Shown here: piece by piece, positions 1-64,000 of the stretch
How positions within the stretch are numbered: position 1 is the stretch's first letter
How the letters are laid out: every line of letters starts with the position of its first letter
From: Mycolicibacterium mucogenicum DSM 44124
GTDB lineage: Bacteria; Actinomycetota; Actinomycetes; Mycobacteriales; Mycobacteriaceae
Length of the DNA: 64,000 nucleotides
Reading direction: 5' to 3'
Assembly: GCF_005670685.2 (NCBI RefSeq)
Contig: NZ_CP062008.1
Coordinates: forward strand, 3,782,001 to 3,846,000
Notes under the pieces: model-generated
Told to the model about the DNA's origin: nothing
Database searches by the model: none
The model's input: only the letters and a program-made list of their open reading frames with translations
Made by a program: the position numbers and the translations under genes

Positions 1-2
1 CC

Positions 3-1256
3 GACCAGTCACTCGTAGCCGACCCGCACCCGTACTTCGATCACCTGCGCAGCAAGTGTCCGGTGACGCGGGAGAACCACTACGGTGTCGTGGCCGTCAC
101 CGGCTGGGAAGAGGCCAACGCGGTCTACAAGGACGCCGACTCGTTCTCCGCATGCGTGGCGGTGACCGGGCCGTTCACCCCGCTGCCGTTCACGCCCGAA
201 GGCGACGACATCTGCGCCCAGCTCGCCGAGCATCGCACCGCCATCCCGATGTTCGAGCACATGATCACCATGGATCCGCCGGAGCACACGCGCGCCCGCT
301 CGCTGCTGTCCCGGCTCCTGACGCCCAAGCGCCTCAAGGAGAACGAGGACTTCATGTGGCGGCTCGCCGACCGCCACATCGACGAGTTCATCGCCGACGG
401 CAAGTGCGAGTTTCTGGCCTCCTATGCGCGGCCGTTCTCGCTGCTCGTCGTCGCCGATCTCCTCGGCGTCCCCGAAGAGGACCACGAGGAGTTCCGTGAG
501 GCGTTCGGCGCCGAGCGCCCCGGCAGTCGTGTCGGCGCGCTCGACCACGAACCGCTGGCGTCGAACCCGCTGGAATGGGCCGACGAGAAGGTCGGTCAGT
601 ACCTCGAAGACCGGCGCAGCCATCCGCGCGACGACGTGCTGACCTCCCTTGCCACGGCGAAGTACGAGGACGGATCCACTCCGGAGATCAGCGACGTCGT
701 CAAGACCGCGACGTTCCTCTTCGGCGCCGGACAGGAGACGACGGCCAAGCTGCTCACCGCCGCGATGCGCTTCCTCGGCGAGCAGCCCGAGTTGCAGCAG
801 CGGCTGCGCGAGGACCGCAGCCGGATTCCGAACTTCGTCGAGGAATGCCTGCGCATGGAAAGCCCGGTCAAGACATTGCACCGGTTGGCGCGCAAGTCGA
901 CGAAGGTCGGCGACATGGACGCCCCGGCCGGCACCATCGTCATGATCAGCCCGGGCGCGGTCAACCGTGATCCGCGCCGGTTCGAGCAGCCGCACGAATT
1001 CCAGTTGGACCGCAAGAACGTTCGCGAACACCTGGCCTTCAGCCGCGGCGTGCACTCGTGCCCTGGTGCCCCACTGGCCCGCGTCGAAGGCCGGGTGTCA
1101 CTGGAGCGGATCCTGGACCGCCTGGGTGACATCCAGCTCGACGAGACCGCGCACGGCGCCGACGGCGACCGGCACTACAACTACGAGCCGACGTTCGTCC
1201 TGCGCGGCGTCACCGATCTGCACATCAACTTCACCCCACTGGCCGCCAGGGCCTGA
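3..1256 (+). CDS. cytochrome P450, 5'-truncated by window edge
   Basis: Heme monooxygenase. The reading frame is open from base 3, and residues before the first possible start (GTG at 63) still align with the P450 encoded at 22268-23557, so the true start lies outside the window. Visible: an I-helix oxygen-binding segment (GAGQETT), the K-helix ExxR (ECLR) and the heme loop FSRGVHSCPG with its cysteine ligand. It is a close paralogue of the 22268-23557 P450 (shared HYGV, TGPF and LITPKRLKENED-like segments). No ferredoxin follows directly, so electrons probably come from a ferredoxin elsewhere in the island. The substrate is unknown. Confidence 0.93.
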   Translation, partial: DQSLVADPHPYFDHLRSKCPVTRENHYGVVAVTGWEEANAVYKDADSFSACVAVTGPFTPLPFTPEGDDICAQLAEHRTAIPMFEHMITMDPPEHTRARSLLSRLLTPKRLKENEDFMWRLADRHIDEFIADGKCEFLASYARPFSLLVVADLLGVPEEDHEEFREAFGAERPGSRVGALDHEPLASNPLEWADEKVGQYLEDRRSHPRDDVLTSLATAKYEDGSTPEISDVVKTATFLFGAGQETTAKLLTAAMRFLGEQPELQQRLREDRSRIPNFVEECLRMESPVKTLHRLARKSTKVGDMDAPAGTIVMISPGAVNRDPRRFEQPHEFQLDRKNVREHLAFSRGVHSCPGAPLARVEGRVSLERILDRLGDIQLDETAHGADGDRHYNYEPTFVLRGVTDLHINFTPLAARA

Positions 1257-1379
1257 GCCTGCGGCGACGGCGGCGACACCGCGAATGTGCGTACAGATCA
1301 AGAAATGCGGCCGGAAGGCGATCTGTGCGCACCGTCGGGGTGGCCGCCGCCCACCGCCTGCCAGTGGCATGTTCGATCT

Positions 1380-1424
1380 GGAGAGGTCAACTTTCCCTGA
1401 CGGCCAAGGAAAGTTGATGTCTCC
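1380..1424. terminator. bidirectional hairpin between convergent genes
   Basis: A 10-bp perfect inverted repeat (TCAACTTTCC / GGAAAGTTGA, 1387-1396 and 1408-1417, 11-nt loop) is extended by GGAGA/TCTCC outer arms across a 2-nt mismatch. It lies between the end of the P450 and the end of the minus-strand CoA-transferase, as expected for a shared terminator. No long U-tract follows, which is usual in mycobacteria. Confidence 0.55.
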
Positions 1425-1458
1425 AATTCGCAAGTGCCACAAGAGGACCGGAACGCCC

Positions 1459-2664
1459 CTAGGTGACCGCCCCGGCCGACTTGAGCTCGATGATCCGGTC
1501 CCAGTCCATCCCGAGTTCCAGCAGGATCTCCTCGGTCTGCTCGGCAAAAGCGGGCGCCGGCCCGGTCTGCGGCGGGGCCACGTCGAATTGCACTGGGTTG
1601 GCGACCAATTCGAGCTCGCCCGCCTGCACCAGGTAGTCGTTCGCCCGGACCTGCGCGTCGTCGGCAGCCTGCAGCGTGTCCTGGACCGGGGCCCACGGGC
1701 CGGAGAGGGTGGCGAATCGCTCTCGCCACTCCGCCAGCGTCTTGGTCGCCATCGCCTTGCTCAGAATCTCCACGGCCGCCGTGGTGTTGGACGCGATGTC
1801 CTGCGCCGTCGCGAAGCGCGGATCGTCGATGTACTGATCCAGTTCCATGTGCCGGCACACGTCGGCCCAGAACTTCGTCGGCTGCATCATGACCAGCGAG
1901 ATGATGTGACCGTCAGCCGTTTCATAAAGGCCCACAAGAGGATTGATGGGCGAACCGTGCACCCCCGGGGGCGGCGCCTGCATCAACTGGCCGAGGTGGG
2001 ACGTCAATGCGATGGTGTGACCCATCGACCACAGCCCGCTGCCCAGCAGCGAGACGTCGACGATCGACGGCTCACCGGTGCGCTCACGCTTGAACAGTGC
2101 GGCCGCGATGCCGCCGGCCAGATTGGTGCCGGAAATGGTGTCGCCGTAGGCCGGTCCCGGCGGCCCGATCATGCCCGGCGTGCCCGGCGGCGTGATGGTC
2201 GCGGCAGTACCGGCCCGGCACCAGAATGCCGTCATGTCGTAGCCGCCCTTTTCGGCCTCCGCCCCGCGTGGGCCGAGCGCGCTACCGCGCGCGTAGATGA
2301 TCGCCGGGTTGACGGCCCGGATGTCGTCGACGTCGATGCCGAACTTCCGGCGATGACCGGGCAGGAAACTCGTCAGGAAGACATCGGCGCGGCGCGCCAG
2401 TTCCAGCAGGACCTCGCGCCCCTCCGGGACCGACATATCGAGCCCGATGCTCCGCTTACCGCGGTTGGCGTGCTCGATGTTGGGATTGGGGTCGCCCTCG
2501 ACGCGCAACACGCCGGTCTGGCGCAGGCCGCGCTGCGGGTCGCCCGTCACAGCATGCTCGACCTTGATCACGTCGGCACCCCACTCACCGAGCACCGCGC
2601 CACCGGACGGCACGAAGCCGTACATCGCGACCTCCAGGACTCGGACACCATCCAAGGGCCCCAT
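1459..2664 (-). CDS. class III CoA-transferase (CaiB/BaiF family)
   Basis: A 401-residue protein of the CaiB/BaiF fold, which moves CoA between acyl-CoA and a free acid or racemises 2-methylacyl-CoA. It opens with the typical MGPLDGVRVLEVA. The putative nucleophilic aspartate is in the segment GYDMTAFW. The ATG at 2664 is preferred over the upstream in-frame ATG at 2691 because an AGAGGAGG ribosome site sits just before it and family members start here. It is monocistronic and convergent with the P450. In a window without acyl-CoA synthetases it may activate a carboxylated intermediate; this is inference. A racemase role is equally possible. Confidence 0.88.
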   Translation of the reverse strand: MGPLDGVRVLEVAMYGFVPSGGAVLGEWGADVIKVEHAVTGDPQRGLRQTGVLRVEGDPNPNIEHANRGKRSIGLDMSVPEGREVLLELARRADVFLTSFLPGHRRKFGIDVDDIRAVNPAIIYARGSALGPRGAEAEKGGYDMTAFWCRAGTAATITPPGTPGMIGPPGPAYGDTISGTNLAGGIAAALFKRERTGEPSIVDVSLLGSGLWSMGHTIALTSHLGQLMQAPPPGVHGSPINPLVGLYETADGHIISLVMMQPTKFWADVCRHMELDQYIDDPRFATAQDIASNTTAAVEILSKAMATKTLAEWRERFATLSGPWAPVQDTLQAADDAQVRANDYLVQAGELELVANPVQFDVAPPQTGPAPAFAEQTEEILLELGMDWDRIIELKSAGAVT

Positions 2665-2847
2665 CCGACCTCCTCTGTTGGGAAAGCTCATTCTTCAATT
2701 TCGGTAATCCTACTCGCACAGCACGTCTTTTCCGATGGGTATCCGACATCCAGGCCGACCGCCGCCTGGCGACCCGCGGCGGCGGACCGGACAGTCCGCG
2801 CAGGTCGACTCCCCTATCGGCGGTTCTATTGCGGGATGCCAAACGCG

Positions 2848-2862
2848 GAGAGTATCGTTCTC
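2848..2862. promoter_or_regulatory. GAGAAT-N3-ATTCTC-type palindrome (variant)
   Basis: GAGAGT-ATC-GTTCTC, a two-position variant of the 15-bp palindrome found at least seven more times here. It lies 49 bp upstream of the SDR at 2911 and so is probably the operator of the SDR-SDR-ferredoxin-P450 operon. Confidence 0.55.
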
Positions 2863-2910
2863 AAAATCGGAAGGGAGATTTCTCCAGGTGATCTACATCG
2901 GTAGCCAGTC

Positions 2911-3612
2911 GTGAAGAATGCCGTCGTTACCGGAGGTGGGTCCGGCATCGGTCGCGCCATCGTGGCACGCCTGCGGGCCGATGGCCTGAACGTCGCGACC
3001 CTTGATCTCAACCCGTCGGACGACGACGACTTCGGCTTCACGGCCGATGTCACCGACCGCACTCAGGTCGATGCCGCGCTCGACGGCATCCGCGCGAAGC
3101 TCGGGCCGATCACCGTGCTGGTCAATTCCGCCGGGCTCGAGAAGTTCAAGCGGTTCACCGACCTCGAATTCGCGGACTGGCAGCGCGTCATCGACGTCAA
3201 CCTCAACGGTGTCTTCCACTGCATCCAGGCGGTGCTGCCGGACATGCTGGACGCGGGCTGGGGTCGCATCGTCAACATCTCGTCGTCGAGCACCCACTCC
3301 GGGCAGCCGTACATGTCGCCGTACGTCGCCGCCAAGTCGGCCGTCAACGGACTGACGAAATCGCTTGCGCTGGAGTACGGGCCCGCGGGCATCACGGTGA
3401 ACGCGGTCCCGCCCGGTTTCATCGACACTCCCATGCTGCGCAAGTCCGAGGAGCGCGGATACCTCAGGGTCCAGCAGAGCATCGACGCGACACCGGTGCG
3501 GCGCATCGGCCGCCCCGAGGACATCGCGGCCGCATGTGCGTTCTTGATCTCAGAAGAAGCCGGTTACATCACCGGGCAGATCCTTGGCGTCAACGGCGGA
3601 CGAAACACCTAG
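2911..3612 (+). CDS. short-chain dehydrogenase/reductase
   Basis: A 233-residue classical SDR: N-terminal NAD(P) loop GGGSGIGRA, NSAG motif, Ser in NISSSS and the YxxxK catalytic pair (YVAAK). It oxidises an alcohol or reduces a ketone on an unknown substrate. The GTG start at 2911 is the first codon giving the complete N-terminal beta strand. It leads a plus-strand operon with another SDR, a ferredoxin and a P450, so it may oxidise an alcohol introduced by that P450 (inference). It resembles the minus-strand SDR at 26130-26873, including the GYITGQ-type ending. Confidence 0.9.
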   Translation: MKNAVVTGGGSGIGRAIVARLRADGLNVATLDLNPSDDDDFGFTADVTDRTQVDAALDGIRAKLGPITVLVNSAGLEKFKRFTDLEFADWQRVIDVNLNGVFHCIQAVLPDMLDAGWGRIVNISSSSTHSGQPYMSPYVAAKSAVNGLTKSLALEYGPAGITVNAVPPGFIDTPMLRKSEERGYLRVQQSIDATPVRRIGRPEDIAAACAFLISEEAGYITGQILGVNGGRNT

Positions 3613-3629
3613 CAAGGGAGAGCTTTTCA

Positions 3630-4499
3630 ATGACTTCAGTGGGACGGGTAGCGGGCAAGGTCGCCTTCATCACCGGCGCGGCACGCGGCCAGGGCCGCAG
3701 CCACGCAGTCCGGCTGGCCGAAGAGGGCGCCGACATCATCGCCGTCGACCTGTGTGAAGACATCGAGTCCATCGGATACCCGATGGCCACGCCCGAGGAT
3801 CTCGACGAGACCAGGAACCTCGTGGAGAAGACCGGTCAGCGCATCGTCACCGCCCATGCCGACGTCCGCGAGGTGACGCAGCTGCGGACGGCGCTCGAGG
3901 CCGGCCTGTCCGAGTTCGGCAAGGTCGACATCGTCCTCGCGCAGGCGGGCGTCGCGGGCATGAAAAGCGATATCCCGCTGCAGGCCTGGATCGACACCAT
4001 CAACACCAACCTGATCGGCACCATCAACGCCATCCAGGTGTGTCTGCCCCATCTGCGGGAGGGCGCCGCGATCGTCGCCACCGGCTCCACGGCCGCTCTG
4101 ATGGACACCCATCTGAAGATGGACCCCGGCAACGACATCGGCGGCTTCGCCTACATGACGTCGAAACGCCTTCTGTCCCAATACGCACACGATCTCGCCA
4201 CCGAGCTGTCGCCACGCGGTATCCGTCTCAACGTGGTGCACCCGACCAACGTCAACACCGCGATGTTGCAGAGCCCGCCGATGTACAAGTCGTTCCGACC
4301 GGACCTGCCGAATCCGACGCGCGAGGACGCCGAGCCGGTCTTCGGTGTCCAGCAGGCCATGAAGGTCAACTTCGTCGAACCCGAGGACATCAGCAACGCC
4401 ATCCTGTGGCTGGTCTCGGACGAGGCTCGCTACATCACCGGCACCCAGCTGCGAGTCGACGCCGGCGGCTACCTCAAGTGGTACGACTACCACGTCTGA
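3630..4499 (+). CDS. mycofactocin-type SDR oxidoreductase
   Basis: A 289-residue SDR whose start GKVAFITGAARGQGRSHAVR is the signature of the mycofactocin-coupled SDR subfamily. These enzymes hold their nicotinamide tightly and re-oxidise it through mycofactocin rather than free NAD. The insert after the second beta strand (about residues 50-70, PMATPEDLDET) is also typical, and YMTSK supplies the YxxxK pair. ATG at 3630 follows an AAGGGAG ribosome site. It is a paralogue of the SDR at 55526. Likely an alcohol dehydrogenase acting with the following ferredoxin and P450. No mycofactocin biosynthesis genes lie in the window. Confidence 0.88.
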   Translation: MTSVGRVAGKVAFITGAARGQGRSHAVRLAEEGADIIAVDLCEDIESIGYPMATPEDLDETRNLVEKTGQRIVTAHADVREVTQLRTALEAGLSEFGKVDIVLAQAGVAGMKSDIPLQAWIDTINTNLIGTINAIQVCLPHLREGAAIVATGSTAALMDTHLKMDPGNDIGGFAYMTSKRLLSQYAHDLATELSPRGIRLNVVHPTNVNTAMLQSPPMYKSFRPDLPNPTREDAEPVFGVQQAMKVNFVEPEDISNAILWLVSDEARYITGTQLRVDAGGYLKWYDYHV

Positions 4500-4505
4500 T
4501 CGGGA

Positions 4506-4706
4506 GTGACAGTGAAGGTTTGGGTTGACGGGCAGCGCTGCCAGGGACACACGTTGTGCGCGATGATCGCGCCGGATGCGTTCGTACTCAACGACATCGA
4601 CGGTACGTCGTCACCGGTTCACGACGTCGTGGCGCCGGGGCTCGAAGACGCGGTCCGCGAGGCTGCGCAGTCCTGCCCCGAACAGGCCATCACGATCGAA
4701 GAGTAG
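4506..4706 (+). CDS. P450-type ferredoxin, CxxHxxC variant
   Basis: A 66-residue single-cluster ferredoxin. The first binding loop is CQGHTLC, with His where a fourth cysteine would sit, and the distal ligand is in SCPEQAI, giving CxxHxxC...CP. This pattern is known from mycobacterial P450 redox partners holding a [3Fe-4S] or labile [4Fe-4S] cluster. It lies between the mycofactocin-type SDR (6 bp before) and the P450 at 4750 and very probably feeds that P450. GTG at 4506 was chosen; GTG at 4512 is an alternative two codons in. Confidence 0.9.
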   Translation: MTVKVWVDGQRCQGHTLCAMIAPDAFVLNDIDGTSSPVHDVVAPGLEDAVREAAQSCPEQAITIEE

Positions 4707-4749
4707 CGGAAGCCAGACCGCACATGAGACCAGCAGGGAGACAGGAACT

Positions 4750-6093
4750 TTGAGCGTCCAAGACGAGCGCAAGAAGGACACCTTCCACTTCGACAGGCAC
4801 ACCCCGGAATACCGGCTGCAGTTCGAGCAGATCACCGAGGAGATGCAGGCACAGTGCCCGGTGGCCTGGACGGACACCTACAACGGTCACTGGGTCGCCG
4901 CCGACAGCAAGCATGTCTTCGAGTTGGCGCGCTGCCCCGCCGTGTCCAACCACCACGACGTCAGCGGAGATACGCCGTTCCAGGGCATCACCATTCCGAA
5001 GGCGAGCCGCGCCAGCGCCGTCCGGGGCGGCATCCTCGAGATGGACGAGCCCGAACACAGCACCTACCGCGGTGCGCTGAACCCCTATCTCTCCCCCGCC
5101 GCGATCAAGCGCTGGGAGCCGTTCGTCGACGAGATCACCCGCGCCGCATTGGATGAACACATCGAGTCGGGCCGCATCGACTTCGTCGAGCATCTCGCCA
5201 ACGTGGTGCCCGCCGTGTTCACACTGGCGATGATGGGCATCGAGCTGAAGAAGTGGAACGTCTACAGCGAGCCCACCCACGCGTCGGTGTACACCCCCGA
5301 GCACGCGCCCGAACGCGAGAAGATCAACGAACAGCACCGCGCGATGGGCATCGACATCATCAACAACATGATGGAGATCCGGCAGAATCCGCGGCCCGGG
5401 CTGGTGAATGCGATGCTGCAGTTGCGGATCGACGGTGAACCGGCGCCCGACCTGGAAATCCTGGGCAATCTGGGGCTCATCATCGGCGGCGGCTTCGACA
5501 CCACGACCGCGCTCACCGCCCATGCCCTGGAATGGCTCGGGGAACACCCCGACGAGCGGGCACGACTCAGCCGCGACCGGGCCACTCTGCTCAATCCCGC
5601 CACCGAGGAGTTCCTCCGCTTCTTCACCCCCGCCCCCGGCGACGGCCGCACGTTCTCCGACGACGTCGAGGTCGAAGGTCATCGGTTCAAGCGGTACGAG
5701 CGGCTGTGGCTGTCGTGGGCGATGGCGAACCGCGACCCCGCGGTGTTCGAAAAGCCCAACGAGCTGATCATGGACCGGAAAGGCAACCGGCACTTCAGCT
5801 TCGGCATCGGCGTGCACCGCTGCGTCGGATCCAACGTGGCCCGCACGGTGTTCAAGTCCATGCTGACGGCGGTCCTGGACCGGATGCCCGACTACGTGTG
5901 CGACCCCGAGGGCACGGTGCACTACGACAGCATCGGCGTCATCCAGGGCATGCGAAATCTGCCGGCGCACTTCACCCCGGGCAAGCGCCTGGGCACCGGC
6001 CTGGACGAGACGCTGGAGAAGTTGCAGCGCATCTGTAACGAGCAGGAGCTGGCCCGCCCCATCACCGAGCGCAAGGAAGCGGCCGTCATCTAG
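4750..6093 (+). CDS. cytochrome P450
   Basis: A 447-residue P450 with I-helix GGGFDTTT, ExxR in EEFLRFF and heme loop FSFGIGVHRCVG. The chosen start is TTG at 4750, preceded by a purine-rich AGGGAGACAGG; the open frame extends further upstream but there overlaps the ferredoxin. The sequence is clearly distinct from the other three P450s in the window. Last gene of the 2911-6093 operon, whose content suggests hydroxylation followed by alcohol oxidation. Substrate unknown. Confidence 0.92.
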   Translation: MSVQDERKKDTFHFDRHTPEYRLQFEQITEEMQAQCPVAWTDTYNGHWVAADSKHVFELARCPAVSNHHDVSGDTPFQGITIPKASRASAVRGGILEMDEPEHSTYRGALNPYLSPAAIKRWEPFVDEITRAALDEHIESGRIDFVEHLANVVPAVFTLAMMGIELKKWNVYSEPTHASVYTPEHAPEREKINEQHRAMGIDIINNMMEIRQNPRPGLVNAMLQLRIDGEPAPDLEILGNLGLIIGGGFDTTTALTAHALEWLGEHPDERARLSRDRATLLNPATEEFLRFFTPAPGDGRTFSDDVEVEGHRFKRYERLWLSWAMANRDPAVFEKPNELIMDRKGNRHFSFGIGVHRCVGSNVARTVFKSMLTAVLDRMPDYVCDPEGTVHYDSIGVIQGMRNLPAHFTPGKRLGTGLDETLEKLQRICNEQELARPITERKEAAVI

Positions 6094-6114
6094 GCCCGTC
6101 GTCTAGGTTTGGAC

Positions 6115-6148
6115 TTGACCCTCACGCGACGTGAGGCACCAACCTGAT
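6115..6148 (+). promoter_or_regulatory. TipAL-type MerR operator/promoter
   Basis: A TTGACC -35-like hexamer (6115-6120) abuts a 7-3-7 palindrome CCTCACG-CGA-CGTGAGG (6120-6136), ending 16 bp before the GTG of the MerR gene. This closely matches the Streptomyces tipA promoter palindrome (CCTCACGTCACGTGAGG), so autoregulation through the over-long spacer mechanism of MerR proteins is likely. Confidence 0.75.
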
Positions 6149-6152
6149 CGAT

Positions 6153-6932
6153 GTGACGCAGGAGATGCCGGTGGACGGACTCACCGTGGGCGAAGTCGCG
6201 CAGCGCTTCGGCATCACGGTCCGGACGCTCCACCACTATGACGACATCGGGTTGTTGACCCCGAGCCGGCGCGGCGCCTCGGGGTACCGGGTGTACACGC
6301 CGGCCGATCTGACGCGCTTGTCGCAGATCATCGTCTACCGCAGGCTCGAGTTCCCTCTCGAGGAGATCGCGAGCCTGCTGGATGAGGGCGACGAGGTCAG
6401 CCACCTGATTCGGCAGCGCGAACGCGTCATGACCCAACTCGACGAGATGAAAGCACTCGTCGAGGCCATCGATCAGGCATTGGAGAAGGCGATGACGAAC
6501 ACCCCCATGACGGACGACGACATGCGCGAGCTCTTCGGGGACGGGTTCGACGACTATCAGGCGGAAGCCGAGGAGAAGTGGGGCGAAACGCCGGAGTGGA
6601 AGGAATCGCAGCGCCGGGCGAAGTCCTACGGCAAAGAGGACTGGGTACAGATCAAGGCCGAGGGCGAGGCCGTCGAGAAGGCGTTGTCCGATGCTTTTCG
6701 CGCCGGGCTCCCGCCCGACTCGGTCGAGGCGATGGATGCGGCCGAGCAGCACCGGCGCCACGTGAACCGGTGGTTCTACGACTGCCCGCCGGCCTTCCAC
6801 CGCAATCTGGGCGACATGTATGTCAGCGACCCGCGGTACGTCGCGACCTACGACGAATCATTCGGGCTCCCAGGCCTTGCGGCCTACTGCCGCGCGGCCA
6901 TCCACGCGAACGCGGACCGAACCGGCAACTGA
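6153..6932 (+). CDS. MerR-family regulator, TipAL type
   Basis: A 259-residue regulator. Residues about 10-80 form the MerR winged helix (LTVGEVAQRFGITVRTLHHY), followed by a coiled coil (about 80-120). Residues about 125-259 resemble the TipAS antibiotic-recognition domain (QRRAKSYGKEDW, HVNRWFYDCPPAFHRNLGDMYV). TipAL proteins bind thiopeptides or other cyclic drugs and activate their own promoter, and the matching operator sits directly upstream. It stands alone between operons and is convergent with the next gene, so a link to catabolism is not evident. GTG at 6153 is used; ATG at 6165 is possible. Confidence 0.92.
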   Translation: MTQEMPVDGLTVGEVAQRFGITVRTLHHYDDIGLLTPSRRGASGYRVYTPADLTRLSQIIVYRRLEFPLEEIASLLDEGDEVSHLIRQRERVMTQLDEMKALVEAIDQALEKAMTNTPMTDDDMRELFGDGFDDYQAEAEEKWGETPEWKESQRRAKSYGKEDWVQIKAEGEAVEKALSDAFRAGLPPDSVEAMDAAEQHRRHVNRWFYDCPPAFHRNLGDMYVSDPRYVATYDESFGLPGLAAYCRAAIHANADRTGN

Positions 6933-6941
6933 CCGGTTCGG
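6917..6941. terminator. bidirectional terminator hairpin
   Basis: Perfect 9-bp stem CCGAACCGG / CCGGTTCGG with a 7-nt loop that contains the MerR stop codon. It sits in the 24-bp gap between the convergent MerR and acyl-CoA dehydrogenase genes. Confidence 0.6.
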
Positions 6942-6953
6942 CCCGCGCCGGCG

Positions 6954-8132
6954 TCAGCGGGCTCGCGGCAGGCCCAGCACGTGCTGGGCGATGATGTTGC
7001 GCTGAATTTCGGAGGTGCCGCCGGCGATGGTGCCGCCGAAACTGCGGGCATAGCGTTCGAACCAGCTGACGAAGTAGTGGTCGAGGTTCATGTGCTCATA
7101 CCGCCCCGACGTCGCGGGGTGGTTGAGCCCCTCGATTCCCGCCGCGGACAACGCATTTTCGAGTGCGGTGCGCTCGGCCTCCGACCCCAGGAGTTTGAGC
7201 ACCGACACCGACTGGGTGTCCATCTCGCCGCGCGAGGCCCGGGCCAGCGCCGCGGATCCCATGGCGCGCAGGGCGTGGTAATCCATGATGGTCGTGGCGT
7301 ACTGGTCGCGCTCGAGTGCCGTGCGCGGCCGGAAGTCCGCGATCATGTTGGCGATCCGGTCGGCGAAACCCAGCCACATCATGGTGCGTTCGTGACCGAG
7401 TGAGCCGTTCGCGACACCCCAGCCACCGTTGAGCGGACCGACCAGGTTCTCCGCGGGAACCCTTGCGTCCGTGAAGAACACCTCGTTGAAGTCCAGGTTC
7501 TCTTCACTGCACAGGTCCGCGAACGGACGGCACACCACGCCGGGTGTATCGGTCGGGATGATGAGCACACTGATGCCCTTGTGCTTTGGCGCATCCGGGT
7601 CGGTGCGGACGAACGTCAGCAGGAAGTCGGCGTCATGTGCGCCCGACGTCCAGACCTTCTGACCGTTGACGACGAAATGGTCACCATCGCGCACCGCGCG
7701 GGTGCGCAATGACGCCAAATCGGACCCGGCGCTGGGTTCGCTCATGCCGAGCGACGCGGTCTTCTCGCCCCGGAGCACCGGCACCGCCCAGCGATGCTTC
7801 TGCTCCTCGGTGCCGAACGTGAGCAGCGATGCCGCAATGATGTTCACGCCCTGTGGGTTGAAGCTGTGGTAAATCCGGCGGCGGCACAGCTCATCGAGAT
7901 GGACGAACTGCTGCACCACGGTGGCGTTGCGGCCGCCGAACTCCGGCGGCTGGGCGGGCAGCAGCCAGCCGTTGTCGAACAGCAGCCGTTGCCAGTCACG
8001 CGCCCACTGCGGCATGTGCGACACCGACCGGGGCCGCTCCAAAGTGTCTGTCTCCGTGGGCAGATGCTCGTCGAGGAACGCCGCGAACTCGGCGCGGAAT
8101 GCTTCGACGTCGGCGTCATACGAGAGTTGCAC
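6954..8132 (-). CDS. acyl-CoA dehydrogenase, large-type subunit
   Basis: A 392-residue FAD-dependent acyl-CoA dehydrogenase with the usual helical N-terminal domain, a beta domain (MSEPSAGSDLASL, VNGQKVWTSGAHDAD) and a C-terminal helical domain ending GGTSEIQRNIIAQHVLGLP. The GTG start at 8132 overlaps the end of the preceding dehydrogenase gene by 17 bp, so the two are co-translated and probably form an alpha2-beta2 enzyme like the steroid side-chain dehydrogenases ChsE1-ChsE2. It is a close paralogue of 52637-53809. Confidence 0.92.
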   Translation of the reverse strand: MQLSYDADVEAFRAEFAAFLDEHLPTETDTLERPRSVSHMPQWARDWQRLLFDNGWLLPAQPPEFGGRNATVVQQFVHLDELCRRRIYHSFNPQGVNIIAASLLTFGTEEQKHRWAVPVLRGEKTASLGMSEPSAGSDLASLRTRAVRDGDHFVVNGQKVWTSGAHDADFLLTFVRTDPDAPKHKGISVLIIPTDTPGVVCRPFADLCSEENLDFNEVFFTDARVPAENLVGPLNGGWGVANGSLGHERTMMWLGFADRIANMIADFRPRTALERDQYATTIMDYHALRAMGSAALARASRGEMDTQSVSVLKLLGSEAERTALENALSAAGIEGLNHPATSGRYEHMNLDHYFVSWFERYARSFGGTIAGGTSEIQRNIIAQHVLGLPRAR

Positions 8133-9114
8133 GGTACTCCTCTGCGATCATCGCGCGGTGTTCTGCGGCGCCGCCGAGCATCAGTTCGCCGGCCTTGGCG
8201 CGCTTGAGCGCGAACTGCAGGTCGTTCTCCCAGGTGAATCCCATGGCGCCGAACGACTGCAGCCCCTGCCGGAACACCAGGGCCTGGCACTCTCCCGCCG
8301 ATGCCTTGGCCATCGCTGCGGCCAGGCGCCGGCGCGGGTCGTCGACGCTGATGGTCAGCGCGGCGAAATAGGACAGCGCCCGGGCCCGCTCGATGGCGAC
8401 GTGCATGTCAGCCGCCTTGTGCTGGATGGCCTGGAATGAGCCGATCGGGACACCGAACTGATGGCGTTCCTTCACGTACTCCAACACCAGGTCGAGGATG
8501 CGCTGGCACGCTCCGACCATGGTGATCGCCATGCCGGTCAGTGCGACGTGACGGGCCCGTCCGGCGTCGGTGCCGAGGCGTGCCGAATCGGGTACTCGAA
8601 CCCCCTCGAACGACAGGTCCGCGATGTGCAGCACCGGGTCGAACACCAGGTCCCGCCGGACCCTCACCGCCCGTGCGTCGACGAGGAAGACGCCGGCCGC
8701 GGTCACCACGGCGACGCTTTCGGCGCGGTCGCCGTCGAGCACGTAACGCGCGGTCCCGTCCAGCGCCCAGCCGCTGCCGTCCCGGCGCGCCGAAACTCCT
8801 TGGTAGACAGCGGCACCCGCGTGCTGCGGATCGAATCGGTCACCGGCCAGCGGCGCGAACTGGGTCATCGTGGCCAGGAACGGCGTCGGGTCCGTCGCGC
8901 GGCCCAGTTCCTCGAGCACGATCGCCAATTCGACGGCGTTATCCGGGTCGGCCATCTCGGTCCAACCGGCATCGACCCACGTTCCCCAGAGCGGAGCCGG
9001 GTCGGCGTCCCTCTCTGCAATGTCCCGAATCAGGGTGGCTGGACACTGCTTGGTGACGGCATCGCGGACCGTCTCCTGCCATAACCGCTGATCAGCGTCG
9101 AACTCCAAAAGCAT
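8116..9114 (-). CDS. acyl-CoA dehydrogenase, small-type subunit
   Basis: A 332-residue acyl-CoA dehydrogenase-like protein, shorter than the usual 380-400. The middle domain is reduced, and the C-terminal half keeps LVLEYVKERHQFGVPIGSFQ and GFTWENDLQFALKRAK. Such short partners pair with a full-length subunit in mycobacterial steroid-CoA dehydrogenases. The ATG at 9114 is preceded by AGGAGGCGC; the open frame continues 144 codons upstream but there runs into the divergent gene. It leads the minus-strand pair with 6954-8132 and lies 36 bp from the palindrome at 9150. Confidence 0.88.
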   Translation of the reverse strand: MLLEFDADQRLWQETVRDAVTKQCPATLIRDIAERDADPAPLWGTWVDAGWTEMADPDNAVELAIVLEELGRATDPTPFLATMTQFAPLAGDRFDPQHAGAAVYQGVSARRDGSGWALDGTARYVLDGDRAESVAVVTAAGVFLVDARAVRVRRDLVFDPVLHIADLSFEGVRVPDSARLGTDAGRARHVALTGMAITMVGACQRILDLVLEYVKERHQFGVPIGSFQAIQHKAADMHVAIERARALSYFAALTISVDDPRRRLAAAMAKASAGECQALVFRQGLQSFGAMGFTWENDLQFALKRAKAGELMLGGAAEHRAMIAEEYRATLV

Positions 9115-9149
9115 GCAGCGCCTCCTACGGCTAAATTCGGTCGCGAAGT

Positions 9150-9164
9150 GAGAATAGCATTCTC
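9150..9164. promoter_or_regulatory. GAGAAT-N3-ATTCTC palindrome
   Basis: Perfect 6-3-6 palindrome GAGAAT-AGC-ATTCTC in the 102-bp divergent gap between the acyl-CoA dehydrogenase pair (minus) and the amidohydrolase operon (plus). It is placed to control both promoters. Confidence 0.75.
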
Positions 9165-9216
9165 TTTTGAGGTAATTAAGATTTACACTGGGTCGAGAGC
9201 TCGGGAGGGCAGCCAA

Positions 9217-10296
9217 GTGATCGACCACGGCGACGGGACGCGTACCCCCGTCATCGATGCCAGCGTGCACATCTTCTTCGGATCGAACCGGGACCTGCGC
9301 GACGTGCTGCGTGAACCGTTCAAGAGCCGGGGCTTCCCGGACTACGAAATGGATTGGTACGGCGCGCCCGGCGGCGAGTACGCGTCCGGTACCGAGGGGC
9401 CTGACGGCCAGTACCCCGGCTCCGACCCCGCGGTCGTCGCCCGAGACCTGTTCGAACAGCGCGGCGTCGATGTCGCTGTGCTGCATCCGATGTCGCGCGG
9501 CGTCATGCCCGACCGTCACCTCGGCAGCGCGCTCGCCGCGGCGCACAACGAGATGCTGGTGTCACGCTGGCTGGACCACCCGGAATTCGGCGACCGCTTC
9601 CGCGGCACGATCCGCGTCAATCCCGACGACATCCCCGGCGCGCTGCGCGAGATCGAGAAGTACAAGGACCACCCCCGCGTGGTGCAGCTCGGCATTCCGC
9701 TGCAGTCGCGGGAACTGTTCGGCAAACCGCAGTTCTGGCCGTTGTGGGAAGCCGCCATCGACGCGAAGCTGCCGGTGGCCGCGCACATCGAGGTCGGCGC
9801 CGGCATCGCGTCCGCACCGACGCCGTCGGGCGTGCCGAACACCTACGAGCAGTACGTCGGCTTCATGGCGCTGAACTACCTCTATCACCTCATGAACATG
9901 ATTGCCGAGGGCGTGTTCGAGCGGATGCCCGAGTTGAAGTTCGTCTGGGCCGACGGCGCCGCCGATCTGTTGACCCCGTTCATGTGGCGCATGGACTGTT
10001 TCGGCAGGCCGCACCTCGAGCAGACACCGTGGGCGCCGAAGATGCCGAGCGACTACCTGCCCGGGCACGTCTATTTCGTCCAGGGCGCGCTGGACGGCCC
10101 CGACGACGCCGAAATCGCCCGCGAATGGCTGGGTTTCACGGGCAAGGACGACATGGTGATGTACGGGTCCAGCTATCCGCACTGGCAACTCAACGACCTC
10201 ACGGTGCCGAGTTCTTACAGCACTGGGCAGCGCGACAAGCTCTGCTGGCGCAATGCCGCCGACCTGTACGGCATCACGCTGCCGGTCGGCGTGTGA
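9217..10296 (+). CDS. amidohydrolase-2 family (ACMSD-like) enzyme
   Basis: A 359-residue TIM-barrel protein of the amidohydrolase-2 family, which includes decarboxylases and C-C or C-O hydrolases. Near the N-terminus the usual metal motif HxH reads VHIF (DASVHIFFG), so the first metal site is altered. H in AAHIEVGAG and YGSSYPHWQ near the end match later conserved strands. GTG at 9217 is chosen for its GGGAGGGC ribosome site and because an upstream in-frame GTG at 9148 would put the operator inside the gene. First gene of an operon with a second such enzyme, a Rieske ferredoxin and an alpha/beta hydrolase. Confidence 0.85.
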   Translation: MIDHGDGTRTPVIDASVHIFFGSNRDLRDVLREPFKSRGFPDYEMDWYGAPGGEYASGTEGPDGQYPGSDPAVVARDLFEQRGVDVAVLHPMSRGVMPDRHLGSALAAAHNEMLVSRWLDHPEFGDRFRGTIRVNPDDIPGALREIEKYKDHPRVVQLGIPLQSRELFGKPQFWPLWEAAIDAKLPVAAHIEVGAGIASAPTPSGVPNTYEQYVGFMALNYLYHLMNMIAEGVFERMPELKFVWADGAADLLTPFMWRMDCFGRPHLEQTPWAPKMPSDYLPGHVYFVQGALDGPDDAEIAREWLGFTGKDDMVMYGSSYPHWQLNDLTVPSSYSTGQRDKLCWRNAADLYGITLPVGV

Positions 10297-10312
10297 GGAA
10301 GGAACGATCGCA

Positions 10313-11455
10313 ATGAGTGTGACTGTCACAGAACGCAAACCGACCGCTGAGCGGATCGCCGTGCGGTGCGTCGATTCCGATGTCCACCCGGCCCCACGTC
10401 GGGGCGAGTTGATCCAATACATCCCCGAACCCTGGCGCACCAGGTACTTCTTGAGCCGCAATGTCGGCGAGCAGATCTACTACGACGCCCCCGACTACGC
10501 GCACACCTACGCGATGCGCGCCGACGCCTTCCCGCCGGACGGTGAATTCGCCTGCAGCGACCCCCAGCTGGCTTTCCAACAGCTGATCATGCAGGCCGGT
10601 GCCGACATCGCGATCCTCGAACCCGCCGCGTACCCGGCCCGTATCGGCGGCGCCAACCACGCGCTCAACGTGGCGCTGAACGAATGGCAGCTCCACCATT
10701 GGCTCGACAGTCACAACAACTGGCACGAACGCTGGCGCGGCTCGATCTGCGTGGCGATCGAAGAACCGCTGGCCGCGGCCGCGGAGATCGACCGGCTGGC
10801 CGGCCACCCGTTCCTGGGACAGATTCTGATCAAGGCCGAGCCGCGACCAGCTTGGGGTGATCCGAAATACGACCCGATCTGGGCCGCGGCCACCAAAGCC
10901 GACATGCCGGTGAGCTGTCACCTGTCCCGCAGCCATCACGAAGAGCTCCCCATGCCGCCGGTCGGCATGCCGAGCTACAACCACGACTTCATGGTCACCT
11001 ATTCGCTGCTCGCAGCCAACCAGGTGATGAGCATGGTGTTCGACGGGCTCTTCGATCGATTCCCCACGCTGCGAATCGTTTTCGTCGAGCACGCGTTCAC
11101 GTGGATCCTGCCGCTCATGTGGCGCATGGACAAGATTTATGAGGCGCGCAAGCCCTGGCTCGACATCAAGCGCAAGCCGAGCGAGTACGTCAAAGATCAC
11201 ATCAAGTTCACCACGCAGCCGCTGGACTACCCCGAGGACAAGACCGAACTCACCCGGGCCCTCGAGTGGATGGAGTGCGAGAAGATCCTGCTGTTCAGTT
11301 CGGACTACCCGCACTGGACCTTCGACGACCCCCGCTGGCTCGTCAAGCACCTGCCCGAGCGCGCGCGGGAAGCCGTGATGTTCCGCAACGGCATCGAGAC
11401 GTACAAGCTTCCGACCACGGTGCCGGCGCTCGAGGGACAGGTCCGGGTGTTCTGA
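10313..11455 (+). CDS. amidohydrolase-2 family (ACMSD-like) enzyme
   Basis: A 380-residue paralogue of the preceding gene, 16 bp downstream. The N-terminal metal motif region reads CVDSDVHPAP, again with only one histidine of the pair; CHLSRSHHEE (about residue 203) and FSSDYPHWTFDD (about 325) are the later conserved segments. The two proteins may form a heteromer or act on consecutive intermediates. Amidohydrolase-2 enzymes cluster with Rieske oxygenase genes in actinobacteria, consistent with the Rieske ferredoxin next door. ATG at 10313 has GAGGAAGGAA upstream. Confidence 0.86.
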   Translation: MSVTVTERKPTAERIAVRCVDSDVHPAPRRGELIQYIPEPWRTRYFLSRNVGEQIYYDAPDYAHTYAMRADAFPPDGEFACSDPQLAFQQLIMQAGADIAILEPAAYPARIGGANHALNVALNEWQLHHWLDSHNNWHERWRGSICVAIEEPLAAAAEIDRLAGHPFLGQILIKAEPRPAWGDPKYDPIWAAATKADMPVSCHLSRSHHEELPMPPVGMPSYNHDFMVTYSLLAANQVMSMVFDGLFDRFPTLRIVFVEHAFTWILPLMWRMDKIYEARKPWLDIKRKPSEYVKDHIKFTTQPLDYPEDKTELTRALEWMECEKILLFSSDYPHWTFDDPRWLVKHLPERAREAVMFRNGIETYKLPTTVPALEGQVRVF

Positions 11456-11456
11456 A

Positions 11457-11846
11457 TTGACTGAGCCCAAAGAACCCCGGCTCGCGCAGGGACGCGAGCA
11501 CGTCGTCGCCACTGTCGACGAAATCCCGCCAGGCACACACAAGTTGGTGCCCATCGGACGCCACGGCGTCGGCGTGTACAACGTGGGCGGCACGTTCTAC
11601 GCCATCGCGAACTACTGTCCGCACGAAGGCGGTCCGTTGTGCTCGGGCCGGCCACGCGGCCGGACCATCGTCGACGACAGCGTGCCGGGCGACGCCGTGA
11701 TGGTGCGCGACCTGGAGTTCATCTACTGCCCATGGCATCAGTGGGGCTTCGAATTGGCCACCGGGACAACAGCGGTGAAGCCCGAATGGAGTATCCGGAC
11801 CTACCCGGTCCGGGTCATCGGCAACGAGGTGTTGGTACAGGCATGA
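11457..11846 (+). CDS. Rieske [2Fe-2S] ferredoxin
   Basis: A 129-residue Rieske-fold protein with binding loops YCPHEGGPLC (C-x-H) and YCPWHQWGF (C-x2-H). It lacks the catalytic domain of oxygenase alpha subunits, so it is an electron carrier or a small regulatory Rieske protein. The TTG start at 11457 directly follows the stop of the upstream gene. The three Rieske oxygenases (24.8, 30.1 and 47.3 kb) are possible acceptors, but none is adjacent. Confidence 0.9.
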   Translation: MTEPKEPRLAQGREHVVATVDEIPPGTHKLVPIGRHGVGVYNVGGTFYAIANYCPHEGGPLCSGRPRGRTIVDDSVPGDAVMVRDLEFIYCPWHQWGFELATGTTAVKPEWSIRTYPVRVIGNEVLVQA

Positions 11847-12730
11847 CGCAACTCAAGCGCGGCGAGAAGGCCATCGAGATCAACGGCGGCAACGTCGTCT
11901 ACGAAATCCTCGGCAAAACCGGCGATTTCATCGCGCTCACGCCCGGCGGCCGGTTCAGCAAGGACATTCCGGGTCTGCGTCCGCTGGCGCAGGCCCTGGC
12001 GAAGGGCGGCTACCGGGTGCTGCTGTGGGACCGGCCCAATTGTGGCAAGTCCGATGTGCAGTTCTACGGCCAGAGCGAATCGCACATGCGCGCCGAGACC
12101 CTGTACACGCTCATCTCCAAACTGGGCATCGGGCCCTGCATCCTCGCCGGCGGATCGGGCGGGGCGCGGGATTCCATGCTCACCGCGATGCTCTATCCCG
12201 AGGTCGTCACCAAACTCGTGGTCTGGAACATCGTCGGCGGTATCTACGGCTCGTTCGTGCTGGGCTCGTACTACATCGTGCCGAGCATCCTGGCCGTTCG
12301 CGGGGCAGGGATGAAAGGGGTTGCCCAAGTGGATGAGTGGCGTGAGCGCATCGCTGACAACCCGGCGAATGCCGCGCGCCTTCAGTCCTATGACGCTGAC
12401 GAATACCTCAAACTCATGCTCCGATGGTTGAACGCGTTCGTACCCAAACCCGGCCAGACGATCCCGGGCGTCGAGGACGAGATGTTCGACAACATCACGG
12501 TGCCGACCCTGATCATCCGCGGCGGCGAGAACGACCTCGATCATCCGAAGCGGACGTCACTGGAAGTCAGCTGCCTCATCAAAGGTTCGCAACTGATCGA
12601 CCCGCCGTGGCCGGAAGACGCCTGGGAACGCGCCAACGAGGCCCGGGCCGCGGGAAAGGTCAAGCACTTCAACATGTTCGACACCTGGGTGCAGGCCGCT
12701 CCGCCGATCCTGGAGTTCCTCCGCCGATGA
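11843..12730 (+). CDS. alpha/beta hydrolase
   Basis: A 295-residue alpha/beta-hydrolase fold protein: oxyanion region LTPGGRFSKD, DRPNCGKSD, nucleophile elbow GGSGGA (Ser about residue 104), late acid in IIRGGENDLDHP. The usual terminal His is less clear, possibly KHFNMFD. Its ATG overlaps the previous stop (ATGA), so it is the last gene of the amidohydrolase operon. It could hydrolyse an ester, a C-C bond of a ring-cleavage product, or an epoxide; the sequence does not decide. Confidence 0.87.
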   Translation: MTQLKRGEKAIEINGGNVVYEILGKTGDFIALTPGGRFSKDIPGLRPLAQALAKGGYRVLLWDRPNCGKSDVQFYGQSESHMRAETLYTLISKLGIGPCILAGGSGGARDSMLTAMLYPEVVTKLVVWNIVGGIYGSFVLGSYYIVPSILAVRGAGMKGVAQVDEWRERIADNPANAARLQSYDADEYLKLMLRWLNAFVPKPGQTIPGVEDEMFDNITVPTLIIRGGENDLDHPKRTSLEVSCLIKGSQLIDPPWPEDAWERANEARAAGKVKHFNMFDTWVQAAPPILEFLRR

Positions 12731-12732
12731 CA

Positions 12733-13194
12733 TCACACCGGGCGGATGTGCACCTCACAATTCAGCGACGCCTCCAGCGCCGTGTGGATGCGGCTCTCCG
12801 GAATCCGTTCCAGATCGACTCGGGCCACGGTCACGGTGACGATGTCGAAGCCCTCGGAGCCGGGTTCGCGTGCCACCTCTCCGGTGATCCCGAATCGCGC
12901 CAGCACGCCGTGTGCGTCGTCATCGGTCCCACGGCTGACGTAGGTCACGACGCCGAGCTGCGGCGCGGTGCCGAACGCCTTGGCGCACAGGGCAACACCC
13001 GTATCCGGCTGGCTGCCCGCGATCAGCAGCTGCACCTGGCGGCGCCGGGGCGGCATCGCGGCGAGATCCACCTCGAGAACGTCCTGGCCGACCGCCGCGG
13101 CAAGCTCCTTGAGGGCCGCCATGCCGTCCGCTAACTGCTCAGGCGTGAGTTCACCCGCCGGATCGACATCGACCCGTACCACCGCAGTGCGCAT
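12733..13194 (-). CDS. conserved protein of unknown function
   Basis: A 153-residue protein not recognised as a known family. Codon use is clearly coding (strong G/C third positions), with a regular alpha/beta pattern: start MRTAVVRVDVDP, a helix (LADGMAALKELAAAVG), then strands and the ending NCEVHIRPV. Its ATG (13192-13194) overlaps the proposed ATG of the divergent NuoF-like gene (13193-13195), so one or both starts may be misassigned. Convergent with the alpha/beta hydrolase. No membrane segment or signal peptide. Confidence 0.7.
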   Translation of the reverse strand: MRTAVVRVDVDPAGELTPEQLADGMAALKELAAAVGQDVLEVDLAAMPPRRRQVQLLIAGSQPDTGVALCAKAFGTAPQLGVVTYVSRGTDDDAHGVLARFGITGEVAREPGSEGFDIVTVTVARVDLERIPESRIHTALEASLNCEVHIRPV

Positions 13195-14464
13195 GCCGGT
13201 CAGCCTAACGGTGGCCGCCTGGCCGGGGCTCACCCCGCGACTGCTGCGGGTCGACGACGAGACGTACGACGACTACGTAGCGGCCGGGGGCTACCGCGAT
13301 CTCACCGACCCCGATCGCCTGCTCGACGAGGTGGAACGCTCGGGACTGCGCGGCCGCGGCGGCGCCGCATTCCCCATGGCGGTCAAATTGCGTTCGGTCC
13401 GCGACAACGGCCGTGGGCGCGGCGGGGCGGTCGTCGTCGCGAACGGTGAGGAGGGTGAGCCCGCGTCGATCAAAGACCGCTGGCTGTTGCGCAACCGCCC
13501 CCACCTCGTGCTGGACGGCTTACGGCTGGCGGCGGCCATGGTCGCCGCCCAGCGGACGTACGTCTACGTCTCGGACCCGGCGGCCGCGGCCAGCGTGGAA
13601 GCCGCTGTCGCGCAGCGGAACCCGGGCCCTGCCGTCGAGGTGGTCATTGTCGCGCCCGGATACGTCGCCGGCGAGGAGACCGCCGCGGTCCGCGCCATCA
13701 ACGGCGGCCCGGCCAAACCCACCGACAAACCACCCCGCCCGTTCGAGCAGGGTATCGGCGCGCTGCCCACGCTCGTCAGCAATGTCGAGACCCTGGCCAA
13801 CCTCCCCTACATCCAGACGCACGGCGCCGAGGACTACAGGTCCGTCGGCACCGCATCGTCACCCGGCTCATTCCTGGCGACCATCACCGGAGCCGGCCGG
13901 CCGTCTGCTCTCTATGAGTTGCCGCACGGCGTCAGATTCGCCGATGTGCTCGAACTCCATGGTGTGCCAACCGAAATGGCGACGGGTGCCCTGGTGGGCG
14001 GCTACTTCGCCGGTTTGCTGGGCCCGGGTGTACTGGACGCGACGCTGGATCACGAAGCCTTGCGCGGGTTGGGCAGCGGCCTTGGCTGCGGCGCCATCTC
14101 GATCCTGAACGGCGACTGCCCCGTGGCCGTGGCCGCGTCGGTGCTGGCGTACTTCGACCGGGAGAACGCCGGGCAGTGCGGCTCGTGCTTCAACGGCACC
14201 GCGGCGATGGCGGCGGCCGCAGCAGGCCTGCGCGACGGCGTCGCGACTGCTGATGACCTTGCACGACTGCGCCGGTGGTCGCGCGAGCTGCGTGGGCGTG
14301 GCGCATGTGGAACGTTGGACGGCGCCGCCAACATCGCAGCCAGTCTCCTTGACCAATTCCCCGCCGAAGTGGCACGCCATCTGGAGACTGGTTGCCCAGC
14401 ATGCCAATCCGGCGAGTTCCGCACCCTGCGGCCCTACGAAATCGAGGCGGTGATGACGGCATGA
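13193..14464 (+). CDS. NuoF-like NADH-binding flavoprotein (ferredoxin reductase candidate)
   Basis: A 423-residue homologue of the complex I 51-kDa subunit NuoF: FMN loop SGLRGRGGAAFP, NADH-binding NGEEGEPASIKDR, GYVAGEETA and the C-terminal Fe-S domain (CGSC about residue 327, later GACGT). NuoF normally has CGxCxxC plus a fourth cysteine; here CGSCFNG lacks the third. No other complex I subunit is nearby. The next gene is a P450-type ferredoxin overlapping by 4 bp, so this is probably an NADH:ferredoxin reductase. ATG at 13193 is used; GTG at 13211 is an alternative since neither has a good ribosome site. Confidence 0.85.
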   Translation: MPVSLTVAAWPGLTPRLLRVDDETYDDYVAAGGYRDLTDPDRLLDEVERSGLRGRGGAAFPMAVKLRSVRDNGRGRGGAVVVANGEEGEPASIKDRWLLRNRPHLVLDGLRLAAAMVAAQRTYVYVSDPAAAASVEAAVAQRNPGPAVEVVIVAPGYVAGEETAAVRAINGGPAKPTDKPPRPFEQGIGALPTLVSNVETLANLPYIQTHGAEDYRSVGTASSPGSFLATITGAGRPSALYELPHGVRFADVLELHGVPTEMATGALVGGYFAGLLGPGVLDATLDHEALRGLGSGLGCGAISILNGDCPVAVAASVLAYFDRENAGQCGSCFNGTAAMAAAAAGLRDGVATADDLARLRRWSRELRGRGACGTLDGAANIAASLLDQFPAEVARHLETGCPACQSGEFRTLRPYEIEAVMTA

Positions 14465-14718
14465 GGATCCGCCTGGACCGGACGATGTGCGATGGGTTCG
14501 GCATCTGCGCCAAGCACGCGCCGGCGTACTTCTCCCTCGACGACTGGGGGTACGCCGCCCTAGTCGGCAACGGCGAAGTCCCTGAACCGGACCAGCCCGC
14601 CGTCACGCGCGCGCTCCTGGACTGCCCGGCGCACGCCATCGTGGAGATGGCCGGCGGGACAACCGAACTCAGCCCAGACACCGACACCCACGAACCAGAA
14701 TGGGGAATTGTCCGTTGA
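14461..14718 (+). CDS. P450-type ferredoxin, CxxFxxC variant
   Basis: An 85-residue ferredoxin with first loop CDGFGIC and distal DCPAHAI, i.e. CxxFxxC...CP. It has a C-terminal tail of about 20 residues (PDTDTHEPEWG) that the other ferredoxins here lack. ATG at 14461 overlaps the NuoF-like stop. Likely accepts electrons from the NuoF-like protein and passes them to a P450, such as 18860-20071 further down the operon. Confidence 0.9.
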   Translation: MRIRLDRTMCDGFGICAKHAPAYFSLDDWGYAALVGNGEVPEPDQPAVTRALLDCPAHAIVEMAGGTTELSPDTDTHEPEWGIVR

Positions 14719-16367
14719 CCCGCATGCCGCTGCCACAGGTGACGCCCGAGAACGAGTTCTATTGGACCGCAGGGGCCGACGGCGTGCTGCGCATCACCGA
14801 ATGCGAGAACTGCAACGCGCTGATCCATCCCCCGGCACCGGTCTGCCGGTACTGCCGAGAACGCAAGATGGGCACCCGCACGGTGTCCGGGCTCGCGACG
14901 CTCATCGGCTTCACACTCAACGAACGGTTCAGCCTTCCCGGACTGCCGGCCCCCTATGTGGTCGCCCAAGTGGCGCTCGTCGAAGACCCGCGAGTTCGCC
15001 TGACCACCAACATCATCGACTGCGATCCCAAGCAGCTGGCACTGGGCCAACAGATGGAAGTCGTCTTCGAGCAGCACGACGACGTCTGGCTTCCGCTGTT
15101 CCGGCCGGTCGCCGACCAGCCGGCACTGGCCCCGCTGCCGGCCGACGCCATCGAACCGCAGGACTTCGCCAAACACGTCCGGCCGATGATCACCACTGAC
15201 AAGTTCGAAGACAAGGCGGCCATCACCGGTGTCGGTGCCTCGCAGATGGGCCGCCGCCTGATGGTGGACCCGCTCTCGCTGACCATCGAGGCGTGCGAGA
15301 ACGCCATCGCCGATGCCGGGCTGACCATCGACGACATCGACGGACTGTCCACGTGGCCGGGCGCCGGTCTCCCCGGTCCTTTCGGCGAGGGCGGGGTGAC
15401 TGCGCTGGAGACCGCTCTGGGACTCAAGCCGACCTGGTACAACGGCGGTCCCGAAACATTCGGGCCCGGCGGCTCGGTGATCGCGGCCATGCTGGCCGTC
15501 GCCGGCGGGTTGGCCCGCCATGTGTTGTGCTTCCGCACGCTCTGGCAGGCCACCTACGACGAACTCATGAAGCAGGGCAAGGCCGCGCCGATGGGTGGGG
15601 CCCGGACCACCAGCTGGCAGATCCCGTTCGGTGCCACGTCCGCCGCACACACGCTGGCGCAGAACGCGCAACGCCACATGCACCGCTACGGCACCACCAA
15701 GGATACGCTCGGCTGGATTGCGCTGAACCAGCGCGCGAATGCCGCACTGAACCCGACGGCGATCTACCGCGACCCGATGACCATGGACGACTACCTCAAC
15801 GCTCGGCCCATCACCACGCCGTTCGGGCTCTACGACTGCGACGTGCCGTGTGACGCGTCGATCGCGGTCATCGTGTCGGCCGTCGACGTGGCCCGCGACC
15901 TCGCCAAGCCGCCGATTCGAGTCGAAGCGGTCGGTACCCAGATCCTCGAACCGATCGAGTGGGACCAGAGCACGCTGACCCACGAGCCACAGGTGCTCGG
16001 CCAGGCCGCACACCTGTGGACCCGAACCAGCTTGACGCCCAAGGACGTCGACGTCGCCGAGCTCTACGACGGGTTCACGTTCAACTGTCTGTCCTGGATC
16101 GAGGCGCTCGGCTTCTGCGGTATCGGGGAAGCCAAGGACTTCCTGGACGGCGGCGCCAACATCGCCCGCGACGGCGTGCTACCGCTCAACACACATGGCG
16201 GTCAGTTGTCGCACGGCCGCACGCACGGCATGGGCCTGGTCCACGAGGCGATCACCCAACTGCGCGGCGAGGCGGGCGAACGACAGGTCGCGGACGCTCG
16301 CGTGGCGGTGGTCAGCAGCGGCGGCCTCACCCCCAGCGGGGTGCTCCTCCTGCGGACCGACTCATGA
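14715..16367 (+). CDS. DUF35-thiolase fusion, SCP-x/Ltp2-like aldolase candidate
   Basis: A 550-residue two-domain protein. Residues about 15-135 are a DUF35 module: zinc ribbon C-x2-C-x10-C-x2-C (CENCNALIH...CRYC) then an OB fold. Residues about 165-550 are a thiolase-like domain of the SCP-x/Ltp2 lipid-transfer group (start AITGVGASQMGRR; NTHGGQLSHG near the C-terminus). The normal thiolase cysteine region has no cysteine (NGGPETFGPGGS). In steroid catabolism Ltp2 and the DUF35 part of ChsH2 form a retro-aldolase from separate chains; here they are one polypeptide. TTG at 14715 overlaps the ferredoxin stop and follows GGGGA; ATG at 14724 is possible. Confidence 0.87.
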   Translation: MTRMPLPQVTPENEFYWTAGADGVLRITECENCNALIHPPAPVCRYCRERKMGTRTVSGLATLIGFTLNERFSLPGLPAPYVVAQVALVEDPRVRLTTNIIDCDPKQLALGQQMEVVFEQHDDVWLPLFRPVADQPALAPLPADAIEPQDFAKHVRPMITTDKFEDKAAITGVGASQMGRRLMVDPLSLTIEACENAIADAGLTIDDIDGLSTWPGAGLPGPFGEGGVTALETALGLKPTWYNGGPETFGPGGSVIAAMLAVAGGLARHVLCFRTLWQATYDELMKQGKAAPMGGARTTSWQIPFGATSAAHTLAQNAQRHMHRYGTTKDTLGWIALNQRANAALNPTAIYRDPMTMDDYLNARPITTPFGLYDCDVPCDASIAVIVSAVDVARDLAKPPIRVEAVGTQILEPIEWDQSTLTHEPQVLGQAAHLWTRTSLTPKDVDVAELYDGFTFNCLSWIEALGFCGIGEAKDFLDGGANIARDGVLPLNTHGGQLSHGRTHGMGLVHEAITQLRGEAGERQVADARVAVVSSGGLTPSGVLLLRTDS

Positions 16368-17245
16368 CGGTCACCCCGCGGATCGTCCGCGTCGGCGACA
16401 TCATGATGTCAGGGCTGCTCGCCGAGGCCGAAGCGCCGCGCGCCGTCATCGTCGCGGCGCACGGCGGTGGCAGCAGCGCAGCGTATTTCGATTGCCCCGG
16501 GCACCCACGACTGTCGCTGATGCGCACCGCGGCGGCGCTCGGCTACACCGTTGTCGCATTGGATCGCCCCGGATACGGGGCGTCCGACGCCTATCCCGAT
16601 GCGGTCGTTCGGCCGGAACAACGGATCGCCCTGGCGTACGGTGCGGTCGACGCGATACTGGGGGCGCGCGACCGCGGCGCCGGCGTCTTCCTGCTCGGCC
16701 ACTCCAACGGGTGCGAACTGGTCCTACGCATGGCCACCGACGAAAGAGCCGAGCGGCAGCAGGTTTTCGGTATCGGACTGGCCGGTACCGGACTGCGCTA
16801 CCAGGATGCCGCCGTGGAGATGCTCAAGTCGGCGTCGGTCACCCACCGCCCGCCGGGGCTGCGCGAACTGCTGTGGCACCCGGCGGATCTCTATCCGCCG
16901 CTGACCAACACTCCCAATGCGCGCAGCGGCGCCCGGTACGAGGCCGCGATGGTCCAGGATTGGCCCCGCAGTGAATTCCCGGCGCTGGCCGCCGAAGTCC
17001 GGCTGCCAGTGCACTTCACGGTCGCCGAGCACGAACGGGTCTGGCACTCGGACCCGGATGCCGTTGCGGAGATCAGCGGATTGTTCACCGCCGCACCGCG
17101 GATGACGGTTCATCGCCAGGTCGACACGGGCCACAACATCAGCGTTTCGGTGGGAGCCGCGGCGTACCACCTCACGGTCCTGGCGTTCATCGAGGAATGC
17201 CTGGCCAAGCAGCGCAGCACCACAGTCACATTGGAGGTCGGTTAG
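16364..17245 (+). CDS. alpha/beta hydrolase
   Basis: A 293-residue alpha/beta hydrolase with oxyanion motif HGGGSS, DRPGYGASD, nucleophile elbow GHSNG (Ser about residue 114) and terminal His in VDTGHNISV (about 256). The acid may be in AEHERVW. It overlaps the aldolase-like gene by 4 bp and is followed at once by the dehydrogenase at 17245. Possibly a thioesterase or ester/lactone hydrolase; unrelated in detail to the one at 11843. Confidence 0.87.
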   Translation: MTVTPRIVRVGDIMMSGLLAEAEAPRAVIVAAHGGGSSAAYFDCPGHPRLSLMRTAAALGYTVVALDRPGYGASDAYPDAVVRPEQRIALAYGAVDAILGARDRGAGVFLLGHSNGCELVLRMATDERAERQQVFGIGLAGTGLRYQDAAVEMLKSASVTHRPPGLRELLWHPADLYPPLTNTPNARSGARYEAAMVQDWPRSEFPALAAEVRLPVHFTVAEHERVWHSDPDAVAEISGLFTAAPRMTVHRQVDTGHNISVSVGAAAYHLTVLAFIEECLAKQRSTTVTLEVG

Positions 17246-18063
17246 TGCGAGTCGGATTCATCGGTCTCGGCAGCCAGGGGGCGCCGATGGCGCGCCGCAT
17301 CGTGGAGGCCGGATATCCGCTGGCGTTGTGGGCCCGGCGGGCGGCCTCCGTCGAACCGTTCGCCGACACCGCGGCCAAAGTCGTCGACACGCCCGCCGCG
17401 TTGGCTGCCATCAGCGATCTGGTCTGTGTGTGCGTGGTCGGCGACGACGACGTCCGTCAGGTGCTGAACGGTGACTCAGGCGTCTTGGCCGGACTGGCAC
17501 CCGGCGGCACCGTCGCCATCCACAGCACTGTTCACCCCGACACCTGTCGCGAACTCGCCGAAACTGCGGCAGCCAAGGGCATTTCATTGCTCGATGCGCC
17601 GGTCAGCGGCGGTGGCCCCGCGGCGGCCGCCGGCCGGCTCCTGGTGATGGTCGGCGGCGACCCCGACGTCGTCGAGCGCTGTCGGCCAGTGTTCGCCACG
17701 TACGCCGAACCGGTCGTCCACCTCGGGGGTGTCGGTTCCGGCCAGGTGACCAAACTGCTGAACAACCTGCTCTTCACCGCCAATATCGCGACCGCGAAGA
17801 CGACGCTGGACCTCGGCGAAGCGCTCGGTGTCTCGGTGGACCGCCTCGCCGAGGTGATCACCCAGGGCTCTGCCAACAGCTTCGCGCTCGGACGCATCGC
17901 CCAGTTCGGCGGCAGCCTCGACATCCTCAAGTCGGTGGCCGCGGACCTACTGAAGAAGGACGTCAGCCTGATTGCCGACCTCGCCGAGGCCGCCGGCGCC
18001 ACACCGGGCGCAGTGCTCGAATCCGCCGATGCTGCACTGGGTTTGATGGGCCGAACCCGGTGA
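17245..18063 (+). CDS. beta-hydroxyacid dehydrogenase (3-hydroxyisobutyrate dehydrogenase-like)
   Basis: A 272-residue NAD(P)-dependent dehydrogenase: Rossmann start VGFIGLGSQGAPMA, substrate motif DAPVSGGGPAA (about residue 120) and catalytic Lys region QVTKLLNNLL (about 171). GTG at 17245 has TTGGAGG just upstream. It oxidises a beta-hydroxy acid or reduces an aldehyde acid. The next gene is a tandem paralogue with a 4-bp overlap, so the two may form a heterodimer or act on related substrates. Confidence 0.9.
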   Translation: MRVGFIGLGSQGAPMARRIVEAGYPLALWARRAASVEPFADTAAKVVDTPAALAAISDLVCVCVVGDDDVRQVLNGDSGVLAGLAPGGTVAIHSTVHPDTCRELAETAAAKGISLLDAPVSGGGPAAAAGRLLVMVGGDPDVVERCRPVFATYAEPVVHLGGVGSGQVTKLLNNLLFTANIATAKTTLDLGEALGVSVDRLAEVITQGSANSFALGRIAQFGGSLDILKSVAADLLKKDVSLIADLAEAAGATPGAVLESADAALGLMGRTR

Positions 18064-18863
18064 GCACGGTCGGCTTCGTCGGAGCGGGGCGCATGGGCAG
18101 TGCCATGGTCCGCCGGCTCGTCGCGGCCGACGACCATGTGAATGTTCTGGCACGCTCTCCCGAGAAGAGCACCGTCATAACGGAACTCGGCGCAACACCG
18201 GTCCCCGACTTCGCCGCTGTGTGCGCCGACGCCGATGCCGTCGTCATCTGCGTCTTCACCGACCAACAGGTCCGCGAGGTCGCCGCTGCGCTGGCGTCTG
18301 ATCTGCAGCCCGGCGCCGTCCTGGTCATTCACACCACCGGCAGCCCGCACACCACGGAGGCCATCGCCGCCCGCGGGGTGGACGTCGTCGATGCCGCGGT
18401 CAGCGGCGGCCCGCACGATATCGCGGCGGGCCGGCTGACGCTGTTCGTCGGCGGGTCCGACGCCGCGGTCGGGCGGGCCAAGCCGGTGCTGTCGTGTTAC
18501 GGCGACCCGATCATTCACGCCGGGCCGCCGGGCGCCGGTCAGCGAGTCAAACTGATCAATAATGCACTGTTCGCCGCGCAGATCGGATTGATCAGCGCCG
18601 CAGCCGAACTCGGTGAACAGCTGGGCATTCCGGAATCGACGCTGCTGGCAGCCCTGCCCCACGCCAGCGCGGGGGGCCGCGCGCTAGACAGCGTCGCGCG
18701 GGCAGGTTCTGCCGCGTCGTTCCGCGCGGTCGTCGGCGAGTTCCTGACCAAGGATGTCGCGACGGTCCGCGCCACCGCAGCTGAGTTGGGCACCGGACTG
18801 GGCGTGCTCGACGCCGTCATCGATGTTGGCCTGGCGCCAACCGGAGGGAGCAATACCGCATGA
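18060..18863 (+). CDS. beta-hydroxyacid dehydrogenase, tandem paralogue
   Basis: A 267-residue protein of the same family as the preceding one: VGFVGAGRMGSAM, DAAVSGGPHDIA and QRVKLINNALFA with the catalytic Lys. The divergence between the pair is large, so this is an old duplication rather than a recent one. It overlaps both neighbours by 4 bp (previous stop; P450 ATGA), giving tight co-translation. Substrate unknown. Confidence 0.9.
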   Translation: MSTVGFVGAGRMGSAMVRRLVAADDHVNVLARSPEKSTVITELGATPVPDFAAVCADADAVVICVFTDQQVREVAAALASDLQPGAVLVIHTTGSPHTTEAIAARGVDVVDAAVSGGPHDIAAGRLTLFVGGSDAAVGRAKPVLSCYGDPIIHAGPPGAGQRVKLINNALFAAQIGLISAAAELGEQLGIPESTLLAALPHASAGGRALDSVARAGSAASFRAVVGEFLTKDVATVRATAAELGTGLGVLDAVIDVGLAPTGGSNTA

Positions 18864-20071
18864 CCGCAACGAAACTCGTGTTCGACCCATTCTCCGAGGA
18901 CTTCTTCAACGGGCCGTGGGATACCTACCGGCGAATGCGCGCTGAGGCACCCGTCTACTACAGCGAGGAACACGATTTCTACGCGCTGTCGCGGCACGAG
19001 GACGTCGCTCCCGCCTACCGCGACTTCGAGACCTATTCATCGGCGTACGGCGCGGATTTGGCACAGGTACGCACCGGAGTCGAGTTGCCGGGCAACATGC
19101 GGATGATCATCTTCATGGATCCGCCCGAACACCGCCACATCCGCAGTCTGCTGAACAAGGTGTTCACGCCGCGCGCGATCCAGTCACAACGCGAGATGGT
19201 CCGGGCGAAGATCGAGAAGTACCTGAACCGCCTCGACCCCAATGGATTCGATGCCGTGCAGGACTTCACCGGACCGTTCCCGGTCGAGGTGATCACCAAC
19301 ATGATGGGTGTCCCCGACGAACAGGCCCAACAGGTCCGGTACTGGATCGATGAATCGCTGCACCGCGAGATCGGCCAGGTCGAAACCTCGGAGCAGGGCA
19401 TCCAGGCCTACCTCGACAGCGCGGCTTTCTATTTCGACCTGGCGCGCCGGCGCAAGGACGAACCCGGTGACGATTTGATCAGCCGCCTTCTCGCCGCCGA
19501 GACCGAACGCGAAGACGGGACGGTCACGAAGCTGGAGGATTACGAGATCGCCGGATTCGCCTCACTTCTGGGCGGCGCTGGCGCTGAGACGGTGACCAAG
19601 CTGGTCGGTAACGCCGTCTACCTCTTCGCCCGGTATCCGGAACAGTGGCAGAGGCTGCTGGACGATCGCGGCAAGATTCCCGCAGCCGTCGAGGAACTGC
19701 TGCGGTACGAGGCGCCGTCGCAGTACAACGTGCGTCGCAGCATGAAAGACGTGCACCTGCACGGCACGACGATTCCCGAGGGTGCGCCGGTCTTCCTGCT
19801 CGGCGGATCGGCCAACCGCGACCCCGAAGCGTGGACCGACCCTGATGCCTTCGACATCGACCGCAACCACACCGAGGCCCAGAACCTCGGATTCGGGTAC
19901 GGCATCCACAGTTGTCTGGGGGCGGCACTGGCACGGATGGAGAGCGCCGTCGCACTGGAGGCCCTGCTGGACTTCATGCCGCGTTATGAAATCGACTGGG
20001 ACGGTTGCAAACGCGTCCACATGCAGAACGTCATGGGCTGGCAGAACATTCCGGTGCGGGTGCTGCGGTGA
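18860..20071 (+). CDS. cytochrome P450
   Basis: A 403-residue P450 with I-helix GGAGAETV, ExxR in EELLRYE and heme loop FGYGIHSCLG. It overlaps the dehydrogenase before and the ferredoxin after by 4 bp, so its redox partner is almost certainly the 20068 ferredoxin. The acid/alcohol pair in the I helix is present as Glu-Thr. Substrate unknown; the operon suggests a CoA-linked or acidic isoprenoid intermediate. Confidence 0.94.
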   Translation: MTATKLVFDPFSEDFFNGPWDTYRRMRAEAPVYYSEEHDFYALSRHEDVAPAYRDFETYSSAYGADLAQVRTGVELPGNMRMIIFMDPPEHRHIRSLLNKVFTPRAIQSQREMVRAKIEKYLNRLDPNGFDAVQDFTGPFPVEVITNMMGVPDEQAQQVRYWIDESLHREIGQVETSEQGIQAYLDSAAFYFDLARRRKDEPGDDLISRLLAAETEREDGTVTKLEDYEIAGFASLLGGAGAETVTKLVGNAVYLFARYPEQWQRLLDDRGKIPAAVEELLRYEAPSQYNVRRSMKDVHLHGTTIPEGAPVFLLGGSANRDPEAWTDPDAFDIDRNHTEAQNLGFGYGIHSCLGAALARMESAVALEALLDFMPRYEIDWDGCKRVHMQNVMGWQNIPVRVLR

Positions 20072-20271
20072 GCAAAGTACACGTCGACTTCGGGCTGTGC
20101 GAGAGCAACGGCGTCTGCGAGGGCCTCATCCCCGACGTGTTCCATCTCGACGACCAGGACTACTTGCACGTCTTGCAGGACGAGGTAACCCCGGACAACC
20201 ACGACCGGATCGCCGAAGCCGTTCGCCAATGTCCCCGCCAGGCCATATCGATCACGGAGGATCCCGTATGA
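20068..20271 (+). CDS. P450-type ferredoxin, CxxNxxC variant
   Basis: A 67-residue ferredoxin with first loop CESNGVC and distal QCPRQAI, i.e. CxxNxxC...CP. GTG at 20068 overlaps the P450 stop (GTGA). Its position makes it the dedicated partner of P450 18860-20071. Of the four ferredoxins here, two have His, one Phe and one Asn at the variable position. Confidence 0.92.
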   Translation: MSKVHVDFGLCESNGVCEGLIPDVFHLDDQDYLHVLQDEVTPDNHDRIAEAVRQCPRQAISITEDPV

Positions 20272-21668
20272 AGCCCTACCGCGTCGTTCAGTGGACGACC
20301 GGAAACGTCTCGCGCGAAGCGGTCAAGGGCATCCTCGAACGCCCTGGCCTTGAACTCGTCGGTGTCTTCGCCTATAGCGCTGACAAGGTCGGGAGGGACC
20401 TCGGCGAGCTGTGCGGGCTCGACCGCACACTCGGCGTCGCGGCGACCAATCGCATCGAGGACATCGTTGCGCTGCAGCCGGACTGCGTCGTCTACATGCC
20501 GTTACACCCTGAAATCGAACATCTGGAGACGCTGCTTCGAGCGGGCATCAACGTCGCGACGACTGCGCACTTCATGACCGGCCGTGCCTATGGCGAGGAG
20601 GCGCGAGCGCGGCTCGAGGCCGCCGCCGTGGAAGGTGGTGCCAGCATGTTTGGCAGCGGCATCAATCCCGGATACATGCAGCATCTGGCGTCGGTCGCGA
20701 CCAACGTGTGCCGTACCGCCAGCTACGTCAGAATCCTTGAGTCGTTCGACATCGGGCCTTGGGCCGGGGACGCGAACCAGGACGAGCTGGGCTGGGGGCG
20801 TCCTGCGGGTGACCCGAACCACGCGGCGGACATCAAGCACGCCACCATCCCGTTTGGCGACGCCTGCGAGGCCCTGGCCGAGTTGCTAGACGTCTCCGTC
20901 GACGGAATTCGGTGCGATGTGGAGTTCACCTACGCAGGCAAAGATCTCGATATCCCCGGACGTGACGTTCGCGCAGGCACCGTCGCAGGGGTCTACGCAC
21001 GCTGGATCGGCTCAGCGGGCGGTCTCGATGTCGTGGAGACCGCGGTGAAGTGGACTATCACCGCGGACCTCGTCCCAGCATGGGACATCACGATGGACTA
21101 CGAAATCGAGATCCGCGGCCACCCCAACGTCACCCTCCGCGCCGGAGTGTTACCCGAGTTCGGCTCGATGACGATGGACGAGATGGTCGGCATCGGTTCA
21201 GTGATCACGGCGATGCCCGTTGTTAACGCCATCCCGGCCGTCGTCGCGGCGCGGCCCGGCATCGTCGGTTACTCCGACCTTCCAGCCGTCGGGACCCGTC
21301 TGATACCGGCCTCGCCGCCTGCACAGAGTGCTGCGGTCCCGCCACCCTCGCGTCCACATTTCACGCGCCAATCGACCCTGCAGGAACTCACGGCCTCGCC
21401 GGTCGGGCGGCTGCTGAACCGAATCGTCGCCAGGCAGGCCAAGAAGACTGCCACCACCGACCGTGACGTTGCGATGTTCGTCGGCATGGCCGCATACCAG
21501 AGCATTGAGCAGTTGGTCTTGATGAGCGACGGCAAGATGTCCTGGCCGGTCGCGGACTCGATCATCGATCTGGCGAACGGTCAACCCCATCGTATCGCTG
21601 GGCGCGCCGTCGCCGGGGTCCGGAAACGATGGCGAGCATCGCCCTGCCGGAGCAGATGGCCGACGTGA
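20268..21668 (+). CDS. DapB-like NAD(P)-dependent dehydrogenase with extra C-terminal region
   Basis: A 466-residue protein. Residues 1-350 match the dihydrodipicolinate reductase-like / amine dehydrogenase-like family: N-terminal WTTGNVSREA nucleotide loop, FGSGINPGYM and VEFTYAGKDLD. Residues about 365-450 form an additional mostly helical segment not recognised (ELTASPVGRLLNRI, MAAYQSIEQLVLM). The last about 15 residues are Arg/Ser-rich and overlap an SDR remnant in another frame, so the natural C-terminus was probably replaced. ATG at 20268 overlaps the ferredoxin stop and has CGGAGG upstream. Confidence 0.82.
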   Translation: MKPYRVVQWTTGNVSREAVKGILERPGLELVGVFAYSADKVGRDLGELCGLDRTLGVAATNRIEDIVALQPDCVVYMPLHPEIEHLETLLRAGINVATTAHFMTGRAYGEEARARLEAAAVEGGASMFGSGINPGYMQHLASVATNVCRTASYVRILESFDIGPWAGDANQDELGWGRPAGDPNHAADIKHATIPFGDACEALAELLDVSVDGIRCDVEFTYAGKDLDIPGRDVRAGTVAGVYARWIGSAGGLDVVETAVKWTITADLVPAWDITMDYEIEIRGHPNVTLRAGVLPEFGSMTMDEMVGIGSVITAMPVVNAIPAVVAARPGIVGYSDLPAVGTRLIPASPPAQSAAVPPPSRPHFTRQSTLQELTASPVGRLLNRIVARQAKKTATTDRDVAMFVGMAAYQSIEQLVLMSDGKMSWPVADSIIDLANGQPHRIAGRAVAGVRKRWRASPCRSRWPT

Positions 21669-21748
21669 TCGTCTTCCTGGCCTCCGACGCCGCCGCGTTC
21701 GTCAACGGCGCAATCGTGGCAGCCGACGGCGGGTGGTCAGCGGGCTGA
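21629..21748 (+). pseudogene. SDR C-terminal remnant
   Basis: A 39-codon frame beginning MASIALPEQMADVIVFLASD and ending with the AADGGWSAG signature of classical SDRs is the last sixth of such a gene; the Rossmann fold and active site are missing. It overlaps the end of the DapB-like gene in a different frame. Best read as the scar of a deletion or recombination that removed most of an SDR gene. Confidence 0.75.
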
Positions 21749-21758
21749 GGCCCGCTGA
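21737..21758. terminator. terminator hairpin
   Basis: Perfect 9-bp stem TCAGCGGGC / GCCCGCTGA around TGAG, covering the stop of the SDR remnant. It closes the long plus-strand operon and faces the convergent DUF1330 gene. A GTCAGGCCCC direct repeat follows it. Confidence 0.6.
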
Positions 21759-21771
21759 GTGTCAGGCCCCG

Positions 21772-22062
21772 TCAGGCCCCGAAGCCCGACAGGATCACGG
21801 CGTTGCAATCCGCGGCGGACTGGCGGACCTTGGCCGCCGCCTGGTAGGCGTCGGATTCGTACCAAGCTCGGGCGGCATCCACCGACTCGAACTCCAGCAC
21901 GACGGTCTGGTTGCCGTGCCAGCTACCCTCGAGCACCTGGGGATTCTGGTCCACCGACACGATGGTGGCCGACGACATCGCCTTGCCGGCCAGCTTGGCG
22001 TACTCCGCCATGCCGGCGGGGTCCTTGACGTCCTCGGTGAGGATCACATATCCCTTGGCCAC
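21772..22062 (-). CDS. DUF1330 domain protein
   Basis: A 96-residue protein of the DUF1330 dimeric alpha/beta-barrel family: start MAKGYVILTEDVKDP, then VLEGSW and AARAWYESDAYQ. Members are small ferredoxin-like-fold proteins of unclear biochemical role, often near oxygenase genes. GTG at 22062 follows AAGGAGA. Last gene of the P450-ferredoxin-DUF1330 operon, 14 bp after the ferredoxin. Confidence 0.88.
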   Translation of the reverse strand: MAKGYVILTEDVKDPAGMAEYAKLAGKAMSSATIVSVDQNPQVLEGSWHGNQTVVLEFESVDAARAWYESDAYQAAAKVRQSAADCNAVILSGFGA

Positions 22063-22076
22063 TCGAATCTCCTTGA

Positions 22077-22271
22077 CTAGTCGTTCGTTTCGACGATTGC
22101 TTGTTCCGGACAGTTCGTCATGGCATCGCGAACCGCGTCCTCGAGGCCGGGGCCGATCTCCGAGGGGTCGGCGACCGCATAACCGTCGTCAGTCATGCTG
22201 AAGACATCTGGGCACAACGTCAGGCACATGCCGTGCCCGCGGCACCGATCCTCATCGACAACAACCTTCAT
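22077..22271 (-). CDS. P450-type ferredoxin, CxxHxxC variant with extra Cys
   Basis: A 64-residue ferredoxin with loop CRGHGMC then LCPDVF, and distal NCPEQAI. His occupies the variable position, and an additional cysteine in LCPDVF gives four in all. Its ATG overlaps the stop of the P450 22268-23557 (ATGA), marking it as that enzyme's partner. Confidence 0.92.
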   Translation of the reverse strand: MKVVVDEDRCRGHGMCLTLCPDVFSMTDDGYAVADPSEIGPGLEDAVRDAMTNCPEQAIVETND

Positions 22272-23557
22272 GACGCGCTCCCGGCCGGATCGAATTCGAG
22301 ATGGAGGTCGATGATGCCACGCAGGATGTAGGTCGGAATGTATTGGTACCGGCGATTTCCCGCCGGTCCGTGGTGGGCCTCGGAGATTCTGATATCCGAT
22401 GTCCGGTCGAGGAGCCGCTCCAGCGCCACGCGGGTCTCGGCCCGCGCCAGCGGCGCACCCGGGCAGCTGTGGATACCGCGGCCGAAGGCGAGGTGTTGAC
22501 GCGCGTTCTTGCGTTCGGCGTCGAAGGTGTCGGGATCCTCGAAGCGTCGCGGATCCCGGTTGGCCGCACCATTGATCACCATCAGCGTGCAGCCCGCACC
22601 GATCGCCTCGTCACCGATCGTGGTCGGCACACGCGAGAGCCGGAAGTCGCCCTTAACCGGACTTTCGATGCGTAGGCACTCCTCGATGAAGTTCGGCAGC
22701 AGGCTGCGATCCGCGCGGAGCTTGGCCTGCATGTCGGGTTGCTCGCCGATAACCTTCAGCGCCGTGCTGAGCAGTCGGACGGTGGTCTCCTGCCCGGCCG
22801 AGAACACATTCGTGGCCACGCGCACCACGTCGTCCACCGTCGGCATGGTGCCGTCGGGGAAGGTCGCGGTCGCCAGGCCCGTCAGCACGTCGTCGCGGGG
22901 TTCGCGGCGGCGGTCTTCGACGTAGACCGCGAAGGCCTCGTAGAGATACTCGAAAGGCGTTTTGGAGAGCGTCTTTTCGTCGGTACTACCGAGCCCGCCC
23001 CCATGGGTGCCCTTCGCGAGGCGCTCGAGCAGTTCGGGGCAATCCTCATCGGGAACCCCGAGGAGGTCCGCGATGACGCGCAGCGTGAACGGCCCGGCGA
23101 ACCCCTTGATGAACTCGCCCGCGCCGGGCGCCAGGAACTCACCCAGCATGTCGTCGGCGATCCGCCACATCGCGTCCTCGTTCTCCTTGAGGCGCTTGGG
23201 GGTGATCAGCCGCATCAGCAGGGCGCGGTGATTGGTGTGCGTCGGCGGATCGAGCGTGGGCAGCTGGTCGCTGTAGGGAATCTCGTCACGGTGCTTCTCG
23301 ATGAGCTCGCTGACATCGTCACCCTCGAGCGGTACCGGGAAGCCCGGGAACGGGCCCGTCACCGAGATGCACGACGAGAACGTGTCGGCGTCGTTGTAGA
23401 CATCGACCGCTTCCTGCCAGCCGGTGACCATCGTGACGCCGTAGTGCTCTTCACGGGTCACCGGGCACTTGTTGCGCAGGGCCTCGTAAAACGGGTACGG
23501 GTCGTCGGTCAGCCGATCATCCCGGAAGAAATCGACCGCGGTGAGGTCTTCCGACAC
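22268..23557 (-). CDS. cytochrome P450
   Basis: A 429-residue P450, paralogous to the truncated one at the window start. I-helix SAGQETT, ExxR ECLR, heme loop FGRGIHSCPG. GTG at 23557 with TGGAGG just upstream is preferred to the longer frame, which would begin inside the palindrome at 23582-23604. First gene of a P450-ferredoxin-DUF1330 operon under that palindrome. Confidence 0.93.
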   Translation of the reverse strand: MSEDLTAVDFFRDDRLTDDPYPFYEALRNKCPVTREEHYGVTMVTGWQEAVDVYNDADTFSSCISVTGPFPGFPVPLEGDDVSELIEKHRDEIPYSDQLPTLDPPTHTNHRALLMRLITPKRLKENEDAMWRIADDMLGEFLAPGAGEFIKGFAGPFTLRVIADLLGVPDEDCPELLERLAKGTHGGGLGSTDEKTLSKTPFEYLYEAFAVYVEDRRREPRDDVLTGLATATFPDGTMPTVDDVVRVATNVFSAGQETTVRLLSTALKVIGEQPDMQAKLRADRSLLPNFIEECLRIESPVKGDFRLSRVPTTIGDEAIGAGCTLMVINGAANRDPRRFEDPDTFDAERKNARQHLAFGRGIHSCPGAPLARAETRVALERLLDRTSDIRISEAHHGPAGNRRYQYIPTYILRGIIDLHLEFDPAGSAS

Positions 23558-23581
23558 GCGTCCTCCATTCGAAGCAGGCTC

Positions 23582-23604
23582 AGATGAGAATGTGATTCTC
23601 ATCT
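23582..23604. promoter_or_regulatory. GAGAAT-N3-ATTCTC palindrome, extended
   Basis: The strongest copy of the motif: AGATGAGAAT-GTG-ATTCTCATCT, a perfect 10-3-10 palindrome, 25 bp upstream of the P450 GTG. Its length suggests a high-affinity TetR-type operator. Confidence 0.8.
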
Positions 23605-23650
23605 TTGATGATTACATTTCCACAGTGATCCGCCGACGTCAATCGGCCGA

Positions 23651-24496
23651 TCACTGGATCGGCTCGTCCCCCAGAACGGTCGTCCGCAGCATCTCCCGCG
23701 GCGAATCCGGGTCGTAGGGGGCGGCACGGTGCAGCACCCCGCGGTTGTCCCAGATGACGGTGTCCCCCACCGACCACGTGTGGCTGTACACCTTGTCTGC
23801 GGCAGTGGCCCGCTCCAGCAGTTCGGCGAGCAGCGCGCGTCCCTCGTCCGGCTCCATGCCGACGATGTAGTCCGCCGACGCACCAAGAACGAGTGACTTG
23901 CGTCCGGAACGGTGCGTCCAGACCAGCGGATGCTCGTGCGTCCGCCGCGACCGCCACACGGCGAGCTGTTCAGGCGACGGATCGGGTGTGACGCGGCGTT
24001 GCGATGCCTCGAGCGAATGCACCACCCGCAGCTGCCCGTACCGCTCCCGTTCGTCGTCGGTCAGTCCGTCATATGCGCCATAGGAATTCGCAAACTCGGT
24101 CTCGCCGCCGGACGCCGCCACCGCGACTGCCGAAAGCACGGTCGCCTGCTGCGGGCAGGTGTCCTCGATGGGTGTGCAGCCGTCGATGTGCCAATCGAAC
24201 GTCGCCCGCAGATACGCCGCCGAGGCGTTCTTGGACGTGTCGAGCGTGATCGGGTAGATGCCCGCAACGGAATGGTGTCCGTCCGACGAGTGATCGACAT
24301 GCCCGAGCCGGCGGCAGAACGCGACCTGCTGCTGCGGCTCGAGCCACAGTCCCGGGAAGACCAGTACGCCGTTGTCCTCCAAGGCATCCAGCACTGCCGC
24401 GGCGAGCGCATCGTCGGCGGCCAGCCGTTCGGCATCGATGCCGGACACTTCGGCCCCGACCGATGACGTGAGCTTGTTGATGGTCAGGACACTCAC
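23651..24496 (-). CDS. TauD/TfdA-family 2-oxoglutarate dioxygenase
   Basis: A 281-residue Fe(II)/2-oxoglutarate-dependent dioxygenase. Iron ligands visible: H103 and D105 in DWHIDG and distal H256 in NRGVLHRA; the oxoglutarate-binding Arg is in REMLRTT (267-271). GTG at 24496 overlaps the preceding small gene by 4 bp. It ends the reductase-SDR-Rieske-small protein operon. The family hydroxylates or cleaves diverse substrates (taurine, aryloxyacids, alkyl sulfates); which one here is unknown. Confidence 0.9.
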   Translation of the reverse strand: MSVLTINKLTSSVGAEVSGIDAERLAADDALAAAVLDALEDNGVLVFPGLWLEPQQQVAFCRRLGHVDHSSDGHHSVAGIYPITLDTSKNASAAYLRATFDWHIDGCTPIEDTCPQQATVLSAVAVAASGGETEFANSYGAYDGLTDDERERYGQLRVVHSLEASQRRVTPDPSPEQLAVWRSRRTHEHPLVWTHRSGRKSLVLGASADYIVGMEPDEGRALLAELLERATAADKVYSHTWSVGDTVIWDNRGVLHRAAPYDPDSPREMLRTTVLGDEPIQ

Positions 24497-24834
24497 GGCA
24501 CCGGCGCCCCGATGCGATTCATGACGGCATCGGCGGAGTCGGCGGGCTTCTGGGTGCCGAAGATCTCGACGGCCATCGACACCATGATCATCGAGTAGAT
24601 GAGGTGCAGCAGGTTGAGCGCGTCATCCGGCAGGTCGTCGAGGCCGAACTTGTCGCAGTAGTCGATGGCCTCTTCGAAGCGTGGCGTGAACGCGTCGTAG
24701 AACTCCCGAATCTCGGTCATCGGCGTGTTCAGGCGCATTTCCCAGCGTTCGGGTTCGGTTGCCAGGCACCACTTCTCGGCGAACGGCTCGAACTCGGCGA
24801 AGGCGCTCGGCAGCTTGGTTTCCGCCACGATCAC
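24493..24834 (-). CDS. small Rieske-associated protein (unknown family), copy 1
   Basis: A 113-residue acidic, helical protein not recognised as a known domain. It is homologous to 29739-30074 and 48609-48947; shared elements include LATEPER-type TExxR, an FYD segment, YCDKFGLDDLPDD and LHLIYSMIMVS. All three copies directly follow a Rieske oxygenase alpha subunit; here GTG overlaps the oxygenase stop by 4 bp. A structural or electron-transfer partner of the oxygenase, replacing the missing beta subunit, is the simplest inference. It lacks Fe-S cysteine motifs. Confidence 0.8.
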   Translation of the reverse strand: MIVAETKLPSAFAEFEPFAEKWCLATEPERWEMRLNTPMTEIREFYDAFTPRFEEAIDYCDKFGLDDLPDDALNLLHLIYSMIMVSMAVEIFGTQKPADSADAVMNRIGAPVP

Positions 24835-26090
24835 ACCCCCACCGGGGCCCGCTGGGCCTTGTACTGCTCGACCCAGTCGACCGAAACCTTGTGCAGATGC
24901 CGGACCAGGATCTCCTGATCGGACAGCGGGTAGTCGTCGACGACGTCGTACTCCAGCGCCGCCTGGGTGCCGCCGAGCATGCCGGCGTCTTGGAGCGCAA
25001 ACTCTTTGAGCACCACCGAGGCGACTTCGTGCTCGATGCGCTCGCGCACCGTGCGTGCCGGATGAAAGGCGTTGTACGCCTCGAACTTATGGGTGTTGTG
25101 CGACGTCGGCCAGTAGCGGTACAGCAGATACCAGCCGTGGTAGATCAGGATTTCCAGGTTGGGGAAGATCTGGAAGTTCGTGATGCCCCACGGTTCGATA
25201 CCACCCGGGTTGAGGCCCGCCGAGAAATGGGTCTCCGGGGTACGCCACGGGCCGACCAGGCCACTGCGGGTGATCCGCTCGACGGGGTACATGTAGTCGG
25301 GATCGAGCTTCCAGCGGCGGGTACCGGCGGTCGACACCAGGCGGTGCGGCCCGTCGATCTGGAAGTGCCCGCACTCGAAGGAGGCGTTGGGTTGACGCAC
25401 CGCGCTCGGCACCTGCTGGGAGTGCAGCGACGGTACGTGGTAGTACTCCTGGAACGCGTCGGCGAAGATCTTCCAGTTGCTGTTGTTCTCCGCGGCGAAG
25501 TCGTACCGCTCGGTCATCGCCCCGAACGGGTAGTCGTCGAGTGCGGTGATCATCGGGCCGAGGAACTCCCGCAGGCTCCACTGCGGCTCGGGATCGAAGT
25601 TGATGAAGATGAAGCCGTTCCACACATCGCAGTGCACGGGCTTGAGGCCATATCGCGAGCTGTCGAGCCCGAAGAACTCGCCCTCCTGCTGCACGAACGT
25701 CAGGTCGCCCTTGAGGTCGTAGCGCCAGCCGTGGTACTTGCAGGTGAACTGCCGGCACCCGCCCTTGGTCTCCTCGTTCGGAAAGTCGTTCCACACCAGC
25801 TTGTTTCCGCGGTGGCGGCAGATGTTGTAGAAGGCGCGGATCTGTTCGTCCTTGCCCTTCACCACGATCACCGAGGTCCTGGCAGCGTCGATCTCCTTGG
25901 TGACGTAGCTGCCGACCCGGGGCACCTCCTCGATCCGTCCGACATTGAGCCACGCGCGTTTGAAGACCGCTTCGCGCTCGAGTTCGTAGAACTCCGGCGA
26001 GATCGAATCGCGGAACGAAATCGGCCCGGTGCCGAGTTCGGGATAGTGCTCGGTCCAGCTGCCTTCCGCGGGCTTGGGCCACTTAGCCAT
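24831..26090 (-). CDS. Rieske non-heme iron oxygenase, alpha subunit, copy 1
   Basis: A 419-residue oxygenase. Rieske ligands: C91/H93 in CRHRG and C117/H120 in CKYHGW. Mononuclear iron site: H218 and H223 in DAFQEYYHVPSLH, with an Asp probably in FALQDAG near the C-terminus. It starts MAKWPKPAEGSWTEHYP, shared with the other two alpha subunits. ATG at 26090 follows GGAGGAG. No beta subunit is present; electrons likely come from the 2Fe-2S reductase two genes upstream. It hydroxylates or dealkylates an unidentified substrate. Confidence 0.93.
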   Translation of the reverse strand: MAKWPKPAEGSWTEHYPELGTGPISFRDSISPEFYELEREAVFKRAWLNVGRIEEVPRVGSYVTKEIDAARTSVIVVKGKDEQIRAFYNICRHRGNKLVWNDFPNEETKGGCRQFTCKYHGWRYDLKGDLTFVQQEGEFFGLDSSRYGLKPVHCDVWNGFIFINFDPEPQWSLREFLGPMITALDDYPFGAMTERYDFAAENNSNWKIFADAFQEYYHVPSLHSQQVPSAVRQPNASFECGHFQIDGPHRLVSTAGTRRWKLDPDYMYPVERITRSGLVGPWRTPETHFSAGLNPGGIEPWGITNFQIFPNLEILIYHGWYLLYRYWPTSHNTHKFEAYNAFHPARTVRERIEHEVASVVLKEFALQDAGMLGGTQAALEYDVVDDYPLSDQEILVRHLHKVSVDWVEQYKAQRAPVGV

Positions 26091-26129
26091 GAACTCCTCC
26101 TCGAAGTTGTTCGGTCACATCGTTTCCCG

Positions 26130-26873
26130 TCACATCACGGCCCCGCCGTTGACACCGAGGGTCTGCCCGGTGATGAAGCCGGCCTCCGACGAGCACAGGA
26201 ACCCGACGGCCGCTGCGATGTCGTCGCCGGTGCCGAGGTGGCCAACCGGGATACTGGCCGCCATCTGCTCGTTGGGCGGTAGATTGCCCGCCGCCTGCGA
26301 CTGGTGCTGCATGGGCGTCTCGATGCCCGACGGCGGTACGTTGTTCACCGTGATCCCCGCCGGACCATATTCGCGGGCAAGTGATTTCGTCAGCGAGAGC
26401 AACGCGCCTTTGGACGCGGCGTAATGCGCCATCCCCGGCGACCCGCGCTGCGCGCTGGACGACGAGATCATCACGATGCGACCCCACCCGGCCGCGAGCA
26501 TGTCGGGTATCGCGACCTGACAGCAGTGGAACGTACCGGTCAGATTGACGTCGATCAGCCGCTGCCACGAATCCAGGCTGATGTCGGTGAAAGCCGCGAA
26601 GTCCACCACGCCGGCACTGGTGACCAGGATGTGCACGGGCCCGAACTCGCTGCGCACCTTGGCGAAGGCGTCTTCCACAGAGACGCGGTCGCTGACGTCG
26701 GCGGCGATCCCGACTGCCTCCACCCCGTCGGCGCGCAGATTTTCCGCAACCCGCTGTGCCGCTTCCCCGTTGAGGTCGAGGACGGCGACCTTGTGCCCCC
26801 GCCGCCCCAATTCATGGCAGGTCGCTTCCCCCATACCCGACGCACCGCCGGTCACCACAGCCACGCGTGTCAT
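26130..26873 (-). CDS. short-chain dehydrogenase/reductase
   Basis: A 247-residue SDR: VVTGGASGMGEA, TSAG, MISSSS and YAASK catalytic pair, ending FITGQTLGVNGG. ATG at 26873; the longer frame upstream overlaps the reductase gene and is not used. It lies between the reductase (8 bp) and the Rieske oxygenase (39 bp), so it may dehydrogenate the oxygenase product. Similar to 2911-3612, including the CHCCQ/FHCIQ region. Confidence 0.9.
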   Translation of the reverse strand: MTRVAVVTGGASGMGEATCHELGRRGHKVAVLDLNGEAAQRVAENLRADGVEAVGIAADVSDRVSVEDAFAKVRSEFGPVHILVTSAGVVDFAAFTDISLDSWQRLIDVNLTGTFHCCQVAIPDMLAAGWGRIVMISSSSAQRGSPGMAHYAASKGALLSLTKSLAREYGPAGITVNNVPPSGIETPMQHQSQAAGNLPPNEQMAASIPVGHLGTGDDIAAAVGFLCSSEAGFITGQTLGVNGGAVM

Positions 26874-26881
26874 GCGCACTC

Positions 26882-27898
26882 CTACTCGTAAACCACTCGA
26901 ACGGTCCTGCTGGTCGGCAGGGACTGGCAGGTCAGCACCCAGCCGTCGGCGACCTCGTCGTCGTCGAGGGCATCGTTGTTGAGCATGTGCGCACTGCCTT
27001 CGACGATGCGCGCCATACACGTTCCGCAGGAACCGGTTTCGCACGACGACGGCGCCCGCAGACCCGCGATGCGGGCCGTCTGCAGCAGCGTGTTGCCCGC
27101 CCGGTATTCCACCGTCGTCTTGCGGCGGTCGAGTTCGATGGTGACTTCCTCGGTTACCGACGCAGCCGTCTCCTCGGCCGATACCGTCGCAACCTCGAAG
27201 CGCTCCAGGTGAATCCGGCTCCGTGGCGTCCCGGTCTGCATGACCGCGGATTCCACTGCGTCCATGAACGGTCCGGGTCCGCAGATGTAGTACTCCGCGT
27301 CGCCCGCCTCGGCAATGAAGGACGCGATGGCCTCCGGTTGCACGATGCCGTCGACATCGTCGAAGTGGTGCCGCACTGTCAGCCGGTCGGGATGGGACTC
27401 TGCCAGTGCGGCAAGGGAATCGGCGAAGATCACCGAGTCGCTGCTGCGATTGGCATAGAACAACCGGATGCGGCGCGCGGTTCCTGCCAGCGCGGCCCCG
27501 ATGAGAGAGTGGATCGGCGTGATCCCGCTGCCACCGGCGAAGGCGACGAGGTCACGCTCCCCGTCGCCCAGCACGAAGCGTCCTTCCGGCGGCGCGGCTT
27601 CGATGTGACCGCCGACCTCAGCGCTGTCGTTCAGCCAGTTTGAGACCAGCCCGCTGCCGTCACGTTTGATCGTGATCTGCAGGTCGTCGCCGTTATGGGG
27701 CGACGACGACATCGAGTAGCACCGGCGGTGCTGATCGCCGCCCAGCTGCACCCGCAGGGTCAGGAATTGCCCTGCCTGGTAACGGAATCGGGGCGCGCAG
27801 TCCTCGGGGATGTCGAGAACCAGCGACACGGCGTCGCCGGTTTCCCGCACCACCCGCTTGATGCGTAGTGACGCGAAGTCGTCCACAAGATCGGCCAT
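26882..27898 (-). CDS. KshB-like oxygenase reductase (FAD, NAD(P)H, plant-type 2Fe-2S)
   Basis: A 338-residue three-domain reductase: FAD-binding RRCYSMSSSP (58-67), NAD(P)-binding AGGSGITP (121-128) and YYICGPGPFMD, and a C-terminal plant-type ferredoxin with C286, C291, C294 and C324. This order is that of KshB/HmpX-type reductases that drive two-component Rieske oxygenases. First gene of the 23651-27898 operon, with palindromic operators within 50 bp of its start. It is the only such reductase in the window, so it may serve all three Rieske oxygenases. Confidence 0.93.
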   Translation of the reverse strand: MADLVDDFASLRIKRVVRETGDAVSLVLDIPEDCAPRFRYQAGQFLTLRVQLGGDQHRRCYSMSSSPHNGDDLQITIKRDGSGLVSNWLNDSAEVGGHIEAAPPEGRFVLGDGERDLVAFAGGSGITPIHSLIGAALAGTARRIRLFYANRSSDSVIFADSLAALAESHPDRLTVRHHFDDVDGIVQPEAIASFIAEAGDAEYYICGPGPFMDAVESAVMQTGTPRSRIHLERFEVATVSAEETAASVTEEVTIELDRRKTTVEYRAGNTLLQTARIAGLRAPSSCETGSCGTCMARIVEGSAHMLNNDALDDDEVADGWVLTCQSLPTSRTVRVVYE

Positions 27899-27909
27899 CC
27901 CCTCGACAG

Positions 27910-27947
27910 TATCAAGTACTTGTCATTGATATCAAGTGATTGATATT
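27910..27947. promoter_or_regulatory. tandem TCAAGTACTTGA-type operators
   Basis: Two adjacent palindromes: ATCAAGTACTTGTCAT (27911-27926) and ATATCAAGTGATTGATAT (27929-27946). They lie 13-48 bp upstream of the reductase start. The reverse complement of the first is nearly identical to the site at 31393, pointing to one regulator for both Rieske operons. Confidence 0.7.
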
Positions 27948-28030
27948 GACTTGTTGACTCTGCACTTACGGCGTACCCCACTCGCACTTTTACGCCCTGC
28001 GTACAGGGTCAACGGCAGGGCCGGGGACCG

Positions 28031-28483
28031 TCAGTCGCCGACGTGATCGTCGATCAACTTGTGTCCGGTGCCCTGCTCGACGACGCGTGTGAGCAGCCGC
28101 TTGAGGGTCTCCTGCTCCTCGGCGGTGAGCACACCGAACACCGCTTCGTGCGCCTCGACTGCGTCGCTGACGACCGCGGCAGCGGTCTTGCGTCCCTGCT
28201 CGGTCAGGAAGGCCTGGAGGATGCGGGCATGCTGCGGATCCGGCTTGCGTTGCACCAGCCCGCGATCCTCGAGCGCCTTGAGCGCCAACTGCACACCCTG
28301 CGGGGTGATGAGCAGCCGGCGCGCCAGGTCGGCGCCGGACAGTCCCGGCTCATTGGCGAGTTGGCGCAGCACACCGATCTGCGCGGTACTGACGCCGTGA
28401 CTACTGACGGCTTCGTTCACTGATGTCAGTGAGAAGTAGAACGCCTGCTTGAGATGCCAGAGGAGGTTCTCGTCCAGGTCCAC
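28031..28483 (-). CDS. MarR-family transcriptional regulator
   Basis: A 150-residue winged-helix regulator: GVSTAQIGVLRQLANEPGLS, recognition helix LLITPQGVQLALKALEDRG and the wing with LVQRKPDPQHAR. MarR proteins usually repress catabolic genes and release on binding an aromatic or acidic ligand. GTG at 28483 overlaps the amidohydrolase stop by one base, so it is the last gene of the Rieske operon it probably controls. Candidate binder of the TCAAGTACTTGA-type sites at 27.9, 31.4 and 36.9 kb. Confidence 0.9.
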   Translation of the reverse strand: MDLDENLLWHLKQAFYFSLTSVNEAVSSHGVSTAQIGVLRQLANEPGLSGADLARRLLITPQGVQLALKALEDRGLVQRKPDPQHARILQAFLTEQGRKTAAAVVSDAVEAHEAVFGVLTAEEQETLKRLLTRVVEQGTGHKLIDDHVGD

Positions 28484-29742
28484 TACGCACCTCCATCGAC
28501 CTGCTTGTAGATCTGCCCCGCTTTCATCACGAAGCGCACGTCCAGCGTACTGGCGATATCGCTGGATACGTCCCCGGGCACGGCCACGATGTCCGCAAGG
28601 TAGCCGGGGGCGAGGCGCCCGAGTTCGTCGTCGGCGTCGATGAGTTCGGCGCTCGTGACGGTCGCGGCCCGGATGGCCTGCATCGGCGTCATGCCGCGCG
28701 AGACGAGCGCGCAGAGCTCTTTCGCGTTCTGCCCGTGCGGCACTGCCGGCGCATCGGTTCCGCAGGCGATGCGCACTCCGGCCGCGATGGCCTTGGGCAA
28801 CATCGCCTGTGCCTGCGGAAACACGACCTCGGCTTTCTTGCGCAGCTCGGGCGCGATGCGGTCGATCGCCATCGCCTCGGTGAGGTAGGTCGTCGACACC
28901 AGGAATGTGCCCGTGTCGGCCATCAGCTTGATGGTGTCGTCGCTCGCCAGGAAGCCGTGTTCGATGCAGTCGATGCCGGCGCGAATGCAGGCCCGAATAG
29001 CGCTGTCCCCCACCGCGTGTGCGGCCACCCGCACGCCGGCGCGGTGCGCCTCGTCGGCGATCGCGGCGAACTCGTCGTCGGAATACTGCTGGGCACCCGG
29101 AGCCGTGCTGTGCGACATCACGCCACCGGAAGCCGACACCTTGATCAGCTTGGCGCCGTGCCGGACCTGATAGCGCACGCAGGCGCGGACCTCGTCGACG
29201 CCGTTGGCGATGCCCTCCCCGACGGACAGCGGCATGATGCCCGGCGCCAGGCGCTGGAACACCGTCGGATCGAGGTGACCTCCGTACGGCGTCACGGCGT
29301 GCCCGGCCGGGTAGATCCGGGGCCCGACGTGCCAGCCCTGCTCGATCGCCCGCATGAGAGCGACGTCCAGCAGGTAGCCGCCGGTCTTGACCATCAGCCC
29401 GAGGTTGCGCACGGTGGTGAACCCGGCGTCCAGCGTGGTGCGGGCGTTGACGGCGCCGCGCAGTGTCCGATACGCCGGATCGTCCTGCACGCCGTGCATC
29501 GGACTGGGCAGCCCTTCCGGCCCACCGGGTCCACCGATGAGCAGGTTGAGCTCCATGTCCATCAAGCCGGGCAGTAGCGTCACATCGCCGAGATCGATGA
29601 CGGTGGCCGAATCCGGCACGGGTTCAACCGGATTGACGGCCTTGATGCGGTCGCCCTCGACCACGACGACGGCAGGCGACCGAACTTCGCCGGTGTTTAC
29701 ATCGGCCCAGCGGGCGGCCCGCAGGACAGTGAGTGCCGTCAT
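28483..29742 (-). CDS. amidohydrolase-1 family protein with altered metal site, copy 1
   Basis: A 419-residue imidazolonepropionase/prolidase-like amidohydrolase. The expected PGxxDxHxH motif reads PGLMDMELN, replacing both histidines with Glu and Asn. The remaining site is intact: Lys in GAKLIKV (usually carboxylated), His in VAAHAVG, His in DCIEHGF, Asp in CGTDAPA. ATG at 29742 overlaps the small Rieske-associated gene (ATGA); the open frame upstream is not used. It is a paralogue of 48951-50162 in the same gene order. Probably hydrolytic with one metal, but the reaction is not predictable. Confidence 0.87.
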   Translation of the reverse strand: MTALTVLRAARWADVNTGEVRSPAVVVVEGDRIKAVNPVEPVPDSATVIDLGDVTLLPGLMDMELNLLIGGPGGPEGLPSPMHGVQDDPAYRTLRGAVNARTTLDAGFTTVRNLGLMVKTGGYLLDVALMRAIEQGWHVGPRIYPAGHAVTPYGGHLDPTVFQRLAPGIMPLSVGEGIANGVDEVRACVRYQVRHGAKLIKVSASGGVMSHSTAPGAQQYSDDEFAAIADEAHRAGVRVAAHAVGDSAIRACIRAGIDCIEHGFLASDDTIKLMADTGTFLVSTTYLTEAMAIDRIAPELRKKAEVVFPQAQAMLPKAIAAGVRIACGTDAPAVPHGQNAKELCALVSRGMTPMQAIRAATVTSAELIDADDELGRLAPGYLADIVAVPGDVSSDIASTLDVRFVMKAGQIYKQVDGGA

Positions 29743-30074
29743 GGCACCGGTTCGTAAACACAGTCGAGCTTTGTGGCGCCGGAGTCGGGAACCCGCGGCT
29801 GCTTCCAGCACTCGATGGGGAACGACACCATGATCATGGAGTACAGCAGGTGCATGAGGTTCAGGACATCCTCAGGCATGTCGTCGAGGCTGAACTTGTC
29901 GCAGAACGCGATAGCGTCCTCTGCCCGCGGCGTGATCGCGTCGTAGAACGCCTGCATCTGGGCCATCGAACTGTCGAGCCGCTTGGCATACCGCTGGGCT
30001 TCCGTCGGCAGGCACCACTCGGAAAACGGCTCCAGGTCGGCGAATTCGGCCGGCAATGTCACGGTCATGATCAC
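29739..30074 (-). CDS. small Rieske-associated protein (unknown family), copy 2
   Basis: A 111-residue protein, homologous to 24493-24834 and 48609-48947 (LPAEFADLEPFS, YAKRLDSSMAQMQ, DDMPEDVLNLMHLLYSMIMVS). GTG at 30074 overlaps the Rieske stop by 4 bp and the end overlaps the amidohydrolase start by 4 bp, so the three gene products are made in step. Closer to copy 3 (both share SFP-E-WKQPRV near the end) than to copy 1, as expected if the whole module was duplicated. Confidence 0.8.
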   Translation of the reverse strand: MIMTVTLPAEFADLEPFSEWCLPTEAQRYAKRLDSSMAQMQAFYDAITPRAEDAIAFCDKFSLDDMPEDVLNLMHLLYSMIMVSFPIECWKQPRVPDSGATKLDCVYEPVP

Positions 30075-31336
30075 ACCTCCGCCGTCTTGCGCTGGTAGTC
30101 CTCGATCCAGGCGGCGGTCTCGTGGTGCAGGTGGCGGATCAGCACCTCCTGGTCACACAGCAGGAATTCGTTGACGGTGCGGGACTCGATCATCGACTGC
30201 GTGGCCTCCAATGTGTTGGCGTCCTGCAGGCCGTACTCCTTGAACGTCACCGCCGCGAGCTCCTGTCCGATGCGCTCGCGCGGACTGCGCGCCGGCGGGA
30301 AATACAGCGTGCATTCGAAGGTGTGGGTGTTGTACGACGTCGGCCAGTAGTGGTAGGTGAGGTACCAGCCCTGCCCCCAGAACAGCACGACGAAGTTGGG
30401 GAACAACTGGAACGAATCCAGGCCCCACGGATCGCATTTCGCCGGATTCAGGCCGACGGGCATCTCCCCCAGGTCGGGTGAATCCCACGGCCCGAACAGT
30501 CCGCTCTGGCAGATGTCCTCCATGGGCTTGCGCATCTCGGCGCCCATCTCCCACACCCGCACCCCGGAAGTGCTGACGAGCCGGTGCGGTCCGTCGATGC
30601 GGTAGTGCGGCGCCTCGAAACCGGCCTGCGCCGCGGCCTTCGAATAGTTGGTCGGCGACTGGTTCGCATGCAGCACGGGCGCGTGGTAGAACTCCTGGAA
30701 CGCGTCCATGTACAGCTTCCAATTCGCTTTGACCTCAGAGCGATACGTGAACTTCGAGGTCAGCTTCTCGAACGGATAGCCCTCCAGCCCCAGGATCATC
30801 GGGCCGAGGAAGTCGCGCAGCGACTGCTCGGGCTCGAGTGCGAAGTTGACGAAGATGAACCCCTCCCAGACGTCGCAGTGCACGGGCACCAGGCCGTACC
30901 GCTCCTTGTCGAGGTCGAAGAACTCACCCTCCTGCTGCACGAACGTCAGGTTGCCGTCGAGGTCGTAACGCCAGGCGTGGTACTTGCAGGTGAACTGCTT
31001 GCAGAAGCCCTTCGTCTCCTCCAGCGGCATGTCGTTCCACACCAGCTTGTTGCCCCGGTGCCGGCAGATGTTGTGAAACGCCTTCACCTCGCCGGCATTG
31101 TTGCGCACCACGATGATCGAGGTGCCGACCACCTTGAGCTCTTTGGTGAAGTAGCTGCCCTTGCGCGGAAGTTGTTCGACGCGACCGACATTCAGCCACG
31201 CCCGCTTGAACACCGCCTTGCGTTCAATCTCGAACTGCTCGGGACTGATCGAGTCCTCGTACGACACCGGGTCGGTGCCCAGCCGCGGATAGTGTTCGGT
31301 CCAACTGCCCTCGGGCGGCTTGGGAAACCGAGCCAT
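30071..31336 (-). CDS. Rieske non-heme iron oxygenase, alpha subunit, copy 2
   Basis: A 421-residue oxygenase with C91/H93 and C117/H120 for the Rieske cluster and H218/H223 in DAFQEFYHAPVLH for the mononuclear iron; LQDANTLEATQ near the C-terminus probably supplies the Asp. ATG at 31336 follows GAGGAG. First gene of the Rieske-small protein-amidohydrolase-MarR operon. No reductase or ferredoxin is in this operon, so it likely shares the one at 26882. The closest relative in the window is copy 3. Confidence 0.93.
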   Translation of the reverse strand: MARFPKPPEGSWTEHYPRLGTDPVSYEDSISPEQFEIERKAVFKRAWLNVGRVEQLPRKGSYFTKELKVVGTSIIVVRNNAGEVKAFHNICRHRGNKLVWNDMPLEETKGFCKQFTCKYHAWRYDLDGNLTFVQQEGEFFDLDKERYGLVPVHCDVWEGFIFVNFALEPEQSLRDFLGPMILGLEGYPFEKLTSKFTYRSEVKANWKLYMDAFQEFYHAPVLHANQSPTNYSKAAAQAGFEAPHYRIDGPHRLVSTSGVRVWEMGAEMRKPMEDICQSGLFGPWDSPDLGEMPVGLNPAKCDPWGLDSFQLFPNFVVLFWGQGWYLTYHYWPTSYNTHTFECTLYFPPARSPRERIGQELAAVTFKEYGLQDANTLEATQSMIESRTVNEFLLCDQEVLIRHLHHETAAWIEDYQRKTAEV

Positions 31337-31392
31337 GACGCACTCCTCATCGACGTGCCTACACAGGCGACGGTATCCGTCGCGCGCGCCAA

Positions 31393-31410
31393 TGACAAGT
31401 AGTTGATATT
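31393..31410. promoter_or_regulatory. TCAAGTACTTGA-type operator
   Basis: ATGACAAGTAGTTGATAT, 57 bp upstream of the Rieske start. It differs from the reverse complement of the 27911-27926 site at two of 18 positions. Confidence 0.7.
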
Positions 31411-31427
31411 CATGTCGCCGGGGTTCT

Positions 31428-32030
31428 TCAGGCGAACTTGATCGCCGAGACGTACATGTCGACGACCGGCCGGAACAGGTCGACGCCGTCGAGCTCATTG
31501 CTCAAGACGATGGCATCGCTGGTGGCCAGCAGAATCTGCGCGAACGTCGACGCGGGTATCAGCAGCGTCCCGCCCAGCCGGTCGACGCCCTCGACGATGA
31601 AACCCGCCAATGCCTCGACGACCTCGGATCGCCTGGCCGCCACACGGTCTCGCACTTCAGGGTTGCGCAGCAGATAGAGCGTGAACTCGTAACCCAGCGC
31701 AGCGTGTTCGGCGCCGCGGCCACGACTCAGCTCGAGCCAGCGCTCGGCGATCTCATCCCGCTCATGCGCCCCGACGCGCTCCGACCGCGACATCACTTCG
31801 GTGAATTTGTCGAAGTACTGGCGCCAGTAGCGGTCATTGACCGCGAGGAACAGGTCTTCCTTGGTGGCGAAATGCTTGTAGATGGCGCCCTTGGTGTAGC
31901 CGGCGACGGATGCGATCTCGTCGAGAGTCGCTGGCGTGAAGCCCTTTTCAGCGAAGACATCCTCAGCTGCATCCAGCAGCAGCGAACGCGTGTGTTCCAG
32001 TCGCCGCTCCCGCGTCCAACGCTCCACCAT
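31428..32030 (-). CDS. TetR-family regulator
   Basis: A 200-residue TetR regulator with N-terminal HTH (VFAEKGFTPATLDEIASVAGYTKGAIYKHF, residues about 26-55) and a variable ligand-binding half. ATG at 32030 is chosen; the longer upstream frame crosses the intergenic palindrome. Divergent from the AveC-like operon with an AGATACC palindrome between them, so it most likely controls that operon and itself. Confidence 0.9.
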   Translation of the reverse strand: MVERWTRERRLEHTRSLLLDAAEDVFAEKGFTPATLDEIASVAGYTKGAIYKHFATKEDLFLAVNDRYWRQYFDKFTEVMSRSERVGAHERDEIAERWLELSRGRGAEHAALGYEFTLYLLRNPEVRDRVAARRSEVVEALAGFIVEGVDRLGGTLLIPASTFAQILLATSDAIVLSNELDGVDLFRPVVDMYVSAIKFA

Positions 32031-32073
32031 GGAAAAATTCTGCCACAGAATCCAAGATTCCCCTTGGAAACTG

Positions 32074-32091
32074 AGATACCGATGGGTATCT
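32074..32091. promoter_or_regulatory. AGATACC-N4-GGTATCT operator
   Basis: Perfect 7-4-7 palindrome in the 90-bp gap between TetR (minus) and the first AveC-like gene (plus). A second inverted repeat, TCCAAG-N6-CTTGGA, lies at about 32051-32068. The 12 bases CCGATGGGTATC recur exactly at 2732-2743 upstream of the CoA-transferase. Confidence 0.6.
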
Positions 32092-32120
32092 TCGAGACAA
32101 CACGAACTCGAGGAGGCCTC

Positions 32121-33275
32121 GTGAGTGAAATGCTGAGCAAGAAATCCACTGTTACCGAGTCGCTGGGCGGAACCGCGAATCTCGGTGGCAGCCAAGCCCC
32201 GTCGACTCCCGTCAAGATCTGGGCGTTCTTCGGCGGCGCCCTGCTGCTGTTCCAGATCTACGTCTGGACCCGTTGGGTCACCGGGCCGTATTTCGTCCGG
32301 GTACCGGCCGGTCCCACCGACCCGCCCACGTTCATGAAGACCATGCTGATGGTGAACTGCGCCTTCATGGTGGTGGGCTTCCCCGCCGCCGTGTGGTGGT
32401 TCCTCATCAGGCCGTGGCTCCGCGAGCGGCGCATCACGCTCGACGGCATGCTCTTCGTGTCGTGTGCCCTCTTCTTCTTCCAGGACCCGCTGCTGAACTA
32501 CTCCAACACCTGGTGCACCTACAACATGTGGCTCTGGAACCGGGGCTCCTGGACGTCGAACATCCCCAGCTGGATCTCGCCGGAATCACCAGGGCATCAA
32601 GTCGGCGAACCGCTCCCCATCAACATGCCCGGCTACGGCCTGGTGCTGGCGACGGTGATGGTCGGCTGCTGGGCAATGAAGAAGATCAAGCAGCGTCGGC
32701 CGGATATCAGCAATTTCCGATTGGTCCTGGCGACATACGTTTTCTGCTTCTTCTTCGATTTCGTCATGGAAGCGCTGATCCTGTTGCCGATCGGCCTCTT
32801 CGTATATCCCGGCGCGATTCGATCGGTGTCGTTCAACGCCGGCACCTACTACCAATGGCCCGTCTATGAAGGGCTGATGTGGGGCGCCGTCATGACCGCG
32901 CTGTGCTGTCTGCGGTTCTTCACCGACGACCGCGGCCGCACCGTCGTCGAACGTGGACTCGACCACGTCCGCGGCGGCGTCTTCCGGCAGCAACTGGTCC
33001 GGTTCCTGGCGATCTTCGCCGCCTGCAGCGGCGCGTTCTTCTTCTTCTACAACGTCCCCGCGCAGTGGTTCGGCCTCCACGCCGACCCGTGGCCCGAGGA
33101 CGTCCAGAAGCGCTCGTACTTCAGCCAGAGCGTCTGCGACGAACACACGCCGTGCCCGAACCCAGTGCTGCCCATACCGACCAAGCGCTCCGGCTATATC
33201 GATGTCGACGGCAAGCTCGTGCTGCCGCCGGGCAAGGAGATGCCCAAAGACGCTCCCGTACAGGTCGGTAAGTGA
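32121..33275 (+). CDS. AveC-like polytopic membrane protein, copy 1
   Basis: A 384-residue protein with about seven hydrophobic segments (for example IWAFFGGALLLFQIYVW and LVLATYVFCFFFDFVMEALI) and conserved FFQDPLLNY, GTYYQWPVYEGLMWG and FTDDRGRT motifs. It resembles the AveC family, whose founding member is the avermectin dehydratase/spirocyclase; mycobacterial members have no assigned reaction. GTG at 32121 has GAGGAGG upstream; an earlier in-frame ATG at 32082 lies inside the operator. It is followed by a tandem paralogue and by NorQ/NorD-type genes. Confidence 0.83.
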   Translation: MSEMLSKKSTVTESLGGTANLGGSQAPSTPVKIWAFFGGALLLFQIYVWTRWVTGPYFVRVPAGPTDPPTFMKTMLMVNCAFMVVGFPAAVWWFLIRPWLRERRITLDGMLFVSCALFFFQDPLLNYSNTWCTYNMWLWNRGSWTSNIPSWISPESPGHQVGEPLPINMPGYGLVLATVMVGCWAMKKIKQRRPDISNFRLVLATYVFCFFFDFVMEALILLPIGLFVYPGAIRSVSFNAGTYYQWPVYEGLMWGAVMTALCCLRFFTDDRGRTVVERGLDHVRGGVFRQQLVRFLAIFAACSGAFFFFYNVPAQWFGLHADPWPEDVQKRSYFSQSVCDEHTPCPNPVLPIPTKRSGYIDVDGKLVLPPGKEMPKDAPVQVGK

Positions 33276-33281
33276 CGCCGC

Positions 33282-34436
33282 ATGAGTGACCTGTCGCAGA
33301 AGAAGGCGGTTGTCACCGAACCGCTCAGCGGAGCAGCACTGGCCGCGCCGTCGCGGATCACGCCCGTACGCATCTGGGCCGCGGTCGGTGGCGCGATCCT
33401 GGTATTCCAGCTCTACGTCTGGACCCGCTGGGTGACGGGACCGAACTTCGAGCGGGTTCCCGCCGGTCCGAGCGATCCACCGACGTACATGAAGGCCATC
33501 CTGTTCACCTGGACCGGCGTGATCATCGTTGGGCTGCCAGTTGCGTTGTGGTGGTTCATCATCCGGCCCTGGCGGCGCGAGCGGCGCATCACCCTCGACG
33601 GCATGCTGTTGATCGCGTGCGGCCTGTTGTTCTTCCAGGACCCGCTGCTGAACTACGTCAACACCTGGAGCACCTACAACACCTGGATGTGGAACCGCGG
33701 CTCGTGGGTGCAGGACGTCCCCGGCTGGATGTCGTTCGGCGAGCCCGGCCGCATGATGGCCGAACCGTTCCTGATGAATGCACCCGGCTACTGCTTCGTC
33801 CTGCTGTGCACGATGCTGGGCTGCTGGGTGATGCGCAAGGCAAAGGCGAAGTGGCCCACCATCAACACCCTCGGCCTCATCGGCGTCGTCATCGTGTGGA
33901 CATTCTTCTTCGACTTCGTCATCGAGGGCCTGTTCCTCATGCCGATGGGGCTGTTCACCTATCCCGGCGCCATCAGGGCCCTGTCGGTCAATCCCGGGAC
34001 CTACTACCAGTGGCCGATCTATGAGGGGCTGATGTGGGGCGGCGTGCAGGCGGGCCTGTGCTGCCTGCGCTACTTCACCGACGACCGCGGCCGCACCTTC
34101 GTCGAGCGCGGGCTCGACACCGTCCGCGGTGGCTTTGTCACACAACAGATCACGCGTTTCCTGGCGATCTTCGCGGCCTGCAGCGCGTTCTTCTTCGTGC
34201 TGTACAACCTGCCCGCCCAATGGTTCGCCATGCACCAGGACCCGTGGCCCGAGGATCTGCTGAAGCGCTCGTACTTCTTGATGGGGGTGTGCGGCGACGG
34301 CACCGACCGGGCCTGTCCCGACCCCTCGATCCCGATCCCGCTGCAGAACTCGAGCTACGTCAACATCCACGGCCAGTTGGTGACGCCGGACGGCGTCACC
34401 ATTCCGAAAGTCGTTCCTGTCGAGAAGGGCAAATGA
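33282..34436 (+). CDS. AveC-like polytopic membrane protein, copy 2
   Basis: A 384-residue tandem paralogue of the preceding gene, with the same motifs (FFQDPLLNYVNTW, GTYYQWPIYEGLMWG, FTDDRGRTFVERG) and the same topology. Identity between the two is high along the whole length, with identical size, so both are probably under selection as a pair, perhaps a heterodimer. Starts 6 bp after copy 1 and ends just before the ATPase gene. Confidence 0.83.
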   Translation: MSDLSQKKAVVTEPLSGAALAAPSRITPVRIWAAVGGAILVFQLYVWTRWVTGPNFERVPAGPSDPPTYMKAILFTWTGVIIVGLPVALWWFIIRPWRRERRITLDGMLLIACGLLFFQDPLLNYVNTWSTYNTWMWNRGSWVQDVPGWMSFGEPGRMMAEPFLMNAPGYCFVLLCTMLGCWVMRKAKAKWPTINTLGLIGVVIVWTFFFDFVIEGLFLMPMGLFTYPGAIRALSVNPGTYYQWPIYEGLMWGGVQAGLCCLRYFTDDRGRTFVERGLDTVRGGFVTQQITRFLAIFAACSAFFFVLYNLPAQWFAMHQDPWPEDLLKRSYFLMGVCGDGTDRACPDPSIPIPLQNSSYVNIHGQLVTPDGVTIPKVVPVEKGK

Positions 34437-34437
34437 C

Positions 34438-35256
34438 GTGTTGAACCACACTTCCGCAGCTGTCAGACCGGTGCCGAGCGCACCCTTCTACCGCGCCGTC
34501 GGCGACGAGGTGGAGGTCTTCCACGCGGCAGCCCGCCGGGGTCTGCCGGTACTGCTGAAAGGCCCGACGGGGTGCGGAAAGACGCGCTTCGTCGAGGCGA
34601 TGGCACACGAACTCGGGCGCGACCTCATCACCGTCGCCGGCCATGAGGACATGACGTCTGCGGACCTCGTCGGCCGATTCCTGCTGAAGGGCGGTGAAAC
34701 CGTCTGGGTGGACGGACCTTTGACGCGTGCGGTGCGCGAGGGCGCCATCTGCTACCTCGACGAGATCGTGGAGGCACGTCAGGACACCACCGTCGTCATC
34801 CACCCCCTGGCCGACCACCGGCGGGAGTTGCCTGTCGACCGCCTCGGCGTCACGTTGCCCGCAGCACCGGGTTTCCAGCTCGTCATCTCCTACAACCCCG
34901 GCTATCAGAGCGTCCTGAAGAACATCAAGGAATCCACGCGGCAGCGGTTCGTCGCCATCGAACTCGACTTCCCACCGGCCGCGGCCGAGACGGAAATCGT
35001 GATGCACGAGGCCGGCATCGATACCGAAACCGCCCGCAGCTTGGTCAAATTCGGCAACGCGATCCGCAACCTCGATGGCTCACCGCTTCGTGAAGTGGCA
35101 TCCACCCGCATGCTGATCCTTGCCGGCGAACTCGTCGCCGAAGGACTGAGCATCCGCAGCGCCGTGCAGTCTGCTGTCGTCAAGGTGCTCTCCGACGATC
35201 ACGACATCGTCCGCGCGCTGGGCGAGCTCGCGGACGCCGTCCTCCCGCGGTCGTGA
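34438..35256 (+). CDS. MoxR-class AAA+ ATPase, NorQ/CbbQ type
   Basis: A 272-residue AAA+ ATPase: Walker A GPTGCGKT (residues 42-49), Walker B ICYLDEI, and the MoxR-type EDMTSADLVGRF segment. NorQ/CbbQ proteins form hexameric rings with a VWA partner that remodel or insert metal into a target enzyme (NO reductase, Rubisco). The VWA partner follows with a 4-bp overlap. There is no NorB, NorC or Rubisco here; the co-operonic AveC-like proteins are the natural targets. Confidence 0.92.
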   Translation: MLNHTSAAVRPVPSAPFYRAVGDEVEVFHAAARRGLPVLLKGPTGCGKTRFVEAMAHELGRDLITVAGHEDMTSADLVGRFLLKGGETVWVDGPLTRAVREGAICYLDEIVEARQDTTVVIHPLADHRRELPVDRLGVTLPAAPGFQLVISYNPGYQSVLKNIKESTRQRFVAIELDFPPAAAETEIVMHEAGIDTETARSLVKFGNAIRNLDGSPLREVASTRMLILAGELVAEGLSIRSAVQSAVVKVLSDDHDIVRALGELADAVLPRS

Positions 35257-36938
35257 CCGATTCCGCCGGGCCGGAGCGGTTTCGGCTCCTCGCGACCCAT
35301 GTCGCAGGCCGGCCGGTCGACATCGCCGAGGCCCGGGCGGGCGACGCCGCGTGGACCGACGGCCATGTCATCTACGTCTCGGCCGTGCCGGTGGCACAAC
35401 AGCGCAACGCGGTACTGGTGCAGAGCGCCCTGCTGGGCGCGGGCAGCCTCGATGCACCCCGGATGAAGGGCTTGCGGGGCCGCACCGCGGTGGCACGCCG
35501 CTACCTGGCATTGGAGGGCCGTCGGGTCATCGCGTACCTGGCCCGCGAGCTCCCCCTGGCCGCTGAGCTCGATGTCGGCGAGCCGAGCACCGCCGACGCC
35601 GACGAATCGCTGCGAATCGCGAAGGGCCGCAGGGCTGTCGACGATGCACCGGACTGGTTCGGCGTCATCAAGCCCTCTCGGCTGCTGGCCGCGCCGGCGA
35701 GTCCGGGCGCGCGGCCCACCGACCAGGACCTCCAACTGAAGTTCGAGGTTCCGGATGTGCACGAGGAACTCGACGACGAGGACGACGACGGGGAATCCGA
35801 GGACAGCAAGATCCTCAAGCTCTTCGAAGCGCCCGTGGTCGGTTCCCGGACGGTATCCGACTTCCTCTCCAAGCTGTTCGGCAGTTCGAAGTCGAAGGGC
35901 GAGGACGCCGCCGGGGCCGAGATGCAGATCGGGAGCGTGCGGCGCGTGGCCAAGGTTGGTCCCGACGCGCGGCCCCTGCCCACCCAAATCCGGTTCACCG
36001 ACGACCGCCGTCCGGGTGCCACGCTGGGCGTCGGCGGCGCCCTGTACCCCGAGTGGGACGTCTTCGGGGGCCGATACAAGGAGGATTGGTGCCGGGTCAT
36101 CGATTTTCCGCTCACCGCCGCCGCCGACGTTTCCGCGGCGGGCGTGCCGCACGACGATGTCCTGCGACGGCGCTTGTCGCGAATCGGGCTCGGTCCCAAA
36201 GTTCTTCGCGGCCGGGCCGATGGCGACGAGCTGGACATCGAAGCGCTGATCGATCTGTTCGTCGACCTGCGCTCCGGTTTCTCGCCGCCCGAGCACGTCT
36301 ATCTGGAGCAGCGCAAGCTCTCTCGTAATCTGGGCGTGCTCATCCTCGTCGACGCCTCGGGCTCGGCCACCGAAACCGACGCCGACGGTCTCGCCGTCCA
36401 TGAGCACCAGCGCCGCGCGGCCGCCACCATGGCCGCCGTCCTCGAAGAGCTCGGCGACCGCGTCGCCGTCTACGGCTTCCGGTCACAGGGCCGTCATGCC
36501 GTCCACCTGCCCGCCATCAAGCCGTTCGGCCAGCGGTTCGGCGCGGTGGGGCGAGCGCGACTGAATCAGCTTGAGCCATCCGGCTATACCCGGCTCGGGG
36601 CCGCCATCCGCGGTGCGGGTGAGATCCTCAAGGAGCAGGCCGGCACACCCAATCGGCTGCTCCTTGTATTGTCCGACGGCTTCCCGTACGACGACGGATA
36701 TGAAGGCCGCTACGCCGAAGCCGACGCTCACAAGGCGCTGGAAGAGCTGCGCATGGACGGCGTTGCCTGCCTGTGCCTTTCGATCGGCGGTGCCAGCGAG
36801 ACCGAAGCGCTCGAGCGCGTCTTCGGGTCCGCCAGTTATGCCGGCTCCGGCACGCTCGCCGAGTTGAGCCCACGCATGGACGAATTGTTCCTGTCGTCCC
36901 TGCGTGAACTGGCCGCACCGAAGCCGGCACGCGGTTGA
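35253..36938 (+). CDS. VWA-domain protein, NorD/CbbO type
   Basis: A 561-residue protein whose C-terminal third is a von Willebrand A domain with a full MIDAS: D367-A-S369-G-S371, Thr in SGYTRLG and Asp in LSDGFPYDD. The middle has an acidic stretch (about residues 168-185, many D/E), as in NorD/CbbO proteins. It pairs with the ATPase before it as an activase or metal-insertion machine. The N-terminal half carries no recognised catalytic motif. Confidence 0.9.
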   Translation: MTDSAGPERFRLLATHVAGRPVDIAEARAGDAAWTDGHVIYVSAVPVAQQRNAVLVQSALLGAGSLDAPRMKGLRGRTAVARRYLALEGRRVIAYLARELPLAAELDVGEPSTADADESLRIAKGRRAVDDAPDWFGVIKPSRLLAAPASPGARPTDQDLQLKFEVPDVHEELDDEDDDGESEDSKILKLFEAPVVGSRTVSDFLSKLFGSSKSKGEDAAGAEMQIGSVRRVAKVGPDARPLPTQIRFTDDRRPGATLGVGGALYPEWDVFGGRYKEDWCRVIDFPLTAAADVSAAGVPHDDVLRRRLSRIGLGPKVLRGRADGDELDIEALIDLFVDLRSGFSPPEHVYLEQRKLSRNLGVLILVDASGSATETDADGLAVHEHQRRAAATMAAVLEELGDRVAVYGFRSQGRHAVHLPAIKPFGQRFGAVGRARLNQLEPSGYTRLGAAIRGAGEILKEQAGTPNRLLLVLSDGFPYDDGYEGRYAEADAHKALEELRMDGVACLCLSIGGASETEALERVFGSASYAGSGTLAELSPRMDELFLSSLRELAAPKPARG

Positions 36939-36946
36939 GGCCACAG

Positions 36947-36964
36947 ATCTCAAGTACTTAACAT
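36947..36964. promoter_or_regulatory. TCAAGTACTTGA-type operator
   Basis: ATCTCAAGTACTTAACAT, 53 bp upstream of the phosphotransferase start, matching the sites at 27.9 and 31.4 kb. It suggests that the same regulator covers this operon. Confidence 0.6.
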
Positions 36965-37016
36965 TTCGCCCCGGGTGCGCTATGACTGAGAGGACGCTCT
37001 CGCGTCACAAGGGCGG

Positions 37017-38069
37017 ATGAGTGGGGTATTTGTGATCGACGTTGCGCGCCTTGCCGATTGGCTGGACCGGTCGGAACTACCCGGCGCCGGCGAACCCCTC
37101 CAAGCCGACTACCTGTCCGGCGGCACCCAGAACGTCATCTACCGGATCACCCGCGGCGACCACACGTGTGTGCTCCGCATGCCGCCATCGGAGGCGCCCG
37201 CCGACCGCGACAAGGGCATCCTGCGCGAATGGCGCATCATCGAAGCCCTCGATGGGACCGATGTGCCGCACACCGCCGCGGTCGGAGTGTGTGAGGACGC
37301 GTCGGTGCTCGGCCGGCCGTTCTACCTGATGGGGTACGTCGACGGTTGGTCACCCATGGACCGGCACGGCGTCTGGCCCGACCCGTTCGGTGAGGACATC
37401 GAAGCCCGCGCGGGTTTGTCGTATCAGCTGGCCGAGGGCATCGCGCTACTGTCGAAGGTCGACTGGAAAGCCAAGGGACTGCACGATCTCGGCCGACCCG
37501 ATGGGTTCCACGAACGCCAGGTCGATCGGTGGATTTCGTTCTTCGAGCGCATCAAAGGCCGCGAGATAGACGGCCTGGACGTCACCACCGAATGGCTGCG
37601 CAACCACCGGCCGCTCGACTTCATCCCCGGGCTGATGCACGGCGACTACCAGTTCGCCAACGTGATGTACCGGCACGGCGCACCGGCGACCATGGCCGCG
37701 ATCGTCGACTGGGAGATGGGCACCGTCGGCGACCCCAAGCTCGATCTGGGCTGGATGGTGCAGAGCTGGCCGGAGAACACGCGAGGAGCAGAAGTTGGAG
37801 AAGCCACGGATTCCACCGGAATGAACTACGTCGACATGCGTGGAATGCCCTCGCGTACAGCTGTCGTCGACCACTACGCCAAGGTGTCCGGGCGCCAGGT
37901 GGACGATTTGGACTACTACCTGGTGCTGGCCAAGTGGAAGCTGGCGATCGTGCTGGAGCAGGGCTTCCAGCGGGCCGGCGACAACGAAAAGCTGCTTGCC
38001 TACGGGCCCGTGATCACCGCCCTGATGCGGGAAGCGGCCGAGCTCGCCGAGTCCAGCGACTACCGGTGA
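37017..38069 (+). CDS. aminoglycoside phosphotransferase-fold kinase (APH family)
   Basis: A 350-residue kinase-fold protein: nucleotide loop LSGGTQNVIYRI, catalytic loop HGDYQFANV (H208, D210, N215) and metal-binding Asp in VDWEMGTVGDP (D231). Mycobacteria carry many such enzymes near acyl-CoA dehydrogenase genes, where they are thought to phosphorylate hydroxylated acyl or lipid intermediates (dehydration by phosphorylation and elimination). It is co-translated with the next gene. ATG at 37017; GTG at 37032 is an alternative. Confidence 0.87.
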   Translation: MSGVFVIDVARLADWLDRSELPGAGEPLQADYLSGGTQNVIYRITRGDHTCVLRMPPSEAPADRDKGILREWRIIEALDGTDVPHTAAVGVCEDASVLGRPFYLMGYVDGWSPMDRHGVWPDPFGEDIEARAGLSYQLAEGIALLSKVDWKAKGLHDLGRPDGFHERQVDRWISFFERIKGREIDGLDVTTEWLRNHRPLDFIPGLMHGDYQFANVMYRHGAPATMAAIVDWEMGTVGDPKLDLGWMVQSWPENTRGAEVGEATDSTGMNYVDMRGMPSRTAVVDHYAKVSGRQVDDLDYYLVLAKWKLAIVLEQGFQRAGDNEKLLAYGPVITALMREAAELAESSDYR

Positions 38070-39031
38070 AGGCCGTCGTCTGCCCCGAATACGGCCCGCC
38101 GGAAGTGGTCCGGATCGACGACGTGCCGCCGCCCACGCTGTCCGCGGGACAGGTCCGGGTCCGGGTGCACGTCGCCGCGGTGAACTTTCCCGACGTGCTG
38201 TTCATCGCCGATCGATATCAGGTGAGTGTGCCCGTGCCATTCGTGCCCGGTAGTGAGTTCGCCGGCGTCGTCACCGAAGTCGCCGATGCCGCAGCCGGTT
38301 TCGCGGTGGGTGACAGGGTGTCCGGCGCGGCGCTGTACGGCGCGTTCGCCGAGGAGGTGGTGGCGCCCATCCACGGCCTGACCCGAATCCCCGACGGCGT
38401 CGACGACCGGACGGCCGCCGCATACGGCGTCGCCCACGGCACCGCCTACCACGCGTTGCGGTCGGCGGCGCAGGTCGGCCCCGGCCAAAACCTGGTGGTG
38501 CTGGGCGCCGGCGGCGGCGTCGGGTTGGCGTCGGTGCAACTGGGTGTCCTGCTGGGTGCGACGGTCACCGCCGTGGCATCGTCGGAGGAAAAGCTCTCCA
38601 CCGCAGCGTCATACGGCGCCGCCCACCTCGTGAACCACCGTTGCCCCGACCTGCGTGGCGCCCTGCGCGACGTCGTCCCCGATGGAGCGCACGCGGTCAT
38701 CGACCCGGTTGGTGGCGACGCCTCCGAACCGGCGCTGCGGTCCCTGCGGCCCGGCGGGCGCTTCGTCACCGTCGGCTTCGCCTCGGGCGTCATCCCCCGC
38801 ATCCCGCTGAACCTCGTCCTCATCAAGGGCGCACATGTCATCGGGTTCCAGCTCCGCGACATTCCAGCCGACGAATTCGACCGCAACCGAACGGAACTCG
38901 CCGAACTACTGGCCGGCGGCCAGGTGGTGCCCCACGTCGGCGCCGTCTACCGACTCGAGGACACTGCGCAGGCCCTCCGCCTGGTTGCCGACGGCAAGGC
39001 CGTCGGCAAGGTCCTCATCGACGTCGGTTAG
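38066..39031 (+). CDS. quinone-oxidoreductase-like MDR dehydrogenase (zinc-free)
   Basis: A 321-residue medium-chain dehydrogenase/reductase: GroES-like N-terminus (VNFPDVLFIADRYQ, VPGSEFAGVV) and Rossmann loop VLGAGGGVGLASVQ. No structural zinc cysteines are visible, so it belongs to the NADPH:quinone/enoyl reductase branch. GTG at 38066 overlaps the phosphotransferase stop (GTGA). Reduces an enone or enoyl-CoA-type bond; substrate unknown. Ends convergent with 39028, overlapping by 4 bp. Confidence 0.9.
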   Translation: MKAVVCPEYGPPEVVRIDDVPPPTLSAGQVRVRVHVAAVNFPDVLFIADRYQVSVPVPFVPGSEFAGVVTEVADAAAGFAVGDRVSGAALYGAFAEEVVAPIHGLTRIPDGVDDRTAAAYGVAHGTAYHALRSAAQVGPGQNLVVLGAGGGVGLASVQLGVLLGATVTAVASSEEKLSTAASYGAAHLVNHRCPDLRGALRDVVPDGAHAVIDPVGGDASEPALRSLRPGGRFVTVGFASGVIPRIPLNLVLIKGAHVIGFQLRDIPADEFDRNRTELAELLAGGQVVPHVGAVYRLEDTAQALRLVADGKAVGKVLIDVG

Positions 39032-39528
39032 CTCGCCGGGACCAGGTCGGCGGCGACCGAGGCCATCATGCCGATGCGGAAAGTCTCGACAGAGTTCACC
39101 GCCTGCGGAACGCCGCAGGCTGCCAGCGCCTGCGACTTGAATGCCCTTGCCGCAGCGCTCAATTCATGGTGGACGGCACCGATGCCGTGCAACTCCGCCG
39201 GACAGGTCTCGCCCCAAAGCGTCACCTCGGTCTGGCCGGCCGCCAGCGCCGCCAGCACGCCCCCGCGGACCCGGGCGTCAGTGTCGAACAGGTGCGCCGC
39301 GACGGCCACCGTCTGCGGGTGCGGCCGGCTCCTGGCCTCCACCAATGCCGACTCGAGGTCCTGGGCGTGGACGCCCAGGATCTGCAGCGGGCGGTCGTCC
39401 TCGTCGGCGTCAGCGATCAGCACGGTGACATCCCAGCCCGCCGTCACCCGGTCGAACAGCCAGCCGCCGGCATTCTCGACGGCCTCTGCGACCGTGGCGG
39501 CGACGACGTCGAGGCGGTAGCGCGTCAG
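39028..39528 (-). CDS. conserved protein of unknown function downstream of TetR
   Basis: About 166 residues with coding-type codon use: LTRYRLDVVAATVAEAVENAGGWLFDR, then an alpha/beta region (DVTVLIADADEDDRP) and a helical end. Not recognised. The start is uncertain: homology-like content begins at a CTG overlapping the TetR stop (CTGA), while the first standard in-frame start is GTG at 39615, which would overlap TetR by 91 bp. An internal GTG near VTAGWDV is possible. The pattern (flavin-like or GAF-like sensing protein made with its regulator) is speculation. Confidence 0.6.
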   Translation of the reverse strand: MTRYRLDVVAATVAEAVENAGGWLFDRVTAGWDVTVLIADADEDDRPLQILGVHAQDLESALVEARSRPHPQTVAVAAHLFDTDARVRGGVLAALAAGQTEVTLWGETCPAELHGIGAVHHELSAAARAFKSQALAACGVPQAVNSVETFRIGMMASVAADLVPAS

Positions 39529-40127
39529 GGGACTGTCGGGGCGAGCTCCCGGCGTAATGACTCGACGTAGTCCTTGAACACGTCCGTCACGGGCATCGAA
39601 GGATCGAGCAACCACAATGTCTCCATTCCGTTGACAAAGGCCAAAATCTGTACCGCCTTGATGGCGGGGTCCATGTCGCTGCGATATCGGCCCGCTTCCT
39701 GGGCTTCCCGGATGCCGTCGCCGAGGATTCTCAGCGCGGCCTGGTAGCGCAGCAGCATGCGGTCGTGCAGCGGGGCGTCGGGCAGGATGTTTTCGATCAG
39801 CAGCACGGCGAACGTGCCCACGAGTTCGGGTGATCGCTCGAACCGCTCGGGTACCGTCATGAGCTCTTCGATCAGGTCGCCACTGCGGTCGGCATGGGCG
39901 TCGTCGTCGGCGTCGCGGGCGTCGAGCACTGCATGCAGCAGTTGCTCCTTGGATTCGAAGTGATGCAGCAGCCCCGCCGGCGTTACTCCCGCCTCGCGGG
40001 CGATCTGCGCCAAAGAGGTACTGCGCCAGCCATTTCGGGCAAGTAGGCGTTGCGCGACCTCGAGGATCCGAGCCTTACGATCGTCACCCTTGGCGAAGAG
40101 TGCGGCGTAAGGCCGGGGCTCCGTCAC
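39525..40127 (-). CDS. TetR-family regulator
   Basis: A 200-residue regulator with HTH STSLAQIAREAGVTPAGLLHHF (residues about 35-56) and an alpha-helical ligand domain. GTG at 40127 with AAGGGA 6 bp before is preferred over upstream starts. An inverted repeat 19 bp upstream is its likely operator. It is the first gene of a two-gene unit and lies near the end-on operon of acyl-CoA dehydrogenase genes, which it might also control. Confidence 0.9.
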   Translation of the reverse strand: MTEPRPYAALFAKGDDRKARILEVAQRLLARNGWRSTSLAQIAREAGVTPAGLLHHFESKEQLLHAVLDARDADDDAHADRSGDLIEELMTVPERFERSPELVGTFAVLLIENILPDAPLHDRMLLRYQAALRILGDGIREAQEAGRYRSDMDPAIKAVQILAFVNGMETLWLLDPSMPVTDVFKDYVESLRRELAPTVP

Positions 40128-40145
40128 GCCCACTCCCTTCGACCG

Positions 40146-40177
40146 AACCAACCTAGTGAACACACAGTAGGTTGGTT
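40146..40177. promoter_or_regulatory. AACCAACCTA-N12-TAGGTTGGTT operator
   Basis: Perfect 10-bp inverted repeat with a 12-nt spacer in the gap upstream of the TetR gene (start 40127) and downstream of the acyl-CoA dehydrogenase stop (40224). Placed for autoregulation. Confidence 0.65.
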
Positions 40178-40223
40178 TGGCCGGTGTGACAAGGGTCTCA
40201 CCGAGATTTGTTCACCGCGTTGT

Positions 40224-41372
40224 CTACAGACCCAGCGATTTGGCGATGATCAGCTTCATGACCTCACTCGTACCCGCGTAGATCCGCGCCACGCGGGCGT
40301 TCATGTAGAGCCGCGTGATCGGATACTCGAGCATGTAGCCGTAGCCGCCGAACAACTGGACGCAGCGGTCGACCACGCGAGCTTGGACCTCGGTGCAGAA
40401 CAGCTTCACGCGCGCCGCGTCAGCGCCGGACAACTCACCCGCGTTCAGCTCGACGACGGCCTTGTCGACCATGGTCTGGGCCGCCTCGATCTCGGCCGAC
40501 ATGGCGGCGAGTTCGAACTTGGTGTTCTGGAACGATGCGACAGGCGTCCCGAATGCCTTGCGCTCCTTGACGTAATCGATGGTCGTCGCCACCGCCGCGC
40601 GTGCCTGGCACACGGACCCGACAGCGACGGTCATCCGCTCCTGCGGCAGGTTGTGGCCGAGGTAGCCGAACGCCTCGCCCTCCTCCCCCAGCAGATTCGC
40701 GGCGGGCACCCGCACATCGGTGAAGGCGAGTTCGACGGTGTCCTGCTCCTTGCAGCCCATCTTGTCCAGAACCCGGCCCTTCTCGAAGCCCGGCATACCG
40801 TCCTCCACGACGACGAGAGACAGGCCGCGCCGGCGGTTCTCCGGATCGGTCGACGTGCGGGCCACCACGATCACCAGATCGGCCAGCAGCCCGCCCGTGA
40901 TGAAAGTCTTGGCACCGTTGAGGACATAGCTGTCGCCGTCGCGGACCGCGGTGGTGCGCACTCCGGCGAGGTCGGAGCCCGTCCCGGGCTCGGTCATCGC
41001 GATGGCCGTCAGCAGCGTGCCGTCAGCGAGCCCGGGAAACCAGCGGGCACGCTGTTCGTCGTTGGCATAGTGCAGGAAGTACGGCAGGATCACGTCGAGC
41101 TGCGTGCGGACCGTCGACAGCGTCACCAGGGCGCGCGCCGCCTCTTCTTGCAGCACCACGTTGTAGCGGTAGTCCGGCAGTCCGGAGCCGCCATACTCCT
41201 CCGGAATCGCCATCCCGAGCATGCCCAATGCGCCCATCTGCTCGAAGATCGAACGGGGCATCTGGCCGGCCTTCTCCCAATCGGCAAAGTACGGCTCGAC
41301 CTCCTTGGCAACGAAGTCGCGGACCAACTTCCGGAAGGCCTCGTGGTCTTCGGTGAACAGGTCGCGGCGCAT
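40224..41372 (-). CDS. acyl-CoA dehydrogenase
   Basis: A 382-residue full-length acyl-CoA dehydrogenase: AMTEPGTGSDLAGV (FAD/substrate domain), TFITGGLLADLV, YVKERKAFGTPVASFQ, and the C-terminal QLFGGYGYMLEYPITRLYMNAR that usually carries the catalytic region, ending YAGTSEVMK. ATG at 41372 overlaps the enoyl-CoA hydratase stop by one base. Last gene of the minus-strand operon starting at 46570; a homotetrameric enzyme is likely as no small partner is adjacent. Confidence 0.93.
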   Translation of the reverse strand: MRRDLFTEDHEAFRKLVRDFVAKEVEPYFADWEKAGQMPRSIFEQMGALGMLGMAIPEEYGGSGLPDYRYNVVLQEEAARALVTLSTVRTQLDVILPYFLHYANDEQRARWFPGLADGTLLTAIAMTEPGTGSDLAGVRTTAVRDGDSYVLNGAKTFITGGLLADLVIVVARTSTDPENRRRGLSLVVVEDGMPGFEKGRVLDKMGCKEQDTVELAFTDVRVPAANLLGEEGEAFGYLGHNLPQERMTVAVGSVCQARAAVATTIDYVKERKAFGTPVASFQNTKFELAAMSAEIEAAQTMVDKAVVELNAGELSGADAARVKLFCTEVQARVVDRCVQLFGGYGYMLEYPITRLYMNARVARIYAGTSEVMKLIIAKSLGL

Positions 41373-42160
41373 CAGGACTCCAATCTGGGCACGGCCCATC
41401 GGCCGGTGAACGTCGGTTCGTGTTTCGCGGCAAAGGCCGCATATGCCGTCGCAGCATCAGTGGTGGCGAAATTGACCACCTGCGCGCGGGATTCGTTGGC
41501 CAGCGCTTCCCGCATCGTGGCGTCGGCGCCCTGGTTCAACAACGCTTTGGCCTGGCCGAGCGCGACCGGCGGGCCCGCCGCCAACCGTGCCGCGAGGTCA
41601 TCGACGAATCCGTCGATCTCCGGCCCGGACACCACCCACGTCACCAGATTGAGCGCCTGAGCTTCGTCGGCGTCGATGGTCTCGGCCAGCAGCGCAAGCC
41701 TTTTCGCCTGTTGCAGCCCGACGATCTTGGGTAGCAGCCACGAGCCGCCGAGATCCAGTGACAGGCCGCGCTTCGAAAAGATCTGAGAGAAGCGCGATTC
41801 CGGGGTCGCGACAACGAAGTCGCAGCCGAGTGCCAGGTTCCACCCCGCGCCGACGGCGACGCCCGTCACCTTGGCGATGGTGGGCAACGACAGCTCGTGC
41901 AGCGCGACCGCGACATCGGTGAGCTTCTGCAGTTTGCGCAGCGGATGGATGTCCTCGGGCTCGGAGATGTCCGCCCCTGAGCAGAAGGCTCCCCCGGCAC
42001 CGGCGAGTACCAGCGCCCGCAGCCCGGGATCGCGGTCCGCGGCATGTAACTCCTCGGCCAAGCGCACCCACAGTTCCGGGTTGATGGCGTTCTTGCGTTC
42101 CGGACGGTTCAGCGTCAGCGTGCGGACACCGTCACGGTCTTCGCGCAGCAGCACACTCAT
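41372..42160 (-). CDS. enoyl-CoA hydratase/isomerase family
   Basis: A 262-residue crotonase: CoA-binding AFCSGADIS, oxyanion GVAVGAGWNLALGCD, and SKRGLSLDLGGSWLLP, where one classical glutamate position is Asp, as in PaaG-like isomerases. It hydrates or isomerises an enoyl-CoA made by the dehydrogenases in the same operon. Overlaps the CoA-transferase by 4 bp. Confidence 0.92.
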   Translation of the reverse strand: MSVLLREDRDGVRTLTLNRPERKNAINPELWVRLAEELHAADRDPGLRALVLAGAGGAFCSGADISEPEDIHPLRKLQKLTDVAVALHELSLPTIAKVTGVAVGAGWNLALGCDFVVATPESRFSQIFSKRGLSLDLGGSWLLPKIVGLQQAKRLALLAETIDADEAQALNLVTWVVSGPEIDGFVDDLAARLAAGPPVALGQAKALLNQGADATMREALANESRAQVVNFATTDAATAYAAFAAKHEPTFTGRWAVPRLES

Positions 42161-43344
42161 CCGACGACGCCACTTCGGTGCAGCCCGGCGATCTCCTCGC
42201 CGGTGTAGCCGAGTTCCGCCAGGATGGCATCGGTGTGCTGCCCGAGACCGGGCACCGCGCCCATCGGAAACTCGAAGCCGTCGATGATGGGCGGCGGCAG
42301 AATGGCATCGATCGGGCCCGCGGGTGTGTCGACCCGGCGCCAGCGGTCACGTTCCGACAGTTGCGGGTGCACCAGCACCTCGCTGGGCAGGTTGTAGCGG
42401 GAGTTGCCGATGCCGGCGTCGTCGGCGACCTTCTGGATGTCGGTTAGATCGTTGGCGGCGCACCATGATCCGATCGCTTCGTTCAGCACATCGCGGTGTT
42501 CACATCGGCCGGAGTTGGTGGCGAACCTCGTGTCGTCGGCGAGATCGGGGCGCGCGATGATGTCGCGCGCCAGGCGCTGCCATTCGCGGTCGTTGGTGGT
42601 GCCCAGCACCACGGTCTGGCCGTCGGCCGTGCCGAAGGCCCCGTACGGCGACACCGCGGGCGAGCTCATACCCAGGGGCTGCTGGTCGATGCCGGAATGC
42701 TGGGTATAGGTCAGCGGATACCCCATCAGCTCGGCCATGGTGTCGAACAGGCTCACGTTCACGGTCGCGCCGCGGCGCGACCGCCCGTCCCGCGAGAACA
42801 GCAGGGCCAGAATCGAAAGCGCCGAGTACAGCCCTGACGAGATGTCCGCGACGGGCGGGCCGGGCTTGGCCGGTGCTCCGGGCTGTCCGGTGATCGCGCA
42901 GGTCCCCGATTCGGCTTGCACCAGCAGGTCATAGGCTCGCTTGTGGGACAGCGGCCCGCCGGACCCATAGCCGTCGATCTCGACGGCGATCACGTCGGGA
43001 TGCGACTGCGCGAGGGCGGCGGGTGAAATACCCAGTCGGGCCGTCGCTCCCGGCGCCAGGTTCGACACCAGGACGTCGGCGCGGTCCAAGAGCCGGTGCA
43101 GCACGGCCAGGCCGTCATCCGTCTTCAGATCGAGCGTCACCGATTCCTTGCCGCGATTCGCCCAGACGAAGTGCGCCGCTTGACCATTGACGACGTCGTC
43201 GTAGTCGCGGGCGAAATCCCCGCCGTTCGGGTTCTCCACCTTGATCACCCGGGCACCGAAGTCGGCAAGCGTACGGGTGCACATCGGCGCCGACACGGCC
43301 TGTTCGAGGGCGATCACCGTCACGCCCGAAAGTGGTGCGCTCAC
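42157..43344 (-). CDS. class III CoA-transferase (CaiB/BaiF family)
   Basis: A 395-residue CoA-transferase: start GVTVIALEQAVSAPMCTRTL, ANRGKESVTLDLK, and catalytic Asp in RAYDLLVQAESG, typical of the formyl-CoA transferase group. In an operon with two dehydrogenases and a hydratase it probably activates a carboxylic intermediate with CoA taken from another thioester. It differs clearly from the 1459-2664 enzyme. GTGA-type overlaps with both neighbours. Confidence 0.92.
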   Translation of the reverse strand: MSAPLSGVTVIALEQAVSAPMCTRTLADFGARVIKVENPNGGDFARDYDDVVNGQAAHFVWANRGKESVTLDLKTDDGLAVLHRLLDRADVLVSNLAPGATARLGISPAALAQSHPDVIAVEIDGYGSGGPLSHKRAYDLLVQAESGTCAITGQPGAPAKPGPPVADISSGLYSALSILALLFSRDGRSRRGATVNVSLFDTMAELMGYPLTYTQHSGIDQQPLGMSSPAVSPYGAFGTADGQTVVLGTTNDREWQRLARDIIARPDLADDTRFATNSGRCEHRDVLNEAIGSWCAANDLTDIQKVADDAGIGNSRYNLPSEVLVHPQLSERDRWRRVDTPAGPIDAILPPPIIDGFEFPMGAVPGLGQHTDAILAELGYTGEEIAGLHRSGVVG

Positions 43345-44099
43345 ATGACCATTCCGCCGTCCACCGGCAGCACCTGGCCGGTGATGTACGACGCGGCATC
43401 CGAGGCCATGAAGACGAACGCACCGGCGACCTCGTCGGGATCGGCCCAGCGCTTCATCGGGATGCGGTTCATCATGTTCGCCGCGAACTTCTCGTTGGTG
43501 CGGATGGTCTCGGTCATCGGCGTGGCTGCCAGCGGGGCCAGCGCGTTGACCGTGATGCTCTTCGTCGCCAGTTCGCGCGCAAGCGATTTGGTGAAACCGA
43601 TGATGCCGGCCTTGGCCGCCGAATAGTTGACCTGGCCGAGGGTCCCGGTCAGCCCGGCCGCCGACGTGACGTTGACGATGCGCCCGGTACCGTCCGCCGG
43701 CAGGTAGGGCAGCGCGGCCTGCGTGACGTTGAACGCGCCCATCACGTGGATGTCGAACAGCAACCGGAACGCGTCCTGCGTCGTCTTCTCGAACATCGCG
43801 GGCTTGGTGACGCCCGCGTTGTTGATCAGGATGTGCAGCTTTCCATCACCCAGTGCCGCCGCCTGCGCGGCGGCGGCATCCGCCGAGCCACGGTCCGCCA
43901 CGTCGAGTGCGGCGGACTCGGCGCGCCCACCGGCTTCCGAAATACGTTCCGCCACAGCCGCTGCCGCGTCTTTGTCCAGATCGGTGACCAGCACGGCGGC
44001 ACCCGCGGCGGCCAAGGCGCCGGCCACCGCCGTGCCGATTCCCCCGGCAGCACCGGTGACCAGCGCCGAGCGGCCGGTCAGGTCGAAATACGTCCGCAT
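43341..44099 (-). CDS. short-chain dehydrogenase (3-oxoacyl reductase/FabG-like)
   Basis: A 252-residue SDR: ALVTGAAGGIGTAVA, NNAG, NVTSAAG and YSAAK catalytic pair, ending YITGQVLPVDGGM. ATG at 44099 with a GGAG about 9 bp before; GTG at 44108 is possible. In this operon it fits the 3-hydroxyacyl-CoA dehydrogenase step after hydration. Confidence 0.92.
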   Translation of the reverse strand: MRTYFDLTGRSALVTGAAGGIGTAVAGALAAAGAAVLVTDLDKDAAAAVAERISEAGGRAESAALDVADRGSADAAAAQAAALGDGKLHILINNAGVTKPAMFEKTTQDAFRLLFDIHVMGAFNVTQAALPYLPADGTGRIVNVTSAAGLTGTLGQVNYSAAKAGIIGFTKSLARELATKSITVNALAPLAATPMTETIRTNEKFAANMMNRIPMKRWADPDEVAGAFVFMASDAASYITGQVLPVDGGMVM

Positions 44100-44114
44100 C
44101 AGTAACACTCCGTC

Positions 44115-45296
44115 TCAATAACTGCGGGGAAGGCCGAGCACGTGTTCGCCCAGGAAGTTCAGGATCATCTCCTGGCTCACCGGCGCGATCTTCATCAGGC
44201 GCGACTCTCGGAAGTACCGCGACACGTGATACTCCTCGGAATAGCCCATACCGCCGTGCAACTGCAGGGCCCTGTCGGCCGCCGCGAATCCCGCGTCGGC
44301 ACAGAGATATTTCGCGGTATTGGCCTCGCGCCCACAGGGTTTGCCGTTGTCGTAGAGCCACGTCGCCTTGCGCAGGATCAGCTCGGCCGCGTCGAGCCGG
44401 GCCAGCGAATCGGCCAGCGGGAACTGCAGGCCCTGATTCATGCCGATGGGGCGGTTGAACACGGTGCGCTCGTTGCCGTATTTGACGGCCTTTTCCAGCG
44501 CGACCCGCCCGATGCCCAAAGCCTCAGCAGCGATGAGCATCCGCTCCGGGTTGAGCCCGTCGAGGATGTACTTGAATCCTTGGCCTTCCTCACCGACCCG
44601 ATGGGCCTCGGGCACCATGAGGTCGTCGATGAAGACCTCGTTGGAGCTGACGGCGTTGCGGCCCATCTTGCGGATCGGCCGGATGTCCACGTGGTTACGG
44701 TCGAGGTCGGTCAGGAACAGCGTCATGCCGTCGGTCTTCTTGGTGACCTGGTCGTACGGCGTGGTCCGGGTCAGCAGCAGGATCTTCTCCGACTCGATGG
44801 CTTTGGAGATCCACACTTTTCGGCCGTTGATGCGGTACTTGTCGCCTTCGCGCTTCGCGAACGTCGTGATGCGTGAGGTGTCCAGCCCGGCACCGGGTTC
44901 GGTGACACCGAAGCAGACGTGCAGGTCGCCGTTGACGATGCGCGGCAGCGTCTCTTGCTTCATCTCGTCCGAGCCGTGCTTGACGACCGGTTGCATGCCA
45001 AAGATCGACAGGTGAATGGCGCTGGCGCCGTTCATCGCCGCCCCGGACCGGGCCACCTCCTCGAGCAACAGCGTCGCCTCGGTGATGCCCAGACCGTGGC
45101 CGCCGTACTCCTCCGGGATGGTCATACCGAGCCAGCCGCCCTTGGCGATGGCGTCGTAGAACTCCTGGGGGAATTCGTGCGCCTGGTCCTTCTCCATCCA
45201 GTAGTGGTCGTCGAACTTGGCCGCCAACTCCGCCACCGATGACCTGATGAGCTCCTGATCCTCGGACAGCGCGAAGTTCATGCCGGACGGGGTCAA
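44115..45296 (-). CDS. acyl-CoA dehydrogenase
   Basis: A 393-residue acyl-CoA dehydrogenase: FGVTEPGAGLDTSRI, RKVWISKAIESEK, ERTVFNRPIGMNQGLQFPLAD and QLHGGMGYSEEYHVSRYFRESR, ending HVLGLPRSY. TTG at 45296 overlaps the amidohydrolase stop (TTGA); ATG at 45281 is an alternative. Full length, so probably homomeric, and distinct from the 40224 enzyme; the two likely handle different chain stages. Confidence 0.92.
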   Translation of the reverse strand: MTPSGMNFALSEDQELIRSSVAELAAKFDDHYWMEKDQAHEFPQEFYDAIAKGGWLGMTIPEEYGGHGLGITEATLLLEEVARSGAAMNGASAIHLSIFGMQPVVKHGSDEMKQETLPRIVNGDLHVCFGVTEPGAGLDTSRITTFAKREGDKYRINGRKVWISKAIESEKILLLTRTTPYDQVTKKTDGMTLFLTDLDRNHVDIRPIRKMGRNAVSSNEVFIDDLMVPEAHRVGEEGQGFKYILDGLNPERMLIAAEALGIGRVALEKAVKYGNERTVFNRPIGMNQGLQFPLADSLARLDAAELILRKATWLYDNGKPCGREANTAKYLCADAGFAAADRALQLHGGMGYSEEYHVSRYFRESRLMKIAPVSQEMILNFLGEHVLGLPRSY

Positions 45297-46570
45297 CTGT
45301 TGGCCTCCGCGGCAGCGTGCAGCGCTTCACCCCGAGCGCCCTGGGCGTGATGGCTCAGTGCCTGGATCGACACGTCGTGTCCCTCGGCCGCCTTGCGCAG
45401 CGCGCCCACCGTGGCCTGCTCGCGTGAAATGTGCTGGAACGGATCGAAGTTGTACCAGCGCATCGCGTTCTCGTGGGTGATCTTGTCGATCTCGTCGTCG
45501 GGAACACTGTTGGCGGACAACACATCCCACAGTTCTTCCGGCGCACCCGGCCACATCGAGTCGCTGTGCGGGTAGTCGGCTTCCCAACAGATGTTGTCGA
45601 TCCCGATGTTGTTACGCAGCGCGACGCCCACCGGGTCACTGATGAAGCAGGTCAAGAAGTGCTCACGGAACACGTCACTGGGTACCTTGCCCTTGAAGTC
45701 CTGCTTGGTCCACGTCGAGTGCATCTCGTAGGTGCGGTCCGCGCGCTCGAGGAAGTATGGAATCCACCCGGTACCACCCTCGGACAGCGCGATCTTGAGG
45801 TCCGGGTACTCCTTGATGGGCCGCGACCACAGCAGGTCCGCGGCGGCCTGCACGATGTTCATGGGCTGCAGGGTGATCATGACGTCCATCGGGGCGTCCG
45901 GCGCGGTGACGACCAGCTTGCCCGACGAGCCGATGTGGACGTTCATCACGGTTCCGGTGTCGCACAGCGCTTCCCACAGCGGATTCCAGTACGGGTCGTG
46001 GAAGCTGGGATATCCCATGGCAGCCGGATTCTCGGTGAACGTCAGCGCGTGGACGCCCTTCTTGGCCACGCGCCGCACCTCCTGCGCGCACTTCTCGGCG
46101 CTCCAGATCACCGGGATGGCCATCGGGATGAAGCGGGCCGGGTAGGCGCCACACCACTCATCGATGTGCCAGTCGTTGTAGGCCTGAACCAGCGCCAGCG
46201 AGAAATCCTCGTCCTCGGTCGCGAACAACCGGCCGGCGAACCCGGGAAACGACGGGAAGCAGATGGAGCCCAGGATGCCGCCGGCATTCATGTCCTTGAC
46301 GCGTTCGTCGACGTTGTAGCAGCCCGGCCGGATCTCGTCGAGCCCCTGCGGCTCGAGTCCGTACTCCTCTTTGGGCCTGCCGGCGACCGCGTTGAGCGCG
46401 ACGTTCGGAATGACGACGTCGCGGAACTTCCACATGTCGCTGCCATCGGCGTTGTGCACCAGGTGGGGCGCCTCATCGAGGTACTTCGCAGGCAGGTGGT
46501 TCTTGAACATGTCCGGCGGCTCGACCAAGTGGTCGTCCACGCTGATCAGGATCATGTCTTCCTTCTTCAT
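45293..46570 (-). CDS. amidohydrolase-2 family enzyme
   Basis: A 425-residue amidohydrolase-2 protein: N-terminal ISVDDHLVEPPDMF (metal region with one His), CFPSFPGFAGR, VMNVHIGSSG and WEADYPHSDSMWPGAPE. This DDH type is widespread in mycobacterial lipid and steroid clusters without a defined reaction. It leads the minus-strand beta-oxidation-like operon 46570-40224 and is divergent from the gene at 46775 across a region with two GAGAAT-type sites. Confidence 0.88.
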   Translation of the reverse strand: MKKEDMILISVDDHLVEPPDMFKNHLPAKYLDEAPHLVHNADGSDMWKFRDVVIPNVALNAVAGRPKEEYGLEPQGLDEIRPGCYNVDERVKDMNAGGILGSICFPSFPGFAGRLFATEDEDFSLALVQAYNDWHIDEWCGAYPARFIPMAIPVIWSAEKCAQEVRRVAKKGVHALTFTENPAAMGYPSFHDPYWNPLWEALCDTGTVMNVHIGSSGKLVVTAPDAPMDVMITLQPMNIVQAAADLLWSRPIKEYPDLKIALSEGGTGWIPYFLERADRTYEMHSTWTKQDFKGKVPSDVFREHFLTCFISDPVGVALRNNIGIDNICWEADYPHSDSMWPGAPEELWDVLSANSVPDDEIDKITHENAMRWYNFDPFQHISREQATVGALRKAAEGHDVSIQALSHHAQGARGEALHAAAEANS

Positions 46571-46604
46571 TACCAGCCTTCCTCCCGCTTAGTTCTCTAC
46601 AAAT

Positions 46605-46631
46605 GAAAACTAGCTTCTCGCTAAACGAGAA
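46605..46631. promoter_or_regulatory. degenerate GAGAAT-type palindrome pair
   Basis: GAAAAC-TAG-CTTCTC (46605-46619) is a weaker version of the common palindrome. It overlaps TTCTCG-N5-CGAGAA (46615-46631). Both lie 35-61 bp upstream of the amidohydrolase start at 46570. Confidence 0.45.
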
Positions 46632-46735
46632 TCAACGTCTACGGCCGCAAATACCCGCCGACCAGGCAACACGCCAGCCAAAATTCGGCGCGGCGTTGAC
46701 CACGGCGACGAAACATGCAAATGTATTAGTCAGAA

Positions 46736-46754
46736 ATGAGAATCCCATTCTCAT
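46736..46754. promoter_or_regulatory. GAGAAT-N3-ATTCTC palindrome, extended
   Basis: ATGAGAAT-CCC-ATTCTCAT, a perfect 8-3-8 palindrome, 20 bp before the likely ATG at 46775. Confidence 0.75.
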
Positions 46755-46774
46755 CGACGAGAGGACCTGGCCTG

Positions 46775-47304
46775 ATGCGCCTCCCCCGCTTCCCGCAGAC
46801 CGCTGGGACGACGAGGTCGACAAAGCGTTGGCAGGCCTCGTATCGGACGAGCAGCGCGATCCTGAAAAGGTGAGCAATCTGATCGGCACGCTCGCCCGCC
46901 ACCCGAAGCTCGCCAGGCCCTACCTCCGGTACAGCTTCTATCTGCTGTACTCCTCGACACTGCCGGACCGGGTCCGCGAACTCGCCATTCTGCGCGTCGC
47001 GCACCAGACCGGCAGTGAGTACGAATGGGCCCAGCACGTCAATCTCGGCCGGCAGGTCGGACTGACCGACGACGAGATCGACGCGGTCACCCGCGGCGAG
47101 GCCGGCGACGACTTCGAGCGAGCGGTGCTGATCGCGGCCGACGAACTGCTCGAGAAATACAACCTTTCCGATGCCACTTGGTCAGCGCTGAGCGAGCGGC
47201 TCGAAGAGCGTCAGCTCATGGATTTGATGTTCACCATCGGGTCATATGCGGCACTGGCTATGGCTTTCAACACATTTGGCGTAGAGCTGGACAAGGAGAC
47301 GTAA
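46775..47304 (+). CDS. carboxymuconolactone decarboxylase-like protein, probable frameshift at the start
   Basis: About 176 residues of the CMD/AhpD-like fold: RPYLRYSFYLLYSSTLPDRV, AILRVAHQTGSEYEWAQHV and GLTDDEIDAV; it lacks the AhpD CxxC. The main frame has no good start: the first ATG (46603) would place the palindrome inside the gene. ATG at 46775, after GAGAGGA, reads MRLP and then leaves the frame at the CCCCC run 46783-46787; one more C would give MRLPPLPADRWDD, as expected for the family. So a 1-base deletion, real or a sequence error, is suspected. It precedes Rieske copy 3 by 4 bp. Confidence 0.72.
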
Positions 47305-47308
47305 ACAT

Positions 47309-48616
47309 ATGGCCCACTTCCCCAAACCCGCTGCAGGCAGCTGGACCGAGAACTGGCCCGAACTGGGCACAGCACCGGTCGACTACACCGACTCCATCGA
47401 CCCGGAGCAGTGGAAGCTGGAGCAGCAGGCCATCTTCCGCAAGACCTGGCTGCACGTCGGCCGCGTCGAGCGGCTGCCCAAGGTAGGTAGTTACTTCACC
47501 CGGGAGATGCCCTCGGTCGGCGCCGGCACCTCGATCATCATCGTCAAAGACAAAGACGAGACCGTCCGCGCGTTCTACAACATGTGCCGGCACCGCGGAA
47601 ACAAGCTGGTGTGGAACGACTATCCCGGCGAAGAGGTCTCGGGCTCGTGCCGCCAGTTCACCTGCAAGTACCACGCCTGGCGTTACGCGCTCAACGGCGA
47701 CCTGACGTTCATCCAGCAGGAACAGGAGTTCTTCGACGTCGACAAGGCCGACTATCCGCTCAAGCCCGTGCGCTGCGAGGTGTGGGAGGGGTTCATCTTC
47801 GTCAACTTCGATGACGACGCCGCGCCGCTGAAGGAATACCTCGGCGATTTCGCAAAAGGCCTGGAGGGCTATCCCTTCCACGAGATGACCGAGGTCTACA
47901 GCTACCGCTCCGACATCAAGGCGAACTGGAAGCTGTTCATCGACGCGTTCGTCGAGTTCTACCACGCACCGATCCTGCACATGAAGCAGGCGACCAAGGA
48001 AGAGGCCGACAAGCTCGCCAAGGTCGGCTTCGAGGCACTGCACTACGACATCAAGGGCGACCATTCGATGATTTCGTCCTGGGGCGGCATGAGCCCGCCC
48101 AAGGACCTCAATATGGTCAAGCCGATCGAACGGATTCTGCACAGCGGCCTGTTCGGTCCGTGGGACCGGCCCGACATCAAGGGCATTCTGCCCGATGAAC
48201 TGCCACCGGCCGTCAACCCCGCCCGGCAGAAGACCTGGGGCCAGGACTCTTTCGAGTTCTTCCCCAATTTCACTCTGCTGCTGTGGGTTCCGGGTTGGTA
48301 CCTCACCTACAACTACTGGCCGACGGGCGTGGACAGCCACATCTTCGAGGCGAACCTCTACTTCGTCCCGCCGAAGAACACGCGGCAACGACTGTCGCAG
48401 GAACTGGCCGCGGTGACGTTCAAGGAGTACGCCCTGCAGGACGCCAATACCCTGGAGGCCACCCAGACGCAGATCGGCACGCGGGCGGTCACCGAATTCC
48501 CGTTGTGCGATCAGGAGATTCTGCTGCGCCACCTGCATCACACGGCGCACAAGTATGTCGACGAATACAAGTCCGAGCAGTCGGTGAAGACCAACGGGAG
48601 AGTTGCGCATGTCTGA
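47309..48616 (+). CDS. Rieske non-heme iron oxygenase, alpha subunit, copy 3
   Basis: A 435-residue oxygenase: Rieske ligands C93/H95 and C119/H122, mononuclear iron H219/H224 in DAFVEFYHAPILH, and LQDANTLEATQ near the end. ATG at 47309 lies 4 bp after the CMD-like gene. It shares start, domain plan and the following two genes with copy 2, so the Rieske-small protein-amidohydrolase module was duplicated. No reductase is in this operon. Confidence 0.93.
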   Translation: MAHFPKPAAGSWTENWPELGTAPVDYTDSIDPEQWKLEQQAIFRKTWLHVGRVERLPKVGSYFTREMPSVGAGTSIIIVKDKDETVRAFYNMCRHRGNKLVWNDYPGEEVSGSCRQFTCKYHAWRYALNGDLTFIQQEQEFFDVDKADYPLKPVRCEVWEGFIFVNFDDDAAPLKEYLGDFAKGLEGYPFHEMTEVYSYRSDIKANWKLFIDAFVEFYHAPILHMKQATKEEADKLAKVGFEALHYDIKGDHSMISSWGGMSPPKDLNMVKPIERILHSGLFGPWDRPDIKGILPDELPPAVNPARQKTWGQDSFEFFPNFTLLLWVPGWYLTYNYWPTGVDSHIFEANLYFVPPKNTRQRLSQELAAVTFKEYALQDANTLEATQTQIGTRAVTEFPLCDQEILLRHLHHTAHKYVDEYKSEQSVKTNGRVAHV

Positions 48617-48947
48617 GACCCCTTTGCTTCCAGCCGAATTTGCCGATCTCGAGCGATTCTCCGACTGGATTCTCGCGACCGAACCCGAGCGCTACGCCAA
48701 GCGGCTGGCGTCCAGCATGGCCGAGATGCAGGACCTCTACGACGTCGGCATGGCGCGGCTCGAAGAGGTCATGGTCTACCTCGATGCCCGATTCCCGTTG
48801 CACGACATGCCGGATGACGCCAAGCGGTTGATGCATCTGATGCAATCGGTCGTCATGGTGTCATTCCCGGTCGAGGTGTGGAAGCAACCGCGTGTCCTCG
48901 ACAGCGGGGCCGCGTGGGTCGAACTGGTGCGAGAGCCGGTGGTCTAG
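48609..48947 (+). CDS. small Rieske-associated protein (unknown family), copy 3
   Basis: A 112-residue homologue of 24493-24834 and 29739-30074 (LPAEFADLERFSDW, YAKRLASSMAEMQDLYD, HDMPDDAKRLMHLMQSVVMVSFP). ATG at 48609 with GGGAGAG before it; it overlaps the oxygenase end by 8 bp. Mostly helical and acidic, without cysteine motifs. Conservation of position in all three modules argues for a direct role in oxygenase assembly or activity. Confidence 0.8.
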   Translation: MSETPLLPAEFADLERFSDWILATEPERYAKRLASSMAEMQDLYDVGMARLEEVMVYLDARFPLHDMPDDAKRLMHLMQSVVMVSFPVEVWKQPRVLDSGAAWVELVREPVV

Positions 48948-48950
48948 ACG

Positions 48951-50162
48951 GTGCTCACGCTGAAAGCCGCTGGGCTGCTTGACGTCGACGCCGGGGAGAT
49001 CGTGCGCCCCGGCATCGTCCGCGTCGACGGTGACCGGATCGTGGGAGTCGGTGGTCCGGTCGACGGCGAGGTGATCGATCTCGGCGACGCGATCCTGCTG
49101 CCCGGCTTGATGGACATGGAGGTCAACCTCCTGATGGGCGGACGGGGCGAAAACCCTGGCCTGTCCCAGGTTCAGGACGATCCGCCGACGCGCGTGCTAC
49201 GCGCTGTCGGCAATGCCCGCCGGACCTTGCGCGCGGGATTCACCACGGTGCGCAATCTCGGCCTGTTCGTCAAGACCGGCGGCTACCTGCTCGACGTCGC
49301 GCTCGGCAAAGCGATCGACGCCGGCTGGATCGACGGGCCACGCATCGTGCCGGCCGGCCACGCCATCACCCCGACCGGCGGCCACCTGGACCCGACGATG
49401 TTCGCGGCGTTCGCTCCCAACACACTGGAACTGACCATCGAGGAGGGCATCGCCAACGGCGTCGACGAGATCCGTAAGGCGGTCCGCTATCAGATCAAGC
49501 ACGGGGCCCAGTTGATCAAGGTCTGCTGTTCGGGCGGCGTCATGTCGATGACCGGTCCGCCTGGGGCACAGCACTATTCGGACGAAGAGTTGCGGGCGAT
49601 CGTCGACGAGGCACACCGGCGAGGGCTGCGCGTCGCCGCGCACACGCACGGCGCCGAAGCGGTGATGCACGCAGTCGACGCCGGCATCGACTGCATCGAG
49701 CACGGCTTCCTGATCGACGACGAGGCCATCGCCTCGATGGTCGAGCACGGCACCTTCCTGGTCAGCACCCGGCGCCTGGCCGACGCGATGGACGTCTCGC
49801 ACGCTCCGCCGGAACTGCAGGCCAAGGCGGCCGAGATGTTCCCCATCGCCCGCAAGTCGATCCTGGCCGCGTACGAAGCCGGGGTGAAGGTAGCGGTCGG
49901 CACCGATGCACCGGCCATCCCGCACGGCAAGAACGCCGACGAACTCGTCACCCTGGTCGAGTTGGGCCTGCCGCCGCTCGCGGTGTTGCGGGGTGCCACC
50001 ACCACGGCGGCCGAGCTGCTCAACGTCACCGACCGCGGGCGCATCGCCGAAGGACTGCTGGCCGACATCATCGCCGTGCCCTCGGATCCGTTGGCCGACA
50101 TCAGCGTTACGCAACACGTCAGCTTCGTGATGAAAGGGGGAAAGGTCTATGTCAACAACTGA
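48951..50162 (+). CDS. amidohydrolase-1 family protein with altered metal site, copy 2
   Basis: A 403-residue paralogue of 28483-29742. The HxH position again reads DMEVN instead of DMHVH, while the Lys (GAQLIKV), His (AAHTHG), His (DCIEHGF) and Asp (VGTDAPA) remain. The substitution in both copies means it is ancestral and not random decay. The product follows the Rieske and small protein by 3 bp and overlaps the SnoaL gene by 14 bp. Confidence 0.87.
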   Translation: MLTLKAAGLLDVDAGEIVRPGIVRVDGDRIVGVGGPVDGEVIDLGDAILLPGLMDMEVNLLMGGRGENPGLSQVQDDPPTRVLRAVGNARRTLRAGFTTVRNLGLFVKTGGYLLDVALGKAIDAGWIDGPRIVPAGHAITPTGGHLDPTMFAAFAPNTLELTIEEGIANGVDEIRKAVRYQIKHGAQLIKVCCSGGVMSMTGPPGAQHYSDEELRAIVDEAHRRGLRVAAHTHGAEAVMHAVDAGIDCIEHGFLIDDEAIASMVEHGTFLVSTRRLADAMDVSHAPPELQAKAAEMFPIARKSILAAYEAGVKVAVGTDAPAIPHGKNADELVTLVELGLPPLAVLRGATTTAAELLNVTDRGRIAEGLLADIIAVPSDPLADISVTQHVSFVMKGGKVYVNN

Positions 50163-50565
50163 CGAAATCGTCGCGATACAGCAGCTCCTCGCCAAGTACG
50201 CAGTCACCATCACCCAGGGCGACATCGACGGTCTCGTGTCGGTGTTCACGCCCGACGGCACCTACAGTGCGTTCGGCGACACCTACCCGCTGGACCGGTT
50301 TCCCGAACTGGTGGACGCGGCGCCCAAGGGCCTGTTCATGACGGGCACCGCACTCGTCGACCTCGATGGCGACAGCGCGACCGGAACCCAGCCACTGTGC
50401 TTCGTCGAGCATTCCAGCCACGACATGCGGATCGGCTACTACCGCGACACCTACGTCCGTACCGACGACGGCTGGCGATTGCGCACCCGGGCAATGACTT
50501 TCATCCGGCGCAGTGGCGAACACGACTCCGGCAAGCCGCACGCAGTGGGTCGCCCCCGCCCGTGA
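50149..50565 (+). CDS. SnoaL-like (NTF2-fold) protein
   Basis: A 138-residue cone-shaped NTF2/SnoaL-fold protein: IQQLLAKYAVTITQGDIDGLVSVFTPDG, then the strand-rich half with YRDTYVRTDDGWRLRTR. The family includes isomerases, cyclases and dehydratases, but also non-enzymatic binders. Its start overlaps the amidohydrolase and its stop overlaps the next dehydrogenase (GTGA), so it belongs to the 47309-52488 operon. Distantly like 56821-57312. Confidence 0.88.
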   Translation: MSTTDEIVAIQQLLAKYAVTITQGDIDGLVSVFTPDGTYSAFGDTYPLDRFPELVDAAPKGLFMTGTALVDLDGDSATGTQPLCFVEHSSHDMRIGYYRDTYVRTDDGWRLRTRAMTFIRRSGEHDSGKPHAVGRPRP

Positions 50566-51677
50566 TCTCCGACGTCTCCGAATTCCGCGCTCGCCTCACG
50601 GCCTGGCTCGACGAAAACGATCTGACCCCAGGACCCGACCACTCGCTCGAGGGGCACCTACGCCAGTTCGCGCGTGTGCAGAAGGCGCTGTATGACGCCG
50701 GCTGGAGCCGCTACGGCTGGCCCGAGCACGCCGGTGGGCTCGGTGGTCCGGCGATGCTGCGGGCCGTCGTCGGCGAGGAGGTCGTCGGCCGGCGGCTGGC
50801 CGAGCCCGGGCCGTACTCGATGCTCGAAGTACTGGCGCCGACGATGATCGACTACGCGCCACCCGAGTTGGCCGCCGAGATGGTGCCCAAACTGCTCAGC
50901 GGCGAAGAACAATGGTGCCAAGGGTTTTCCGAGCCCGGCTCGGGGAGCGACCTGGCGTCGTTGACCACCCGCGCCGTCCAGCACGGCGACAAATGGATCA
51001 TCAACGGGCAGAAGGTGTGGACGAGCTTCGCGCAGTATTCGCACCGCTGCATCCTGCTGACCCGCACCGGCGACGCCGACACTCCGAATCACCAAGCCAT
51101 CACCGCGTTCTTCATCGACATGGACTCCCCCGGCATCACGGTGCGGCCGCTGCGCACCATGCACGACATCGACGAGTTCTGCGAGGTGTACTTCGACGAC
51201 GTCGAGGTCGATGCGAGCCGGATGCTGGGCAAGCCCGGTGACGGTTGGCAGCTCGCGATGGACCTGCTCCCCTACGAACGCTCGACCTGCTTCTGGCAGC
51301 GCATCGCCTACCTGTACTCGCGATTCGACGCGTTGATCCACGAGGTCCGCAACGAGGGACAGCCCGTGGATGCGGATCTGGGCGAGGTCTTTCTGGCTCT
51401 ACATACACTGCGCTGTCGCTCCCGCGCTACCCAGCTCCGACTGGCCGAGGGCCACAAGTTGGGGCCGGACACCTCGATCGACAAAGTGTTGCTGGCCAGT
51501 GCCGAACAACGGCTCTACGACGCGGCGCGTGATCTGCTACCCGGCGTCATCGAACTCGATGAAACCCCCTGGCGCACCGAATATCTGTACTCGCGAGCGG
51601 CCACGATCTACGGCGGCACCGCCGAAGTGCAGCGCAACATCATCGCCCGCCGACTGCTCGATCTCGGGAGGGAGTGA
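50562..51677 (+). CDS. acyl-CoA dehydrogenase, large-type subunit
   Basis: A 371-residue acyl-CoA dehydrogenase: GFSEPGSGSDLASLTTRA, NGQKVWTSFAQYSHR and the ending YGGTAEVQRNIIARRLLDLG. GTG at 50562 overlaps the SnoaL stop. The next gene is a short dehydrogenase-like protein one base after the stop, so this is the large half of a probable alpha2-beta2 enzyme, the second such pair in the window. Confidence 0.92.
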   Translation: MISDVSEFRARLTAWLDENDLTPGPDHSLEGHLRQFARVQKALYDAGWSRYGWPEHAGGLGGPAMLRAVVGEEVVGRRLAEPGPYSMLEVLAPTMIDYAPPELAAEMVPKLLSGEEQWCQGFSEPGSGSDLASLTTRAVQHGDKWIINGQKVWTSFAQYSHRCILLTRTGDADTPNHQAITAFFIDMDSPGITVRPLRTMHDIDEFCEVYFDDVEVDASRMLGKPGDGWQLAMDLLPYERSTCFWQRIAYLYSRFDALIHEVRNEGQPVDADLGEVFLALHTLRCRSRATQLRLAEGHKLGPDTSIDKVLLASAEQRLYDAARDLLPGVIELDETPWRTEYLYSRAATIYGGTAEVQRNIIARRLLDLGRE

Positions 51678-51678
51678 C

Positions 51679-52488
51679 ATGTCCACCCACCTTGACGCCG
51701 ACTCGCTCGCGCTGCTGGAAGAAACGCTGCGCAAGACGATGTTGAGCTGCTCGGGTCCGGAGTTGGACTCGGCACTCACCGAGCTCGGTTGGGCCGAGAT
51801 GCTCTCCGACATGGCCGACGTAGCGGTACCACTGGTGTTTCGCCTCCTCGGCGAGACCGGTTCGCACGCATCGGTTCTCATGGATGTGGTGCTGCATGCC
51901 ACCGGCAACACCATCGGCGACACGGTGGAATTGCCGCTGCCGTACACCGGCAACACGTGGGTGGTGTGGGACCGAAGCGCCAAGAGCGTCGATTCGACGC
52001 TGGGCGGACTGCCCCTGCGACGCGAGGACGAGGGCTATCCCATTCGGGTCGCCGAAGCCCGCATCGCCGTGGGTTGGTGGCTCGTCGGTTCAGCCCGGGC
52101 CATGCTGTCGCTGGCCCGTCAGCATGCATTGGACCGGGTGCAGTTCGGTCGGCCCCTCGCGGGCTTCCAGGCCGTCCGGCACCGGCTCGCCGAGACCCTC
52201 GTCGCCATCGAGGGCGCCGAAGCGACTCTGGCCCTGCCGATTTCCGACAGTCCCGACCTCGTCGCGCTACTCGCGAAGGCCGCCGCGGGCAAGGCAGCGC
52301 TGACCGCGGCCAAGAACTGTCAGCAGGTTCTTGCCGGCATCGGTTTCACCGCGGAACACGATTTTCACCACCACATGAAACGGGTGCTGGTTCTGGACGG
52401 ATTACTCGGCAGCTCACGGGAGCTCACCAAGAAGGCCGGCGGCGGCCTGCGGGCCCGGGGTTCGGCGCCGCGGCTGGCGCAGCTGTAG
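51679..52488 (+). CDS. acyl-CoA dehydrogenase, small-type subunit
   Basis: Only 269 residues. It retains the C-terminal helical part (QHALDRVQFGRPLAGFQAVRHRLA, LAGIGFTAEHDFHHHMKRV) but the N-terminal and middle domains are cut down, and the usual TEPxxGSD flavin segment is absent. It is therefore unlikely to be active alone and should be a partner of 50562-51677. ATG at 51679 with GGGAGGGAG upstream. Last gene of its operon. Confidence 0.85.
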   Translation: MSTHLDADSLALLEETLRKTMLSCSGPELDSALTELGWAEMLSDMADVAVPLVFRLLGETGSHASVLMDVVLHATGNTIGDTVELPLPYTGNTWVVWDRSAKSVDSTLGGLPLRREDEGYPIRVAEARIAVGWWLVGSARAMLSLARQHALDRVQFGRPLAGFQAVRHRLAETLVAIEGAEATLALPISDSPDLVALLAKAAAGKAALTAAKNCQQVLAGIGFTAEHDFHHHMKRVLVLDGLLGSSRELTKKAGGGLRARGSAPRLAQL

Positions 52489-52636
52489 CGATCACCTCGG
52501 GTGGCCCATGCTGGGCATCTGACTAGCAATTGCCTTGTGCGCGTTGATCGTGCAGTGACGCTGAAATTGTTCGAGTAGTCGTCTGCGTAGACGCACGCTC
52601 AATCGCAAGCGCCGCAGGATCAACGTCGCCCGGCGG

Positions 52637-53809
52637 TCACCTCGGCAGGCCGAGCACCCGCTGGGCGATGATGTTGCGCTGGATTTCCGAGGTGCCGCCG
52701 GCGATGGTGCCGGCGAAGCTGCGGACGTAGCGGTCGAACCAGCTGCCAGCATGCGGGTCGAGATTCAGTGGCACATAGGGCGACGACATGGCGGGATGGC
52801 TGAGCGCGTCGGCGCCGGCGATGTCCATCGCGAGCTCGGACGCAGTCTGCACCGCCTCGGAGCCAAGGAGTTTCAGCACTGACATCCTCGCCACGTCCTC
52901 CTCACCCCGTGCGGCGCGCGCCAGCGCGGCAGAACCGAGCAGCCGCAACGACTGGTTGTCCATGACCAATGTCGCCAACCGGGACCGGTCGCGCTCGGTC
53001 GTCGGTTCGAGATCCGCGACGAGGTCCGTCAGGCGGTCGGCGAACGACATCCACAACATCGTGCGCTCGTGGCCCAGAGAACCGTTGGCGACCCGCCAGC
53101 CCTCGTTCAGCGGCCCGAGAAGGTTCTCGACAGGAACCCGCGCGTCGGTGAAGAACACTTCGTTGAAGTCCAGATCGTCGACGTCACATGCCGAGGCGAA
53201 GGGCCGCCGCACGACGCCCGGGGTGTCGGTCGGCACCAGCAGCACGCTGATGCCCTTGTGCTTGGGTGCGTCGGGGTCGGTGCGGACGAAGGCCAGGATG
53301 ACGTCGGCGTCGTGAGCGCCGGAGGTCCAGACCTTCTGCCCGTTGAGCACGAAATGGTCCCCGTCGCGGACCGCACGCGTGGACAGGGACGCGAGATCGG
53401 ATCCCGCACCGGGTTCGCTCATGCCCAGCGCTGCCGTCTTCTCGGCGCGCAGAATCGGCACGGCCCAACGGTGCTGCTGATCCGGTGTACCGAACGTCAA
53501 CAGCGACGCCGCGATTATGCCGACACCCTGCGGGTTGAAGCTGTGGTGTATCCGGCGCCTGGACATCTCCTCCTGATGTACGTACTGCTGCAGCAGTGTG
53601 GCGTTGCGCCCACCGAACTCCGGCGGATTCCCCGGCAGCAGCCAGCCGTTGTCGAACAACAGGCGCTGCCAGCGACGCGCCCAGTCCGGGATGTGCGCGG
53701 TCGACCGCGGCCGCTCGATCGACTCGGCTTCCGGGGGCAGATGCGTGTCGAGGAAGTCGACGAACTCCGCCCGAAATGCCTCGACTTCCGCGTCGAACGT
53801 CAGCTGCAT
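52637..53809 (-). CDS. acyl-CoA dehydrogenase, large-type
   Basis: A 390-residue paralogue of 6954-8132 (shared RWQRLLFDNGWLLP, PPEFGGRNAT, HHSFNPQGVGIIAASLLTFG). MSEPGAGSDLASL and GGTSEIQRNIIAQRVLGLP are in place. ATG at 53809; an in-frame upstream ATG at 53830 is less likely. Unlike its paralogue it has no small partner next to it. Its promoter region holds the palindrome at 53840, shared with the divergent TetR gene. Confidence 0.92.
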   Translation of the reverse strand: MQLTFDAEVEAFRAEFVDFLDTHLPPEAESIERPRSTAHIPDWARRWQRLLFDNGWLLPGNPPEFGGRNATLLQQYVHQEEMSRRRIHHSFNPQGVGIIAASLLTFGTPDQQHRWAVPILRAEKTAALGMSEPGAGSDLASLSTRAVRDGDHFVLNGQKVWTSGAHDADVILAFVRTDPDAPKHKGISVLLVPTDTPGVVRRPFASACDVDDLDFNEVFFTDARVPVENLLGPLNEGWRVANGSLGHERTMLWMSFADRLTDLVADLEPTTERDRSRLATLVMDNQSLRLLGSAALARAARGEEDVARMSVLKLLGSEAVQTASELAMDIAGADALSHPAMSSPYVPLNLDPHAGSWFDRYVRSFAGTIAGGTSEIQRNIIAQRVLGLPR

Positions 53810-53839
53810 CTCGACAAACCCTTCCGGCAATCCCCGCAG

Positions 53840-53854
53840 GAGAATACCATTCTC
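53840..53854. promoter_or_regulatory. GAGAAT-N3-ATTCTC palindrome
   Basis: GAGAAT-ACC-ATTCTC, 31 bp upstream of the acyl-CoA dehydrogenase start and in the divergent gap shared with TetR. A looser inverted repeat TGAGAAGG...CCTTCTCA (53889-53927) lies between it and the TetR start. Confidence 0.7.
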
Positions 53855-53967
53855 GTCATGGGACAGTTACAATCTCTGACACGGAGTATGAGAAGGCCCG
53901 TGGCGAACAACTACCAGGCCCTTCTCAGGTACAGTTCATGCATGTTCTCCGCTGATGACATGGGTGC

Positions 53968-54627
53968 ATGATGACCAGCCCGACAGAAGATCCGGCCTGG
54001 AAGCAACGCGCGGTCGAGCGCTCCATCAAGACCGCGAAACTGCGCGCCGCCCAACGCGTCCAACGATTCCTGGACGCAGCCCAGTCGATCATCATCGAAA
54101 AGGGCAGCACGGACTTCACCGTCCAGGAGGTCGTCGACCGCTCGCGTCAGTCCCTGCGGAGCTTCTACCTGCAATTCGACGGCAAGCATGAACTGCTGCT
54201 GGCGCTGTTCGAAGACGCCTTGAGCCGGTCGGCCGACCAGATCCGGGCCGCCACCGAAGGCGAGACAGATCCGCTGCAGCGTCTGAAGATCGCCATCGAA
54301 CTGCTCTACGAACTGTGCCGGCCCGACCCCGCGGCCAAGCGACCGTTGTTCACCGACTTCGCGCCCCGACTCCTGGTCACTCACCCGGCCGAGGTGAAGA
54401 TCGCCCACGCACCACTGTTGGCGCTCCTCACCGAACTGATGGAAAGCGCCAGCGCCGCAGGCGAATTGCGCTCGACGGTCAATCCGCGACGCATGGCCGC
54501 GATGGCCATGCAGACGGTCATGTTCATCGCGCAGTCCAGTGGCGGAGCCGACGAAGCGACCGCCCATCCCATCACCACCGACGAGGTCTGGGACTTCCTC
54601 GCGAACGGTTTTGCCGCACAAAAGTGA
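53968..54627 (+). CDS. TetR-family regulator, candidate island regulator
   Basis: A 219-residue TetR protein with HTH TDFTVQEVVDRSRQSLRSFYLQF (residues about 48-70) and a helical C-terminal domain. It is bracketed by two GAGAAT-type palindromes, one in its promoter gap and one overlapping its own stop codon, making it the best candidate to bind this motif across the island. ATG at 53968 is used; the next codon is also ATG. Confidence 0.9.
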   Translation: MMTSPTEDPAWKQRAVERSIKTAKLRAAQRVQRFLDAAQSIIIEKGSTDFTVQEVVDRSRQSLRSFYLQFDGKHELLLALFEDALSRSADQIRAATEGETDPLQRLKIAIELLYELCRPDPAAKRPLFTDFAPRLLVTHPAEVKIAHAPLLALLTELMESASAAGELRSTVNPRRMAAMAMQTVMFIAQSSGGADEATAHPITTDEVWDFLANGFAAQK

Positions 54628-54640
54628 GAATAGGGTTCTC
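54626..54640. promoter_or_regulatory. GAGAAT-type palindrome overlapping TetR stop
   Basis: GAGAAT-AGG-GTTCTC inside the wider repeat AAAGTGAGAA...TTCTCGCTTT (54621-54645). It begins within the TetR stop codon and lies 30 bp upstream of the thioesterase GTG, giving tesB its own regulated promoter. Confidence 0.65.
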
Positions 54641-54670
54641 GCTTTCAAGAATTTGACTTACACTGCATAG

Positions 54671-55471
54671 GTGCCCGACCTGTGGACCGATCTTCTCGAT
54701 TGCCTGAATCTGGCTCCGCGGTCGTCTGACGACGACGACCTGTTCGAGGGGCGTAACCAGACGCTGGAGTACCACCGGGTTTTCGGCGGACAGATCCTCG
54801 GGCAGTTCGTCCGCGCCGCCTGCCTGTCCACACCCGACAAGGCGATCAAATCGATCCACGCGGTGTTCCCCCGTGAAGGCCGCGCCGACGAGCCGATCAC
54901 CTACGCGGTGACGCGCCACCACGAGGGCCGCTCGTTCGCGACGCTGTCGATCGCGGCCACGCAGAGCAAGGGCGCGATCGCGACAGCGTCGATCTCGATG
55001 CACGCCGTCGAAGACGGCCACGATCAGCAGTTCATCGACACCGTGCCAACGGTTCTCGGCCCCGAGCACGAGGCTCGGATTGATTTGATCCCGTGGGACA
55101 CCCGCTCTGCCGACAGCCTCGACACGACCGCGGTCGGGCCGGCCGAGTACGCGCTATGGATGCGCACCCCAGCCGTTGACTCGGAGCTCGCCCCGGCACT
55201 CGCCGCGTACGCGACCGACCTGACGTTGATCGGCACTGCGATCCGTCCGCTTGACGGACTGAGCCAGCGCGGCAACGGCACCGCATTCACCTCGGCGGTG
55301 ACCTCACACACGCTGTGGTTCCACCGGCCGTTCCGGACCGACGACTGGCTGCTGCTGCGCCAGCACAGCCCGCTGGCGGCGCACGGCCGGTGCTTCGGCC
55401 GCGGCGACATTCTCACCGCCGAGGGCGCACTGGTTGCCTCCTATGCGCAAGAAGCTCTCCTCCGGCTCTAG
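54671..55471 (+). CDS. tesB: acyl-CoA thioesterase II (TesB-type double hotdog)
   Basis: A 266-residue TesB-family thioesterase releasing CoA from acyl-CoA: first hotdog HRVFGGQILGQFVRA, second hotdog SHTLWFHRPFRTDDWLLL, and terminal ASYAQEALLRL with the conserved Gln. The family's catalytic Asp (in SLDHxxWFHRPF) is Ser here (S212), so activity may be altered. GTG at 54671. It could return CoA from dead-end thioesters or release the pathway's acid product. It leads an operon-like run with the mycofactocin-type SDR. Confidence 0.88.
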   Translation: MPDLWTDLLDCLNLAPRSSDDDDLFEGRNQTLEYHRVFGGQILGQFVRAACLSTPDKAIKSIHAVFPREGRADEPITYAVTRHHEGRSFATLSIAATQSKGAIATASISMHAVEDGHDQQFIDTVPTVLGPEHEARIDLIPWDTRSADSLDTTAVGPAEYALWMRTPAVDSELAPALAAYATDLTLIGTAIRPLDGLSQRGNGTAFTSAVTSHTLWFHRPFRTDDWLLLRQHSPLAAHGRCFGRGDILTAEGALVASYAQEALLRL

Positions 55472-55525
55472 CGCCGGACCCCAGATCCCTGAACATCCAC
55501 TGCTAGTGAGGAATTGAGGCATCAC

Positions 55526-56371
55526 ATGACCGGAAGAGTCGAAGGCAAGGTCGCGTTCATCACCGGGGCGGCCCGCGGGCAGGGCCGCAGCCACGCGGTC
55601 CGGTTGGCCCAGGAGGGCGCCGACATCATCGCGATCGACATCTGTGCGCCGATCCGCCCCGGCGAGGAGACCGCGATCCCGGCGTCCACGCCCGAGGACC
55701 TCGCTGAGACTGCTGACCTGGTGAAGGGCCTCAACCGGCGAATCGTGACCGCCGAAGTCGACGTCCGCGACGCCGCTGCCCTCAAGTCCGCCGTCGACAG
55801 CGGCGTGGAACAGCTCGGCCGGCTGGACATCATCGTGGCCAACGCAGGCATCGGTAACGGCGGCAACCTGCTGCATGAGACCAACCAGCTCGACTGGGAC
55901 GAGATGATCGACATCAACCTCACCGGTGTCTGGAAATCCGTGAAAGCTGCTGTGCCACATATCATCGCCGGGGGCCGCGGCGGTTCCATCATCCTCACCA
56001 GCTCGGTCGGTGGTCTGAAGTCCTACCCGATGATCGGCAACTACGTTGCCGCCAAGCACGGTGTGGTCGGCCTGATGCGCTCCTTCGGCGTCGAGCTGGC
56101 CCAGCACAACATCCGGGTCAACTCGGTGCACCCGACCCATGTCAGCACCGACATGATCATGAACGAGGGCACCTGGAAGATGTTCCGGCCCGACCTGGAG
56201 AACCCCGGCCCAGACGACATGGCGCCCATCTGCCAGATGTTCCACACCATGCCGGTGCCCTGGATCGACGCCATCGATGTCAGTAATGCCGTCCTGTTCC
56301 TCGCCTCCGACGAGGCGCGATACATCACCGGTGTCACGCTGCCGATCGACCTCGGTGGCTGCCTGAAGTAG
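55526..56371 (+). CDS. mycofactocin-type SDR oxidoreductase
   Basis: A 281-residue member of the mycofactocin-coupled SDR group, paralogous to 3630-4499: GKVAFITGAARGQGRSHAVR, ATPEDLAET-like insert (about residues 50-70), NAGIGNGG, YVAAK catalytic pair and the ending YITGVTLPIDLGG. ATG at 55526 follows GAGGAATTGAGG. Expected to oxidise an alcohol with bound nicotinamide recycled by mycofactocin. Confidence 0.9.
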   Translation: MTGRVEGKVAFITGAARGQGRSHAVRLAQEGADIIAIDICAPIRPGEETAIPASTPEDLAETADLVKGLNRRIVTAEVDVRDAAALKSAVDSGVEQLGRLDIIVANAGIGNGGNLLHETNQLDWDEMIDINLTGVWKSVKAAVPHIIAGGRGGSIILTSSVGGLKSYPMIGNYVAAKHGVVGLMRSFGVELAQHNIRVNSVHPTHVSTDMIMNEGTWKMFRPDLENPGPDDMAPICQMFHTMPVPWIDAIDVSNAVLFLASDEARYITGVTLPIDLGGCLK

Positions 56372-56397
56372 CGGGGCGCGCACCCGGATTCCGGACA

Positions 56398-56824
56398 ATG
56401 ACGTCCGACGCCGTACTGATCACCGGCGCATTCGGCCTGGTGGGGCAACAGACCGTCCTGCGGATGGCGGCGTCGGGCCGCCCGGTGGTGGCGACCAGTC
56501 GGGATTCGAAGGCGAATCGCAAAGCGGCACGGCGATTCCCGGGCAACGTCGCGGTCTACTGGTCCGACCTGACCGACACCGACAGCACCCGACAGATGAT
56601 CGCGGGCGCAGAAAGCCCTTGATTTCCAGCCTATTTCGTGGGATCAGATGATTGCCGACTACCGCCGTGAGGTGGGCGTGGCGCGCTATCCGATGCGGTT
56701 GGCGGCACCACTGGCCCGCGCGTTCATGAAGCGCAACGACGCGTTTCGCGGCCGGCCCGGCCGATACACCGACCCGTGGGGAGCCATCCGGGAGAAATGG
56801 GGCGAACCGATGGCCGACGGCTAG
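56398..56824 (+). pseudogene. decayed NAD-epimerase-type SDR
   Basis: A good N-terminus (SDAVLITGAFGLVGQQTVLRMAASG, the nucleotide loop of extended SDR epimerases) ends after 74 residues at 56622. From about 56633 another frame reads through a 60-residue coding-like stretch (SWDQMIADYRREVGVARYPM ... REKWGEPMADG) to a stop at 56824. A normal epimerase has about 300 residues, so an internal deletion plus frame change is likely. The assignment of the second fragment to the same gene is uncertain. Confidence 0.6.
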
Positions 56825-57312
56825 CGCCCGCGCAATCGCCGGGCCGCGGCGTCACGCACGCGGGGCGGAATCCGCACCGAGAAAACAGCATTGAACACGT
56901 CTTCGCGCAGCCGGGTGAGGGTGGACGTCTTGATCCGCCACTGCCCACCGGCCTTCTCGTAGGTTTCGTGGTAGTGGCCGTAGCCCCGCAGGTTCACCCC
57001 TGGGGCAAGCCGCACGACATCGTTCAGCGCCCACACCCCCATAGCGGTGGACGGCGACGTCAGTGTTATCTCCGGTGCGTGCACTTGGTGGACGGTCGGT
57101 TGCGATGGCTTACCCAACGTCCGGCGCAGGAATGCCACGAATTCATCTGCACCGCTGATGATCTCGCCGCCCGCCCGGCTGGTGTCACTGACGAAGTCGT
57201 CAGTGAAGAGGTCTCGCCAGGCCACCCAGTCCTTGGTGTCGAGCAGCCGGCAGTACCGGGCTTTGAGTTGCTTGATGGCCTCGACGTCGGCCCATGCCCC
57301 GGGGTCGGTCAT
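56821..57312 (-). CDS. SnoaL-like (NTF2-fold) protein
   Basis: A 163-residue SnoaL/NTF2-like protein: VEAIKQLKARYCRLLDTKDWVAW, DLFTDDFV and the strand-rich end YHETYEKAGGQWRI. This start pattern is that of the SnoaL-4 group common beside oxygenases and SDRs. ATG at 57312 or ATG at 57327. Last gene of the minus-strand membrane operon starting at 59605; its 3' end touches the epimerase remnant. Confidence 0.87.
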   Translation of the reverse strand: MTDPGAWADVEAIKQLKARYCRLLDTKDWVAWRDLFTDDFVSDTSRAGGEIISGADEFVAFLRRTLGKPSQPTVHQVHAPEITLTSPSTAMGVWALNDVVRLAPGVNLRGYGHYHETYEKAGGQWRIKTSTLTRLREDVFNAVFSVRIPPRVRDAAARRLRGR

Positions 57313-57316
57313 GCGA

Positions 57317-57586
57317 TCACCAGACATAGATCACCACGATCGCACCGAACAGCACCACAAGCCAGCCGTCTGTGGCCAACTGCAACCATCGTGGCGCGGT
57401 TCGCACCTCCATGAACTCCCGGATGATCAGGCGGGACTTGATCAGCGCGAGCGCGAGTACCGCGACGGTGATACCCACGCTCGCGGTCACCGGCCCGGTG
57501 TGGTGGGCGGGCGCCAGGAACCACGACACCACGGTGATCGCCGACAGTCCGGCCCAGACGGCGGTGGTACGTGCGGCAGCAGTCAT
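57317..57586 (-). CDS. COX4/NorF-like small membrane protein
   Basis: An 89-residue protein with three hydrophobic helices (VWAGLSAITVVSWFLA, VGITVAVLALALI, WLVVLFGAIVVIYV) and the LIKSRLIIREFMEVR loop characteristic of prokaryotic cytochrome oxidase subunit IV and NorF. It directly follows a COX3/NorE-like gene. It presumably stabilises that subunit, but no subunit I or II is present. Confidence 0.83.
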   Translation of the reverse strand: MTAAARTTAVWAGLSAITVVSWFLAPAHHTGPVTASVGITVAVLALALIKSRLIIREFMEVRTAPRWLQLATDGWLVVLFGAIVVIYVW

Positions 57587-57587
57587 G

Positions 57588-58175
57588 TCACCTCATCACA
57601 TAGAGCAGCGCGAAGATGACGACCCAGAGCAGGTCGACCATGTGCCAGTAGGTCGCTCCCGTCTCGACATGTGCAACCCGCTTGCCGTTGCGCAGCTCGG
57701 CATAGGCGACGCCGAGAAATACCAGGCCGATGGCGACGTGGAACAGGTGCACGCCGGTGAGCATGTAGTAGTACATGAAGAAGTTGTTGCTCGGAAAGGT
57801 ATGGCCCTGAGCGATTTTGGCGGCCCACTCATAAGCCTTGACGACCATGAACAGCACGCCGCACAGCCCGCCGCCGATGGTCAGCTTGCGCGCGCGGTCG
57901 AATTCGCCACCGCGAGTCAGCTGCACCGCACGGGCCACGAACCACGAACTGGCCAGCAGCACCAAGGTGTTGACCACACCGATGTTCAGGCTCAGGTGCC
58001 GCTGCGACTCGATGAACAGGTCCCGTTCCTGGTGGCGGGAGATCATGAAGATGACAAAGTAGCTGCCGAAGATCACGAAGTCGCCCAGGACGAACACCCA
58101 GAGGTCCTTGTCGGCCGGCAGCTGCCGTTTGGGCCTCGTCATCGAATCGGCCGCAGGCGTGGAAGTTTCCGTCAT
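57588..58175 (-). CDS. COX3/NorE-like membrane protein
   Basis: A 195-residue five-helix protein of the cytochrome c oxidase subunit III family: DLWVFVLGDFVIFGSYFVIF, SLNIGVVNTLVLLASSW, YYYMLTGVHLFHVAIGLVFLG and YWHMVDLLWVVIFALLYV. The short form with K-D-L-W start is typical of NorE, an accessory to NO reductase, rather than a respiratory oxidase subunit. It lies in an operon of membrane proteins without any heme-copper catalytic subunit. Confidence 0.88.
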   Translation of the reverse strand: MTETSTPAADSMTRPKRQLPADKDLWVFVLGDFVIFGSYFVIFMISRHQERDLFIESQRHLSLNIGVVNTLVLLASSWFVARAVQLTRGGEFDRARKLTIGGGLCGVLFMVVKAYEWAAKIAQGHTFPSNNFFMYYYMLTGVHLFHVAIGLVFLGVAYAELRNGKRVAHVETGATYWHMVDLLWVVIFALLYVMR

Positions 58176-58178
58176 CGT

Positions 58179-58916
58179 TCAGTCCTGGACCTGCTCGCCG
58201 GGCGACTGATTCTTGATCGCCACATACAGCAGCCGGATCATGCAGAACTCCCACACCACGAAGATCACCGTGCCGAGATAGAAGCTGATGGACCCGTTCC
58301 ACGCCAACGGTCCGGACCGGAAGACGAACACCGGGCCGGCGAGCAGTTCCGTCACGATCATCCAGATCGACATGTAGGCAAGCCATTTCGGCAGAATGGC
58401 GTTGCGGTCGAGGAATATCGCCAGCGCCAGCACCATGTTCTGGGTGCAGAAGCACCCCAGTGAGCCGACGAACGACAGCAGGCACCAGTCGTACAGCATC
58501 ACCATGATCTGTGGATCCCGGTCGGGCCGCAACGCAGCCGCCACGAATGCGAATGCCGGGATCAGGCAGCCTGGCAGTCCGCCGACCACCAGGGCGCCGA
58601 TATAGGCGTAGGCGAAGACGGGGCTGACCGACATCCGTTTGATCTGTTGCGCGATGAGCCCGTTCGCAATGCTGGCGAAGCCGATGAAGAACATCAGCAG
58701 CGCGAACCCGATCCGGATGGTCAGCGAGTGGTCGACGAAGAACTGCACGATCTGCGCCGGCGTGATGTCGGGCCGCGGCGGTGGCATCACCCGCGTCAGC
58801 ACCACGAAGATGAGCCCGAAGATGTTGTAGAACACCGGGATCGTCCACCACGTGATCCACTGGTCGACCTTCGGCTTGTGCGTCCAGGCCGGGGCGTCTG
58901 CGAGGCCGACCGTCAT
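58179..58916 (-). CDS. conserved polytopic membrane protein, copy 1
   Basis: A 245-residue membrane protein of unknown function with six to seven hydrophobic segments (VFYNIFGLIFVVLTRVM, GFALLMFFIGFASIANGL, LGTVIFVVWEFCMIRLL). It is paralogous to 58913-59605; both share QIKRMSVSP/QIKRMSLPS, RPDRDPQ/RPGRDPQ and GPLAWNG motifs. ATG at 58916 overlaps that gene by 4 bp. Probably forms a complex with it and perhaps with the COX3-like protein. Confidence 0.78.
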   Translation of the reverse strand: MTVGLADAPAWTHKPKVDQWITWWTIPVFYNIFGLIFVVLTRVMPPPRPDITPAQIVQFFVDHSLTIRIGFALLMFFIGFASIANGLIAQQIKRMSVSPVFAYAYIGALVVGGLPGCLIPAFAFVAAALRPDRDPQIMVMLYDWCLLSFVGSLGCFCTQNMVLALAIFLDRNAILPKWLAYMSIWMIVTELLAGPVFVFRSGPLAWNGSISFYLGTVIFVVWEFCMIRLLYVAIKNQSPGEQVQD

Positions 58917-59605
58917 GACTCCCTCGCCTGGGCACTGATCGCCGACCGCACCACCACGAACATGACGGCGAGATACAGGCAGAAGGCGCCCAGTCGCAGC
59001 CAGAACGACACGATGCCGTTCCAGGCCAGCGGCCCGTCGGTGAAGACCACCGCACACACCGCGGGCGTCATCGCCGCCGCGGTGACCACGCTGAAACCGG
59101 CGACCCACCGCGGGAAGATCGGCGCCGGCCGGCGGTCCAGATGAACCGCCAGCGCCAGACAGAGATTCATGACGACGACGGCCCCGACCGGTGCGGTGAA
59201 AACGAGCCAGGCCATGTCGTTGAGAAGCAGGACCAGCTGAGGATCCCGACCCGGTCGGTAGGCCGCGATGAGCCAGAAGACGTCGGCAATGGCGAACAGC
59301 GTTGCGCCCGTGGCGGCCGCACCCAGGTAGCTGTACGCCAAGACGTGACTCGGCAACGACATTCGCTTGATCTGCACGGCGATCGTCATGAAGAACGGGA
59401 TCAGCATGATGGCGCACAGGTTGAACGTCACCATCGAGAACCGGATCGACGCGGTGTGCTGTGCGTAGAAGTCCGCGACCTGTACCGCGGTCATGCTGGG
59501 TGGCATCGGCGGCCAGAAACCCGGAAAGGCCACGAACGCCAGTGCCATGATCGCGCCGAAAACCGGTACCAGCCACAGGCTTATCCATTGGGGTCGCAAG
59601 TCCAC
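58913..59605 (-). CDS. conserved polytopic membrane protein, copy 2
   Basis: A 230-residue paralogue of 58179-58916 with the same motifs and topology (LVPVFGAIMALAFVAFPGF, FSMVTFNLCAIMLIPFFMT, LGAFCLYLAVMFVVV). GTG at 59605. First gene of the five-gene membrane operon, divergent from TetR with a strong inverted repeat between. No catalytic motif was recognised; two copies in one operon suggest a heterodimer. Confidence 0.78.
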   Translation of the reverse strand: MDLRPQWISLWLVPVFGAIMALAFVAFPGFWPPMPPSMTAVQVADFYAQHTASIRFSMVTFNLCAIMLIPFFMTIAVQIKRMSLPSHVLAYSYLGAAATGATLFAIADVFWLIAAYRPGRDPQLVLLLNDMAWLVFTAPVGAVVVMNLCLALAVHLDRRPAPIFPRWVAGFSVVTAAAMTPAVCAVVFTDGPLAWNGIVSFWLRLGAFCLYLAVMFVVVRSAISAQARES

Positions 59606-59631
59606 AGGGGACTCCCTCCATCCGCCGATTC

Positions 59632-59674
59632 GGTTGCCGATCGGCTACTTCCGCACGGTAGCCGATCGGCAACC
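59632..59674. promoter_or_regulatory. 17-bp inverted repeat operator with nested palindromes
   Basis: GGTTGCCGATCGGCTAC and its exact reverse complement flank a 9-nt spacer; each arm contains its own palindrome GCCGATCGGC. It lies 27 bp from the membrane operon start and 31 bp from the TetR GTG, so it probably represses both by two TetR dimers. Confidence 0.75.
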
Positions 59675-59705
59675 TAGCGGTCAATACTCAGCTAGGCTTT
59701 GGCGC

Positions 59706-60266
59706 GTGGGGAGATTCAGCGAGATCACGCGCAGCGCCGCACAGACCCGGGTGCTCGATGCCGCGCTGACCCTGATCGCGGCGCACGGCGTCAGTGGCAC
59801 ATCGCTGCAGATGATCGCCGACGCGATGGGCGTGACGAAGGCGGCCGTCTACAAGCAGTTCAAGACCAAAGAAGAGATCGTCGTCGCGATCACTGAGCGC
59901 GAACTCGGCAAGCTGGAGGATGCGCTCGACGCCGCCGAGGCCACCGGCCAGGCGGCTGCAGCCCGGGAAGTATTGCTGGGCAGGGTGATCGACCTCGCCA
60001 TCGATCGTCGCGGCGCGGTGAACGTGCTGCAATTTGATCCCGTCATCATCCGACTACAGGCCGAACACGAGCCGTTTCAGCGGTTCGTCGAGCGGTTGTA
60101 CGGCGCACTGCTGGGCACCGAGGACGGTGTCGCGGCCAGGCTGCACGCGGCGATGTTGTCGAGCGCGATCAGCGTGGCGGTGATGCACCCCTTGGTCGCC
60201 GATATCGACGACGACACCCTGCGCACGCAACTCCTGGAGATGACGCGCCGAATGCTCGGCCTCTAG
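59706..60266 (+). CDS. TetR-family regulator
   Basis: A 186-residue TetR regulator with HTH GVSGTSLQMIADAMGVTKAAVYKQF (residues about 28-52). GTG at 59706. Divergent from the membrane operon and next to the nested inverted repeat, so it is the likely regulator of that operon. It is convergent with MeaB, overlapping by 4 bp. Confidence 0.9.
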   Translation: MGRFSEITRSAAQTRVLDAALTLIAAHGVSGTSLQMIADAMGVTKAAVYKQFKTKEEIVVAITERELGKLEDALDAAEATGQAAAAREVLLGRVIDLAIDRRGAVNVLQFDPVIIRLQAEHEPFQRFVERLYGALLGTEDGVAARLHAAMLSSAISVAVMHPLVADIDDDTLRTQLLEMTRRMLGL

Positions 60267-61135
60267 GGTTCGCGGGCGAACAATCGCTCGGCGGCCGAGT
60301 AGGGGTCGTCATCACCGCTCGCGACCGCTTCGGCGAGCCGATCGAGGTCGGGATGGGCCCGCAGCCGGGTGAGCGCCAGCGACAGGATCTGTGCACGGGC
60401 ACGCGCGGCGCGGTGGGCCGCATCGTCGGCCCGGTGATGCGCGTCGATCGCGTCGATCAACTCGGACAGTCCTTCACCCTGCGCGGCAACGAGTTTGAGG
60501 ATCGGCACGGCGGTCTCGCCACGCAGATCACGGACCGTCTGGTCGGCGCCGTCCCGGTCGGCCTTGTTCACGACGACGATGTCGGCGACTTCGAGCAGAC
60601 CGGCCTTCGCGGCCTGCACCGCGTCACCGGCGCCGGGGTTGAGGATCACGATCGTCGGGTCGGCGATCGCGGCGACCTCGACCTCCGACTGCCCGACGCC
60701 GACCGTTTCGAGCACGATCAGGTCATACGCCAGCGCCGCCAGCACCCGGATGGCGGCCGGCACCGCGGCGGCCAGACCGCCGAGGTGGCCGCGCGTGGCC
60801 ACCGACCGGATCAGCACGTCGGGATCGTTGATGTGCGCGGCCATCCGGATCCGGTCGCCGAGCAGCGCGCCGCCGCTGTACGGCGACGACGGGTCGACGG
60901 CCAGCACCGCCACCCGCATCCCGCGCGCACGGTATGCCCCGACGAGCACGCCGACCGTCGTGGACTTTCCGGCACCGGGCGGCCCCGTCACCCCCAGCAC
61001 CATGGGCGGCCGCGAGCCGCCGAGGGCGTCGAGAACCTCAGTCCGGCGCGGACTCTCGACAAGGCTCAGCAGTCGACCTGTCGCGCGGAGAGAACCGCCG
61101 CGGGCCGCCGCGATGAGCTCGTCGATCGTCATCAT
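60263..61135 (-). CDS. meaB: MeaB/ArgK-type GTPase (acyl-CoA mutase chaperone)
   Basis: A 290-residue G3E GTPase: Walker A GPPGAGKST (residues 51-59), LAVDPSSPYSGGALLGDRIRM, ETVGVGQSEVEV and NKAD. These proteins load and protect the B12 cofactor of methylmalonyl-CoA-type mutases. No mutase gene is in the window, so the partner is elsewhere; propionyl-CoA released by side-chain breakdown would make it useful here (inference). ATG at 61135 or 61132. Divergent from the SDR across a GAGAAT palindrome. Confidence 0.9.
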   Translation of the reverse strand: MMTIDELIAAARGGSLRATGRLLSLVESPRRTEVLDALGGSRPPMVLGVTGPPGAGKSTTVGVLVGAYRARGMRVAVLAVDPSSPYSGGALLGDRIRMAAHINDPDVLIRSVATRGHLGGLAAAVPAAIRVLAALAYDLIVLETVGVGQSEVEVAAIADPTIVILNPGAGDAVQAAKAGLLEVADIVVVNKADRDGADQTVRDLRGETAVPILKLVAAQGEGLSELIDAIDAHHRADDAAHRAARARAQILSLALTRLRAHPDLDRLAEAVASGDDDPYSAAERLFAREP

Positions 61136-61165
61136 CCGCACTCTATCCGACCCACCTCCTTGATT

Positions 61166-61180
61166 GAGAATGTTATTCTC
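61166..61180. promoter_or_regulatory. GAGAAT-N3-ATTCTC palindrome
   Basis: GAGAAT-GTT-ATTCTC in the 83-bp divergent gap between MeaB (minus, start 61135) and the SDR (plus, start 61219). Near-symmetric outer bases (ATT/AAT) extend it. Confidence 0.75.
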
Positions 61181-61218
61181 CAATGAAGAGAGCATTCCTT
61201 GCACGAAGGGTAGGCGGT

Positions 61219-61983
61219 ATGGAGATCAGTGGCAGCTCGGCCATCGTCGTCGGCGGTACCGGCGGGCTCGGCGAAGCAACAGTGCGGCGCCTCGTCACCG
61301 CGGGCGCGAAAGTCGTGGTCGCCGATGTCGCCGACGACAAGGGCAAGGCCCTGCAGGACGAGCTGGGTATTCGCTACGTCCACACCGACGCCACCTCCGA
61401 GGAATCGGTGCAAGCCGCCATCGCCGAGGCCGAATCGCTTGGACCGCTGCGGATTTCGGTGGACACGCACGGCGGTCCGGCCGCCGGCGGACGGCTGATC
61501 GGCAAGGATGGCTCGCCGCTGGGACTCGACGGCTTCGAGACAACCATCAAGTTCTATCTGACGGCTGTGTTCAACGTGATGCGCCTCGCGGCAGCCGCCA
61601 TCGCCAAGACCGACCCGCTCGAGGAAGGCGCCCGCGGCGTCATCATCAACACCGCGTCGATCGCCGGCATGGAAGGCCAGATCGGCCAGCTCCCCTACTC
61701 CGCGGCCAAGGGCGGCGTACTCGGGATGACGCTGGTCGCCGCCCGCGACCTGTCACCGCTGGGCATCCGTGTGGTCAGCATCGCACCGGGCACCATCAAC
61801 ACCCCGGCCTACGGTCAGGCGGCCGACCAACTGGAGAAGTACTGGGCCCCGCAGATCCCGTTCCCCAAGCGCATGGGCCGCTCGACGGAGTACGCGCAAC
61901 TGGCCCAGAGCATCATCGAAAACGACTACCTCAACGGCGAAGTCATCCGTCTCGACGGCGCCCTGCGCTTCCCGCCGCGCTGA
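61219..61983 (+). CDS. SDR, HSD10-like 3-hydroxyacyl-CoA dehydrogenase
   Basis: A 254-residue SDR: SAIVVGGTGGLGEATVR, NTASIAG, YSAAK catalytic pair and LSPLGIRVVSIAPGTINTPAY, as in 17beta-HSD10-type 3-hydroxyacyl-CoA dehydrogenases. The usual NNAG turn is VDTHGG. ATG at 61219; an in-frame ATG at 61183 lies immediately after the palindrome and has no ribosome site. Probably oxidises a 3-hydroxyacyl-CoA or hydroxysteroid. Confidence 0.89.
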   Translation: MEISGSSAIVVGGTGGLGEATVRRLVTAGAKVVVADVADDKGKALQDELGIRYVHTDATSEESVQAAIAEAESLGPLRISVDTHGGPAAGGRLIGKDGSPLGLDGFETTIKFYLTAVFNVMRLAAAAIAKTDPLEEGARGVIINTASIAGMEGQIGQLPYSAAKGGVLGMTLVAARDLSPLGIRVVSIAPGTINTPAYGQAADQLEKYWAPQIPFPKRMGRSTEYAQLAQSIIENDYLNGEVIRLDGALRFPPR

Positions 61984-61998
61984 CCGGCCACCCGGTAC

Positions 61999-62037
61999 GA
62001 AAGTGGGGGTCACTCCGACGGCGTAACCCCCACTTTC
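61999..62037. terminator. bidirectional terminator hairpin
   Basis: Perfect 12-bp stem GAAAGTGGGGGT / ACCCCCACTTTC with a 15-nt loop, between the convergent SDR and enoyl-CoA hydratase genes. Confidence 0.75.
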
Positions 62038-62046
62038 ATATCGCGA

Positions 62047-62811
62047 CTATCCCTTGGCGATCAGTCCGTCGACGATCTTGTTGAAGTCGGCGGTGCCGAA
62101 AGACACGTACTCCGCGAGGTTCGCGTAGTCCAGCGACGCCATCACCGAACGCTCCAGCTGGATGTTCATCAGACGCTTGGTGGACTCGACGGCCTGCTTG
62201 GGCAACTCCGCGAGCTGTTTGGCGCATGCGATGGCTTCGGCCAACGGGTCGGCGACGACATGATTCGCCAGACCGAGCTCGAGGGCGCGGGCCGCCTTGA
62301 TCCGCACACCTGTCAACGCAAACTCCTTGGCCTGCAACAGGCTTATCTGCGACCCCCAGACCAGCGGACCACCGTCGGCCGCAACCAGACCGATCTGCAC
62401 GTGCGGGTCGGCGAAGAACGCATTTTCGGCCATGTAGACGATGTCCGACAGCGCGGCCAAGCTGCACCCGAGACCGACTGCCGGCCCGTTCACGGCGGCA
62501 ACGACCGGGATGCGGCAGCGGACCATACCGATGACGAGGTCGCGGCCGTGCTTGATGGTCTTCTGCCGCAAGGCTTCATCGTGGCGCAGCTCGTCGAGAT
62601 AGTTGAAGTCGCCACCCGCGGAGAAGGCCCGGCCGGCTCCGGTGATCACCGCCGCCCGGGCGTCGGCGTCCTCGTTGAGTGACTCCCAGATGCTCGCCAG
62701 ACCGACGTGCAGCGGGTCGTTGACGGCGTTGAGCTCCTCCGGGCGGTTCAGCGTGATGATCCGCAGCGGGCCGTCGGCCGTTACGTCGATTTCCGTTGGC
62801 ATGCCGTACAA
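62047..62811 (-). CDS. enoyl-CoA hydratase/isomerase family
   Basis: A 254-residue crotonase: AFSAGGDFNYLDEL, VNGPAVGLGCSLAALSD and VGLVAADGGPLVW, with Asp at one usual Glu position. TTG at 62811 follows AGGAG by 6 bp; ATG at 62802 is the alternative. It comes just after an acyl-CoA dehydrogenase in the same direction, the expected order for two consecutive beta-oxidation steps. Confidence 0.92.
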   Translation of the reverse strand: MYGMPTEIDVTADGPLRIITLNRPEELNAVNDPLHVGLASIWESLNEDADARAAVITGAGRAFSAGGDFNYLDELRHDEALRQKTIKHGRDLVIGMVRCRIPVVAAVNGPAVGLGCSLAALSDIVYMAENAFFADPHVQIGLVAADGGPLVWGSQISLLQAKEFALTGVRIKAARALELGLANHVVADPLAEAIACAKQLAELPKQAVESTKRLMNIQLERSVMASLDYANLAEYVSFGTADFNKIVDGLIAKG

Positions 62812-62812
62812 G

Positions 62813-63901
62813 TCAGACTCCTAGTCCCAGAATGCGTTGTGCGATTATGTTTTTCTGAATCTGCGAGGTGCCGCCCATCACGCTCTGGGCACGGCTGTAC
62901 ATGTAGGCGCCGAACAACTCGGGATCTCCGGTGCCGACCGTCGCCAGCGCCGCATGCCCCACCGATTGCTCGGTCCACGTCATCAGCAGCTTGTCGAGGG
63001 AACCGTTCGGCCCGTGCGTGATCCCGTCGAGCTGCTCGGACAACCGCCTGCGCACGTGCAGGCGCAGCATCTCGGTCTGCACCCATGCCCACGACAGCGC
63101 TTCCGGCGGCGTGCCGTCGACCCGGGCGGCCAACTGCCGCACCAGTTTTCCGTAGCGCGCCGAGAACCCGAGGGTCGAGGGTTCGCGCTCGTGACTGACG
63201 ACCGTCATCGCGAGCTTCCAGCCCTCCCCCGGCGCACCGACCATGTTCTCCGCCGGCACGCGGGCCCCGTCGAACAGCACCTGGCCGAATTCCTTGGTGA
63301 CACCGCTGATCATCTTCAACGGCCGCTGCTCGATGCCCGGCTGGTGCATCGAGACGATGAACGCCGAGATGCCCTTGTGCTTTGCAACGTCCTTGTCGGT
63401 GCGCGCCAGCACCAGGCACCAGTCGGCCACATCGGAATAGCTCGTCCAGACCTTGTGTCCGTGGATGACGTACTCGTCACCGTCGCGCGTGGCCGTCGTG
63501 GTCAGCGACGCGAGATCCGAGCCCGCACCCGGCTCGGAGAAGCCCTGGCACCAGCGCTCGGTGCCATTGATCATCCCGGGCAGAAACCGTTGCTGCAGTT
63601 CCTTGCTGCCGTGGTGGCCCAGTCCCACCACGAGGTAGCCGAGACTCGGCCGCGCCGGCGCTCCCGCCTTCGCGATCTCCTCGTCGACGATGACGTCGTA
63701 CACCGGCGGCAGTTCCTGGCCACCGAATTGTCGCGGCCACGAGGTGCCGAAGAAGCCCGCGCCGTAGAGCGCGCGGTGCCAATCACCTTGAGCCGCCCAG
63801 TATTCGTCGCCCGAGGTCGGGAACCTGCCCTTCTGCTCGGTCAGCCAATTCCGGAGCCGGTCCCGGAAAGCGGCTTCCTCCGGTGAGTCACGAAAGTCCA
63901 A
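62813..63901 (-). CDS. acyl-CoA dehydrogenase, large-type subunit
   Basis: A 362-residue acyl-CoA dehydrogenase: GFSEPGAGSDLASLTT, HGHKVWTSYSDVADW and the C-terminal VMGGTSQIQKNIIAQRILGLG. TTG at 63901 overlaps the end of a preceding dehydrogenase gene by 14 bp, so it is the third adjacent pair in this window. A long and a partner subunit made together point to an alpha2-beta2 enzyme for a bulky CoA ester. Confidence 0.91.
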   Translation of the reverse strand: MDFRDSPEEAAFRDRLRNWLTEQKGRFPTSGDEYWAAQGDWHRALYGAGFFGTSWPRQFGGQELPPVYDVIVDEEIAKAGAPARPSLGYLVVGLGHHGSKELQQRFLPGMINGTERWCQGFSEPGAGSDLASLTTTATRDGDEYVIHGHKVWTSYSDVADWCLVLARTDKDVAKHKGISAFIVSMHQPGIEQRPLKMISGVTKEFGQVLFDGARVPAENMVGAPGEGWKLAMTVVSHEREPSTLGFSARYGKLVRQLAARVDGTPPEALSWAWVQTEMLRLHVRRRLSEQLDGITHGPNGSLDKLLMTWTEQSVGHAALATVGTGDPELFGAYMYSRAQSVMGGTSQIQKNIIAQRILGLGV

Positions 63902-64000
63902 TGGTCAGCTCCTCCAACTTGGCCGGCCACAGCTCGGTGGCGGTCAGAACGCGACGCAGGTACACGTGCGCAAGACATTCCCAGGTGTTGCCGATGCCGC
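63888..64000 (-). CDS. acyl-CoA dehydrogenase C-terminus, truncated by window edge
   Basis: Only the last 36 codons are visible, reading GIGNTWECLAHVYLRRVL and then ELWPAKLEELTIG before the stop. The GIGNTWE...LRR segment is the typical end of acyl-CoA dehydrogenase-type subunits of heteromeric enzymes. It runs out of the window and overlaps 62813-63901 by 14 bp. Confidence 0.75.
   Translation of the reverse strand, partial: GIGNTWECLAHVYLRRVLTATELWPAKLEELTIGLS

Follow-up and report, generated by a model that had tools for sequence, protein, structure and literature searches.

What is the small protein whose gene directly follows a Rieske oxygenase alpha gene three times over in Mycolicibacterium mucogenicum DSM 44124, and is it tied to the oxygenase itself? 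These questions arise from a 64,000-nt window, the whole stretch of DNA analysed here (contig NZ_CP062008.1, positions 3,782,001-3,846,000, assembly GCF_005670685.2). An earlier note on this DNA had described three homologous small proteins at the ends of alpha genes, with shared motifs and no beta subunit nearby, and had proposed an obligate partner or assembly factor for this clade of oxygenases.

The small proteins and their neighbours in the window

The three open reading frames were all confirmed, and each overlaps the stop of the alpha gene upstream of it. Copy 1 (113 aa; 24493..24834, reverse strand) and copy 2 (111 aa; 29739..30074, reverse strand) overlap the alpha stop by 4 nt with the sequence GTGA, and copy 3 (112 aa, counted from the ATG; 48609..48947, forward strand) overlaps it by 8 nt. 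Such overlaps fit translational coupling of the alpha and the small protein. Pairwise identity among the three is 43-60 %. The motifs quoted in the earlier note are present, but copy 1 reads WEMRL where YAKRL had been given.

The partner alphas, encoded at 24831..26090 (copy 1, reverse strand), 30071..31336 (copy 2, reverse strand) and 47309..48616 (copy 3, forward strand), share 49-58 % identity with one another. For the alpha of copy 2, the open reading frame opens at 31498, and the start at 31336 is inferred from homologues. All three match both PF00355 and PF00848 and possess the Rieske and catalytic ligands, which we take to be C-x-H...C-x2-H for the [2Fe-2S] cluster and D/H/H/D for the mononuclear iron. 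Two profiles were used in the searches: A1, built from the small protein, and A5, built from its partner alphas. The alpha of copy 1 matches A5 over its full length, and that of copy 3 is the best A5 match in the genome.

Within the window every Rieske alpha (three of three) is followed by a small protein, as had been claimed. The complete genome (6.10 Mb, one contig) encodes three small proteins and seven PF00848 alphas; as four alphas therefore have no small protein, the word "every" applies to the window only. The claim that no beta subunit is encoded near the three oxygenases was borne out, since the only PF00866 match in the genome lies about 3 Mb away, at 825219, beside another alpha.

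Searches for a known family yielded no Pfam or NCBIfam model above cut-off for any of the three small proteins; Pfam returned chance matches with E values of 0.19 and 0.28, and NCBIfam returned none. The family is nevertheless real and not a product of chance, because searches with two of its members matched 4442 and 2897 database proteins (the two sets overlap to an undefined extent). The 240 database matches listed are named "hypothetical", "uncharacterized" or "Xaa-Pro dipeptidase", and searches of an open-access library gave no paper describing the protein. Judged by its sequence, the small protein belongs to an uncharacterised family that matches no Pfam family.

Genes for several other enzymes surround the two reverse-strand copies. 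A TauD/TfdA-type 2-oxoglutarate dioxygenase gene (23651..24496, reverse strand; PF02668) follows copy 1 and overlaps it by 4 nt, with genes for a cytochrome P450 (22268..23602, reverse strand; PF00067) and a ferredoxin (22077..22271, reverse strand; PF13459, PF13370) beyond it. A reductase with flavin, NAD and plant-type 2Fe-2S domains (26882..27898, reverse strand; PF00970, PF00175, PF00111) is the likely electron donor, a pairing that we infer from its position. Copy 2 is followed by an amidohydrolase gene (28483..29811, reverse strand; PF01979), the true start of which is probably internal, and a gene for a MarR-type regulator (28031..28483, reverse strand; PF12802) is also present. Another amidohydrolase gene (48951..50162, forward strand; PF01979) follows copy 3.

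Coupling to one alpha clade across genomes

In a phylum draw of 396 genomes, A1 detected 50 copies of the small protein in 18 genomes, and each of the 50 is immediately preceded, on its own strand, by a PF00848 match; this adjacency check took in 76 of the 141 PF00848 matches and all 50 small protein matches. These 18 genomes account for the 141 PF00848 matches, 91 of which are not partners of the small protein. When the four best candidates per genome were scored with A5, the identical 18 genomes were recovered with 49 matches, and the clade scored 461-800 bits while the next alpha reached 192 bits. Because only four candidates per genome were scored, one genome (G303) shows four alphas against five small proteins. 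A family draw of 121 genomes, which has eight positive genomes in common with the phylum draw, gave the same outcome: the small protein and the alpha occur in the same 21 genomes with 50 copies each, the copy numbers are equal in every positive genome, and all 50 pairs are adjacent. Since the two profiles identify the same genomes and the A5 scores leave a wide gap, the small protein goes with a single, discrete clade of alphas, and the link is two-way. In the phylum draw (18 genomes), none of the 50 pairs had a PF00866 match within about 34 kb, as compared by eye.

A further scan examined named genomes, taking the best 80 of at least 486 relatives and hence no random sample. The taxa include Acidimicrobiia, Frankiales, Streptomyces, Actinomadura, Amycolatopsis, Nocardia, Rhodococcus, Gordonia, Blastococcus, Mycobacterium and others, together with single MAGs labelled Proteobacteria and Terriglobia. 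In 77 of these best 80 loci the gene immediately upstream encodes an alpha; the exceptions (L104, L105 and L125) have no alpha in the surrounding 6 kb. Homologues far from any Rieske gene, which the earlier note had named as evidence against its proposal, are thus few: none of 50 in the phylum draw, none of 50 in the family draw, and 3 of the best 80 of at least 486 relatives. In-frame TGA codons in one small protein match (G343) and one alpha match (G470) were considered as signs of gene decay; both turned out to be terminal stops that the match had overrun.

While the alpha is constant, the downstream gene varies. Among the same best 80 loci, the gene 3' of the small protein encodes an amidohydrolase in 49 (counted by eye), and elsewhere a TauD protein, a short-chain dehydrogenase (SDR) or a TetR protein. 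The wider surroundings contain genes for P450, ferredoxin, acyl-CoA dehydrogenases, CoA transferases, enoyl-CoA hydratase and a thiolase/ChsH2-like protein, and Mce-type lipid uptake genes lie near the pair in one locus. To judge from these neighbours, the surroundings look like those of genes for the breakdown of hydrophobic compounds.

The genomes of two of the three exceptional loci (L104 and L125) were searched. In Actinomadura barringtoniae the clade alphas and the small proteins number three each: two adjacent pairs, plus an unlinked alpha and small protein separated by about 36 kb. Blastococcus sp. URHD0036 encodes one of each, on opposite strands with about 9 kb between them. The strict coupling that had been proposed therefore holds from either side, and it does so even in the two genomes with unlinked genes. 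Equal numbers kept after separation are the strongest sign of a functional rather than a positional tie, although this evidence is suggestive, as only two genomes have separated genes. Distance profiles failed to identify the unlinked alpha as the partner of the unlinked small protein in either genome: in Actinomadura the value was 0.37 with the unlinked alpha and 0.38 with another alpha, and in Blastococcus it was 0.29.

Predicted structure of the small protein and Rieske sites of its partners

The AlphaFold2 model of the small protein consists of four helices (residues 9-20, 25-34, 37-61 and 69-91) and no strand, with a mean pLDDT of 89. The C-terminal tail has no predicted structure (pLDDT about 70 at residues 92-101; block means of 72, 68 and 57). 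Among the nine segments compared, however, conservation peaks at residues 92-101, with 3.49 bits versus 3.0-3.3 for the helices; of 102 ten-residue windows, 6 exceed this score. Being conserved yet unstructured on its own in the model, the tail looks like a docking or binding motif. No PDB relative of the small protein was found by sequence, or by fold at E <= 0.001, a result that leaves a shared fold possible. When the alpha, the intergenic linker and the small protein were modelled as a single chain, the pLDDT was 87 and the pTM 0.76, values that lack an alpha-alone control; the helical body was confident in this model, but the relative placement of alpha and small protein was not.

These features bear on the possibility that the small protein is not part of the oxygenase but a separate enzyme or carrier, such as an isomerase or a substrate shuttle, that acts on what the oxygenase consumes or produces. 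The helices contain conserved polar residues (E25, R28, R32, Y44 and D45), and the genes are located in degradation clusters beside other enzymes, both of which speak for such a function. However, each alpha has a copy of its own and paralogues are maintained separately, the fold and family searches turned up no enzyme (which leaves one possible), and the most conserved segment is the unstructured tail with its resemblance to a binding motif. On balance, we consider a separate enzyme or carrier unlikely.

The nearest solved sequence to the clade alpha is that of the carnitine monooxygenase CntA (E 1.9e-35). By target length, and among the matches listed, the folded alpha chain gave TM values of 0.79-0.82 with CntA; with terephthalate dioxygenase the values were 0.72-0.78. 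The metal ligands were counted in 161 distinct alpha-small protein pairs, a set collected by adjacency and not a survey of all alphas, so that any Rieske-less alphas without a small protein gene are absent from this count. The mononuclear iron ligands D/H/H/D are intact in all 161, and the Rieske ligands (CHCH) are canonical in 153. They are substituted in four alphas (L128, L060, L215 and L223), and the Rieske loop is deleted in three others (L085, L092 and L214); the remaining alpha, L134, is split over several ORFs and was left unscored. Thus, Rieske ligands are lost in 7 of 160 scorable alphas, and all seven keep the small protein.

The loop-deleted alphas match PF00848 and not PF00355, at E up to 1e-4 for L212 (the L085 gene) and at E up to 1 for L213 (the L092 gene) and L214, with L077 as the positive control. 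All three were also found with the alpha profile alone in the family draw, and each adjoins a small protein match. The dN/dS ratio between the two closest of them is about 0.16 (0.074 over 0.476), and the other two comparisons gave 0.17 and 0.14 with saturated dS. The loop-deleted paralogues look to be under purifying selection.

That Rieske-less alphas keep the small protein speaks against a function confined to the Rieske cluster. This affects the second half of the earlier proposal, "obligate partner or assembly factor": the coupling to the clade stands, but an assembly factor is weakened, at least as far as the Rieske cluster is concerned. A factor assembling that cluster could well be a small protein encoded by one gene per alpha and adjoining it, as is the case here. 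Yet the three loop-deleted alphas and the four with substituted ligands still have the small protein, and where a genome has several alphas, each has its own diverged copy, whereas a general factor could be shared. We therefore regard a cluster assembly factor as a rather unlikely explanation. The same alphas without Rieske ligands count against an electron-transfer adaptor, which would dock a reductase or ferredoxin on the alpha, and the nearby electron-donor genes vary. The reductase gene that separates copies 1 and 2 is in line with such an adaptor, as is a parallel in alpha3-beta3 enzymes, for which the ferredoxin site is reported at the alpha-beta boundary (PMC9361823). An adaptor nonetheless appears improbable to us.

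Evidence for direct contact was also sought in covariation. The mirror-tree correlation between alpha and small protein was 0.79 over 121 pairs, compared with at most 0.08 in 200 shuffles, and a group of the top coupled sites (161 pairs) connects alpha residues 225-231 with small protein residues 84-98. However, in a control with 91 triples that included the amidohydrolase, an operon mate, the mirror-tree r was 0.90 for alpha-amidohydrolase and 0.74 for alpha-small protein, and the top mutual-information z was 7.9 and 6.4, respectively. Because the amidohydrolase control scored as high or higher, both signals were rejected as evidence of contact. Linkage accounts for them, as it would if the small protein were simply a neighbour inherited with the operon and had no functional tie to the alpha, but this is very improbable given that presence and absence agree both ways over 121 and 396 genomes, that copy numbers are equal, and that two genomes have kept both genes although these are no longer linked.

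A putative partner subunit and its relation to known systems

Since the two genes occur 1:1, even in the two genomes in which they have moved apart, the small protein probably serves a single clade of Rieske alphas, which have no beta gene nearby, as an obligate and stoichiometric partner subunit. We infer the obligate physical partnership from this pattern of occurrence. In such a subunit, the four helices would form the body that binds the oligomer of alphas, and the conserved tail at the C-terminus (WKQPRVPDSGA...EP) would dock onto the catalytic part of the alpha. Docking may stabilise the alpha oligomer or shape the active site, a proposed role of the same kind as that of beta subunits or NdmE elsewhere. 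A more specific version, which we put forward only tentatively, is that the small protein represents a third type of partner subunit, unrelated to beta or NdmE, which completes the catalytic unit by inserting its tail near the iron site, and that it enables Rieske-less alphas to work in mixed oligomers, receiving electrons from Rieske-bearing paralogues of the same cell.

One parallel in gene arrangement is the beta subunit (PF00866) of alpha3-beta3 oxygenases, the gene for which is located directly after the alpha gene, with one beta per alpha; the small protein is likewise a small partner encoded right after its alpha, one for each. However, the beta subunit has about 170-190 aa and an NTF2-like alpha+beta fold, whereas the small protein has about 110 aa and is all-helical in the model, and PF00866 gave no match in the three small proteins at E up to 10. 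A second parallel is NdmE of the caffeine N7-demethylase NdmCDE: both are non-beta accessory proteins, and some alphas of the clade are also Rieske-less. Unlike in the NdmE system, most partners of the small protein (153 of 161) keep the Rieske site. NdmE is glutathione-S-transferase-like, whereas the small protein has no Pfam GST match, although the fold comparison leaves a GST-like fold possible.

The clade alphas themselves resemble the group V alpha-only monooxygenases CntA and GbcA in having Rieske and catalytic domains and no beta gene nearby, and, as in two-component systems of this type, a flavin/2Fe-2S reductase gene lies close by in the window. They are nonetheless a discrete clade, as the A5 score gap indicates. 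Group V enzymes act on quaternary ammonium compounds, whereas the neighbours of the clade are acyl-CoA, P450 and lipid-uptake genes. CntA is described as an alpha3 homotrimer, and that description mentions no companion protein (PMC7948474).

Database proteins that match the family number in the thousands. Loop-deleted paralogues that keep the small protein make the electron supply of a cluster-less alpha directly testable. If the small protein is an obligate subunit, expressing these oxygenases from the alpha and a reductase alone might fail or mislead, and the family would represent a new way of building a beta-less Rieske oxygenase, one that is open to test.

Alpha subunits with altered Rieske domains or a split gene

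In three paralogues of the Rieske oxygenase alpha subunit, at loci L085 (Aldersonia sp. NBC_00410; the same gene as L212), L092 (Williamsia faeni; the same gene as L213) and L214, an internal deletion has removed the Rieske cluster loop. All three retain both the ligands of the mononuclear iron and the adjacent gene for the small partner, and dN/dS between the closest two of these alphas was approximately 0.16. The canonical Rieske ligand set, CHCH, is substituted in four further alphas, being CRCC at L128 (10038-11309) and at L060 (6819-8030), CHCC at L215 and CHCR at L223; the small protein is still encoded after each of them. In Mycobacterium talmoniae (L134), several ORFs make up a broken alpha of this clade, reflecting either decay or an assembly error, and the small gene downstream is intact.

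Separated genes and database names

One alpha gene and one small gene are unlinked in Actinomadura barringtoniae (contig C34, positions 260246 and 296245), and likewise in Blastococcus sp. URHD0036 (contig C14, positions 144135 and 154102). Despite this separation, the two genes are present in equal numbers in both genomes.

At least nine small-protein entries among the 240 matches listed carry the UniRef name "Xaa-Pro dipeptidase". The small protein has only ~110 aa and gave no peptidase match; this name is probably a wrong automatic annotation, perhaps, at a guess, borrowed from the adjoining amidohydrolase.

Gene surroundings

Within the window, two AveC-like (spirocyclase-type) proteins are encoded in tandem, and after them come an AAA ATPase of the CbbQ/NorQ type and a protein with a VWA domain (31704-36938). 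In Aldersonia (L212:1640-5537), Mce-type lipid uptake genes lie upstream of the loop-deleted alpha and its small partner, with one short ORF intervening, and their presence hints at a hydrophobic substrate.
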